A stretch of DNA of 64,000 nucleotides from Sipunculus nudus (taxonomy: Eukaryota; Annelida; Sipuncula; Golfingiida; Sipunculidae): the NCBI GenBank assembly GCA_026874595.1, contig CM049308.1, forward strand, positions 96,396,624 through 96,460,623, given 5' to 3'. The notes below the pieces were generated by a model. The model ran no database searches and was not told where the DNA came from. It saw only the letters and a program-made list of their open reading frames with translations. This document shows positions 1 through 64,000 of the stretch, piece after piece. A program made the position numbers and the translations under genes. How positions within the stretch are numbered: position 1 is the first letter of the stretch; every line of letters starts with the position of its first letter.

Positions 1-296
1 GATATATGTATACAGCGATATCCAATACTTCTACAGTTACGCGTTTAAAAAATGTCCTCGGTCTGTTCCTGGAGGCACTCACATCAGGTTTAAATCGCCA
101 GATTTACCAGTCCGTCGGCAAAAATGCGATACTCGCTCTGAAGTCCGTTACAGAGAAATCACCGTGGCCTTCCTCAGACACCGACAATCTACGGTTAAAG
201 GCATCATCTCACAGCTGTCTAGATTCTTGATGCACGCAGACCTGCCCCTGGAATGCAGATATCGTCAGGCTACACGAGATGGCGCACTGATCGGGC
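1..296 (-). other. possible transcribed leader of a gene leaving the window
   Basis: This stretch lies downstream of the candidate minus-strand promoter at 297-374. On the minus strand no long reading frame is open; a short one starting at two adjacent ATGs stops after about 20 codons. If the promoter is real this would be a 5' untranslated exon. No protein similarity is recognised on either strand. The call is inference only. Confidence 0.2.
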
Positions 297-374
297 ACTT
301 TCTCCGAATTTCTACTTAATCACGTTTATATATGCTTGCTGACGTCATAGGTCCTGACCGTCTTCTGGCCAATC
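297..374 (-). promoter_or_regulatory. candidate CCAAT/CRE/TATA promoter, reading leftwards
   Basis: Read on the minus strand the order is an inverted CCAAT box (369-373), a perfect palindromic cAMP response element TGACGTCA (340-347), and a TATA-like TATATAAA (325-332). Spacing is normal for a metazoan core promoter, with a start expected near 295-300. A second CCAAT and a TTATAAAA lie at 398-410 on the + strand, so a divergent arrangement cannot be excluded. No downstream coding exon is visible inside the window, so this rests on motif order alone. Confidence 0.4.
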
Positions 375-2261
375 ACCATTTCCTATTATGACGACTGCCA
401 ATTATAAAATGAATCTTGATATGGACACGCCTCCAGAGATTAAACCCTGAGAAAACCAAACTAACCAGTTTTGAAGTCTAAAAGAAACAGTCGTTAATAT
501 ATAGACCGTCAAACAGAGAAGGCTCCCGAGGAATTAAACTGTACTGAAATTAACATCAAACGAGACACGTGCGCACTCTTACCAAATTTCTCACGCTAAT
601 ATCTAACCATGATACTCCATAAAATTATCAAAACAATCATCTGGTTGTAATCCCTACTTGAACATGCAATTCAATAACGGTCACGGTCCTCTGGTGACAG
701 TATACATGCTGACCTGAAGGTCTAGTTGGGGGCGATCAAAAGCATTTATTTTCTTGTATGTTCCAATGATGTTTCCTTTAATTATAGCCATGCTCCATGA
801 AGGTTCCATACATTCAGGTGATCTAATTTTGAGATGGTATCCATTCCTGGAGTGGACAGCAATGTCGTTGGTCAGAGGCTGGATTACTAATATCCACCCT
901 GGTGAAAAGATCATTAAATATATTAAAATGTCATAGAAATACGAAGACAAAGTTGAATGGAGGTCAATAACAAAACCAATATTAAAAGACGTTTATTAAA
1001 TATATACAATAAATATTCCTTTTAAGAGCTAGAGGTCTCATGTATGGGAGGGCCATATTAACTGGTGAATGGCGATGACTCGGCCCAGGCCTTGGCCTCG
1101 GATGGTCGTGACTCGGCTTTGGCCGGTGATGACTCGGCCTTGGAGTTTAATTGGTGACTTGACTACAATACTAATGTTCAGAGGTGTTCAGTATGTTAAA
1201 TAAGTATGCTGGAGAGGGGGGTTATGTTTAGTGAAACGACTCAAATTAATAAAAGTGCTGATAATACAAGTAGGCCTATTTAGGCCAGTAGAGGAAAATT
1301 CATTTTCAACAAAATAACGGGTCATATGTGATATACCATAATGCAGGAGCTAGTGCGTTCACGCTATCACAGCATTCAGGACAGGCCTAGGCCTATGTAT
1401 ACGTGCATATATTTCAATTTTCAAGGGGTCAAAGAGACCTTAATTTATTCCCCTTGAAGCCCCTTTAAGCATGCCTGGGGGTCGAGACATCAAAACCAAC
1501 ACATTAGGCCACACGGGAGTTACCTGCGAAATGTGTTGCTCTTTATGAAATGTGAAGTGACTAGTAGTCTAACTCGGTATATCAAGGTATCAGGATTCAT
1601 GAGACTGACATTTGAAGAGCATTTGTGAATGTCATGGTCATGAGTTCACTTAGCTTCTCATCCTTGGTTACGTTTGGGCTCCAGTCGTTCCGGCAGGGTA
1701 AAAAAATAAACCTTTTTTGGATAGGACTAGTAGTCCTAAGGATCATGTTAGTGGTTTGTTTGCCTGGGTCAGGTCACCTTCCACTCGGAACACCTCTGCC
1801 GACCGTTGCCGAACAGACTAGAAACTAACGGATTCGACCGAGGGGTTCCGAGTGGTCATCGTGAGTCTCTCCACCCTCGACAGTCTTGATTACCCGGGTT
1901 TCTGTACAACATGCTTTTACACAGACTATGATTTATCAATATTAGATGATTAAAATCTTAGTTCCAGCTGTTGTTTACATGTTCAGCCTGATTCGTATTC
2001 ATGTTTAATTTGTTGAAAGAGACGGCGAGAGAGCAAGGATTCTTTCATACAAAAAAAACCGCTGACATAACTCTGGGGAATCCCCGTGGGAAACCCAAAG
2101 GTATTTCGAAAACTATCTTACGAAACGTTTACACCATATGTCTCTAAATGACCGGAAAGTTCTAGAAAGCAGTGGACTGTTAGACAGAGCTGTGAGTCAG
2201 TGCAGTGAGCTTGTTTTGTCATCTTCAGGTATCCTTGGTAGTAACAGGTAAATTTTTATGA
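375..2261. other. no recognisable gene
   Basis: About 1.9 kb without a supported gene. The open frames here are short, lack recognisable domains and have no consistent splice context. A small imperfect tandem repeat (about three copies of a unit resembling GGTGATGACTCGGCCTTGG) lies at 1068-1147. Nothing else stands out. Confidence 0.5.
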
Positions 2262-2575
2262 TATTTTTTAGGAAGTGGCTAAACAACCGGCAGGGTGCCG
2301 GCAGTTTAGCCCACAGGCTAAACAGCCGGCAGGGTAAATTGACCGGGTCTGCCTAAAACGCGGAGAATCAGCGGAGAGATGGAGAATTCGCGGAGAATTT
2401 GCGGAGAGCTATTAAATGCAATGATACTTTTTAAATACGCATTAAAATCACTTAAAATTTCCAACTATATTATTCGTAACATATTTGTTCACTGTTAAAT
2501 GACCGAAATAATTAAAAATCTGTACATTCACGTAAAATTCAGCTCTCAGTTGTTGTTTTGACAAGCAAGTTCTTC

Positions 2576-2755
2576 TCCGACAAGATTTCATTTCTGCCAT
2601 ACCAGAGACAACGAATAGCATCAGGAGACTGTGGACTATTTGCAATTGCAAATGCACTTGATTTTTGTTTCATTCAAGAAATTAAACAAATTGAAAATTT
2701 TAAACGGATAATTGCAAAAACAATTAGTTTCTTGTTTCAGTCCAGACATTAAGTT
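2576..2755 (+). pseudogene. Ulp1-type (C48) cysteine protease fragment in a Mutator-like element
   Basis: A roughly 60-residue open stretch includes the motif QRQRIASGDCGLFAIANAL. This matches the end of the C48 (Ulp1/SENP) catalytic core: a conserved Gln, then Asp-Cys-Gly, where the Cys (codon 2630-2632) is the nucleophile, followed by a hydrophobic helix. The upstream His and Asp region of the family is absent, and the frame ends within about 40 codons after the Cys. C48 proteases are SUMO- or ubiquitin-like peptidases and occur as passenger proteins in Mutator-like elements. This copy is far too short to be active. Its position between the inner element's inverted repeats supports the assignment. 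Confidence 0.65.
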
Positions 2756-3109
2756 TTTACACCACTTCCTAAAACTATACTTTCTCCTACTAGTAGAATA
2801 ACAATGCCTAAATATAAGATATGACTGAGTATGATAAATTTTTTAAAAAATATATAATATAAGTGAAAAAAAGTGGTTTCATTTAATATGTGCATTTGTC
2901 TTTAAAATAACTAAAACAACTTGATTAATGAAATGGTTTTGTGAAGATTGTTCAAATAAGTTCTTGTACTTTTGCTGTACGTATGTGTACATTGTGCTAT
3001 ATTTTTCATTTCTTTTATTATTATTTTACTCTGTATTGTTATGGTCAGAAAGAAGTGTGGTGTATTTTGTACAGACTAATAAAAATATCTCTTTAACTGT
3101 GATCACAAT

Positions 3110-3111
<2 letters not shown>

Positions 3112-3157
<46 letters not shown>
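3112..3157. repeat. (TA)n microsatellite
   Basis: An uninterrupted run of about 22 TA units lies inside the inner Mutator-like element. Confidence 0.95.
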
Positions 3158-4039
3158 TATTAAATATATACATTTAAATTTTCTTTAATATAATCCTACT
3201 GCCAAGTTGATTCATTAGCTTAAAGGTGCAATCTTTGTTTGTGTATAAAGTCGATGTCTGTGCATGTCGGGTAAATTTGGTCTAAGCCTATACGTACACT
3301 ATTAATGGGGATAGTGTTTTTTATATATCAATGAATGTAGGTAAACGTATGATTTATTTATTATATTATATATTTCGTGCACCACCTGTAAACACCTGCA
3401 TGGTCTTGTTATGGTTTGCACAATAAACTGTTGAAACATTAATATAAGAGTGTTGCGGTTTCGTCTCTAGATCTGTCAGTGTCAGCTGGTGACTCAGACG
3501 TTTGTTACATTTTGCGTAACACATTCACCCGGCGGTTAGTCTACATTGTTAAGCATAAAATGCTTAGTTATGTACACATGTTTTAAATATTTCGGTCATT
3601 TAACAGTGCGCAAATATGTTAAGAGTAATATAGTTGGATATTTAAGTGATTTTAGAGTGTATTTAAAAATAACTTGCATATAAAAACTCTCCGCAAATTC
3701 TCCACGAATTCTCCGCGAATTCTCCATCTATCCGCGGATTCTCCGCGTTTTAGATAGACCCAAATTGACCTTGACGGCAGTCTGGCACATAGGCTTAACA
3801 CTGGCAAATGAATGTGTTCTCTGTTTCAGTGTGATACTCCATAATTTCATTTTTATTATGATAATGAGCTGACAATATAGAGCTGACTTACCAAATTAGA
3901 TATTTTGCTGGTCTATATGTAAGAATTACCAGTTGATGTGGATATTTCTTGCATCACCTCACAACACAGTAGGCTCAACTACTTTAATTGGGAGAGGTGT
4001 AATATTGTTTGATTACCTTTGATCAAGTAATAAGCTAAT

Positions 4040-4410
4040 CCTTGGATCATTCAGTGTATTTGACATATCCTGAGTTGTTTGTTCTCATACACTAATTACT
4101 TGTTTACTCATAAGCATACTAGTGTATAAACAGTCGTTATGCTTCACACTTGATTAAATTTAATCAAACATATCCTTTGATATGACATCTCATGAGTTGT
4201 TTGTGCTTTCACACATTGTTTGTTTGTTTGTTTGCTCACATGCACACCAGTATATAAACAGCTGTTATACTTCACAGTTAAGCTAAGTTAATTTAATACC
4301 TTAAATCGAAGAATCTTCATGTATCATTTGATATGACACCTCATGAGTTGTTTGTGCTTTCACACACTACAGATTGTCTGCTCATAAGCAAATATAAGCA
4401 GCTGATATGC
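4040..4410. repeat. diverged tandem repeat inside the outer element
   Basis: About three copies of a 130-140 bp unit. Shared words include CATGAGTTGTTTGTG, TATAAACAGCTGTTAT and GATATGACACCTCATGAG. The copies differ at many positions. They sit in the unique centre of the outer Mutator-like element, so they are internal element sequence and not host DNA. Confidence 0.6.
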
Positions 4411-4989
4411 CAGTCAACTTCAGTTCAAATCCTACAGTAACAGTCAGTGTGTCCCAGCAAACACTTCACATTTCTTGTATATATATTTCTTTTATTGTGA
4501 TATGGAATAAGTATTTAGTATATATACAGTGGTCTTTGTTAACTATATTTGCAATTTATCCCCTCACACCCTGTAAATATCACAATTTTGATCATAAAAT
4601 CTATTTAAATCTACCCTGTAAATATCACAATGTGCACTTATAATACCTACTCAACATACTTATTAGCAAAATAAGCAAAATATCAAATTTTTAAAGTCAG
4701 CTCTTTATTGTCAGCTCATTATCAAAACAAAACAAAAATTGTAGAGAATCACACTGAAATAGAAAATTCATTCATTTGCCAGTGTTAAGCCTGTGCGATA
4801 GACTGCCGGCAAGGTCAATTTCCCCTGCCGGCTGTTTAGCCTGTGGGCTAAACAGCCGGCACTCTGCCGGTTGTTAAGCCACTTCCTATTTTTTAAAATA
4901 TTTATATGTATAATTCACAATTTTTAATATGTCATTGGACAAATTTCTTATCCAGCATATGTGAGCCTACACGAACACGAATAAGACTC

Positions 4990-5205
4990 TAGAGAAGGAC
5001 AAGTACCTTCAATCTTGGATCTGGTATTTACTTATAGTGAAGATGTTATAGAAAATTTAACATTGGGTAATCCTCTGGGAAGCAATGACCATGTTAGTTT
5101 AGGGATTGAAATCAACTGCTACATACTTGCCAAGTCCAAACAGGAACAGATTAACAAGGAGCTGGCTAAAATAAGATGGGAAAATATTCTTGAAGGAAAG
5201 GATCA
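4990..5205 (+). pseudogene. LINE endonuclease C-terminal fragment
   Basis: The open stretch contains PSILDLVFTYSEDVIENLTL followed by PLGSNDHVSLGIEI. This is the conserved end of the apurinic-type endonuclease of CR1/jockey-like LINEs, where the SDH motif carries the catalytic His. Here the motif reads SNDH with the Asp-His retained. It is cut off by the GGTAC-rich insertion at 5206. Confidence 0.75.
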
Positions 5206-5216
5206 AAGGTTGGGGC

Positions 5217-5762
5217 CAGGTACATGTGACGGTACCTAGGTACAAGTACAGGTACTTGCGAAATGGCCAGGTACAGATATAGGTACAGGGACAGCATTTT
5301 TTGGAAAGTACCTAGGGACAGGTACTTGCGAAATGGCCAGGTACAGGGACAGCATTTTTGGAAAGAACCTAGGGACAGGTACTTGCGAAATGGCCAGGTA
5401 CAGGTACATCATTTTTGGAAAGTACCTGGGGACAGGTACAGGTACTTGCGAAATAGCCAGGTACATGTACAGCATTTTTGGAAAGTACCTAGGGACAGGT
5501 ACTTGCGAAATGGCCAGGTACAGGTACAGCATTTTTGGAAAGTACCTGGGGACAGGTACAGGTACTTGCGAAATAGCCAGGTACATGTACAGCATTTTTG
5601 GAAAGTACCTAGGGACAGGTACTTGCGAAATGGCCAGGTACAGGTACAGCATTTTTGGAAAGTACCTGGGGACAGGTACAGGTACTTGCGAAATAGCCAG
5701 GTACATGTACAGCATTTTTGGAAAGTACCTAGGGACAGGTACAGGTACTTTAGAACGTACAT
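5217..5762. repeat. 120-bp GGTACC minisatellite
   Basis: Tandem array with a strict 120-bp period between successive CCTAGGGACAGG blocks (5368, 5488, 5608, 5728). Each period is a dimer of two related units, one reading GCGAAATGGCC and the other GCGAAATAGCC. The array is built from GGTAC/GTACC words and is open in several frames on both strands, so the apparent proteins are repeat artefacts. Related GGTAC words recur at 7296-7390, at the other end of the element. Confidence 0.9.
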
Positions 5763-7295
5763 ATGAAAGAATACAAACTAATGACAACTGCATTAAATTC
5801 ATCTAGATATGCAATAATAAGTTGTAATAGAATGGCAGAATATATCGTTAAAAAGTATTACATTACCATTTCCCATGTCATCAGGAAAAATACAGGCCAA
5901 GCAAATGTAAAGGATTGCCTTTAGTAAATGTGATATATGAACGAAGCTGATAAAGTTTACAAAGTTATTAATACAGAAATATAAAACTTTCATAAAATGT
6001 CTATATTTCAAATTAATTTTTGAGCTTCGGATAATGGTAGATAAAGTCAAAATCACTGGGAGGGCCACACTTTAAATTAAAGAGGCTTAATGGCTTGACT
6101 GAAATGGAAACCCTTACAATAAATTTTATAGATTAACTTCATGACAATAATACATACAAAATTAGAAGAAACAATACACATGTTCTTGGCAGAAAGGCAC
6201 ACTCGTGATGTTTTGAGCACCTGCATGTAATGCATGAGCTGGGACTTTTTTCTGTTAAATGGGAAATTCTGCTTTTGTTTGGCTTATGTTGAGAGTTCAG
6301 TCAACTTCAGTGATATAATATGTATTTTCTTTGTTCCTACATTTCTCCTACACCAACGCTCTTTATACATACTAGACAACAGGTATCCACATGGGGCATA
6401 AAAGAAACACTGTCCATATCCTTTGCTCTGTACCCTTTATATTACGCTTCATAAGCAGCGGATAAGCTACGCTCAACTATTCGCTACACTACCCGCTGCA
6501 TTAAACCTCAGTAGGGGTCAGGTTTGGCCACCAGGCATTGCTGTCTCTGTGGAATTCCCCCTGCGTATTAGCCAATCAGATTTCTTCTACCAGTTCTGCA
6601 GATTTTTCTAAAAGCAGAGCCAATCAGATTTTAATTATCCAGCGCAAACTGAATGGGTGTTGCCATACCTGAAAAAAAACCTGCTATTTCTCACAGCATG
6701 TGAGTGGAAGGTCACCAGGCCAGGAGGTCACGCGCTGTGATCAGAATGTACCTTTTTATCTGATAAAGCCACAAAAATGAATGAACATCATGTGCATGTA
6801 GAGGCTGGAGTCCTCAAGTTCAAAGGCTGCAGGGTTGAAAGATTAGTAATTACCCCTGCCTGGTTTTGGTAACAGGGATGACAGCTCAGTACCTTACTTG
6901 ACCAAACCTGATGTCCTTATCCAGTATCTTACTTGTAATTCATATAACTGTAAATTGTGTACCTCCTACAAGTACCGGACCCCAACCCTGTTCAGTGTAC
7001 ATACTAGCCAACTTTATACTTTTTGTATCTCTGCTTTGGTGGTTGCTGTATACTTGTGCTGATAATATAAAGCTGCAATGAACTTCCTGTTTAGAGGATT
7101 GAGGTTGACCAGCTTGCTAGCCAGGTAGCTAGCTTCAAAGGCAGCAGGGGTGAATGCTTTATAATTACCTCTGCCTTAGATAGAGAAATGCCCTGACAGG
7201 GGTGAAAGCTTTATACATGCAATTGACCCAAACCTGGTGTTCATTTCAAGTAACAGTATAAAATTTGTACCTGGAGTACCTTATACCAGATCCTT
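5763..7295. other. interior of the GGTACC element, no gene
   Basis: About 1.5 kb inside the insertion. There is no recognisable protein, and the short open frames carry no domain. The later part contains a diverged direct repeat (about 6805-6980 against 7105-7290, sharing CAAAGGCAGCAGGG-like and AATTACCYCTGCC-like words). Confidence 0.5.
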
Positions 7296-8439
7296 TAGTT
7301 CCAGGTACAGGTACAAGGTACTTCCTACTCATGACAGCCAGGTACAGGTACTCTGAATTGTGTACCTAGGTACAGGTACAAGCACCTGGCCCAAACCTTG
7401 GAACGGATGTCGACTCAATGTGGAAAATTTTTGCAGATATATTGAAGGAGCTGTCATACAAATATATTCCTCAGGTTAAAGCGAATCAAAAGTATCAAAC
7501 CAATATGGATAAGTCATGAAATATTAAGGGCAATAATGGCAAAAAAAAGAGCATGGAATAAATACGGATTATCAAAACCAAGAAAGAACTAGGCCTATAT
7601 GAATTACAAGATGGTTAGAAACAAAGTGACATGCTTAATAAAAGAGATACAGAAGGAATTAGAGAGATAAATAGCACTGGAGGTAATGGTCCAACCTAAA
7701 TCCTTCTGCAATTATTAGCGAACCTGTGAGCTTATGCGATGGTGCGGCGTCGTGCGGCGTCTGTACGTTAACCATAGCTTTCTCAAAAACGGCAGAAGCT
7801 AGCATCACCAATTTTTTTGCCAATAATCGGTCATCTGAAAAACTCTATCGGATTTTGTTTATTTTTTTTCTAACTGCATCTTAGATTTTATAGGGAAAAA
7901 GCTAAAAAAGCTTTAAAAATCTTCTCCTCCGAAACTGTCCACCTAAATTGTCCAATATTTCATAGAAATGATCCCTGGAACAATCATTCTCAAGTTCGTT
8001 CGAATGGTTCCGGTTTGGAGGTTTTTGGCCGAGTAACTGGAGGTTGAACTTAGTCATCTGTCCAAAAAAGCACACTAAAATTAAAATCTCAGAAACGGCT
8101 AGAGCTATAATCACCAAATTTTATACCAATTTTTGTCACCTATGTCATATCTAAAATTGAGGTATTGGTGGCGCCAACTACATTTATATGTTTTTTACAA
8201 GCGAAAATGTAATTTTAAACTCTACTAGCTTATACACTGATTTATGATGAAACTGTTAAGCTGATTGGTTTAAACTTTACAAGAATTATTCTATGGTAGG
8301 GTTCTGCCAGTTTTATAAGAATAGACTGGGTAAATACAGCTTTAAAAAGCATTGTAGCCAATTGAAAAAGGCTTTCTGTGTTTGAAAACAGAATTGACAA
8401 CGGCAGCCAAGAGGTCAATTAGTACAAACAGGTGGGGTC

Positions 8440-8686
8440 CAGACAACACCATGGCAACTGACCTGGCTCTGGCAGGTGTCCAAAATTGGGCCAAAATTTT
8501 GCATGTGTATAGATCTCACATAGCTCTTCATCATAGGAAAACTGGTGGCGCCACCTGCAACCGCTTATGCACAGCGTCCATATGTTCATCTGCCTTGGGA
8601 TAAAATCACTCATATCTCAGTAGTGGTTTGACTTATCCACCTGAAATTTTGCAGGTTTATACATCCTGGACAATTTTCTCGATTTT
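8440..8686 (+). repeat. family C unit (GGTGGCGCCACC repeat), left part
   Basis: A single copy of the roughly 280-bp unit that is tandemly arrayed at 45.9-47.2 kb. It has the phrases GGCCAAAATTTTGCATGTGT, ATAGATCTCACATAGCTCTT and CATCTGTTCATCTGCC. The unit continues at 11116-11165 after the family A insertion. Confidence 0.75.
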
Positions 8687-11115
8687 TAGCTCGGCTGACA
8701 TTCAGTCATGCTGGGCTATAGCGATGGGTCTTTGTCCGTCGTCCTTCCGTCTGTCCCTCCGGCCGGCCGTCCGTCCGTTAGCAGGGCACAAATCATAACC
8801 GTATGGGCTAGGGCCATGAACCCTATGCAGTCTTAGAGGTTCTAAAAAGATCTCCTTGCAAACCTGAAATTAGGTCACTGCGACTTATATTCTCAAAGAT
8901 ATGGGGTGTGTTTGCACCCCCCAGAAATAATTCTTTTAGCTAAAATGTTCATCCCAAACCTTCCATCTTTCACATACAGCTCACCTACCAACAGGGGAAG
9001 GACCATAATTATTTTGAGGTCACAAGGTCAAAGGTCAAGGTCACAGAACCAACTTCTTTGAAAAGTCTGTGGATGCATTTTAAGCCAAACCTTTCATCCC
9101 AATTCTTTGATCTTTCACATATAGCTCACCTACTAAGTGGGAGAAGAATCCTATAGATATTGAGGTCACAAGGTCAAAGGTCAGGGTCATAGGATCCACT
9201 TCTTTGAAAAGGTTGTGGACACATTTCAAGCTAGACCTTTCATTCCAAACCTTTCAGCACTGATATCGCTTCTCTGCCAACAGGGGAAAAGACCTGTTGA
9301 TTTTTAGGTCAAAGGTAAAGTTCACAACACCCTCTTCTTGCGTGGAGTCATTTTCAGGCAAACTTTTCAATCTATACTTTCCATCTGTCATATATGGCTT
9401 ACCTACCAATAGGGGAAGAAGCCTATTGATATTGAGTTCAAAAGGTCAAAGGTCAATGTCACAATATTGTTCTAAATGCTTGTTAACATATTTCAAGTGA
9501 AACTGTTCAACCCAAACCTTCAGTCTTTCACATATGCCACATCTATGCATCACTCAATGTGATTCAAACTTCATATTTATGGGTCTTTTTGCATGAAGAA
9601 ATAACTAATTGATTTTGAGGTCAGCTGGTCAGGAGGTTAAAGGTTGCAGGTCTAAGTTATTCACTCATTGGTTGCCAAGTAATTACACCCGGTCAGATGT
9701 AATTGGTTAGTAGTTACCCATCATTTAGAAAGAATCCAGTTGATATGTGGGCAAAAGGCCAAGGTCATAGGTCAGGTCAACTTATTTTATAGACCATCTC
9801 TATTTTTCTTGTATATATAAGCTTGCACTCCAGCTGGTACATCTCACCGTGTGGCTGTAATTGTGAGTGACACTGGTGACATATGACTCCCTTTTGTATC
9901 AGGCTATTAAGTGATAAGGCTGAGTGATAAGTATCTCGTTACTGCATAACAAAACACTGTTGTTGGAATACTTCAGCCAGGAATTAACACTATGAGAGTA
10001 TAGTATTAAGGTTTAGCTCCTGATTTATTAGATGATGGGAACATTTTGCAGTTTATTTTATGGAATCATAGCAATAAACGTAGTTTCCTAGATATCTGAA
10101 TATTTTTATATAAATCACCACATATAAAAGCAAGTGTTTGTTCTCATAATATGTGGATGTGTACTTGATTAAGGATGGCTTTATTTTATTACAAGACTCT
10201 TAGTCATGCTTTCTGCATTTCTTTTCTTTCAGGTTTTGCAGTTTACCAACCCTGCTGACCCCATTGGAAAGCAGAGTGATAATAAAAAATATTGGACCTA
10301 CACTTTTACATTTGCATATCTATAAATCTGATATGAGCGCCTGAACATGCCTTTTGAATTGTTTTGGACATTCATTACTGTTACATCATTTGGAGAATTT
10401 GCCCCAAGTTTGGTCTCTTATTGGAGGATGTGTGATATCAAATGTCAGACTTTTCAGAAATCCATTTTGTCTGCCAGTTAGCCACCTTAGAAATCCTTTT
10501 TTTAATGCAGTTTCAGTAATTTTCCTTCAATTTTTGGTCCGATTTAGAGAATGGTTGTTATCTGATTTCAGACCTGTCAGAAGTCCAAAATGGCCACCAG
10601 GCAACCATCTTTAAATTCCTTTTGATCATATTATCTCAATAACTGTTAAAGTGAAGGCAGTCGGATGTATATTAATGTAATCTTGCAAAGGATCGGGTCA
10701 AATATTTCTTAATAAATATTATCATCATATATAAAAGTGCAGTACAGATGGCTTGTATTGAATAAAAATTCATACAGAAGCACCTGTTTCTCAATAATTC
10801 TTGCATGAATTTCCTTGATTTTTTGCTATATATTTTGATCTTATATTTGCCCTTTGTGGTGTTCCTTTTGAGACTGACAGGTATCAAGTAAGCTATGGGA
10901 ATAGTTCTGGATACCTTAACAATCATACATTTTCCTCAGACCATCAATTCACTGTGTTTTAACCAGACATAGGTGATATATATTTCTGTTGTCGTAGAAA
11001 ATTTCAACAAATTGGCAAATTGGTTCTTCAAAATTTGACTGGAAGTTGTGAATCTCAGCCCATGATGTCGCAGGTCATGCTTGGCAGCTGAGCGTCATGA
11101 CTCATGGGTCACTTG
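8687..11115 (+). mobile_element. Helitron-like (HINE-type) family A element, copy 1
   Basis: Starts TAGCTCGGCTGAC, then a GTCCGTC-type microsatellite, then arrays of AGGTCA-rich units, and ends GCAGCTGAGCGTCATGACTC followed by ATGGGTCACTTG. The subterminal GCTCAGCTGAC/GCAGCTGAGC words are inverted, and a GACYCATGGGTC hairpin sits next to the 3' end. It interrupts a family C unit within a TTTT tract (TTTT on both sides), and intact C units at 46.3 kb show the empty site. Copy 2 at 35744-38165 is collinear over its full length. There is no coding capacity. Confidence 0.7.
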
Positions 11116-11453
11116 TTTTACAGGTGCTACCACCTACATTCACGTTTACGCTGCAGACATCCATGCTAATATGCAACACACCTCACTCTATTCCCCTTGC
11201 CACTTAATCCATGCCTCACTTCACCCGTCCCACTCTGATTTCTGCAGATACACATAGTCGCTTGTCGACTACCCATATTCTAGTTTTAAAATGTCCTAGT
11301 CTGAAACTTGCAGGTCCGAAACGTCCATTTAGCTGAAATCATGACTAAGGTAGATATGCAGGACTTAAAAGGATCAATATTAAATCTTAAAAATAAACCT
11401 CCATTCATACTCCCAAACTTTGCACAGGTTAACATTAGGCCTGTAGGCCTTGT

Positions 11454-11797
11454 ATTAAATCAAAAACAAATAAGAAAACTATAGTTTAAGACCTGGTAGT
11501 GAATGACGAGGTGATCACGGAGGACAATCACAAGGCAAATTATTTTTTGCTAGTATCTTTACCAAAGATAATTTTAAATCAAACATTGATTGTAATGAGA
11601 AAGAATACTCTCTAAAGAAATTCACAGTTAATGAAAGCCATCTGAAATAGTTGAGGATCGATAAGGCTGTGGGACCTGATCAGATCCACTCGCGGATCTT
11701 GAAAGAATGTGCCACTGAAATACTGCGGCCACTCGCTATGGTATTTAACAAAAGCTGAAAAGAAGGTTCAGTTGCTACGGTAGTCCCTATATTCAAG
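11454..11797 (+). pseudogene. LINE reverse transcriptase N-terminal fragment
   Basis: Carries the read NDEVITEDNHKANYFFASIF and then DKAVGPDQIHSRILKECATE and VVPIFK, the standard run-up and first block of CR1/jockey-type RT. Internal stops are present. It is cut after IFK by a minus-strand LINE insertion at about 11798. Confidence 0.75.
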
Positions 11798-11876
11798 ATA
11801 AGATATGATTTATTGCTATATGTAATAAAATCATCACATACAATTAATAGTATTTGGCTTAAACAAACGCATACAA

Positions 11877-12915
11877 CACTCAAAAAACAGATTTGTTGAA
11901 TCAACCAAAAATTGGTTGAATGCAACCAATTTAATTGGTCAAAATATGTCCAAACAATTTATTGTTTAAAACAACCAATTTTGATCGTAATCAAACAACA
12001 GGTATTAGTCTAATCAACCTATATATTGGTCGGAGCAACCAACACAGCTGATCATTTAAACCAACAAAATTGGTCAGTTTTACCAAAATAATTTGGTTAT
12101 TTTCAACCAATGTACTTTGGTTGAGGTCAACCAAAACAAATTGGTTAAATCAGACAATAAATTGGTCACATGAACCTATTCAAATTGGTCAGATTGTTGG
12201 ACACATTTATGTGTGCACTGCCACTTTCAGTCCCCTTTTCAGTTGTTTTATTCTTCAGATTGATTGGGAGTCTTCTTGTAAGTCATTCTTCAGTTTCGGG
12301 TTGCCCTGGTGTGGGTTTCAAGGGGAAACACAAATTCCGCCCTGTCTTGGAATCGAATCTGTGACCGCTCGCACTCAAGTCAGACGTTTTGCCCCTCAGC
12401 CAGCGAAGCTTGCATCTCTTGAATCTGATTTGGAGCACTTTTGTGTCTGATGTTAAAACTGACCAATCGGTTTGGTCAGGGCTTGACCAATCATTTAGTA
12501 AAATAACCAATATGTTGATAAATCAACAAAGGTTTAACTCAACCAAGAAAACTGGTCAAACATATGCAACCAAACGGTCGACCAATAAAAATTGATCAAA
12601 ATAACCAATGAGTTTGGTTACAAGTTGGTTGAAATTACCAATATGTTGGTTAAATCAACCAATATCATCTCAACCAACCAAATTAGTCATATACGTAACC
12701 AATATTTTGGTTATCAATTGACCAATATATTGGTTAAACCTCCATACAGTATTTTTATTCTGTTAACCAATAAAAATTGGTCAAAACAACCAACTGGTTT
12801 CGTTAGTACTTTAACAATGCATTGGTTAAGATAAACTATTTCTTGGTTAAAACAACCAAAACAGGCTTAACCAATTAAATTGGTTATATATTTAACCAAT
12901 CTGTTTTTTTGAGTG
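11877..12915. mobile_element. foldback-type MITE made of ACCAAT/ATTGGT units
   Basis: The ends are inverted: CACTCAAAAAACAGATTTGT at the left and, in reverse complement, CACTCAAAAAAACAGATTGG at the right. The body is a series of short quasi-palindromic units in which ACCAAT and ATTGGT alternate every 13-30 bp, able to form many small hairpins. No duplication of the target is obvious. A SINE-like insert interrupts the body. Confidence 0.65.
12198..12450 (-). mobile_element. tRNA-derived SINE-like insert
   Basis: This 250-bp block lacks the ACCAAT/ATTGGT units present on both sides. On the minus strand it has an A-box-like TGGCTGAGGGG (12393-12403) and a B-box-like GATTCGATTCC (12349-12359), at roughly tRNA spacing. 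That is the RNA polymerase III promoter layout of a tRNA-derived SINE. It could also be a tRNA pseudogene with unrelated flanks. The edges are approximate. Confidence 0.5.
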
Positions 12916-13274
12916 AAGAAATAATAAATTGTGTATGAGAAAAAAGACGACTAAAAATATTTGACAAGGTTATTGAGTTGCAAGTAATATATATTCAACT
13001 GCCGAACGGCTGACGTTCTAGTTGGAGTTCTTTTGGAGTTGCCTGATAGCGACCTATAGCGAACCCCCAATTTCATTTTTTTAAACAAATAGTTCGCCGG
13101 ATGACTGTGATCTTCTATAATATCGTTTGCTTTCTTATACACTCGTGTTTGAGATATGGAGTCAACAGTGGGTAAAGGAACCCAAATGATCCTCTCGGCT
13201 GTTCCCATCCTCTTGAAAGACGGTTCCCTTCCTCGACAGTGATACTACCTCCCCATACAGTGTCTGACAACGCC

Positions 13275-14437
13275 GGAGGGGAGAAAAAGCAACCCGTCGA
13301 ATTATCGACCAGTAAGCCTTACTAGCTTAGTGGGATAACTTTTAGAACAGATCCTCAGCGATCAACTAAAGGTCTGTTTAAAATATAATGAACTAATAGC
13401 CAATGAGCATGGATAACTGGACAGATACACTGGATTCAGGTTCACCAATAAATTTAATAATACAGACTTTGGGAAAGCGTTTGATACAATATCGCATGGT
13501 GGCCTATTAAAACAACTATATGTTTATGGCAAAAAAGACCATGCCCTTAAATGGACCAATGACTTTTTTAATAGCAGGCACACAAATAGTAAGAGTTCAT
13601 GAAGCATTTAATTTCTACATTAGAAGAGGTTGTGAGCGGAGTATCACAAGAATCGGTAATCACCCTTGTGTTATTTGTGGTATACATCAATGACTTCATT
13701 AGAGAAATCAAGGACAGCAAAATAATGCTTTTATTGCGGATGATACTAAGATTTCAGATCTGTTGAAAATGCAGAACATGTAACAAGCTCCAGAAGGATA
13801 TAAACAGATAGGTAAACTGGTCTGAATGGTGGAAATTGGTATTTAATAAAGAAAAATATATGGTACTACATATTGGGAAAAGAAATAAGACACATGTATA
13901 ACATGAGCAATAATCGACAGGTAAAATAATTTGTTAAACTGAAACAGATAAGGACCTTGGTATATACATGGACCCAAAATTGTCTTTCCAGACACACTTA
14001 TGTGAAGCTGTGAAAAAAAAGCAAATAAACGCCTGGGTTTAATTAGGAGATCATGTAAGTACGTCATGTCAGATGATTTATTTCTGCATTTGTACTAAAC
14101 CGTGGTGAGAACTATTTTAAAATACGGTATTGTGGTATGTGCACCATATAGGTTATCAGATAAAAGTTAATGGAAGGTGTACAGAGAAGAGTTACGACAA
14201 TGATACCAAGTTTAAAATACTTTAGCTATGAATGCAGACTAAGAGCACTATATAGAATTACCAACCCTGGAATACAGAAGGATCAAAACAGATATACTTC
14301 AGCTCTGTCGTTTATATACTTGGATAGATTGATATTCAGGAACTTTTCAGTATGGTGGGGTTCAACAGAACTTGAGGACATGGTGCTAAACTCATGAAGA
14401 GCGGTTGCAAAACAGAACTTAGAAGACAGAATTTTTT
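13275..14437 (+). pseudogene. LINE reverse transcriptase core and C-terminal fragment
   Basis: In order: NYRPVSLTSL, FGKAFDTISHGGLLKQL (the block carrying the first catalytic Asp), GVSQESVITLVLFVVYINDF, a degraded ADDTKI box near 13738-13750, KDLGVYMDPKLSFQTHL, and EGVQRRVTTMIPSLKYFSYE. Several frameshifts and stops break it. It is cut at about 14437 by a Helitron-like element and resumes at 16314 with LVDQWNNLPEDLSKSPKVNT, the usual LINE C-terminus. Confidence 0.8.
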
Positions 14438-14519
14438 ATGCCCCCACCACAAAGTGGCCGGGACATATAGTTTTACCCATGTCCGTCCTTCCGTCATTCC
14501 GTCATTCCGAAATTAAACA

Positions 14520-15245
14520 GTTGTACGGACTTTTTTTCGCAATGCCTGCAGATATTGGCCTGATTTTTGGTGTGTGGGCAGATAATGACCAGTTACAGAT
14601 CGAGTTTGCGTTTCGTCCCGGTTGACCTACTTTTGACCGTTTTACGGCTCCTAAACTTAGAAAATTTCATGAAAAATAGAAATTTTCATGACAAATACAC
14701 ATGTATGGACTTTTTTTCGCAATGCCTGCAGATATTGGCCTGATTTTTGGTGTGTCGGCAGATAATGACCAGTTACAGATCGAGTTCGCGTTTCGTCCCG
14801 GTAGACCTACTTTTGACCGTTTTACGGCCCCTAAACTAAGAAAATTTCATGAAAAATAGAAATTTTCATGACAAATACACATGTACGGACTTTTTTTTCG
14901 CAATGCCTGCAGATATTGGCCTGATTTTTGGTGTGTGGGCAGATAATGACCAGTTACAGATCGAGTTCGCGTTTCGTCCCGGTTGACCTACTTTTGACCG
15001 TTTTACGGCCCCTAAACTAAGAAAATTTCATGAAAAATAGAAATTTTCATGACAAATACACATGTACGGACTTTTTTCGCGATGCCTGCAGATATTGGCC
15101 TATTTTTTGGTGTGTGGGCAGATAATGACCAGTTACAGATCGAGTTCGCGTTTCGTCCCTGTTGACCTACTTTTGACCGTTTTACGGCTCCTAAACTTAG
15201 AAAAATTCGTGAAAAATAGAAATTTTTATGACAAATACACATGTA
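14520..15245. repeat. 181-bp tandem repeat, four copies
   Basis: Four near-identical units, each with CAATGCCTGCAGATATTGGC, CAGTTACAGATCGAGTT, TTGACCTACTTTTGACCG and a closing AAATTTCATGAAAAATAGAA. Two more diverged units lie at about 15935-16255, beyond the inner insertion. Open frames here (for example 15012-15242 minus) are repeat artefacts. Confidence 0.9.
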
Positions 15246-15257
15246 CAGCCGTTTTTA

Positions 15258-15927
15258 GCCCTCAGCTCATAGGCTCATGGGCTATTTTCGTCACCCAAGC
15301 TGTCCGTCTGTCCGTCTGTCTGTCCGGTGTCTGTCAATCCGTCCGTTTCGCGTCTGTTAACTTTTACCTTGTGTGCGGGATATCTCTAAAAGGATTCACC
15401 GTTGGAATTTTATTTCATCAGTGAAGATGTATATCGATAAAATCTCGGTCAAGTTCGAAGATGGGTGACCTTGACCCATTTTCTACATTTTAGAGCTGAT
15501 TATAGAAAAACACTCAGAAGTTTATATCTCAGGAACCATTGTGTGGATTTTCACAAAACTTACTATGATCATTGGGACTGATGGTCTGTATGTGCTGCAC
15601 AATTTTGGTGGCGCCACCTGCAATTTCTGATTTTTTAATGAAATTTTATCGGATTTTTTCAATTTTGGCCTTTTGTGCAGGATATCTCCAAAGGTATTCA
15701 ACACAGGAACTTCATTTCTTCAGTGCTATTGCATTATATTTACAAAATCTTGGTCAAGTTCAAAGATGGGTGATCTTGACCTACTTTTCAAGGTCACAGA
15801 GCTTAGTATAGAAAAAAAACTTAGGAGCTTATTTCTCAGGAAGCATTTGATGGATTGTTATGAAACATGGTATATACCTCTCCAATTTAAATTTATAAAT
15901 GATTATCAACTTTTGCTAATATTCTAG
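15258..15927 (+). mobile_element. GTCTGTC-bearing dispersed repeat inside the 181-bp array
   Basis: Begins TAGCCCTCAGCTCATAGGCT with a GTCCGTCTGTC microsatellite soon after, the layout of the other Helitron-like families here. It has two similar internal halves (CAGGATATCTCCAAAGG-type phrases) and the GTGGCGCCACCTGCAA word at about 15608. It splits the 181-bp repeat array. Ends are approximate. Confidence 0.5.
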
Positions 15928-16640
15928 TTTCGCAATGCAATGCTTACAGATACGGGCCTAATTTTTGGCCTGTGGGCGCATAATGACCACTTACAGATCG
16001 AGTTCACTTTTCGTCCCAGTTAACCTATTTTTCACCATATGACAGATCCTGAACATAGAAAATTTCATGAAAGACAGAAATTTTCATGAAAAATGCACAT
16101 ATATGGACTTTTTTTCACAATGCCTGCAGATACTGGCCTGATTTTTGGTGTGTTGCTTGATAATGACCCTTTACAGATCGAGTTTGGATTTTGCCCTTGT
16201 TGACCTACTTTTGACCATACAACACCTCCTGAACTTAAAAAATTTTACAAAATTTAACAAATGTTTCTAATTTGCCCCAGGCGGGGGCATTCGTGTCGTT
16301 CCGACACATCTAGTTTTCTACAAGAGTTTAGTAGATCAATGGAATAATCTACCTGAAGATCTCAGCAAATCACCTAAAGTCAATACATTTAAGTCAGGCT
16401 TAAAAAAACATTGGGAAAATCATCCATCAAAATAAGAACTCAGCTACCTTAAATAAAATCATCCATCAAAATAAGAACTCAGCTACCTTAAGTAGAAGAT
16501 TGTCAAGAATGTCAAGAGGTTCTACGAAGATTTTACTAGTTCAGTGAGGTGAACTATCAAGGAAAATAAATCGGTCCAAAAAGGACGACTTATAAAGAAG
16601 GCCGAAGACCCTATTAGAATACCCTAAGTATAAGTATAAA

Positions 16641-17175
16641 TATAAATGAACATTGTAATTTATTGACTGGATTATATTGGCTCGCACACTTACCGTATAT
16701 TGTTAAAAGACAGTACTTAACAGACTGGTATCACTATAGATATCTGCAGGCCTGGTCTTCGTTCAAGTGAGCGAAAAAAGGAGGCCATGTTCGATGACCT
16801 TTGCTTTATGCTATGTACAACTCCTGTAAAGTTAAATTTGTTATTTTTAAATTTTTTTTCGTGTTTAGATCCAGACTAAACTGTATTATATAATACTAGA
16901 GTTTAGTAATTAACAATTAAATAACATTTAGATAGCTGATGGCAATGTTTGACATTATAGTAAAACACCGTGACGCCGGCACGGACGGCTAACGCACGGT
17001 ATAAGGGTCATGAGACAGTATCAACACGCATGATTTGCGCGGCGGCATACAGTAACCACAGAGGAGTATCAGGAACTTTTTGTTATGTTATTATGTTTAT
17101 CTTAGAAACATGCCTGAGTTAAGCGTAGATTTAATAAAACTTTAATGCGGATTAGTGGAAATAATTCATTTTACC
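16641..17175. other. no recognisable gene
   Basis: About 530 bp between the LINE tail and the 36-bp satellite. No domain or RNA gene is seen. Confidence 0.5.
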
Positions 17176-20100
17176 ATGTCGTCTGATAGACCCCAGCCGA
17201 TGGAAGTCAATTTGTCGTCTGATAGACCTAGGCCGTGATAGTCAGCTTTCTGGTAGACCCAGGTCGATAGTTATAAGCTTGTCGTCTGATAGACCCAGGT
17301 CGATGGTAGTCAGCTTGTCGTCTGATAGACCTAGGCCGTGATAGTCAGCTTTCTGGTAGACCCAGGTCGATAGTTATAAGCTTGTCGTCTAATAGACCCA
17401 GGTCGATGGTAGTCAGCTTGTCGTCTGATAGACCTAGGCCGTGATAGTCAGCTTTCTGGTAGACCCAGGTCGATAGTTATAAGCTTGTCGTCTGATAGCC
17501 CCAGGTCGATGGTAGTCAGCTTGTCGTCTGATAGACCTAGGCCGTGATAGTCAGCTTTCTGGTAGACCCAGGTCGATAGTTATAAGCTTGTCGTCTGATA
17601 AACCCAGGTAGATGGTAGTCAGCTTGTCGTCTGATAGACCCAGGTCGATGGTAGTTAGCTTGTCGTCTGATAGCCCCAGGTCGATGGTAGTCAGCTTGTC
17701 GTCTGATAGACCTAGGCCGTGATAGTCAGCTTTCTGGTAGACCCAGGTCGATAGTTATAAGCTTGTCGTCTGATAGACCCAGGTCGATGGTAGTCAGCTT
17801 GTCGTCTGATAGACCTAGGCCGTGATAGTCAGCTTTCTGGTAGACCCAGGTCGATAGTTATAAGCTTGTCGTCTGATAGACCCAGGTCGATAATTGTCAA
17901 CATGTCGTCTGATAGACCCAGGTCGATGTTAGTCAGCTTGTCATCTGATAGACCCAGGTCGATGGTAGTTAGCTTGTCGTCTGATAGCCCCAGGTCGATG
18001 GTAGTCAGCTTGTCGTCAGATAGAACCAGGTCAATGGTAGTCAGCTTGTCGTCTGATAGACCTAGGCCGTGTTAGTCAGCTTGTCTGATAGACCTAGGTC
18101 GATGGTAGTTAGCTTGTCGTCTGATAGTCCCAGGTCGATGGTAGTCAGCTTGTTGTCTGTAACCCAGGTCAATGGTAGTCAGCTTGTCGTTTGATAGACC
18201 CAGGTCGATGGTAGTCAGCTTGTCATCTGATAGACCCAGGTCGATGGTAGTCAGCTTGTAATCTTATATAGTCCCAGGCTGATGGTAGTCAGCTTGTCGT
18301 CTGTTACCCAGGTCAATGGAAGTCAGCTTGTCGTCTGTAACCCAGGTCGATGGTAGTCAGCTTGTCGTCTGATATAGTCCAAGGTCAATGTTAGTCAGCT
18401 TGTCGTCTGATATACCCAGGTCGATGGTAGTCAGCTTGTCGTCTGTAACCCAGGTCAATGGTAGTCAGCTTGTCGTCTGTAACCCAGGTCAATGGTAGTC
18501 AGCCCGTCGTTTGATAGACCCAGGTCGATGGTGGTCAGCTTGTCATCTGATAGACCCAGGTCGATGGTAGTCAGCTTGTAATCTTATATAGTCCCAGGCT
18601 GATGGTAGTCAGCTTGTCGTCTGTTACCCAGGTCAATGGTAGTCAGCTTGTCGTCTGTAACCCAGGTCGATGGTAGTCAGCTTGTCGTCTGATATAGTCC
18701 AAGGTCGATGGTAGTCAGCTTGTCGTCTGATAGACCCAGGTCGATGGTAGTCAGCTTGTCATCTGATAGACCCAGGTCGATGGTAGTCAGCTTGTAATCT
18801 TATATAGTCCCAGGCTGATGGTAGTCAGCTTGTCATCTGTTACCCAGGTCGATGTTAGTCAGCTTGTCGTCTGATAGACCCAGGTCGATGGTAGTCAGCT
18901 TGTCATCTGATGTAGTCCAAGGTCGATGTTAGTCAGCTTGTCGTCTGATATACCCAGGTCGATGTTAGTCTGCTTGTCGTCTGTAACCCAGGTCGATGGT
19001 AGTCAGCTTGTCGTCTGATATAGTCCAAGGTCGATGTTAGTCAGCTTGTCGTCTGATAGACCCAGGTCGATGGTAGTCAGCTTGTCATCTGATAGACCCA
19101 GGTCGATGGTAGTCAGCTTGTAATCTTATATAGTCCCAGGCTGATGGTAGTCAGCTTGTCGTCTGTTACCCAGGTAAATGGTAGTCAGCTTGTCGTCTGT
19201 AACCTAGGTCGATGGTAGTCAGCTTGTCGTCTGATATAGTCCAAGGTCGATGTTAGTCAGCTTGTCGTCTGATATACCCAGGTCGATGTTAGTCTGCTTG
19301 TCGTCTGATAGACCCAGGTCGATGGTAGTCAGCTTGTCATCTGATATAGTCCAAGATCGATGTTAGTCAGCTTGTCGTCTGATATACCCAGGTCGATGTT
19401 AGTCTGCTTGTCGTCTGATAGACCCAGGTCGATGGTAGTCAGCTTGTCATCTGATAGACCCAGGTCGATGGTAGTCAGCTTGTAATCTTATATAGTCCCA
19501 GGCTAATGGTAGTCAGCTTGTCGTCTGTTACCCAGGTCAATGGTAGTCAGCTTGTCGTCTGTAACCCAGGTCGATGGTAGTCAGCTTGTCGTCTGATATA
19601 GTCCAAGGTCGATGTTAGTCAGCTTGTCGTCTGATATACCCAGGTCGATGGTAGTCAGCTTGTGGTCTGATAGACCCAGGTCAATGTTAGCCAGCTTGTA
19701 ATCTTATATAGTCCCAGGCTGATGGTTGTCAGCTTGTCGTCTGATATAGTCCCAGGCTGATGGTAGTCAGCTTGTCGTCTGATATAATCCCTGGCTGATG
19801 GTAGTCAGCTTGTCGTTTGATAGACCCGTGCAGGTCGATGGTAGTCAGCTTGTCGTCTGATATAATCCCTGGCTGATGGTAGTCAGCTTGTCGTTTGATA
19901 GACCCGTGCAGGTCGATGGTAGTCAGCTTGTCGTCTGATATAATCCCTGGCTGATGGTAGTCAGCTTGTCGTCTGATATAATCCCTGGCTGATGGTAGTC
20001 AGCTTGTCGTCTGATAGACCCAGGTCAATGGTAGTCAGCTTGTAATCTTATATAGTCCCAGGCTGATGGTAGTCAGCTTGTCGTCTGATATAGTCCCAGG

Positions 20101-22655
20101 CTGATGGTAGTCAGCTTGTCGTGTGATATAATCCCTGGCTGATGGTAGTCAGCTTGTCTTTGATAGACCCGTGCAGGTCGATGGTAGTCAGCTTGTCGTC
20201 TGATATAATCCCTGGCTGATGGTAGTCAGCTTGTCGTCTGATATAATCCCTGGCTGATGGTAGTCAGCTTGTCGTCTGATAGACCCAGGTCAATGGTAGT
20301 CAGCTTGTAATCTTATATAGTCCCAGGCTGATGGTAGTCAGCTTGTCGTCTGATATAGTCCCAGGCTGATGGTAGTCAGCTTGTCGTCTGATATAATCCC
20401 TGGCTGATGGTTGTCAGCTTGTCGTTTGATAGACCCGTGCAGGTCGATGGTAGTCAGCTTGTCGTCTGATATAATCCCTGGCTGATGGTAGTCAGCTTGT
20501 CATTTGATAGACCCGTGCAGGTCGATGGTAGTCAGCTTGTCGTCTGATATAATCCCTGGCTGATGGTAGTCAGCTTGTCGTTTGATAGACCCGTGCAGGT
20601 CGATGGTAGTCAGCTTGTCGACAGATATAGTCCAAGGTCGATGTTAGTCAGCTTGTCGTCTGATATACCCAGGTCGATGGTAGTCAGCTTGTCGTCTGAT
20701 AGACCCAGGTCAATGGTAGTCAGCTTGTCGTCTGTAACCCAGGTCGATGGTAGTCAGCTTGTCGTCTGATATAGTTCCAGGTCGATGTTAGTCTGCTTGT
20801 CGTCTGATAGACCCAGGTCGATGGTAGTCAGCTTGTAATCTTATATAGTCCCAGGCTGATGGTAGTCAGCTTGTCGTCTGATATAGTCCCAGGCTGATGG
20901 TAGTCAGCTTGTCGTCTGATATAATCCCTGGCTGATGGTAGTCAGCTTGTCGTTTGATAGACCCGTGCAGGTCGATGGTAGTCAGCTTGTCGTCTGATAG
21001 ACCCAGGTCGAGGGTAGTCAGCTTGTCGTCTGATATAGTCCCAGGTCGATGTTAGTCAGCTTGTCGTCTGATATACCCAGGTCGATGGTAGTCAGCTTGT
21101 CGTCTGATAGACCCATGTCGAAGGTAGTCAGCTTGTCGTCTGATAGACCCAGGTTGATGGTAGTCAGCTTGTCGTTATACAGTCCCAGGCTGATAGTAGT
21201 CAGCTTGTCGTTTGATATAGTCCCAGGCTGATGGTTGTCAGCTTGTCGTCTGTAACCCAGGTCAATGGTAGTCAGCTTGTCGTCTGATATAGTCCCAGGC
21301 TGATGGTAGTCAGCTTGTTGTCTGATAGACCCAGGTCGATGGTAGTCAGCTTGTAATCTTATATAGTCCCAGGCTGATGGTAGTCAGCTTGTCGTCTGTT
21401 ACCCAGGTCAATGGTAGTCAGCTTGTCGTCTGATAGTCCCAGGTTGATGGTAGTCAGCTTGTCGTCTGTAACCCAGGTCGATGGTAGTCAGCTTGTCGTC
21501 TGATATAGTTCCAGGTCGATGTTAGTCTGCTTGTCGTCTGATAGACCCAGGTCGATGGTAGTCAGCTTGTAATCTTATATAGTCCCAGGCTGATGGTAGT
21601 CAGCTTGTCGTCTGATATAGTCCCAGGCTGATGGTAGTCAGCTTGTCGTCTGATATAATCCCTGGCTGATGGTAGTCAGCTTGTCGTTTGATAGACCCGT
21701 GCAGGTCGATGGTAGTCAGCTTGTCGTCTGATAGACCCAGGTCGAGGGTAGTCAGCTTGTCGTCTGATATAGTCCCAGGTCGATGTTAGTCAGCTTGTCG
21801 TCTGATATACCCAGGTCGATGGTAGTCAGCTTGTCGTCAGATAGACCCATGTCGAAGGTAGTCAGCTTGTCGTCTGATAGACCCAGGTTGATGGTAGTCA
21901 GCTTGTCGTTATACAGTCCCAGGCTGATAGTAGCCAGCTTGTCGTTTGATATAGTCCCAGGCTGATGGTTGTCAGCTTGTCGTCTGTAACCCAGGTCAAT
22001 GGTAGTCAGCTTGTCGTCTGATATAGTCCCAGGCTGATGGTAGTCAGCTTGTCGTCTGATAGACCCAGGTCGATGGTAGTCAGCTTGTAATCTTGTATAG
22101 TCCCAGGCTGATGGTAGTCAGCTTGTCGTCTGTTACACAGGTCAATGGTAGTCAGCTTGTCGTCTGATAGTCCCAGGTCGATGGTAGTCAGCTTGTCGTC
22201 TGTAACCCAGGTCGATGGTAGTCAGCTTGTCGTCTGATATAGTTCCAGGTCGATGTTAGTCTGCTTGTCGTCTGATAGACCCAGGTCGATGGTAGTCAGC
22301 TTGTAATCTTATATAGTCCCAGGCTGATGGTAGTCATCTTGTCGTCTGATATAGTCCCAGGCTGATGGTAGTCAGCTTGTCGTCTGATATAATCCCTGGC
22401 TGATGGTAGTCAGCTTGTCGTCTGATAGACCCGTGCAGGTCGATGGTAGTCAGCTTGTCGTCTGATAGACCCAGGTCGAGGGTAGTCAGCTTGTCGTCTG
22501 ATAGACCCAGGCTGATAGTAGTCAGCTTGTCGTCTGATATAGTCCCAGGCTGATGGTAGTCAGCTTGTCGTCTGATAGACCCATGCAGGTCGGTGGTATA
22601 GTCAGCTTGTCTAATAGTCCCAGGTCGATGGTAGTCAAAATGTCTGATAGACCCA
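17176..22655. repeat. 36-bp satellite, about 5.5 kb, with higher-order repeats
   Basis: Roughly 150 monomers built on GTCGTCTGATAGACCCAGG, then TCGATGGTAGTCAGCTT. The left end shows a 103-bp higher-order unit marked by CCTAGGCCGTGATAG at 17227, 17330, 17433 and 17536. The right end shows a roughly 734-bp unit repeated about three times (marker CCAGGTCGAGGGTAG near 21005, 21740 and 22470). Monomer variants of 31-41 bp break any reading frame. Short open stretches of 12-residue repeats (such as 17866-18075) are consequences of the 36-bp period, not genes. Confidence 0.95.
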
Positions 22656-23718
22656 GGTCGATGGCAGTCGATATTATATGTTCTGTATTACAAAGTGGAA
22701 GCATATAGTGTAAAAGTGATATGATCTGTTAGGAACCAATCATGCCTCATATTTGTATTAAGTGATTCCACAGGGATGTTAGCTTTAGTGGCCGATCAGC
22801 AGGTTTTCCGTCGTCCCTTACGAGTCCAGTGGTATAGCGCTGGAATACCCACGTCTTCATTTGTACAGTACCCGAAACGATTCCATATCAATGTCTAGAA
22901 AGCAAACATCAACAATCCAATACAGCTTGCTTTCCTTTTATCAGTCACAGGAACCTGTCGTAGAAGATCAAAGATAAAACAATAAAATTCCGAACTGGCT
23001 CAGATGTTACTCGGGGAGTGTAGCAAACATCACACTCTGTCGCCGAGTTTTGAATGATTTCTATTTTCGTTGGAGCGAGGATTTCCAAATTAGTGGTAAT
23101 CCGTAATTAAATCCCGCGACAATTCGCATTTGTTAATGCTACCATGCACAGACATTTAGCCGGCCAAGCCTATATATACATAGCTAGACACAGGCGTACC
23201 GTGTCAGAATGTAGAAGATAACCGCGGGATTACTTGACTCAAACGATATATATTTTAGATAACATTTGTGCAGAGTACGACAGGAACCGTTTCTTTCGTT
23301 AAAAATTGATTGTCAGTTTTCTTTCACAAGACAGGTGTTTGCAAATGTTTGCTCGAGTTACGTCGGCTTGCTTATGTCTATGTTAGGTGCACGTTTGAGA
23401 ACATTCTTAGCAATTATAGTTGCAAACAATAATAAAATCCACATTGTGTGCACATGTAAGACGTGTGGGTAACACCGCGTGGCATTCCATTGTTTGGTTC
23501 GCGCGACGGGTTTGTCAATACCTGCCAGTACTAGTACAACCAGTCTGGAGTGGAAAAAGTGACATGGAACCAGGAACGCTAGAAACCAATTTGGGAAATG
23601 TATTCATTGTGGAAATTTATTTTAATTTCAAAAGCTGAAATAAAATAGACTAATGTTATTTTCACATGAATGAAAACGTCACAAATTTGAGAATTTGCCT
23701 GGAGAGATTCTTCATCCT
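22656..23718. other. single-copy spacer between two satellites
   Basis: About 1.06 kb that resembles neither satellite. Open frames at 23266-23472 and 23420-23638 show no domain and no supporting splice context. No promoter can be argued. Confidence 0.4.
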
Positions 23719-26700
23719 GTGTAGGAGCAGACCTATATAACATGCTCAGTATGTAGGAGCAGGCCTATATTACAGGCTCAGTATGTAGGAGCAGGCCTAT
23801 ATTGCAGGCTCAGTATGTAGGAGCAGACCTATATTACAGTCTCAGTATGTAGGAACAGACCTATATTACAGGCTCAGTATGTAGGAACAGACCTATACTA
23901 CAGGCTCAGTATGTAGGAGCAGGCCTATATTACAGTCTTAGTATGTAGGAACAGACCTATATTACAGGCTTAGTATGTAGGAGCAGACCTATACTACAGG
24001 CTTAGTATGTAGGAACAGACCTATATTACAGGCTCAGTATGTAGGAGCAGGCCTATATTACAGTCTCAGTATGTAGGAACAGACCTATATTACAGGCTCA
24101 GTATGTAGGAGCAGACCTATACTACAGGCTCAGTATGTAGGAACAGACCTATATTACAGGCTCAGTATGTAGGAGCAGGCCTATATTACAGTCTCATTAT
24201 GTAGGAACAGACCTATATTACAGGCTCAGTATGTAGGAGCAGACCTATACTACAGGCTCAGTATGTAGGAACAGACCTATATTACAGGCTCAGTATGTAG
24301 GAGCAGGCCTATATTACAGTCTCAGTATGTAGGAACAGACCTATATTACAGGCTCAGTATGTAGAAGCAGACCTATACTACAGGCTCAGTATGTAGGAAC
24401 AGACCTATATTACAGGCTCAGTATGTAGGAGCAGGCCTATATTACAGGCTCAGTATGTAGGAGCAGACCTATATTACAGGCTCAGTATGTAGGAGCAGAC
24501 CTATATAACATGCTCAGGATGTAGGTTCAGATCTATATTGCAGGCTCAGTATGTAGGAGCAGACCTATATTACAGGCTCAGTATGTAGGAGCAGACCTAT
24601 ATTACAGGCCCAGTATGTAGGAGCAGGCCTATATTACAGGCTCAGTATGTAGTAACAGACCTATATTACAGGCTCAGTATGTAGGAGCAGACCTATACTA
24701 CAGGCTCAGTATGTAGGAACAGACCTATATTACAGGCTCAGTATGTAGTAACAGACCTATATTACAGGCTCAGTATGTAGGAACAGACCTATATTACAGG
24801 CTCAGTATGTAGGAGCAGACCTATACTACAGTCTCAGTATGTAGGAACAGACCTATATTACAGTCTCAGTATGTAGGAACAGACCTATATTACAGGCTCA
24901 GTATGTAGGAACAGACCTATATTACAGGCTCAGTATGTAGGAGCAGACCTAAACTACAGGCTCAGTATGTAGGAGCAGACCTATATTACAGTCTCAGTAT
25001 GTAGGAACAGACCTATATTACAGGCTCAGTATGTAGGAGCAGACCTAAACTACAGGCTCAGTATGTAGGAGCAGACCTATATTACAGTCTCAGTATGTAG
25101 GAACAGACCTATATTACAGGCTCAGTATGTAGGAACAGACCTATATTACAGTCTCAGTATGTAGGAACAGACCTATATTACAGGCTCAGTATGTAGGAGC
25201 AGACCTAAACTACAGGCTCAGTATGTAGGAGCAGACCTAAACTACAGGCTCAGTATGTAGGAGCAGACCTATATTACAGTCTCAGTATGTAGGAACAGAC
25301 CTATATTACAGGCTCAGGATGTAGGTTCAGATCTATATTACAGGCTCAGTATGTAGGAACAGACCTATATTACAGGCTCAGTATGTAGGAGCAGGCCTAT
25401 ACTACAGGCTCAGTATGCAGGAGCAGACCTATATTACAGTCTCAGTATGTAGGAACAGACCTATATTACAGGCTCAGTATGTAGGAGCAGACCTATACTA
25501 CAGGCTCAGTATGTAGGAGCAGACCTATATTACAGGCTCAGTATGTAGGAGCAGACCTATACTACAGTCTCAGTATGTAGGAACAGACCTATATTACAGT
25601 CTCAGTATGTAGGAGCAGACCTATATTACAGGCTCAGTATGTAGGAGCAGACCTATACTACAGTCTCAGTATGTAGGAACAGACCTATATTACAGGCTCA
25701 GTATGTAGGAGCAGACCTATATTACAGGCTCAGTATGTAGGAGCAGGCCTATATTACAGTCTCAGTATGTAGGAACAGACCTATATTACAGGCTCAGTAT
25801 GTAGGAGCAGACCTATATTACAGTCTCAGTATGTAGGAACAGACTTATATTACAGGCTCAGTATGTAGGAGCAGACCTATACTACAGTCTCAGTATGTAG
25901 GAACAGACCTATATTACAGGCTCAGTATGTAGGAGCAGACCTATACTACAGGCTCAGTATGTAGGAGCAGACCTATATTACAGGCTCAGTATGTAGGAGC
26001 AGGCCTATATTACAGTCTCAGTATGTAGGAACAGACCTATATTACAGGCTCAGTATGTAGGAGCAGACCTATATTACAGTCTCAGTATGTAGGAACAGAC
26101 CTATATTACAGGCTCAGTATGTAGGAGCAGACCTATACTACAGTCTCAGTATGTAGGAACAGACCTATATTACAGGCTCAGTATGTAGGAGCAGACCTAT
26201 ACTACAGTCTCAGTATGTAGGAGCAGACCTATATTACAGGCTCAGTATGTAGGAGCAGGCCTATATTACAGTCTCAGTATGTAGGAACAGACCTATATTA
26301 CAGGCTCAGTATGTAGGAGCAGACCTATATTACAGTCTCAGTATGTAGGAACAGACCTATATTACAGGCTCAGTATGTAGGAGCAGACCTATACTACAGT
26401 CTCAGTATGTAGGAACAGACCTATATTACAGGCTCAGTATGTAGGAGCAGACCTATATTACAGTCTCAGTATGTAGGAACAGACCTATATTACAGGCTCA
26501 GTATGTAGGAGCAGACCTATACTACAGTCTCAGTATGTAGGAACAGACCTATATTACAGGCTCAGTATGTAGGAGCAGACCTATATTACAGGCTCAGTAT
26601 GTAGGAGCAGACCTATACTAGAGGCTCAGTATGTAGGAGCAGACCTATATTACAGGCTCAGTATGTAGGAGCAGACCTATACTACAGTCTCAGTATGTAG

Positions 26701-27978
26701 GAACAGACCTATATTACAGGCTCAGTATGTAGGAGCAGACCTATATTACAGGCTCAGTATGTAGGAGCAGACCTATACTACAGTCTCAGTATGTAGGAAC
26801 AGACCTATATTACAGGCTCAGTATGTAGGAGCAGACCTATACTACAGGCTCAGTATGTAGGAACAGACCTATATTACAGGCTCAGTATGTAGGAGCAGAC
26901 CTATACTACAGTCTCAGTATGTAGGAACAGACCTATATTACAGGCTCAGTATGTAGGAGCAGACCTATACTACAGGCTCAGTATGTAGGAACAGACCTAT
27001 ATTACAGGCTCAGTATGTAGGAACAGACCTATATTACAGGCTCAGTATGTAGGAGCAGGCCTATATTACAGTCTAAGTATGTAGGAACAGACCTATATTA
27101 CAGGCTCAGTGTGTAGGAGCAGACCTATACTACAGGCTCAGTATGTAGGAACAGACCTATACTACAGGCTCAGTATGTAGGAGCAGACCTATATTACAGT
27201 CTCAGTATGTAGGAACAGACCTATATTACAGGCTCAGTATGTAGGAGCAGACCTATACTAGAGGCTCAGTATGTAGGAACAGACCTATATTACAGGCTCA
27301 GTATGTAGGAGCAGGCCTATATTACAGTCTCAGTATGTAGGAACAGACCTATATTACAGGCTCAGTATGTAGGAGCAGACCTATACTACAGGCTCAGTAT
27401 GTAGGAACAGACCTATATTACAGGCTCAGTATGTAGGAGCAGGCCTATATTACAGTCTCAGTATGTAGGAACAGACCTATATTACAGGCTCAGTATGTAG
27501 GAGCAGGCCTATATTACAGTCTCAGTATGTAGGAACAGACCTATATTATTGGCTCAGTATGTAGGAGCAGACCTATACTACAGGCTCAGTATGTAGGAAC
27601 AGACCTATATTACAGGCTCAGTATTTAGGAGCAGACCTATACTACAGGCTCAGTACGTAGGAACAGACCTAGATTACAGGCTCAGTATGTAGGAACAGAC
27701 CTATATTACAGGCTCAGTATGTAGGAACAGACCTATATTACAGGCTCAGTATGTAGGAGCAGACCTATAATACAGGCTCAGTATGTAGGAACAGACCTAT
27801 ATTACAGGCTCAGTATGTAGGAACTGACCTATACTACAGGCTCAGTATGTAGGAGCAGACCTATATTACAGGCTGAGATTGTAGAAACAGATCGACCTAT
27901 ATTACAGGCTCAGTATGTAGGAACAGATTGACCTATATTACAGGCTCAGTATGTAGGAACTATATAATTACAGGCTCA
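23719..27978. repeat. 32-bp satellite, about 4.26 kb
   Basis: About 130 tandem copies of GTAGGAGCAGACCTATATTA followed by CAGGCTCAGTAT. Variation is concentrated at a few positions: GAGCAG/GAACAG, GACC/GGCC, ATATTA/ATACTA and GGCTC/GTCTC. In places four-monomer (128-bp) blocks repeat in order, for example starting near 24045, 24173, 24301 and 24429. There are no spacers and no coding potential. Confidence 0.97.
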
Positions 27979-29825
27979 TTTGCGACATATTAAAATGGTT
28001 CAGATATTCAATGGGTTCACAGGTATTATATTTAGCTGATAATTTTAAGTCAAATCTGTCTATGTGAAAACAGTCCTGATAAAATGAACATTTTTTCTCA
28101 TAAATTGGAATTTTCCATTTAAGAGCTTAATATTAAATATGGACACATCATCCCTACATGTAAGTTTATTTTTAGAGATGTACAAGACAACTGTTTGAAA
28201 ACAAATAAATGAAGGAAGCGTCCATTAAAATCATTAAAAGGTCTGTGTTCTTGCAAAACTGAAAATCGATCAAACTATTTCATCCATCAAAACATGAGTT
28301 CTAGCATAACTGAGAGACGATCATTCTTTCTCTCCATAAAAATGTGAAAAAAAATCCTTCCATTAAAATTTTAAAACATCCTTTCAGTTGTCTTCTTCTG
28401 AACATAATAATTCTCATTTGACGTAAAACGTTAATTCATTTGTTAATAAATGGTTTGTACTTCTTACATTAGGCCTATTACGGAAGAATCTGTCAATGTG
28501 CTTGCTTTGTGTCTTGCTCTATATAATGTTATAGTATATATAATATTCATATTATAGTATATCTATCATGCACCGAACTCCACGATGAATATCACTGAAA
28601 CCATGAAGTTTGAATTTTATATGCATATTACATCTCCGTGCTAAACAGTTAAGGCCTAAACAGGAACCCACAAAATGAATTATTTGATGTATAAATACAT
28701 TTAAATTTGCAGGTTACATTTACAAACACATGACGTAAAGCCTTTAAAAGGTTACTCAGATGAAGTGTATATTGTTATTCTTTAAAAACTATTGATTCAT
28801 TCTGGTATTTCCGTTTGTCATCAGGCTGATGGCCTCGTGTCTTACGCTTGGAATTCCCGGTAGAATTCCCTTGACATTTCCGGTATCTCCGGGTTTTCCA
28901 CCAGTCAGCAACAGTTTACACTATTAGTTTTCATTATTGCCGATAGGGGTTGCTCAATGCAAGTCCTGCGACAGTCCCCGAGTTGACGGGTGGATACGTC
29001 ACGAACAGGCATATATCAGCTTTATGCAGGTAATACTTTTTTATTTGCGACGCTCATATTGGTTACAAGTATGCATTCACAAAGCACTCTGTTATTTATA
29101 AATATTGCTCAGCTCAACTCGCGCTCTTGCTAAATAGTGGCGTGGTACCAGTGCAGTGTTGTGTCGATAGCTGGCAGAGATCTCGGGCTCTTGCATTCTC
29201 GGTCCATGCGAACTCGGTCCATGACTGACTCGGACCCCGATCTCGGGCCGTAGGTGCTGCGATCTAGTTTCCGAGCCATCAGATTACGACTGAAAAAAAG
29301 AGCAGATGTCATGTTGGTAAATTCTTATCCAGCTAGGTTTGTTAAGACACTCGCGTGTATTATTATACAGTAAAATCTGTAACAATGTCATTGTGTATAT
29401 TCCTTCGGTACGACTGTAGAATAGGTGCTTGAATCTATACTGCCTGGGTTTGGGGTTCACACCCAAAATGTCGAAAGTGCATATTGCGAAAACTAGTGAC
29501 TAAAAGGTTTACATATCAGTTTATCACCACTGATTTTAACTTTTTCCCCATTAGATATATCAACTTCTTAAGCATGGAAAATATTCCTTTCATACATATC
29601 AATTTCCGGTAGGCACCTATTCTATAATCACTCTATTCCTTGTGACAGCTGAACTGAATTGTGTTAATGTATATATGGCTGCTTAACTGAACAATGGGAT
29701 ATGTGACAACTGAATAGAATATTATATTTGATGGCATTCTTGAAATTTGTTTTATGTGACAGCTGACCTGAGCATAATGTTACATGTATCTGTAGAGGCT
29801 AACCTGATCTTAAATGTCTTTACAG
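27979..29825. other. bZIP upstream region, no certain exon
   Basis: About 1.8 kb of apparently non-repetitive sequence upstream of the first recognised bZIP exon. It could hold the promoter and 5' exons. A CRE-like ACGTCA (28996-29001) lies just upstream of a good donor-like CAG/GTAATA (29027-29035), which would fit a short untranslated first exon, but nothing confirms it. Open frames at 29130-29312 and 29284-29466 on the minus strand have no domain. Confidence 0.35.
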
Positions 29826-29958
29826 CATCATGTCAAGACTAATGGCTGATTTGGAGCGCAAAAATCCTTCAGCTGCTAAGAAGAGGCGTGAGCAAAACCG
29901 AGAAGCAGCAGCACGATGTCGTAACAAGAAAAAAGAGCATGAGACTGACCTGAGAAAG
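29826..29958 (+). CDS. bZIP transcription factor, exon with basic region (Fos/ATF3/JDP2 type)
   Basis: The exon follows an acceptor TGTCTTTACAG (AG 29824-29825) and ends at a donor AAAG/GTATATG (GT 29959-29960). ATG at 29830 has A at -3 and gives 43 codons up to the donor. The frame is also open back to the acceptor, so an upstream coding exon is possible. Residues 17-36 are a textbook bZIP basic region: KKRREQNREAAARCRNKKKE, with the NxxAAxxCR signature that contacts DNA in AP-1 and ATF proteins. The intron falls in phase 0 after DLRK, at the start of the zipper, the position used in Fos-type genes. The product should dimerise with Jun/ATF-like partners and bind AP-1 or CRE sites in the nucleus. 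ATF3, JDP2 and Fos are the closest types; BATF fits less well. No symbol is assigned. Confidence 0.85.
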
Positions 29959-30101
29959 GTATATGATGTTAGCTGCCTTGAGAAAGATATATGTAGATAG
30001 TTGAAGTGCCCAGAGAAAGGTATGTGAAGTTAGATGCCCTTAGAGAGGTTTGTGTAGTTGGATGCCCTTAGAGAGGTATGTGTAGTTGGATGCCCTTAGA
30101 G

Positions 30102-31462
30102 CAGGGTTGGGGTAATTGTAATGTGTAATTGTAATTACCTATAATTAATTGACAGTTGTCTGTCTGCCTGTCAGGTTTTCGTTTCTGTGCGATAACTTTC
30201 CTAAATATTATCCAATTTCATCCAAATTTGAGTCAGTGATTGCTCTCATGCATTCCTTGTTTTGGGATTGGTTTTGGAGTGTCTGGCTTCTGTCTGTCTG
30301 TCTGTCACTTTGTCTGTCAATCTGTCAGGTTTTCGTTTCTGTAGGATAACTTTCCTAAATATTATCTGATTTCATTCAAATTTTGGTCAGACATTGCTCT
30401 CAGGCAAACCTTGGTTGGGATTAGTTTTGGAGTGTCTGGCTTCTGTCTGTCTGTCTGTCTGTCACGTTGTCTGTCCATCCGTCAGGTTTTCGATTCTGTA
30501 GGATAACTTTCCTAAATATTATCTGATTTCATTCAAATTTTGGTCAGACATTGCTCTCAGGCAAACCTTGGTTGGGATTAGTTTTGGAGTGTCTGGCTTT
30601 TGTGTGTCTGTCTGTCACTTTGTCTGTCCTGCTGTCAGGTTTTTGTTTCCCTGCTATAACATTCCTAAATGTTATCTGATGTCATTCAAATTTTGGCCAG
30701 TGATTGCTTTCATGCTTTCCTTGGTTTGGATTTGTTTTGAGGTGTCTAGCTAATGTCTGTCTGTCTGTCACTTTGTCTCTCTGTCGGTTTGTCAGGTTTT
30801 CATTTCTGTAGGATAACTTTCCTAAACATTATCTGATTTCATTCAAAATTCAGTAGGATTACTGTATAGGATGAAGGTAGTCGATAAAAGGTTTTTCCAT
30901 CATCAGAGGTTTGAACCAACAATTATTTACACATGGGCTCTAATTGGCACATGCCAGGGTTATCAAGAAGCAAGAAATTTTGTCTGATAAAGGAAAATAT
31001 GTGATAAAAGAATATTAGATGAAATTTTTTGCCCTTTTTTTACTTCAAGATAATATGTTTAAAATATAATTTACCCATATGTGCTTTCACTTAAGATGTT
31101 TCTATTTCGTGTCAAAAAATAATTCAGCAAATGTTTCAATACACACAATGTCCATATATGATGATGACAGCCAGTTTTGCCTTTCCATAAGAGAAAATTG
31201 TAGATGATATGTGCAGTTTTTCCTTTTATAAGTTTAATCCATTGGCTTTTCTACCATGAATGATACTTTACCTGAACCATGTCTCTGTATATTATAATTT
31301 TTATAAAGTAATTGAAAGTAATTAAATACTTTTCAAATGTAATTGTAATTTAATCATTACTTTGTAAAAATAAAGTAAGTTGTAACTGTAATTGTGAATG
31401 GGGCTTTTGGAAGTAATTGTAATTGTAATGATTACTTTCCAATGTAATTGGCCCCTACCCTG
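30102..31462. mobile_element. hAT-like non-autonomous element in the bZIP intron
   Basis: The ends are inverted: CAGGGTTGGGGTAATTGTAA at the left and, in reverse complement, CAGGGTAGGGGCCAATTACA at the right. The flanking 8-bp repeat is CCTTAGAG (30094-30101) against CCTTTGAG (31463-31470), 7 of 8 identical. CAGGG ends with an 8-bp duplication are typical of hAT. AATTGTAATT-rich subterminal zones are present. The centre has about five copies of a roughly 150-bp unit with GTCTGTCTGTC and CTTTCCTAAATATTATCTGA (30150-30850). No transposase is seen. Removing it with one 8-bp copy restores a normal 28-bp spacing in the junction array. Confidence 0.8.
30150..30860. repeat. 150-bp tandem repeat with GTCTGTC runs inside the hAT-like element
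   Basis: About five units sharing GTCTGTCTGTCAC, GTCAGGTTTTCGTTTCTG, GATAACTTTCCTAAA and TCATTCAAATTTTGG. Open frames at 30149-30349 and 30568-30753 arise from the repeat and have no domain. Confidence 0.85.
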
Positions 31463-31706
31463 CCTTTGAGAGGTGTGTGTATTTGGATGCCCTTACTGAG
31501 AGAGGTATGTATAGTTAGAGTGCCTGGAAAAGAGATGTACAGTTAGAGTGCCCAGAGAAAGATATGTGAAGTAAGATGCCCTAAGAGAGGTGTGTGTAGT
31601 GAGAGTGCCTAGAGAAAGGGATGTGTAATTACAGTGTCTCTAGAAAGATGTGTAATTAGAATGTCCTGAGAAAGGTATGTGCAGTTAGAGTGCCCTGAGG
31701 TATTTA

Positions 31707-32221
31707 AGCAGGGACTTCATGCACAGGATGTTTTATTGTTGGGCTGATGTAGGAGTGTATAATAGCAGGCAGTTGGGAACATTCTCTCTGACACATTTTC
31801 TTTATGGTTCAAGTTGTCTTTAATATAATTTGTTGACAGTTGAATAAATTTAAAATCAGTACCAAAGGTTTTCATGTTAAGTCTACATTATTTGATCAGA
31901 ACATTACAATTTTCAATTGCATATAATCTGCCATTTAATTCATCATAATTCATTGTGTGGCCATGTTATACAAGAGAAAGCCACCTAGTACTATTAGTAG
32001 TTTACCAGCTAATCATAAATAGATACTACAGGCTTACAGCCAGTATTCTAAATAAGACACACCAAAATGTATATTTGAGTGTTGTAGGATTGTTTTTGCT
32101 AGTGTTGTAAATGTACTGTTCACCCTTCCACTTGTAAATACTTAACCTAGATCATATTGTGATAAGCAAACCTTGAGAATTGTGTGATTGAGTTTGTACC
32201 TCTGGTGTCCCTGGTCTGGAT
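31707..32221. other. remaining bZIP intron
   Basis: About 500 bp of intron between the donor-derived and acceptor-derived arrays. No exon, element or RNA gene is recognised. Confidence 0.5.
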
Positions 32222-32640
32222 CTTGTTCTTATTCTACATAACTTTTTTTTCAAAAGAACCACCAGCTGTAGGACTCTTGTTCTTATTCTACATTCCTTTT
32301 TTCAAAGAAAACACCAGCTGTAGGACTCGTGTACTTATCATACCTTACTTTTTTCCTGAAGAATCACCAGCTGTGGGAATCCTGTATTTATCATACCTTA
32401 CTTTTTTCCAGAAGAGCCACCAGCTGTAGGACTCCTGTATTTATCATACCTTACTTTTTTCCAGAAGAGCCACCAGCTGTAGGACTCCTGTACTTATCAT
32501 ACATTACTTTTTTTCCTGAAGAATCACCAGCTGTAGGAATCCTGTTCTTATCATACCTTACTTTTTCCAGAAGAACCACTAGCTGTAGGACTCGTGTGCT
32601 TACTTTTTAAACTTTTTTTTTTCAGAAGAACCACCAGCTG
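32222..32640 (+). repeat. tandem array of the bZIP 3' splice junction (53-bp unit)
   Basis: Seven copies with a 51-55 bp period precede the genuine acceptor. Each repeats a pyrimidine tract, the acceptor position and the first 15 nt of the exon (AAGAACCACCAGCTG), then diverges to a tail like TAGGACTCCTGTATTTATCA. Junctions fall after 32253, 32304, 32358, 32411, 32464, 32518, 32570 and the real 32625. AG is intact at 32410-32411, 32463-32464 and 32569-32570; the other four read CAA, CA or CTG. Every decoy exon would meet an in-frame TAG within six codons, whereas the real exon reads CAG there. Confidence 0.85.
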
Positions 32641-33420
32641 CAGACAGAGATCACAGAGAGGAAGAACAGAATCCGACACATTTCCAGACAAAAGAAAGAT
32701 TTGTTAGACCTCCTGACCTATCATTTTGAAACATGTCCCTTCACCACCAGAGATCAAATCGCTGCTTTGAGAGGGTTCAAAGAGGGTGGAAACAAGGAGA
32801 ATGAAGTTGTGGTGTCTGCTCTTGTAACAGCCCCCACTGAGGAAGGAGTCTGTTGTCCTGTGAGAGCTGAGGACAGTCCAAGTGAACAGTGCACACTTGT
32901 CAATCAAATGTTACACATGAAATCAAATAAAAAAGAATGGGTCAACTTTAATACTGAGGCAGAATCTGAAGAAGCAACTGCAAATCTCAACAATGAACTC
33001 CAGTACAGAGATCAACAGGGTTGTGTTGATAGAGGAGTGACAGAAAACATTGTCCTAAGCAAAGAACCTGAAGGCTGTGCCCCACAGTCTCCCCCAGAAA
33101 CAGGCGCCGAGTCCGACGGCAGTAAACCCAGGAGATACCGATTACTGTATATACCCGACAAGAACGAACTGGTTGTGATTGACCAGTGTTTACTTGATGG
33201 TTCACCAGGTGTTCTAGGCAGCACAGCAAGAGAAACAGAAGTCAAAAGTACCAGTGCATCAGTGACACCCAGCAACAGTCAGCCAGTGGCGCCCCCTGTA
33301 GCATTGCACACTACTATGGTTGCTCCCCAAGATGCATCTTCTGGGCAGAGGCAGGATCCAATGCTGACAACGATGGATTTTGGAATTGACATTATGAGAA
33401 ATATGGCTGGCAGTGCATAA
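32626..33420 (+). CDS. bZIP transcription factor, exon with leucine zipper and C-terminus
   Basis: The acceptor TTTTTTTTTCAG ends at 32625 and the exon continues in phase 0 from the basic-region exon. The joined product is about 307 residues if the ATG at 29830 is the start. The first part holds the zipper: Leu (in DLRK, previous exon), Leu (HQL), Arg, Ile and Leu at heptad spacing, then KDLLDLLTYHFETC. This aligns with the conserved zipper end of Fos/ATF3/JDP2, where a His and a Cys follow (HRPTC/HRPAC type). The Arg at the third heptad position is unusual. The rest, about 220 residues, is acidic and Ser/Pro-rich with no known domain; RRYRLLYIPDKNELVVIDQC is the most ordered-looking piece. 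The stop TAA is at 33418-33420. Confidence 0.85.
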   Translation, partial: KNHQLQTEITERKNRIRHISRQKKDLLDLLTYHFETCPFTTRDQIAALRGFKEGGNKENEVVVSALVTAPTEEGVCCPVRAEDSPSEQCTLVNQMLHMKSNKKEWVNFNTEAESEEATANLNNELQYRDQQGCVDRGVTENIVLSKEPEGCAPQSPPETGAESDGSKPRRYRLLYIPDKNELVVIDQCLLDGSPGVLGSTARETEVKSTSASVTPSNSQPVAPPVALHTTMVAPQDASSGQRQDPMLTTMDFGIDIMRNMAGSA

Positions 33421-33929
33421 GTACCATCATGTAAATAAGCCGTGCCTTGTGTTTGTCTAACATCAGTCACCTCACTTGTATTATACCATTGCATTTATAT
33501 CTATTTATATTTACACAGATGTTGTTAAGGACATCATTAACAAAGATGGTCTTAAATGAGCTGGAAATCAGCAGAGAGGACCAACACATCCGGAAATGCT
33601 GTCAAGAATAAGTTAAAGCTAACATGGTATAGGTACACTAGTACACATTAACTGATCTTCATATACATGAGTCTGACTGAGACGAGCATGTTCTACAACA
33701 CATACATATTCACATCACCATCATAAACATAGTCATAATTTTTCCATAAAACTCTGTGTAATATCCAGAATTTACTGTGTTTTTTTTAAAAATAAATAGG
33801 AATAAATTTGAGATTTTCTTGTTTCTTTCCATGTAACGTCAGCTGAATTCACTCATGCTCACTCTCTAAAAGCCGTATGAACTATATGTATATATACATG
33901 TATATTTAGTACAATGACGAGGTATTTTA
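33421..33929 (+). other. bZIP 3' untranslated region and downstream spacer
   Basis: The 3' UTR probably runs from the stop codon to about 33820. After the poly(A) signals come about 110 bp of unremarkable sequence before a Helitron-like family B element. Confidence 0.55.
33791..33806 (+). terminator. bZIP polyadenylation signals
   Basis: Two canonical AATAAA hexamers at 33791-33796 and 33801-33806, about 370 bp after the stop codon. A T-rich stretch follows (TTTTCTTGTTTCTTTCC), as expected of a cleavage region. Confidence 0.65.
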
Positions 33930-35170
33930 TTGGCGAACCTGTGAGCTTATGCGATGGTATGGCGTCGTCCGGCGTCTGTCGTCTGCACATTAACCCATAC
34001 TATCTTGAAAACGGCAAGGGTTAGCATCACAAAATTTTAAGCAAAAAATTAGTCATCTAAAAAATACTATAGAATATTATTTTTTGGCTAATTGCATTTT
34101 CTTAGATTTTTTAGGGGAAAAGCAAAAAAAACTTAAGAAATCTTCTTCTCCAAACTTCAGCCAAATTGTCCAATATTTCACAAAAATTATTTTTGGAACA
34201 ATCTCTCTCAAGTTTGTTCAAATGGTTTAAGTTCAGTGATTTTAGGCCGAGTTACAGGAAGTTGAACTTAGTCATCTGTCCAAAAAAAAGCATACTAAAA
34301 TTACAATCTTAGAAAAGGCTGGAGCTATCATCAAATTTTTTGCCAATGTTGGTCACATGAGTCATATCTGAAATTGAGATATTATTGGCGCCACCTGCAT
34401 CAGCTTTTATTGTACAGGGGTCATCAGTGCCCGTATCATACTGACAGTTACAAAAAACTTCTTCTCTGAAACCATGTGGCCAAATTGTTTAATATCGCAC
34501 AGAAATGTTCTAGGGTAGTGCATTCTGAAGTTTGTTCAATTGGTCTCAGTTCAGTGACTTGCTGCTGAGTTATGGGAAGCTGAATTTAGTCATATTCCAT
34601 AACAGCCTATTTTAGCTCAGTGGCTACAAAGATCTCAAAAACCACTGGGCCAGATTCTTAAATCTCACACATTAATTATCCATAGATGTTGATTATTCAA
34701 GTTTGTTCAAATGGTTTTGGTTCAGTGATTTTTGGCCGAGTTAGCCAATTTGCTATATTTTCCCATATGGGTTATAAACCTGCAAAACGTTTTTTGACAG
34801 GCGCCACTGAGGCCAATTCGTTTAATATTTTACAAGAATATTCCCCTGAATAAATCTTATAATAATTGCCTTTTTGGTTCCAAAGAATGAATTTTGGCTG
34901 AATTATAAAGATTGAATTGAGTCATTTTACCATATATGTTAGCTGTGTGAAGCAGGTACATCTAGCCTGGCACCAGTCTCAGCATCTGTTACATCATGCC
35001 TCTAGACATTTAGATTTCAGGTTATCTATGGTTATTATTGACAAGAATGTTTTTAAAAGCTTTTAAAAAATGTAGATTTATGATTTTAGATATTCCTCAT
35101 GCCAGGCAATGTTTACAATCACAGGTATACAGCTCTCTGTGGGTATATAAAGATGGCTGTACATGGATTA
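33930..35170 (+). mobile_element. Helitron-like family B element, copy 2 (interrupted)
   Basis: Starts TGGCGAACCTGTGAGCTTATGC and is collinear with copies at 7717, 39983 and 43435. It includes the AAAACGGCAAGGGTTAGCATC and ATTGGCGCCACCTGCATC regions. It breaks at GTACATGGATTAT, and its continuation (AATTGGTATCCATACTCAA, 39892-39982) lies beyond a family A element. The intact counterpart near 44640-44760 shows the joined order. Confidence 0.65.
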
Positions 35171-35743
35171 TTAGCTCAGCTTACTGTAAGTCAACTGAGG
35201 TATAAGAATGGCGCTTTGTCTGTCGTCCGTCCGGCCGTCCGTTAGCAGGGCACAAATCGTAACTACTGGTCCTAGAAATTTCTTAGTGAAAATCCAAGGA
35301 GGTCAATTAACAATCTCCTTGGAAACCTGAAATTAGGTCACTGTGACCTATATCCTCTGAGCTATGGGGCTTGAAAGTACCCCCAGAATAATAAAAAATA
35401 TAATACAAAACCTCCAATGTCTTGATAATTAATGTATGGATTGTCATGAATCTTGCCTTGAATATTGACCATTACTAGTTTTGTCAGTTCCCGAAAAGTG
35501 GTGGCGCCACCTGTATTTTTTGTTATTTTAACAAATATTTTTCAATTTTTTTACTATAAAATGACAACAATCATGTCAGTTTCTCAGCTGTAATTACATC
35601 TAGTGTCCCAAAACCTTGCGTGTTTATTGATCACAAGTGGATTCCATACAGTTATCACCCTGTCTGTCTGTCTGTTTGTCTCTCCGTCTGTCCATCTGTC
35701 CATCCACACAAATTTGTTTCCAGATGATTACTCAAGGTTATAT

Positions 35744-38165
35744 TAGCTCAGCTGACTTTCAGTCATGCTGGGCTATAGCGATGGGTCTTTGTCCGTCGTC
35801 CTTCCGTCTGTCCGTCCGGCCGGCTGTCCGGCCGGCCGTCCGTTAGCAGGGCTCAAATCGTAACCGTAGGGGCTAGGGCCATGAACCCTATGCAGTCTTA
35901 GAGGTTATTAAAAGATCTCCTTGCAAACCTGAAATTAGGTCACTGCGACCTATATTCTCGAAGTTATGGGGTGTGTTTGCACCCCCCAGAAATAACTCTT
36001 TGAGACAAAATTTTCATCCCAAACCTTCCATCTTTCACATACAGCTCACCCACCAACAGGGGAAGAACCATAATTTTTTTAGGTCAAAGGTCAAGGTCAC
36101 AGGAGCCTCTTCTTTGAAAAGCCTGTGGATGCATTTTAAGCCGACCCTTTCATCTCAATTCTTTGATTTTTCACATATAGCTCACCTGCTAAGTTGGAGA
36201 AGAATCCTATAGATTTTGAGGTCACAAGGTCAAAGGTCAGGGTCACAGGACCCACTTCTTTGAAAAGGTTGTGGACACATTTCAAGCTAGACTTTTCATT
36301 CCAAACCTTCCAGCACTGATATCGCTTCTCTGCCAACAGGGGAAAAGACCTGTTGATTTTGAGGTCAAAGGTCAAGTTCACAGCACCCACTTCTTGCGTG
36401 GAGTCATTTTCAGGCCAACATTTCAATCTGTACCTTCAATCTGTCATATATGGCTTACCTACCAATAAGGGAAGAAGCCTATTGATGTTGAGGTCAAAAA
36501 GTCAAAGGTCAAGGTCACAATATTTAATTGTTCTAAATGCTTGTGAGCATATTTAAAGTGTAACTGTTCAACCCAAACCTTCAGTCTTTCACATATGCCA
36601 CATCTATGCATCACTCAGTTTGACTCAAACTTCATATTTATGGGTCTTTTTGCTTGAATAAATAACTTATTGATTTTGGGGTCAGCAGGTTAAAGGTTGC
36701 AGGTCAAAGTTATTCACCCATTGGTTGCCAAGTAATTACACCAGATTTAAGTGGTTAGTAGTTACCCATCATTTAGAAAGAATCCATTTGATATATGGGC
36801 AAAAGGCCAAGGTCATAGGTCAGGGATGTTCACAATTACTTATTTTATAGACCATCTCTATTTTTCTTGTATATATAACCATCCCACTCCAGCTGGTACA
36901 TCTCCCTGTGTGGCTGTAATTGTGAGTGACACTGGTGACATATGACTCCCTTTTGTATCAGCCTATTAAGTGATAAGGCTCAGTGATAAGTACCTCGTTA
37001 CTTCATAACAAAAACACTGTTGTCAGAATGCTTCAGCCAGGCATTAAGACTATGAGAGTATAGTATTAAGGTTTAGCTACTGATTTATAAGATGATGGGA
37101 ACATTTTGCAGTTTATTTTATTGAATCCTAGCAATAAACTTAGTTTCCTAGATATCTGAATATTTTAATATATATCACAACATATAAAAGCAAGTGTTTG
37201 TTCTCATAATATGTGGATGTGTACCTTGATTTAGGATGGCATTTTGTTTTATTTCAAGACTCTTAGTCATGCTTTCTGCATTTCTTTTCTTTCAGGTTTG
37301 GCAGTTTACCTACCCTGCTGACCCCATTGAAAAGCAGAGTGATAATAAAAAATATTGGACTTACACTTTTTACAATTGCATATCTATAAATCTGATATGA
37401 GGGCCTGGACATGCCTTTTGAATTATTTTGGGCATTCATTACTGGATAATTTGCCCAAGTTTGGTCTCTTATTGGAGAATGTGGGATATCAAATGTCATA
37501 CTTGTCAGAAATCCATAATGTCTGCCAGTTAGCCACCTTAGAAATTCTTTCTTCAGTGCAGTTTCAGTAATTTTTCTTTAATGTTTGGTCCGATTTAGAG
37601 AATGTTTGTTGTCTGATTTCAGACTTGTCAGAAGTCCAATATGGCCACCAGGCAACCATCTTTTAATTCCTTTTGATCATATTATCTCAAGAACAGTTAA
37701 AGTGAATGCAGTTGGATGTATATTTATGTAATCTTGAAAAGGATTGGGTCAAATATTTCTGAATAAATATTACCATCATTTATAAAAGTGCAGTACAGTT
37801 GGCTTGTATTGAATAAATATTCATACAGAAGCACCTGTTTCTCAATAATTCTTGCATGTATTTCCTTGATTTTTGCTATATATTTTGATCTTATATTTTA
37901 CCTTTGTGGTGTTCCTTTGAGACTGACAGGTTTCAAGCAAGCTGTTGGAATAGTTCCTGATAGCTTAACAATCATGCATTTTCCTCAGACTATCAATTCA
38001 CTGTGTTTTAACCAGACATAGGTGATATATATGTCTGTTGTCATATAAAATTTTCAACAAATTGGCAAATTGGTTCTTCAAAATTTGACTGGAAGTTGTG
38101 AATCTCAGTCCATGATGTCACAGGTCATGCTTGGCAGCTGAGCGTCATGACCCATGGGTCACTTG
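35744..38165 (+). mobile_element. Helitron-like (HINE-type) family A element, copy 2
   Basis: Starts TAGCTCAGCTGACTTTCAG and ends GTCATGACCCATGGGTCACT then TG. It matches copy 1 (8687-11115) along its whole length with small indels. It contains the GTCCGTC/GGCCGGCC microsatellite, the AGGTCA-rich units and the AT-rich 3' half. There is no coding capacity. The palindrome GACCCATGGGTC beside the 3' end is the expected terminal hairpin. Confidence 0.75.
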
Positions 38166-39870
38166 TTGACACATGGATTTCAAACTTGACTTACCTATGG
38201 CCCACTACTAAAGAAAGATACTAAATGATTTTGGGGTCACGAGGTCAAAGGTCAAGGTCACAGGACACTTATTTAAAAAGATTATGGCTGCATTTTAAGC
38301 CAAGCTTTTCATCCCAAACTTTCCATTTTGCGCATTTAGCTGTCTTACCACTATGGAGAGAGCATAAATGCCTTTCGGGTCACATGGTCGAAGGTCAAGG
38401 TCACAGGGGCCATCTGTTCACAAATTAGTTTCTAGATGATAACTCCAGTTTAGTTTGACTTTTTGGTTTCAGACTTAACTTATATATGACTCACCACTAA
38501 AGTAAGAACCGTGTCGATTTTGGGCTCCAAAGGTCAAGGTCACAGGACTCATTTCTTGAAAAAGAAATTTTAAGCCAAACTTTTCATCCCAAACCTTCCA
38601 TCTTCAAGATATTGCTTACCTGCCAATAGGGGAAGATTCTGTTCAGTTTTTGGGTCATGAGGTCAAAGGTCAAGGTCGCAGTACCCACTTATTTAGAAAG
38701 ATTGTGGATGCATTTTAAGCCAAACTTTTCATCCCAAACTTTCCATTTTGCGCATTTAGCTGTCTTACCACTATGGGGAGAGCATAAATGCCTTTGGGGT
38801 CACATGGTCAAAGGTCAAGGTCACAGTCACAGGGGCCCATCTGTTCACATTTTTGTTTCTGGATCATAACTCCAGTTTGAATTGACATATTGGTTTCAGT
38901 TTTGACTTCTATATGACCCACCAATAATGTAAGAACCCTTTTGATTATGGGGTCATAAGGCCAAAGGTCAAGGTCACAGGACCAACTTCTTAAAAGAATG
39001 CATATGCATTTGAAGCCAAACTTTTCATCCCAAACCTTCCATCTTCAGGATATTGCTAACCTGCCAATAGGGGAAGATTCTGTTCAGTTTTGGGGTCATG
39101 AGGTGAAAGTTAAAGGTCACAGTACCCACTTATTTAGAAAGATTTTGGATGCATTTTTGGCCAAACTTTTCATCCCAAACCTTCCATCTTACACATATAG
39201 CTGAGCGGCCAATAGGGGAAGAACCTGATTGATTTGGGGGTCACAAGGTCAAAAGTCATGGTCACAGGGCCCATCTGTTAACATATTTGTTTCTGGATGA
39301 TAACTTCATTTTGAATTGACATATTGGTTTCAATTTTGATTTATATATGACCCACCAATAATCCACCAACACCTTCCAGATGTTGCTCACCTGCCAATAG
39401 TGGAAGTAACTTATGGATTTTGGGGTCACAAGGTGAAAGGTCAAGGTCATGGGGCCATCAATCCACATATTAGTTTCCAGATGATAACACCAGTTTGGTT
39501 TGAAATAATGTTTCAAACTTGACATATATGGCCCACCACTTAAGTAAGAACTGTTGATTCTGGGGTCATGAGATTAAAGGTCAAGATCACAGGACCCACT
39601 ACTTTTGAAAGATTGTGGATGCATTTTAAGCCAAACTTTTCATCTCAATCCTTCCATCATCAACATGTGGTGCACCTGCCAATAGGGGAAGTTTCCTTTT
39701 GATTTTGGGGTCAAAGGTTAAGGTCACACGGCCCATCCATTCACCGATTAATTTACGGATGATAACTCCAGTTTGGGTAGACAGGTTGGCTTCAAACTGA
39801 TCACAGGACCAATATTTTGGAAAACCTCCTAAACATATATCCTTATAGACAAATGCAGCTGAGCGTCGAG
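38166..39870. repeat. AGGTCA-rich tandem repeat, about 200-bp units
   Basis: About eight units sharing GGTCAAAGGTCAAGGTCACA, GATGCATTTTAAGCCAAAC, TTTTCATCCCAAACCTTCCA and TGCCAATAGGGGAAGA. Many copies hold exact AGGTCA-A-AGGTCA and TCAAGGTCA words, for example at 38242-38260 and 38660-38672. The open frames here are short and repeat-derived. Confidence 0.8.
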
Positions 39871-39982
39871 ACCCACGGGTCCCTATTAAATAATTGGTAT
39901 CCATACTCAATTCAAGATTTTGCCATCAGTGAGATGTATCTGTATTATAATTTTGCATTCAATATGCATCTGTTGTAATTTT

Positions 39983-42433
39983 TAGTGAACCTGTGAGCTA
40001 ATGCGATGGTGTGGTGGCGTCTGTCGTCTGTACGTTAACCAATACTATCTCGAAAACGAGCTAGCATCATAAAATTTAATGCAAAAAAATAGCCATCTGA
40101 AAAACTTTGCATTTTCTTAGATTTTATAGAGAAAAAGCTAAAAAAAATTTAAAAATCTTCTCCGACGAAACGGTCAAGCCAAATTGTTCAATATTTTACA
40201 GAAATAGTCTTTTATACCATCTCTCTCAAATTTGTTCGAATGGTTCAAGTTTGGTGAATTTTGGCCGAGTTACAGGAAGTTGAACTTAGTCATCTGTCAA
40301 AAAAAGCATACTAAAATGAAAATCTAAGATACGGCCGGAGCTATCATCACCAAATTTTATGCCAGTGTTGGTCACATGAGTCATATATGAAATGCAGGTA
40401 TTGGTGGCGCCACGTGCATTGACCTTTTTTGTACGGGGGTCATTGGTCATCTGTACATTAACCCATAATTTCTCAGGAATAGCAGCAGCTACCATCCCCA
40501 GATTTAATGCAATAATCTGTCACATATCAAATTTTGTGGGATTCAGCTTATTTTTTTTGCTATCTGTATTTACTTAGATTTTATAGGGAAAAAGCTGAAA
40601 AACCTTTAAAAGTCTTCTTCTTGTAAACGGTCCAACCAATTTTTTCAATACTTTACAGAAATGATCCCAGCGGCAAGCCCTCTCAAGTTTGTTCAAATGG
40701 TTTGCATTTGATTAATTTTAGCAGAGTTACACGAATTTGAACTTGGTCATTTGGCCAAGTAAGCATACTGACATAGTAATCTCAGAAATGACAGAAGCTA
40801 CCATTACCAAGTATTGTGCAAATGTTGGTCACATGACTCATATTTGAAGTTGCAGATTTCGTGGTGCCACCTACAGTGACCTGTTTTTTTGGGCAAAAAC
40901 CTCATAATTTTAGCCTCTTTCAGCTTAAAATGTTTATCATTAAACTGTCAAGTTGAATCGTTCAGTTTTTCAAAAAATATCCTAGGACATGGTTCTTTCA
41001 ATCATATCAGAATAGATTGAGTTTGTTTGTTTTTTTTTGTTGAGTCGTGAAAAGCTTAAATTGGTCTTATGGCCATTATTATGTCTGTTTCAAACTGAGG
41101 ACTGCAATAGTGTTCTTCTACAAAATTATTGTTTCAATTATAACTTCTGTAACATTGCACAAAAATTATTCTTAGGTTGCCTTTGTTTAAGTTTACTTGA
41201 ATGATTTTAGGTAGAATTATTGGACCTTTAATAATGAAAGGACTGCATCTTTTATTATTCTATATATTTCGATAAAAAGTTTATGAATATGTCTTTTTGA
41301 AAAAAAAAAGCATTTTAGCCAAAGTCTTTCAGTATGTTTAAACAGATTTACCAACAGGCCATGACTGTGTCTGTATCTTTAAATAGGTTGAGAAACTGCC
41401 AACTGTTTCAGGTTTGGCAACAGATCAAGAGTTCATTCAGTGCAGCCAGATATAGGTCAAGAGTTCAATCAGTGCAGCCAAGCACAAGGCATGTGATCAC
41501 CTCATGGGTGACATGTGATCACCTCATGGGCACCATGTGATCACCTCATAGGTAGCATGTGATCACCTCATGAGTATCATGTGATCACCTCATGTGTGTC
41601 ATGCCCCTCAGGGCTGCATGTGGAGCCAATCTGTGAGCTTGTGCAATGGTGTGGCTACTATTTCAGATTTGGCAACAGGCCAAAGGTTAGTCTGGATCTA
41701 TTTATAGCTTTGGCAGACTGCCCACTGCATCAGATTATGCAACAGGTCAAGAGTTCACTCAGTGCAGCCAGGTACAGGTTAAAAGTTCACTCAGTCTAGC
41801 CAGGTGCAGGTCATGAGTTCACTCAGGGCTAGCAATTTGTCACAGTTCACTCGGGGCAACTGTTTTTTTCACCTAAGCCTGGTCAGGCCCCATGCATCAG
41901 ACTCAAGGTAAGTTTGATGTATTGGCCTGATATTTTGACCTGTCTTTATGTCTTTGATGGCTTTCTCGTTCACAAGACAGGTGTCGCCACCTACAATATC
42001 CTTTGCACAGTGTATGTGCCTGCTTATTTCTACAGAGGAATTTGATATATCAGCCTGAAATTGGGCATATTTATACATATCGAATAGCTTTGTCGTATAC
42101 AAGACTGGTGGTGCCACCTACAATAATTTTTGCACAGTGTGTGTCCCAGCTTATTTCTCAGTAGGCGTTTGGTATATCAGTCTGAAATTTGGCATATGTA
42201 TTTATCTCTGATAGCTTCGTTTTATACAAGACTGGTGGTGCCAGCTACAATCATTTTTGTGTTGTGTGCACCCATGCCAGAATTTCAGCAGTGATGTTTG
42301 TGTAATTGTTTCTTATTCAAAATGTTTAGTACTTGCATTGTTCATATACATGAAAAGTAATGGTCCGGCATTGAAGCATTATACCTTGTGTATTGACCAA
42401 TGCACAGGTTCGCATAAGGCCTGTAGGCCTTGT
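39983..42433 (+). mobile_element. Helitron-like family B element, copy 3 (near full length)
   Basis: Starts TAGTGAACCTGTGAGCTAAT. It ends with the inverted partner CACAGGTTCGCATAAG, the hairpin AGGCCTGTAGGCCT and TTGT before a T tract. At 2.45 kb it is the most complete family B copy here. The interior carries GCGCCACSTGCAT words, a CAGCCAGGTACAGGTCA region (41400-41830) and no coding capacity. Confidence 0.65.
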
Positions 42434-42474
42434 TTTTGATCACGTATATGGTACAGGTCAATCTGAGCAGATAC

Positions 42475-42887
42475 CTGAGTAGGCTTTAAATGCAAATCCA
42501 AAAACTGTTGCTTTTCTGAATGCAAATGCAAATTTGAATGCAAATGCTTTAGGATATTTTCAAATGCAAATGCTTCATAATTCATTACATTTAAATTGCA
42601 AGTGTATGAAAATATTTTCAAATGCAAATACATAATTTTAAGGGCATTTAAAAATTGTAAGGGTATTTAAAAGCAAATGTTTTAGTCAAAGTCAAAGTAT
42701 ACTGGGTTTCTGTATGAACGTTTATTGTGCTATTTATATGATTTTGTACATGAAATACATTTGACAAAATTAAATGATCCACTCTTTTGAAAACTTAGTA
42801 AAGAACGTAATTCAAATACAAAAGCAAATGCAAAGTATTTTATTCCTAATGCAAATGTAAATGCATTTGCATTTTGACCCATTTCAG
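42475..42887. mobile_element. hAT-like MITE packed with ATGCAAAT octamers
   Basis: The ends are imperfect inverted repeats: CTGAGTAGGCTTTAAATGCA and, in reverse complement from the right, CTGAAATGGGTCAAAATGCA. A flanking 8-bp repeat GCAGATAC (42467-42474) against CCAGATAT (42888-42895) is 6 of 8 identical, as expected of an old hAT insertion. ATGCAAAT or its complement occurs about eight times in 413 bp. Confidence 0.6.
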
Positions 42888-42895
42888 CCAGATAT

Positions 42896-43434
42896 AGTCT
42901 GTTTTTAGTCTATGTAAGTGTTCTCACCCGGAATTTCTGTCCACGGCGTAACAGCATGTATAAAAGTATGTGAAAGGGGAGCTGGAGCTAATTCAGCATG
43001 CCAAAGAACAAAGTGCTACTTAAGACAACAAAATTTGGTAGTTATAAATTCCTTTTTTTTAATTAAGCACATGATTAATCAATTATTCGTTATGGGATAG
43101 ATTAAAATGAAATAAAATAAAGAGGGGTCGTTTCACATACAATGGACAAAATAAAAAAAAAAAAATACTACATACAGTTTACCAGTTTGTGTTGTCCCCC
43201 CCCCCCCCTGCGTAAAAAGTGTGTACGTGTGTGTAAGTGTGTGTGGGTGTGTGTGGGGGGGGGGGGGGGGGTGCCTCCTCGTCCCCCACCTTTCGACGCC
43301 CATGATGAAATGCATATGTTGTCTACTATTTGTGGTAGACTGTCCTCAAAACGGGTAGAACAGGTCAGGTCAACAACACGGACTGTGATCAATCTAACAT
43401 GAAATTTAATGGTTTTATCCAGTCAAGTGTTTTT
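42896..43434. other. spacer with homopolymer and GTGTGT runs
   Basis: No gene is recognised. A C run (43195-43208), a GTGTGTGT stretch (43223-43255) and a G run (43256-43271) account for the apparent reading frames at 43133-43402. Confidence 0.6.
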
Positions 43435-45640
43435 TAGCGAACCTGTAAGCTTATGCGATGGTGCGAAGTCGTCCGTCGTGCGTCGTGTGTCGTCTGTACG
43501 TTAACCATAGCTATCTCGAAAACGGCAGGAGCTAGCATCACCAATTTTTTTGCAAATAATCAGTCATCCAAAAAAATATATCGGATTTTGTTTATTTTTT
43601 TCTAACTGCATTTTCTTAGATTTTATAGGGAAAAAGCTAAAAAAAGCTTTAAAAATCTTCTTCTCCGAAACTGTCCAGCCAAATTGTCTAATATTTTACA
43701 GAAATGATCCCTGGAACAATCTTTCTCAAGTTTGTTCGAATGGTTCCAGTTCGGAGATTTTTGGCTGAGTTACAGGAGGTTGAACTTTGTTAACTGTGCA
43801 AAAAAGCATATTAAAATTTATATCTCAAAAACCGCTGGAGCTATTATCACCAAATTTTATGCCAATGTTGGTCACATAGGTCATATCTGAAATTGAGGTA
43901 TTGGTGGCGCCACCTGCATCGGCCTTTTTTGTACAGGGTCATCACTGCCTGTATCACACTGAGGGCTACAAAAAACTTCCTCTCTGAAACCAAATGGCCA
44001 AAATTTTTAATATCGCACTATCCTAGGGTAGTGCTTTCTGATGTTTGTTCAAATGGTCTCTTTTCAGTGACTTTTGGCTTAGTTATGGGAAGCTGAATTT
44101 AGTCATGTGCCATAACAGCCCATTTTAGCTCAGTGGCTACAAAGATCTTCTTCTCAAAAACCACTGGGCCAAATTCTTAAATCTCACACATTAATTATTC
44201 TCAGATGTTGATTATTCAAGTTTGTTCAAATGGTTTTGGTTCAGTGCTTTTTGGCTGATTTACGGGAAGCTGAACTTAGCCAATTTGCTGTATCTTCCTA
44301 TATGAGTTATAAACCTGCGAAATGTTTTTCGACTGATGCCACTGAAGCCAGTTTGTTAAATATTTTACAAGAATAATCCCTACAATAATTCTTATAATAA
44401 TTGTCATTAATGGTTCCACATGAATGATTTTTGGCTGAATTATGGAGACTGAATTGAGTCATTTTACCATATATGTCAGCTGTGTAATGCTGTTACATCA
44501 AGCCTGGCACCAGTTTATCAGCATCTATTACATCATGCCACTAGACATTTAGATTTCAGGTTATCTTTGGTTAATATTGACAAGAAAGTTTTTTTAAAAG
44601 CTTTTAAAAGATTTAGATTTATGATATGAGTTATCATACATGGATTATAAATTTTTGGTATCCCTACTCAACTTAATTCAAGAATTTGCCATCAGTGAGA
44701 TATATCTGTATTTTAATTTTGCATTCAGTATGCATCCGTAATAATTTTACATATATTCCTGATTTCTTTTTTTTTGTAAAAAGTCAGCTGAAAAGCATTT
44801 TGTATTGCGAAAATAAATTTCAAAGTTATTTCAAGTAGGGACCACTTTTGTGTACAGATGGCAGCACTTGGTTTACCATTGGCAGATTGCCAGTGCCTTG
44901 ATGTTGGCCATTAGCCAAGATGATGTCAGCTCTATAAATAGTTTTGGCACAGTGCCAGGATTGGAAGAAGTGCAGCCAGGTATAGGTCTAGAGTTCAATC
45001 AGTGTAGTAGCTGCATTCTATTTATAGCTTTGGCAGACTGCTCACAGCATCATATTTGGCACCAAAGTTCAGCCTGAATCTATTTATAGCTTTGGCAGAC
45101 TGCCAGCTGTGTCAGATTATGCAACAGGTCAAGAGATCATTCAGTGCAGCCAGGTACAGGTCAAAAGTTAACTCAGTCTAGCCAGGTGCAGGTCAAGAGT
45201 TCACTCAGTGCAGTAGCTTGAGGCAGCAATTTATCACAGGTCACTCGGGGGCAACTGCCTTACTCACCTAAGCCTTGTCAGCCCAGTGCATCAAACTCTG
45301 GGGAAGTTTGATGTATTGGACTGATATTTTGACCTGTCTGTGCGTCTTTGATGGTATTCTCATTTACAAGACAGGTGGTGCCACCTACATTGACTTTTGC
45401 AGTGTATGCGCCTTCTAATTTCTACAGAGGAATTTGATACATCAGCCTAAAATTTGGCATGTTTATACATATCGGGTAGCATTATAGTGTACAAGACTGG
45501 TGGCGCCACCTACAATAATTTTTGCACAGTGTATGTCCCTGCTTTTTTCACAGGAGGGGTTTGACATATCAGTCTGACATTGGGCATATGTATATATCTC
45601 TTCGTTGTATATAAGACTGGTGGTGCCAGCTACAATCATT
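43435..45640 (+). mobile_element. Helitron-like family B element, copy 4
   Basis: Starts TAGCGAACCTGTAAGCTTATGC. It is collinear with copy 2 to about 44760 and then with copy 3's CAGCCAGGTACAGGTCA region (44930-45250). It carries GGTGGCGCCACCTGCATCGG at 43901-43920. The usual 3' hairpin is not found; the copy runs into family C sequence at about 45640. Confidence 0.6.
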
Positions 45641-47215
45641 GTATCCGCCAAAACAGAGTTTTGCAGATACTATGTTTTCAGTCGAACGCCGACGCTTCCG
45701 CCATGGCCCCATAGGTTTCCGGAGAACTCCTCCATAACCACTGGGCAGAATTTTTTAAAATTCGGAATTATGATCGGTCACATGTGAACTGCGGCGCCCT
45801 CATTTTTGGTTGACCTCTGACCTTTCTTCTCTGCCCAGCGTCCATTTGTGTGTCTGTTTCCACGCATAAACCCACATATCTCGGGAACCGTTAGGCTAAA
45901 GATTTTGCACAAATGTAGCCCTTGGAAAGCTTTATAACATACACTAAAAATGGTGGCGCAACCTGCAACGATTTTTGCACAGCGTCCATCTGTTCATCTG
46001 CCGTGGGATAAAAACACTCATATCTCTGCATTGGTTGGACTTATCCACCTGAAATTTTGCATGTGTATACATCCTGGACATATTTCTTGATTTTATGATA
46101 GGTGGCGCCACCTACATTTACGTTTAAGCTGCAGACATCCAAGCTCCTATCTCGGGAACCATTTGTCCAGTTGGGCCAAAATTTTGCATGTGTATAGATC
46201 TCCCATAGCTCTTTATCATACGCAAAACTGGTGGTGCCACCTTCAACCATTTTTGCACAGTGTCCATCTGTTCATCTGCCTTGGGATAAAATCACTCATA
46301 TCTCGGCAGTGGTTTGACATATCTGCCTAAAATTTTGCAGGTTTATACATCTTGGACAGCTTTCTCGATTTTATGACAGGTGGCACCACCTACATTCACG
46401 TTTACTCTGCAGACATCCAAGCTCATATCTCGGGAACCGTTTGACCGATTGGGCCAAAATTTTGCATTTGTATAGATCTCACATAGCTCTTCATCATAGG
46501 CAAAACTGGTGGCACCACCTGCAACCATGTATGCACAGCGTCCATCTGTTCATCTGCCTTGGGATAAAATCACTCATATCTCAGCAGTGGTTTGACTTTT
46601 CCACCTGAAATTTTGCAGGTTTATACATCCTGGACAGCTCTCTTGATTTTATGACAGGTGGCGCCACCTACATTCAGGTTTACTCTGCAGACATCCAAGC
46701 TCATATCTCGGGAACCGTTTGACCGATTGGGCCAAAAGTTTGCATGTGTATAGATCTCACATAGCTCTTCATCATAGGCAAAACTGGTAGCGATACCTGC
46801 AACTACTTATGCACAGTGTCCATCTGTTCATCTGTCTTTGGATAAAATTACTCATATCTCAGAAGTGGTTTGACTTATCCACCTGAAATTTTGCAGGTTT
46901 ATACATCCTGGACAAGTTTCTCGATTTATGACAGGTGGCGCCACCTACATTTACGTTTACTCTGCAGACATCCAAGCTCATATCTCGGGAACCGTTTGAC
47001 CGATTGGGCCAAAATTTTGCTTGTGTATAGATCTCACATAGCTCTTCATCATAGACAAAACTGGTGGCGACACCTGCAACCACTTATGCACAGCGTCCAT
47101 CTGTTCATCTGCCTTGGGATAAACTCACTCATATCTCAGCAGTGGTTTGACTTATTCACCTGAAATTTTGCAGGTTTATACATCCTGAACAATTTTCTCG
47201 ATTTTATAAGAGCCG
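45640..47215 (+). repeat. family C tandem repeat, about 280-bp units around GGTGGCGCCACC
   Basis: Four to five units, clearest from 45950. Each has two GGTGGCGCCACC-type palindromes, CATCTGTTCATCTGCCTTGG, TGAAATTTTGCAGGTTTATA, CAAGCTCATATCTCGGGAAC and ATAGATCTCACATAGCTCTT. A lone unit at 8440-8686 plus 11116-11165 was the target of a family A insertion. Minus-strand open frames here (for example 46343-46528 and 46859-47083) repeat the same peptide and are artefacts of the array. Confidence 0.85.
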
Positions 47216-47777
47216 TCGGTCCATGCCCAGCAGCACCAATCTCGCTTTGTATAAACCAGCACGCCTATTCCGACCACGCCAATCCCGACCACGCCCAGGA
47301 ACTGGGCGCCCATCCCGACCGCGCTCATTACGACTGACACCGTGACACAGACCTAAACAAAATTCTAGGATCTGCATAATAGTTCAGGGGTAAGAGTACA
47401 GGGGGAAGTGTTTGCAGTAATTAGTGTCAATAAATGATCAAGTGCCGGTAATAAAGATAGGCACAGTCCCGGCTGACTGACCAGCGCCCTCCGCAGCCCT
47501 GTCAATCAACGATGTGCCGTGCGCCGCCAGTAAATAGTTAACCGGCAAATAAGCAATTGAATACTCTGTTGGTTCTCGCCGAGCTGACCGTGGTCTTGTA
47601 TACACCCCACGTGAGGTTGACATCTGAATTCAAAAAGCTTATTTTTCCAATTGTGTTTTCGTGACAAGATAGATATAACAAACAACTATAAGGGCACGGT
47701 TATTCACAAAAAAAATGTCAATTTTATTATTTTTGACGATTATTAGACCTTAGGAACATATTAGGTTCATTGATTTT
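47216..47777. other. no recognisable gene
   Basis: About 560 bp. A short direct repeat (CCGACCACGCC, 47269-47297) is present. The minus-strand frame at 47438-47623 has no domain. Confidence 0.45.
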
Positions 47778-49631
47778 TAGCTCAGCGGACTGAAAGTCAA
47801 CTGAGCTATAGCGATCACTCATTGTCCGTTGTCCGTCTGTCTGTCCCGGGTTTATGCCGTAATGTCGAATACCGGAATGCCGACTACCACCTTGCCGATT
47901 CCTTTTTGCCGAAACACCGGTTTGCCGACAATGTCAATTAAATTGTAATATGAAGGTGGTCTCGGGATATGATGTTTGAAATACATGCTTATGACTAAAA
48001 TTCAGTATGTTGTATGTTGAATATGTCAAAATAGTCGTATCTCAAGTTGGAATTTGAAGGTGCAAAGCAGGACTCGGCAATAGCCTGGCGGGCCCATGCG
48101 TTATGGCCGACTGACTTCACCCACGCCCGGCTGTCAGCAAGTCGGCTGAAGATTAGTTTCTTATGGTCAAGCAAATTCAATTAAAAACTATTATCAGTGT
48201 TGAAAATGTATGCTGTATTCCTCTGTGGATGCAAAAGCATTTGACTGTATATATATAATGGTAACACTTGATCGACGCATCGTCACACGGCAAATATAAA
48301 ATAGCTAATGCTTCTTTGTTTCATGACACTTGTATGCATGAGCGTTTTTATGCGTAATGCACCAATTAATCGTCAATAAAAAAATTATAAGGATGCATAA
48401 ATAGGAATTTTTGTCCTCTCCATATTAAAAACATCAGGATAATGTATAAAAGTTCTAAGTTTAATTTTCAGATAAACTATTTTCGATACAACTTACGATA
48501 CAACTATTTTCTCATATTCTACGTACAACATAATGAATTTTAGTCATTAGTATGTATTTCAAGCATCATACGCCGAAACCAACTTCATATTACAGTTTAA
48601 TTGACACAGTCGGCAAACCGGCGTTTCGGCAAAAAGGAATCGGAAAGGTGGTAGTCGGCATTTCGGTTTTCGGCAATCAGTAATGACACCGTCTGTCTGT
48701 CTGTCAGTTCGTTCGTTAACAGGGCACAAATCGTAAGCACTGGACCTAGAATCTTCTCACTTCACATCCAGAGAAGTCCATGAAAAATCTCCTTGGAAAT
48801 CTGAAATTAGGTCTCTGTTACCCATACCCTCCGAGCTATGGGGCTCAGAAGTAACCCCAGAATAATTAATAATTTGATACAAAAGCTCTAGTATCTGAAC
48901 AACTAATGCATTGATCAACATGATTCTTTGCATGCATATTCGTCATTGACTGTTTCATCAGTTCCTGCAGACTGGTGGCTCCACTTGGATTCTTTTTTTT
49001 AATTTTTACGCATTTTTTCTCTATCTATGAGACCTTCAAAGATGCAGTCGTCTGTTAACAGGGTACAAATCGTAACCTTTCTACCTTGAATCTTCTAGAT
49101 TACCATGCAGGGAGATCCTTGAAAAATCTCCTTGGAATTCTGAAATTAGGTGTCTGTTACCCATATCGTTTGAGCTATATAGGGCTTCTAAGTACCCCTC
49201 AGTATAATTAAAAATTTGATACAAGACCTCCAGTTTCTGAACAACTAATGCATTCATCACCATGGATCTTTGCATGCACATTCATTATGGAGTGTGTCAT
49301 CAGTTCCTACAGACTGGTGGCGTCACCTTGATTTTTTTTCTTCAATTTTTTAAGGCATTTTCTTTAATTTTTTTAGACCATCATGGATGCGGTCGTCCAT
49401 TAACAGGGCAAAAATCTTAATCTTTGCACCTAGAATCTTCTGACTTGACATCCAGGGAGGTCCATGAAAAATCTCCTTGGAATCCTGAAATTAGGTCTCT
49501 GTTATCCATATCCTCCGATCTCTGCTTCAGTTGAATGGGGAAACCACCTAAAAATTTGGCATTCAGATGTTAAAATTCCTTTTGTGAATGTCTTCCTAGT
49601 CAGCTGAGCGTTATGACCCCAGGGCCACTTG
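47778..49631 (+). mobile_element. Helitron-like family A-type element, copy 3 (interrupted)
   Basis: Starts TAGCTCAGCGGACTGAAAGT with CTGTCTGTC soon after. It ends GTCAGCTGAGCGTTATGACC followed by CCAGGGCCACTTG, so the subterminal words GCTCAGC and GCTGAGC are inverted. Three roughly 300-bp tandem units (about 48715, 49060 and 49400) share AATCTCCTTGGAAW and TGAAATTAGGTCTCTGTTA. A long-TIR element interrupts it at 47849-48690. Confidence 0.6.
47849..48690. mobile_element. long-TIR DNA element rich in GCCGA/TCGGC
   Basis: Inverted repeats of about 160 bp: the left arm (to about 48010) includes GAATGCCGACTACCACCTTG and CCGATTCCTTTTTGCCGAAA, and the right arm (from about 48530) is its reverse complement at over 85 percent by eye. 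The centre, about 520 bp, has no coding capacity. GTCTGTC microsatellite lies on both sides, so the exact duplication cannot be read. The superfamily is undetermined. Confidence 0.7.
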
Positions 49632-51409
49632 TTAATAGAGTCATAGAAAGCTGCATCGACTAACATTTTCGGGAAAAAAAGCTAGCAAACCATCGAAAAT
49701 CTCCGAAATCATTCAGCCAAATTGTTCAATATTTCAATATTGTTCAAATTTTTGTTCATGTTTGTTCAAATGGTTCGGGTTTGATAAATTTTAGCCGTGT
49801 TACAGGAATTTGAACTTAGTCATTTGGCCAAGTAAGCATACTGACATAACAGTCTCAGAGACGGCAGGAGCTAGCATCAATAAGTTTTGTGCAAATGCTA
49901 GTCACCTGACTCATATTTGAAATAAAGTCTCGCCACCTGCATCGACATGTTTTTTACTGCCAAAAAAACTCGTAAGTTTAGCAACTTTCAGCTACTACTG
50001 TAAAAAGGTTTTATGAGGAAACTTTCAAGCAAAATTGTTTAATATTTCCAAAATTTGGACCAGGTTTCGTACTTCCGCAAAAAGTCGTGATTTTTATATT
50101 GGATAAAAAATACTTAAATAGGTATGATTAATATTTTAAAAAAATTATGTCCCTGTTTATTTCTCAGGAGAGATTTGGCATATCAGCCTGATATTGTGCA
50201 TAACCATACATCTCGAATATATTTGTTGTATACAAGACTTGTGGCGCCACCTATTTTTTTTTTTTTTGGGGGGGGGGGGGGGGTCATGCATCTGTGCACA
50301 GAGCTCAAGAGCGGTATGAAATATCTGCCTTAAGTTTCGCATGTCCATAAATCTTCGATAGCTTTTTCATACATAAGACTGCTGGCGCCACCTACTAAAA
50401 TAATTTTTTGTGTTGTGTACATCCATGTCAGTATTTCAGGAGTGACATTTGTGTAATTGGTGATTGTACTTGGGTTCAAAATGTTTTGTACTTGCTTTGT
50501 ACATGTACAAATCAAGTACTTTTCAAATAATGGTGAAGCAATTATTCTGGCTTTGTTTTGTTTTACTGTTATTATTCTAAATATTTTTAAACTAATGAAT
50601 ATGTCAGCTTGAAAAGGCTTTGAAGCCAAAATCTCTCAGTTTCTATGAAGAGTTTTGGTATAATACTAGCTCTTATCAGATTCGGCAACAAGCCAAGATT
50701 ATGTCAGCATCTATAATAGGCTTTTGCAGACTGCCAACAATTGCAGATTCGACAGCAGGCCAAGAGTGGAGTCACTAGAGTAGCCACACCACCCCGGTTA
50801 GCAAAGCTTGACTCGGGGGCAAGTCCCTTGGTCAGCTGAGCTAGGTTAGCAGGATGCATAAATAGCTTTGCACAATGCCAGGGAATAGTGATGTATTTAC
50901 CTGAATGTTTGCATGTCTGTATATCTTGGATAGCTTTCTGGTACACAAGGGTGGGGCGCCACCTACAACCATTTTGCGCAGTGTACGTTCAAAAGTGATT
51001 TGACATGTCAGCCTCTCGCATGTTCATAAATCTCATATAGTTTTGTTATATAAAAGACTGTTGGTGCCACCTACAATTGTGTTTGCATTGTGTGCATCTG
51101 TGGTTAGGTGTATTGGCCTGAAATTTTGCATGCCCATACTTCTTCAATGGTTTAACTGAAAGACTGATACACAATCATTTTTGCGTAGTGTAGGCCCATT
51201 CCAGTATTGCAGGATATGATTTGCGTAATTGGTACTTATAGGCCTACAAAATTTTAGTACTTGCTTTGTTAATTTACTTGTCACACAGGAGGCCTACATG
51301 AAAAATATTCAAGAAGTTTTCTGACAAAGGGTCAAGCACTTTATCATGGAAGGAATATATATCATGTAAATCCCATTGCACAGGTTCCCATCAGGCCTGT
51401 AGGCCTTGT
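49632..51409 (+). mobile_element. Helitron-like family B element, copy 5 (5' truncated)
   Basis: Lacks the TAGCGAACC start. It is collinear with the middle and end of copy 3 (for example TGGCGCCACCTA words at 50243 and 50388) and ends CACAGGTTCCCATCAGGCCT then GTAGGCCTTGT. A T9-G13 type run lies at 50253-50283. No coding capacity. Confidence 0.55.
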
Positions 51410-51800
51410 TTCAGATTTTATTTGTTCATATGTATGCGTGAGAGGACGAATCCTATTTAAGCATTGGTTATGAACTGGAGAGATAACTTGACCTTGAATA
51501 GTTCCGTTTTTCGCGAACAAAACACAAAACATTTAATATCTAACGAAGGCCACAGGGATCGGTCTGAAAATAAAGTCGACCGAAGATGATGGACAGCTTT
51601 ATATTGTATGAGGGAACGGTACTGCCACCTTATTATTGCACTTTAATAACCCCATCACTGCAACATCACATAACTTTTAGAAATAAAATAAACAGAGTTT
51701 TAACTTATTAACAGATGGCTTCCATCTTATGCATACGCAAAGATATGGGTCACAGGATAAAGCTTATTTAAATGGGGTCTAGACTTTAACTATGAGAGTG
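51410..51800. other. no recognisable feature
   Basis: About 390 bp between two repeat copies, with no domain or RNA gene. Confidence 0.45.
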
Positions 51801-52258
51801 GTGTTGGAAATCACAACTAGCAACGCTCAGCTGAATCTGTCTTTAAGGATAATTTTATGATTTTTTTTTAAATGGGAGTCCTGTGATCAAGTTTGAAGCC
51901 AGTCTGTCCACCCAAACTTGAGTTATTATCCATAAACTAATTTGTTAATGGATGAGCCCTGTGGCCTTGACCTTTGACCTCGTGACCAAAAAATAAAAAA
52001 ATATCTTCCTCTTTTAGCAGGTGAGCCACATGTGGAAGATGGATAGTTAGGGGTGAAGTTTGGCTTAAAATGCATCCACAATTTGATAGTGGCCAGTGAC
52101 CTGGACCTTTGACCTCATGACCACAAAATCAGTAGAATTTTTGCTTCGGTGGTGGGCCATATAAAAGTCAGGTTTGAAACAAATATATGTCAAACCAAAC
52201 TGGAGTTATCACCGTAAACGAATTTGACGGACATACGGAAGGACGGACAGACTGTAAG
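51801..52258 (-). mobile_element. family A-type fragment, minus strand
   Basis: Reverse complement of the AGGTCA-rich part of family A: ACGCTCAGCTGA near 51823, GGCCTTGACCTTTGACCTCG near 51962, and CGGAAGGACGGACAGAC near 52237, which is the inverted GTCCGTC tract. Both ends are decayed. Confidence 0.65.
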
Positions 52259-52640
52259 GTACTAAGGGCCAGTGTATTTAACTGCAATTCTCACTCTCTG
52301 TATTTCATCATGATTATATTATATGTAAGGTGCAGGTGTTTAAGTTAATTTGGACTTTGTGTATTCAAGTGTCAGAGCTGAGTTGCCGGGTATTAATATA
52401 ATGAATGTTATTGCTTAGCCTTGATTACATGGCACCTCTATTCAGTCTAATCGCACTTACATTCAGCTGCTGTGCACACCTTTCTTTAATTGCATCTGTT
52501 GTGACATGTCAGGGAAATCTCATTGTGTATGAATCTTGCTTGAAGACATGCTGTGGGTGTAGAGTCAGTTGGAAACTGGGGGCCAAGCTCTGAGCATGGG
52601 CTTGGCATTCCCTCTCTTATATAGTTAAATTAAAGAATAT
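52259..52640. other. no recognisable feature
   Basis: About 380 bp with one short open frame (52405-52593) that lacks any domain. Confidence 0.4.
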
Positions 52641-53880
52641 TTTACATCAACTCAGAGACTTGTAAGTTTGTCACCAATGCATCCTGGACCAGCTTATGAT
52701 CTCTGCAAGACGAGGGACAGGTTGATTACTAAAGGGCACCCGCTTATTCAAGCAAGGCCTTAATAAACACAAGGTTTCAGGGCAAAAGATGAAACCACAG
52801 TTGAGAATCTGATAGTATCAATTTAATTTGGCAGTCTCAAAATAAAGGGGAAAATGCATTAAATATAGAAAAAATACAGGTGGCGCCACCAATCGTCTGG
52901 AACTGAAGAAACAAGTCATAATCAATAAACATACCAGGTTTCGGGACACTAGATGGAAGCACAGCTGAGTTATGACATGATTGCTGTCATTTGACGGTCT
53001 CAAAAAATGGCAAATTCACCAACGAGTTCGAAAAGCAGTGACCTCGACCGCCATCTTCAATGTCGTATCAACCGAAATAATGAAGTGTTGCATATTTTTC
53101 TTCTCAAATGTTGTACACCTATTGTTCCAACAAAATTCTTTGATGTGTATGAAACTGGTAACCATGACCTTGACCTCAAGGTCAAATCTGTGGAAATATA
53201 GTTTTTATGTGACCTCCCCCCCCCCCCCCCCCCATAATGTTTGAATATTTCATACATATTTTTCCTTCATTTGATACACTTTTAGTTTCAACCAACCTAG
53301 GACGAGTCAGAAAACTAATGACCTTGATCTTAACTTTCAAGGTCAAATTTGCGTAAATATAGGATCATTTAGAACCCCATAACTCTTGACGTACTGCATA
53401 TGTTCCTGTCAAATATGATACACAATTTGATATTTTTCTCCAGTGAAGTTGTCCGGCAAATTTGAAAAGGTGTGACCTTGATCTCTATCTTAAAGATCTG
53501 CGGAAATGCAGAATTTGGTAACCTTATTAGTTTGAAGTACTGTCTATTTGACCATTCTTGGTTAATATTTTCACTAAAATTAACTCAAGAATAATTCTTC
53601 TTATTGCCCTCGGTGGTTCCGCTTGATTATTTCTTGGCTGAATTAAAGGACGCTGAACTTGGTCATTTTACCTTATTTGTTAGCTATGTGCAGCTGTAAC
53701 ATCTGATATTGCAGGAATATATCTACATTATTACACCATTCTAAGAAATATTTGGATTTTCAGGAATACCTGGTTAATAGTTACCACATTTTCTAGAACA
53801 AAAAGTTCTTATAATGATAGAACTGTAAGACATGAATAGTAAATGATTTTGGGGTCGGTGCCGGATTAAGGCAAATGGAG
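52641..53880 (-). mobile_element. Helitron-like family fragments, minus strand
   Basis: Contains inverted forms of words from 35.4-35.6 kb and family B: GGTGGCGCCACC at 52880, TCGGGACACTAGATGGAAGC, and repeated GTGACCTTGACC-type phrases about every 160 bp (53040, 53165, 53310, 53475). A C18 run lies at 53216-53233. No gene. Confidence 0.5.
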
Positions 53881-55505
53881 GCCCTGATATACTAACCCAG
53901 TTGGGCCCCCTCTGATCATGAAAAAATGTGACTCTGGTCCTGCACTGGTCTTATGTTTAAACATTTTTTTTCGCTAAAAACTTATGAAATAAATAAATGA
54001 AAATTTTTAATTTTGTTAATATGAAGCAAAGGCCCCAATAGAATGTGAGACCATTTGCTGTGGCCCGCTCAGTTCATTTGTTTTTGTGGCTCTTCGAGGG
54101 AACGTGAGGCTGACTGTCCAGGCAGTAAAAAATAATTGGTGACCATACCTAAGTTATGTATATGTAGAGGTACGTTTATTTCATGAAAAAGACGTGTCTG
54201 TATTAGGATTTTACATTCATTTGGCAATACCTCTTATTCATAATTTGTTGATAAAAATGTGAATAAAATACCAAATTAAAAGACGCGTAAAAATTAGTGT
54301 AAAGCACTGTACTTTTCCGTAGACCAGACATTAATATTCCACGATTTTCACTTTTTCAGGCTTTCGGTAGGGTTTAGGATATTCCATATACTCTCAATAG
54401 ATACCCCCTCCCCCAAAACTATAAGTGGACTCACCCATTCACAGCCAGTGGGTCAGAGAGGGGATCGTATCACTTGATTAGCTAGCGGGCCTCGGGTGCA
54501 ACCAACCCTCCATATTTTTTGTAAAGCGTACACCCCTTGCATGCCCTCCATATCTTTAGTAACGCCTACACCCTATGCATTGACTGGCAGTATACTGTTT
54601 TGGCATAATACTAATAAGCATTCTAAATTCGGGCAGACCTTTCAGCCATTTAGTGATGTTAAATTAAATTCCTATGTTGTTTTACATTTTCTGTGGTAAA
54701 AATCTTACATGGGTACGTTCGATTTCCGCGGGTCTCGTCATACAGTGAACCATACAGAGTATATCCTTTATTGTATTTATTATTTAATGCTTGTGAAATC
54801 TCTACAGTTTAAGGAGTCCGGGAACATCGAACGAGCGGAAGTTCTTGTTCATCATTGGCAGATCATATAAAGGTCTCATATTTTCCAAATATCAATTTGT
54901 GATATACGACAAACATAAACGTCTCTGTTTATTTTATCAATATGATATCCAACCTTTGCCTTGCGCCGCAGCAGTCAGTGATGATGTTTATAAGACGCCA
55001 GTGAGGATAAATATATGTAGTTTAAACGAATGTTCACCAAGGTTATATTTTCGCGATGATTTCCCTTTCGCAAATAACGCGAATTTGACAACGTCGCAAT
55101 ATCCTTAGTAAAACAATTACCTCTTCGCGGTCGCGGATAACATAACAAGGCCCACTCAAACCCAAAGCTATGTAGGATGCGGCAATCCCAGAAGCTTGAG
55201 TTCAGATATACACTATTAATATCAGAAAGTGAGGATGAATTGAATATACTTATGTATTTTAAGTTTAAAAAACTATGAGGAACTATGAGGAATTTGCACA
55301 TGCGATTTCAAATGAGGTTTTAGCCTTTGTTTCGGAGGGTTTAAATGAAGGTTGAACGAGCTTTGTTTAAAGGTGTCCCCTATTCGGCCATTCCATGGTC
55401 TATTAATGTGTTTGGGTTATTGTATGATGATACTATGAATTTATTTATTCAGTTACATTATTTACGATACATGTATACAATATATACCGCATATCACAGT
55501 ACATA

Positions 55506-55508
<3 letters not shown>
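53881..55508. other. no recognisable gene
   Basis: About 1.6 kb. Open frames at 54845-55108 (+) and 54975-55301 (-) overlap antisense and have no domain. Short repeats of a CCTCCATATYTTT-type word occur at 54508-54555. Nothing else can be supported. Confidence 0.4.

Positions 55509-55545
<37 letters not shown>
55509..55545. repeat. (TA)n microsatellite
   Basis: About 18 TA units, followed by AT-rich degenerate sequence to about 55650. Confidence 0.95.
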
Positions 55546-55548
<3 letters not shown>

Positions 55549-55649
55549 GTACATGAGGAATTCGAAAATATTACAAAATAAGTAAAATAACTAAATAAAT
55601 AAAAATATATATCACAATACATATCAAACAATATCTAAATAAAATATAT

Positions 55650-56816
55650 AAATCACATTACATCAATTGAGCACCATGCAACATTGTACCTGTAAACAAA
55701 ATGAAAATGGAGCACTAAAAAGTCTTCCCAATAAAAGACTTATTTCCATTGTTGACTTCACTAAGATCACAAATTACAAGACGGCGGCTGCACCTGGTTT
55801 CTTCACAACAGCTAAGAACCATCACGTCAACCCAAAAGTCAGCAATAACCTTCCTAAAATTATTTAAATAGTGTATACACAATTTTCTTTTGAAAACGTT
55901 TCTACTATTTTCTGTTTTGATGGCCAGTGGTAGATCATTCCACAGTTTAACACTCCAGTTTTTAAAAGTCTTACAGCCTTGTGTTTTAACATCTAGAACA
56001 TTAAATGATAAATTAGACTTTAGAGTTCTGTAATTATGACTAACAGGAACTATATCACACAAATAAGAAGGTGCTTCATTATGATGAATATTGAACATGA
56101 GGTTTAGAGTTAGATAGTCTACTCTATGCGAGACATCAAGCCATTTTATCTTTTTAAATTCTGAAACTCTTAAATGCTGTCTAGGAGTATAATTAAAGAA
56201 TTATCGAATAATCTTGTTTTGAGCTGTGTAACCTATTCTTAAGTTTCTTAAAGAGTCCTCTGTACCAAGAATTACAGGCATAATCAAAGTTTGAATGTAG
56301 CAAGGCTGAGCATAACATTGTCTTTTCTTTGATGCCCAGGTACATAAGGCTATACCTTTCCTATAAAGAAATTTAGCATTAACTTTACTAAATATTGATG
56401 TACCCATAGTAAAACCTGACATGTTTTGGTCCAAATTGACCCCTTAATACTTTACAGTTTCCTTGGGTTTAGCCATATACTAAGAGATTCTAATTCTACT
56501 GACAACACATTTTCGATTTTCATTGGATCCGGTCCGCTAACCACTAGTGCAGAATCATCAGCATAAAGGAAAAGTTCACTGCACATTTGGTAGCTTATAT
56601 CATATCATATAGAAAAAAGAAGAGAGCCTAAAAGTGATCCCTGAGGAACCTCACAAGTAACTTTGACTAAAAAAGACTTTGCTGCATTATTACCTAAATC
56701 AACAAATTGTTTTCTGTTTGAGAGATACGATTTAAACCAAGAAACAGATTGTTCATTAAGACTAATTGCATTCAACTTTGTACAAAACAGGAGATAGCTA
56801 AATGGACCAAGGACAT
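55650..56816 (-). pseudogene. LINE reverse transcriptase fragment, minus strand
   Basis: On the minus strand, in order from 56816 down: SLNEQSVSWFKSYLSNRKQF (RT block with conserved WFKSYLS), a GVPQGS-like EVPQGSLLGSLLF, the catalytic box LFLYADDSALVV (YADD at 56554-56565), and the C-terminal APSYLCDIVPVSHNYRTLKS and LWNDLPLAIKTE within 55715-56098. This is the usual order of a CR1/L2-like RT. The YADD box is intact, but stops and frameshifts lie between blocks, so it is dead. The 3' tail points left to the AT-rich microsatellite zone. The 5' edge is cut by a G18 run at 56817. Confidence 0.85.
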
Positions 56817-56834
56817 GGGGGGGGGGGGGGGGGG
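56817..56834. repeat. G18 homopolymer
   Basis: Eighteen consecutive G residues at the junction between two minus-strand LINE fragments. The length in the assembly may be unreliable. Confidence 0.9.
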
Positions 56835-57312
56835 AAGTAAATGTATTTATTGATATTTGGCAGTTAAAATTGCACCTTACAACACAAGTAGGCCTAATGG
56901 TTAAGATAAGATAACTTGAGGTAAGTTTTATTTAAAGTCGGTTTTCTATGGTCAACAAATACAACATAAGCTCACAGAGCTTTTGTCACCGACTACATAC
57001 ATAAGACATGTTATGATAACTAATACATTTGGTATGGTTTTTACACATTTCACTGTAGTATCAGTTCATCATTCATGTGCATAGAATGGTGATACTGATT
57101 TTAAAATAACAGTACAATCATAAAATGATCAAAAGATTGCGATCCAGTTAAAATAGTATACTGGAATAATAAAACCACTGGGGTGTGATAAAGATTAAAA
57201 ATGATTAAGACAATACTTTATACAGAATCTTTTTAAATGTATTGAGTTCTGATCAGGTCATGAGTTCTTCAGGCAGAGAGTTTCACTCTTTCACACCTTG
57301 CAATGATGTTAA
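56835..57312 (-). pseudogene. LINE 3' end remnant, minus strand
   Basis: On the minus strand 57220-57300 reads NSLPEELMT, a stop, then SELNTFKKILYKVLS. This is the LINE C-terminal pattern WNSLPEE...SFK. It is followed by a 3' UTR ending in a TTATCTTATCTTA tail (56902-56920), like the tails at about 11800 and 62140. Only about 100 bp is coding-derived. Confidence 0.6.
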
Positions 57313-57473
57313 AGGGTCATGATACCCCATATTTCTGCGTTTTTATGCTGTAGTAGAAGTTTGTTTTCACTATTTCTTAAATTATAATGTCTATTTGTTT
57401 TGCATAGTCATTCATTTAGATACACGGGGACTTAAAGATATCTTCAATACAATGTTAACAGGCCCGTAGGCTG
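57313..57473. other. short spacer
   Basis: No feature is seen between the LINE remnant and the G/C hairpin. Confidence 0.4.
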
Positions 57474-57519
57474 GGGGGGGGGGGGGGGGGGGGGACGAAC
57501 CCCCCCCCCCCCCCCCCCC
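57474..57519. repeat. G21-ACGAA-C20 inverted homopolymer hairpin
   Basis: Twenty-one G, a 5-nt loop ACGAA and twenty C: a near-perfect palindrome able to form a G/C stem, or a G-quadruplex and i-motif on opposite strands. Confidence 0.9.
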
Positions 57520-59636
57520 GCTGAGCATCTGAGTTCCACCTGACGAATACTAATATGCTATAATCTAGAAAAATTATACAGAACTTTATGTTTAACCATT
57601 TTTGTCCGGTTCCATGCATATCCTCACAGGGAGAGACCATATTTCTGTATAAATATTGTTTATAGCGCCGATAAGCGTCCTCTTTATTTAGCTCTGTCAG
57701 GGATGTAGATTGCAAGTACAGTTCAAAACGTTTAATTTCACCTGAAACAAGCTTTAAATAACCTGTTCACTGCTTGCTTCTGATTATGGTCAAGAACTGG
57801 ATGTTTGTTGCCGTGTGAGAGGGGATAAAGAGAAAATTGTTGATTGCCCCCTCTCATGCAAAGAGGGCAGTAGCACCCTCTTAATTGTTTCCGGGCCAAA
57901 GGTCTATAAGAACACTCTGTCAATAGAGCACAGGAGACATACGTGTCAAGAGTCCAAACCAAGCTTGATTCCATAAGAATAATAAATAAAGGGGAAAAAA
58001 CAAACAAAACATTAAAAATATCATATAGAGATTTATAAATGAGCTTATAGAACTTTTTGATTTGTTGGTGTTGCAGATTAAATGAGGGCCTTGCATATTA
58101 CTTCGTTACTTCAGAAGATATATATGGCTATGACCCACTGTCTGTAGTCGTCCTATCAGCAGTTTGTCTGCACGTTAGATAAGCATGATTTTACATCGTT
58201 ACCTATGGATTTGAAATTTTACATACAGTATGATGTATCAAGTTCTATACCAAGCCGGAAACTAGGTCACTGTGCTTTGTTCCTATGGAAAATTAAACTA
58301 AACCAGTTTGCATTCAAAATCTATTATAACAATTCAAGACTGCCTTATATAAAAAAAGCTTGTATTGTTCTAATTAAGGCACAGAGCTTTTCATTAAATG
58401 TCCGATGTATATGAGGAAAATCATGCCAGTATTGAGTAATTAAAAAAATAAGGGCTGGATCATGTGTTTAGTCGAGAATATTTTTACTCAATGAATATGT
58501 TAACCGCTTAAGCTGGAGCTCAGTTCATCCAGAAAATAACTACAATTAATTTAGATTGAAGTATACACCGGAGATAAGGTCGGAAATTCAATGAATTTTC
58601 GAAGTAATCAACAAATGTAAAATCACTACCATGAATTTTACCTATACTTTGACTATCGCATATTGTTTTCTTGTAATCACTGCTGATTTAATTTTCAAAT
58701 ACCATGACTACATGGATTTATAAGCTATTTGTTCTGAAATTCTAATGCAGTTACCCAAAACAATTAGTCAGGTATGGGAGTTTTCAGGGGGGTAAGACTA
58801 TATTATTTATGAGTAATATAAATCAGGGAACAGGCCACCTCCACAGGATGGCGATTTGGTAAAGATATTTGGCGAAGTGTGCACGTGTGCCCCTTGCCTG
58901 TAGGGACTGATGAATGACATAATTTTCATTTAATATGGCTAATATTAACATGGATTTCATTGACCAAGTCTCTATAAGTTACTTTGATCGTTTATTTTGT
59001 CAGTTTTTAGGCTATATACATTCTAAATTGTTCAGTCTACACATCTACACATTTTGTTTTTATTCGGACCTCGCAGAAATGCCCCGGATCTTAATTGATC
59101 CCCTAAAGTTCCAGCTCCGGCCCAGTTCTGTCCTATATACTGCTTCGTTTGTCAAAGAATTTGAATATAATTCTAGCAGCCTTGCCTGCTAGTCCTTTTT
59201 TTTTAATTTTTGCAAATTTCAAGTATAGCTAGAAACCCCAAACATCGCCCGGTTCATTTCTTTCCAAGAATGTTAATTTACACGTTATCTGCATTGAATG
59301 ATATCAATTCAAGCAACCTCATTTAACTTTCAGTTAACGTGATAGTAACTCGAGTGGACAGCTACCGGAGAATATCAGATGATGGAGGTGTGAGTTTGTC
59401 AATGAATATGGTTGTTTTCTTCTTTTCAAATCTGAAATGAAGTGGATGCCAATGCACTTTTTTGTTTAGTGTACACATATATACAGCCTCTTTATGACCA
59501 TGCATACTTGTTCTGTAGTAGCAGCTTGCGAAACGCTTTGGATGGGACGTTCTGAGTACACACGGCGAGAAAAAGGACAATTCGCTGATAATAGGTTATT
59601 TGGATTGTTTTTATTTCGTTAAAAGAAAACATCGGG
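57520..59636. other. no recognisable gene
   Basis: About 2.1 kb with several short open frames (57738-58007 minus, 58935-59192 plus, 59362-59580 minus), none with a domain. The sequence looks non-repetitive within the window, so distant exons of an unseen gene cannot be excluded. Confidence 0.4.
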
Positions 59637-59674
59637 TATATATATGTACATATATATATATATATATATATATA
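59637..59674. repeat. (TA)n microsatellite
   Basis: TA run with a small interruption (TGTACA) near its left end. Confidence 0.95.
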
Positions 59675-59865
59675 AAGTTTCCACCATCAGTGAAAACGAA
59701 CCCTCCCACTCAGCAGTCAGCCTACGGGCCTGGTTAAGGTTGCACAAATATAACTTCTTTTTCAGTACAATGATCTTCCGCAGTCTCGTCTGGTAGTCAA
59801 GTGCGTCAACAGGCTGGAAATTTTGAGTTTGCCGCATTGAACGGTTTGGCGATTTCGTGTAAGTG

Positions 59866-60028
59866 TCACGTGACTAAGCACCATGGACGGTGTCGGTAAC
59901 TGTGTCACTGGCTACAAGAGTTGGCTATGAAATCAAAAGCAGGTATCAGTAAATTTCCCCGGCCGACTAAGTAGAGGTGTATATATAAAACCATTCTTTC
60001 CTTTGGTGTTGTACTAACAGACAGAGGT
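59866..60028 (+). promoter_or_regulatory. candidate promoter and short first exon of the BTB gene
   Basis: An E-box-like TCACGTGAC lies at 59866-59874 and a clean TATA box TATATAAAA at 59982-59990. About 25-30 bp further on transcription could start near 60012-60018, and a strong donor ACAGAG/GTATGTGA follows (GT at 60027-60028). That would give a very short untranslated first exon spliced to the coding exon at 62477. The link is inferred from strand, distance and lack of another candidate. Confidence 0.4.
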
Positions 60029-62476
60029 ATGTGAGAGATCCTCGAAGGGTGACGTAGATTCGTCCTTTGTGATGTTGTACTGTAGTCTGTGGACTATCAA
60101 GTCACTGCCACTCGCCGTGGATACAGTGGCGAGGCCGGGACAGAGGGGGAGGTGTCAGTGGGCAGCTATAATCTGTCGGCAGAGTGTTATATAATATAGC
60201 TAACTGTTGTATTTGAGTTTGTTTGCCAGGAGAGTATCACAGATGTCCTTGGGGTACTTTGAAATATGTTAATCAGAACTTTAAGTTTAACTTAGTTTAA
60301 GTTAATCCCTGGTGCCTGTCAAGCATCATCTATACTATTTACCTCCAAAATGAATCCTCTAATAAAGTAACTTTATTTTGCATGAATTCTTACATCTGGT
60401 GATGAGGTTCAAAGAAAAAGTAATTCTCCATGACAAAACTGTGAGTTTGCCTGATTATCAGTTAAATTAATTTAAATGATGATAAATTTGTATAATCTTA
60501 ACAAGGTGTCTAGAGCTCCGTACCCAGACACATTGCCCCAGAGCTAAAGGTCCTGACTATTAATCACGTAGTTAAGTGATGAGCTATAAAGTATAAGTTC
60601 ATACATACATCAGCATTATGAGTAATACCCTGTGAAAATTATGGATAACTTTAAAGTTATAGGCCTGTATGCAATTAGAAATGTATTAATAAAGCCCATT
60701 ATATTAATCATTTTTCATCCTAACATGTTGAACTAGGAGTAGGACTAATTATATTTTCATTAAAATCATATATGGACTAGACTTCATCTCAGACCTATAA
60801 ACAATGAACATATATTTATAAAGGTATTTTGTTTTAATATTAATTTGTGAGTACATGGGTCTGTGTATTCTCCCAGAAAGTCCTACATAAAGTGCTTTTA
60901 TTAAATAAAATAAAATTCATATTTATTACTAAATGCCAGAACAATAGCAATGTTCTGGTAGGTCCGTCAGTTGGTGCTGGAGAAATAGCTCCAATAGATG
61001 TGTCCGGCAGTGTCAGTGCGCATGGCTCATAGGAAGTGTCTGAACTTTAGCCTGTATGATCAGTATCTGGGTCTTATCTTTATCAGCCTTATCTTTATTT
61101 TCTACTATTCCTCTGAACCAAAATATTTAGGTAAAAATAAAATTGTAAAGCAATAGCCAATACAAATGAAACAAGAAAATCACATTTTACTCCCATTTTC
61201 CACTCAATGTCCATTAATTTGCTACTCCTTTTTGACAGTGACACGATATTGTGGCTCCGCAATGCACAAGGCCCCATGTGCTGTGTTTATGTTGACACCT
61301 GTGATTGCCAGGGCAGTATTTTGGCAGGTACAGATTTATTTTAAAGGGAAAAAGCCATTTTTCATGTTAATTCAACATGCTTTATAGGTGATTGGGCCCC
61401 TTTAACATATTTTAACTACAAAGCAGTATATTTAATAATCTTAAATTTTGTATTGTAAATGCATGTACATTTATCGGTTACAGTATATAAGCATTTTCTT
61501 TCTTTTCTCTATTTCTTTCTCTTCCTTCTTTCTTTCACTCTTTCTTTCTCTCTCATGCTGTCTCTCTTTCTGTCTCATAAGCTGCAGTAAATCAGTAATC
61601 ACCACATACCACATGCCTCGCTTTAAAAATCAGTGTGAAACACAATCATAGACTTTATTGGAAATTTATTTAGAAATTGTTGATTGTTTGATTTTTAGGT
61701 ATCTGTATATCATCAAACTTGGAAGCGGGAGGGGAATGTAAATTATTGTATGAAGAAGGCCCAAGTGCGGCTGTACTTTTTAATGAGTCTTTACGGGTTA
61801 GGTAGGTGCTGCTGAAATAATATAGAGCAGTTATAGAGAGTGTCTTGACACGTTCTGTCACTGTGTGGGGAGGAAGCATCAGTGCTGAGGAATGGAATTT
61901 ACTGGATTTACCAAGTTATTCAAAAAGGACTTTAACCAGCATATACTTATCAGCAATCCGGTAACTAAACTCATCCCTTGCGGAAAAACATATCTTTAGA
62001 TGACTATCTTTTGTATACAATTTTATGAATTTATTTTCTTCTTTCAATGTATTCTTTAACAGCAAACTAATCAAGACATATACTATTGTATGTAATATTT
62101 TTATTATGTAATAATATGTATATATAGCAAATCTTATCTTATCATGTCAATCAGTTTATCATGTAAATAACATAGATACCCCATCCATTAAAATGGTATG
62201 CTCCCCTTAGAAGTTACTCTATCAGATGTGTGGGTTTCTCTGTCATTTTCCTCTGCTATCCAACCTGTAAAACGGACGCGTAATTGTTTTTCACAGTATT
62301 TACAAAAAGGTGGACAGATATTTTGTTTACATAATATCATTTTGTTTTTCAGTAACAACTTCATTTATAAAACTGACAATAAATTGGAAATTCAATGACA
62401 AACAAGGGAATTATTTAAAAGCTATTTCTTTTGTGCAAAGCAGGCATGCACTATGACTGTATTTTGTTTATTTCAG
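60029..62476 (+). other. probable first intron of the BTB gene
   Basis: About 2.4 kb between the candidate first exon and the acceptor at 62475-62476. It contains a LINE 3' remnant at about 61890-62145 and no recognised exon. The frames at 60847-61032 and 61448-61651 lack domains. Confidence 0.4.
61890..62145 (+). mobile_element. LINE 3' end remnant
   Basis: A C-terminal-like WN-rich start (near 61893) is followed by a 3' UTR ending GTATATATAGCAAATCTTAT then CTTATC. This is the same tail type as the LINEs at 11798 and 56902. Only the tail similarity is firm. Confidence 0.45.
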
Positions 62477-62708
62477 ATCATTTAATTTTGTTTTCGATTT
62501 ACTTGGTGGTCCATCATTGAGGTGTAAATGTACCAGGTAAACGGAACAAAGCGTGTGCGAACCAGCTCCAACATGTCCGACACAGAGGATGGACCATCCA
62601 AGTTAATCCATGTGGATGAAAACACGGACCATGGCATGAAAGTGCTGCGGGGGCTGAACCAGCTCATGCGTGATAAAGTGCTCTGTGATGTCACGTTAAT
62701 CGCTGAAG
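62477..62708 (+). CDS. BTB (probably kelch-like) protein, first coding exon
   Basis: An acceptor TTTGTTTATTTCAG ends at 62476. The first ATG is at 62528, with an alternative start at 62573 (MSDTEDGPSK). The exon encodes HGMKVLRGLNQLMRDKVLCD then VTLIAEG, the opening of a BTB/POZ domain as in KLHL proteins: helix, first strand with the conserved LCDVTL, and an EGRE-type turn. It stops where an intron is plausible, at GAAG/GTAGGG (GT 62709-62710, phase 1); a second option is CAG/GTGTTT (GT 62726-62727). The rest of the BTB domain (the AHR...LAA...YF part) and any BACK and Kelch repeats must lie beyond the window. KLHL proteins serve as Cullin-3 adaptors; that role is family knowledge only. Confidence 0.75.
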
Positions 62709-63450
62709 GTAGGGAACTTCATCAGGTGTTTGTTCATAATAAGGTGATCTGTGATGTCACATTAATTGCTGGAGGTAAGGAACTTCATCAGAAGTTTGTT
62801 CATAATAAGGTGATCTGTGATGTCACATTAATTGCTGGAGGTAGGGAACTTCATCAGAAGTTTGTTCATAATAAGGTGATCTGTGATGTCACATTAATTG
62901 CTGGAGGTAGGGAACTTCATCAGAGGTTTGTTCATAATAAGGTGATCTGTGATGTCACATTAATTGCTGGAGGTAGGGAACTTCATCAGAAGTTTGTTCA
63001 TAATAAGATGATCTGTGATGTCACATTAATTGCTGGAGGTAGGGAACTTCATCAGAAGTTTGTTCATAATAAGGTGATCTGTGATGTCACATTAATTGCT
63101 GGAGGTAGGGAACTTCATCAGAAGTTTGTTCATAATAAGGTGATCTGTGATGTCACATTAATTGCTGGAGGTAGGGAACTTCATCAGAAGTTTGTTCATA
63201 AAAAGGTGATCTTTGATGTCACATTAATTGCTGGAGGTAGGGAACTTCATCAGAAGTTTGTTCATAATAAGGTGCTCTCTGATATCACATTAATTGCTGG
63301 AGGTAGGAAACTATATAAGAAATTCTTTTGTGCACTGATGTCTCATTAATTGTCAGAGGTAGGCAACTTGATTAGTTGTATGTGCTAAAGTTATTTGGGA
63401 TGTCAATGTCATATTAATTACTGAAGGTTGGCAGCTATCAAATTGATGGG
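62679..63450 (+). repeat. tandem array of the BTB exon end and donor (66-bp unit)
   Basis: The exon end GTGATGTCACGTTAATCGC with TGAAG/GTAGGGAAC is followed by nine 66-bp copies with consensus GATGTCACATTAATTGCTGG then AG/GTAGGGAACTTCATCAG, and two degraded copies to about 63450. Because 66 is divisible by three and no stop occurs, the array stays open and produces an apparent 273-residue protein (62528-63349) repeating VICDVTLIAGGRELHQKFVH. Real BTB domains never repeat their first strand in this way, so the array is more likely intronic. Nearly every copy preserves the donor. Confidence 0.85.
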
Positions 63451-63930
63451 AAGAAATAGTCTGCTGTGAGTATGATAGCCCTTTGCTTGAAAGCATGTAG
63501 AATCATGAAAATAATACACACCCTATATGTAGGTGTTGAAACGGTTTATATTTTGCCAGAGTTCAGTTCTTTATAGAGACCGAAAAAAGCTCTCCTTCTC
63601 TCCTGTTGTCATTATGGGTTCATGAGCAACATAACTTGTAAAATTTTGAAAGACTATTTGGTCAACTGAAACTGAAAGAAAGAAAAAAAAAATTTTGCAA
63701 TGTAGACAATTGTTAAATGGCAGTAGCATTTTCATGAATTCTTCAAGTGCCAATATACCAAACCTTTCTATTTGTTAAATCTCATAAAATTACCCTTTTA
63801 GGCAACCTCAGCTGAGTGTTGTGACCTGTAAGTCTCTATTTTTTTTGTGTCAGGTGAACATTCATTGTTTGTTTGTTCTCTTACTTTTTTTGTGTCAGGT
63901 GTAGCATTTAGTGTTTGTTCTCTTGTGTTT
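63451..63930. other. probable BTB intron, no exon seen
   Basis: About 480 bp. A family A-like 3' end (CTCAGCTGAGTGTTGTGACC, 63807-63826) is present. Two tandem copies of TTTTTTTGTGTCAGGTG (63840-63858 and 63884-63901) resemble acceptors but lead into no BTB sequence. Confidence 0.45.
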
Positions 63931-64000
63931 TTAGCTGAGCTGACTATGAGTCATCTGAGCTATAGTCGTGGTCCATTGTCCTCCGTCCGTCCGTCTGTCC
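63931..64000 (+). mobile_element. start of a Helitron-like family A-type element
   Basis: Starts TTAGCTGAGCTGACTATGAG followed by a GTCCGTCCGTCTGTCC tract, and continues past the window edge. Confidence 0.6.

Follow-up and report, generated by a model that had tools for sequence, protein, structure and literature searches.

Minisatellite-like tandem arrays across splice junctions at a bZIP and a BTB locus of Sipunculus nudus and in a genome sample of junctions

Results

Tandem arrays at three coding junctions of a bZIP and a BTB gene

The window, that is, the whole stretch of DNA analysed, comprises 64,000 nucleotides of Sipunculus nudus contig CM049308.1 (positions 96,396,624 to 96,460,623, forward strand) and contains bZIP and BTB coding exons with the following associated features.

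29826..29958, + strand: bZIP coding exon, spliced in frame to 32626, with matches to Pfam bZIP and Fos chains
29946..30101 (29949-30109 by repeat detection), + strand: opening section of the donor array, with four 28-bp copies beyond the true donor
30102..31462, + strand: insertion of 1,361 bp splitting the bZIP donor array, with ends CAGGGTTGGGG / CCCCTACCCTG
31463..31699 (31496-31699 by repeat detection), + strand: remainder of the donor array past the insertion, five recognisable copies
32244..32645 (32244-32640 by repeat detection), + strand: acceptor array, with seven 53-bp copies ahead of the true acceptor
32626..33420, + strand: last bZIP coding exon, through the stop codon
62528..62708, + strand: BTB coding exon, open from ATG to donor, joining the exon at window-equivalent 67032 to give a BTB domain
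62673..63312, + strand: BTB donor array of nine 66-bp units with GT retained and a tenth, degenerate one; the reading frame is open throughout

A tandem unit that spans the junction is repeated intron-ward at three sites: the donor at 29958 and the acceptor of the exon starting at 32626, both in the bZIP gene, and the BTB donor at 62708. These arrays, reported in a preliminary description of the locus, were confirmed by repeat detection, by frame and domain support, and by a junction scan for an intron-side tandem copy of a stretch reaching 8 nt or more into both exon and intron, in which the self-similarity scores were 30 for the bZIP donor, 22-25 for the bZIP acceptor and 108 for the BTB donor. 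The units measure 28 (28-29), 53 and 66 bp and are mutually unrelated in sequence, with an exon share of the repeated stretch of about 13, 18 and 36 nt, respectively. In the bZIP donor array the end of the exon and the beginning of the intron recur in nine recognisable copies, four before and five after the insertion, while the BTB donor array was detected as 9.7 copies with a 96% match. As described earlier, an intact exon-proximal site is seen together with many intron decoys. The claim that every recognisable coding-exon junction is affected was too broad, as arrays are present at three of the four coding junctions of the window, or three of five when the next BTB exon is counted; none was found at the bZIP exon's own acceptor (29826) or at the acceptor of BTB exon 2 (window-equivalent 67032). 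Elsewhere in the window lie two big minisatellite arrays, one at 17177-22669 (36-bp units, about 150 copies) and one at 23720-27958 (64-bp units, 66 copies). Among the 67 window ORFs that are 80 aa or longer, ten were compared with Pfam and matched no family.

Support for the three predicted junctions comes from the spliced reading frame and the domain match. The two bZIP exons join in frame (...DLRK followed by KNHQLQTEI...), and the spliced protein matched Fos chains (E 0.0003), scored above the cut-off for Pfam bZIP_2 and just missed that for bZIP_1 (profile positions 7-60, E 4e-6, 27.3 bits, cut-off 27.6). The BTB junction needed a check of its own because the frame of its array is open and the array hence possibly coding; joining the BTB exon to one that lies some 4.3 kb downstream, beyond the window, gave a BTB domain that covers positions 1-107 of the 110 in the profile (E 5e-28).

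The interruption of the bZIP donor array was absent from the preliminary description. The insertion, which we take to be hAT-like, contains 157-bp tandem repeats and is flanked by the near-identical 8-mers CCTTAGAG / CCTTTGAG (7/8 alike), a possible 8-bp target duplication. Its end pair was absent from the window repeat search at the settings used.

To determine how specific the arrays are, we compared them with shuffled controls, as had been suggested earlier, and with the assembly. None of 990 dinucleotide-shuffled flanks from the first exon sample passed, the top score being 13. An assembly-wide search (1.43 Gb) with part of the 53-bp and part of the 66-bp array matched their own loci only, and an origin of these two arrays from a dispersed repeat was rejected, in a search that passes over very common words. 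Because the units are unrelated and locus-private, the junction arrays represent separate events, as the preliminary description had held in stating that they do not form one repeat family.

Junction-spanning arrays in a genome sample

To evaluate the phenomenon beyond the window, we sampled exon matches of kinesin, Cpn60, myosin and mitochondrial-carrier domains across the assembly. The 160 regions (236,213 bases) yielded 243 exon matches (118 kinesin, 47 Cpn60, 47 myosin and 31 carrier) and 486 junctions, predicted from splice matrices and frame rather than from transcripts, with 88 exon pairs whose phase was chosen jointly. Rows were dropped for kinesin (2/126), Cpn60 (15/63), myosin (4/75) and the mitochondrial carrier (57/103), those of Cpn60 comprising intronless or bacterial-type copies and two stop-bearing matches; 7/127 and 39/79 merged regions were left out, and 150 BTB matches were excluded from the junction sample.

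At score 20, junction-spanning copies were found at 17 of the 486 junctions (5 donors and 12 acceptors), that is, at about 3% or roughly 1 in 30, so that arrays of this kind do occur beyond the window, in a sample of four families. Sixteen of the 17 were credible by eye; the other, L055, is a mis-called acceptor that is still counted in the 17, in the 74/90 copies given below and among the 11 junction arrays of the strict count. Clear cases include L050 (31 bp, 13 upstream copies), L061 (72 bp), L102 (52 bp, donors) and L138 (38 bp, 10 copies). A first pass gave 8/330 at score 20 and the second pass 10 on those same 330, the two counts resting on different splice matrices.

Three groups of matches stood out in the course of the sampling. 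Nine equal-scoring intronless Cpn60 frames of 547 aa lie on small contigs (C61, C62, C66, C72, C73, C75, C89 twice, and C99) and may represent bacterial DNA that entered the assembly from a symbiont or as contamination. Eight equal-scoring, stop-bearing BTB fragments lie on C4, C8, C12, C13, C15 and C17. Those on C8, C12, C13 and C15 are at most 230 kb from the start of their contig and the C4 fragments are close to the contig end, so this is perhaps a subtelomeric repeat. At G000:C2:44849337-44852248, four adjoining matches cover one stretch of the myosin head profile (about 109-153), a cluster that looks like alternative exons.

Junctions compared with intron positions

The preliminary description proposed that junctions seed the arrays. 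Such a preference could arise if some property of the exon edge (a composition step, polypyrimidine slippage or co-transcriptional structures) started duplications, which we consider unlikely. Coverage argues against it: arrays covered 17/486 junctions and 20/483 positions 100 nt into the intron (Fisher P 0.62), so that in this sample scan they are no more frequent at junctions than in the intron interior. Between 10 and 150 nt into the intron, coverage at score 20 was 3.5-4.9%, while within the exon the counts were 12/486, 1/486 and 0/482 at 10, 40 and 60 nt, respectively. Arrays placed regardless of junctions, yet kept out of exon interiors, would yield this profile.

Since an intron array is counted across all its copies and a junction only once, a second null with one count per array was applied. 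With all 486 sites and the strict setting, 10-11 junction arrays were observed against 4.2-4.4 expected (ratio 2.3-2.5, P 0.005-0.013), while the permissive setting gave 14 against 9.2 (about 1.5 fold, P 0.08-0.09); both favour preferred seeding. When only stronger or phase-paired sites were used, however, the excess dropped to 5 observed for 3.5-3.7 expected (strict) and 6 for 7.7-7.9 (permissive), with ratios of 0.76-1.45 and P values of 0.27-0.80, although this filter is perhaps too harsh because it also drops junctions that are credible by eye, such as L061. The three arrays at the four coding junctions of the window likewise speak for seeding (P 0.00017 at the sampled rate), in a window that was picked for this feature. 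With array-count ratios spanning 0.76 to 2.52 by setting, an about twofold junction excess is possible but not robust, and a junction-targeted process is not shown. Of the earlier view that one process acted at all three junctions, the part concerning separate, unrelated events stands, and the part concerning junction-specific seeding is not supported by this sample.

Words consisting of three AGGTAAGT in a row were also counted genome-wide, giving 1,146 against 658 for the reversed word, a count that large arrays inflate through overlapping matches. One such locus, G000:C1:1041372-1045843, is a 58-bp array with units that carry a perfect AGGTAAGT donor word, inside which a block of about 2.3 kb is apparently repeated.

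Retention and predicted effect of decoy splice sites

We determined the state of the duplicated splice sites in 90 copies from 20 arrays, including the three of the window (L013 and L128 yielded no ungapped copy and add nothing). The splice dinucleotide GT/AG was intact in 74 of them, compared with 62.9 expected from the other dinucleotides of the same copies, a difference to which we attach no P value because the copies within an array are related by descent. If decoys were harmful, GT/AG would be expected to decay more quickly than the remainder of the unit; it does not, and the decoys are not purged. The bZIP acceptor array showed the opposite trend, AG being kept in 3/7 copies.

Such retention would also be expected if the duplicated sites were in use and the arrays kept for alternative or unproductive splicing. 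Site strength agrees with this at donors, where 21/23 intact decoys scored within 0.5 bit of the true site or better, and all six intact bZIP decoys (3.1-6.6) exceeded the true donor (1.7); all nine intact BTB decoys are, in addition, open and in frame. At acceptors, by contrast, just 7/37 intact decoys equalled the true site on the same criterion, retention of the dinucleotide is near that of the remaining unit, and use of 49 of the 60 intact decoys (13 arrays) would cause a frame shift or a stop. Of the 11 that would cause neither, nine belong to the BTB array, and a general in-frame design of the units was rejected, as just 2/51 intact decoys outside that array are in frame without a stop. 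Lancelet arrays of the same type, moreover, leave splicing undisturbed according to the available parts of PMC3087553, and we regard a role for the duplicated sites as very unlikely. Given that the bZIP decoys outscore the true donor, correct donor choice would have to rest on position beside the exon.

A coding BTB array, in which the exon continues through the repeats and 62708 is no junction, fits the open frame across the array (273 aa from stop to stop) but can hardly be correct and was rejected as far as the sequence allows, since the downstream exon joined at 62708 gives an uninterrupted BTB domain that 22-residue repeats would break.

Discussion

Our preferred reading, to which we assign a probability of about 0.7, is that these arrays are ordinary locus-private minisatellites that happen to straddle junctions and are tolerated. 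Equal coverage of junctions and introns, the unrelated units, the retention of dinucleotides and the lancelet cases with normal splicing count in its favour; the excess under strict one-per-array counting, the three of four junctions in the window and the predicted nature of the junctions count against it. A short tandem duplication would by chance include a segment across a splice junction, sparing the exon and its own splice site, so that a copy of both would land in the intron, and slippage or unequal exchange may then expand the copies intron-ward. In the sample, arrays are spread along introns genome-wide, reach junctions about as often as intron positions and fade out 40-60 nt into the exon. 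Distal decoys would be tolerated, most likely as the exon-adjacent site wins via position or exon definition, and stray transcripts would presumably be removed.

The preliminary description did not recognise the structure as known, yet lancelet 'mirages' had already been described. In the available text of PMC3087553 these are minisatellite-like tandem duplications of exon-intron boundaries, both 5' and 3', of which many copies keep AG/GT, with length instability and with regular splicing undisturbed by RT-PCR. Together with PMC3902484, as far as the available parts of both sources go, they occur in Adh3, the globins BflGb6 and BflGb9 and other genes, with unit lengths that vary between genes (10-72, about 108 and 150-160 bp); the accessible sections of PMC3902484 also compare PGBD5 repeats with mirages and cite troponin C. 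The arrays described here resemble mirages in that the units of all three window arrays consist of an exon end and the adjoining intron, in affecting both boundary types (donors: two in the window and 5 in the sample; acceptors: one and 12), in being unrelated between genes, and in that many, not all, copies keep AG/GT (74/90). They differ in belonging to another animal genome and in reaching up to 13 copies upstream of one acceptor; whereas polymorphism and splicing are known for mirages, the present arrays are known from the sequence of one assembly alone.

A human counterpart is the 31-bp VNTR of CBS (c.1444_1467+7), with a copy number of 16-21 in the available portion of PMC2630376. By these coordinates its unit likewise consists of an exon end and the first 7 intron nt, and its copy number is variable, although it concerns one gene in human. 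Splicing effects of this VNTR were reportedly described by Lievers et al. in 2001. Human duplicated genes carry internal tandem repeats where exon and intron meet, and these change splicing or create new introns (PMC2812944, accessible parts); they too are minisatellites on exon-intron boundaries but, as far as those parts describe them, were found via variation between recent paralogues and are mostly exonic material turned intron. Intron gain through tandem genomic duplication that includes splice signals (PMC4974935, accessible parts) is similar in that the duplicated segment carries those signals, while here a pre-existing intron is enlarged by the array. In the open-licence literature we found no report of junction-spanning minisatellites in molluscs and no genome-wide rate. 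The kind is already known from lancelet mirages and the human CBS VNTR, and what is new is further members and a measured rate.

A bolder reading, in which minisatellites arise about twice as often at exon edges and the duplicated sites persist as some of them are used, seems to us distinctly unlikely. If it were true, many genes would hold a stock of alternative or unproductive sites that could give rise to new introns and isoforms, 'many genes' being an extrapolation from about 3% of junctions.

The intron-matched control shows that striking junction arrays may be expected even without a junction-specific process. Automatic gene models are unreliable at exons that bear such arrays. With arrays at about 1 in 30 sampled junctions, the genome offers natural tests of how a choice is made among near-identical splice sites, and the junction arrays are a possible source of new introns.
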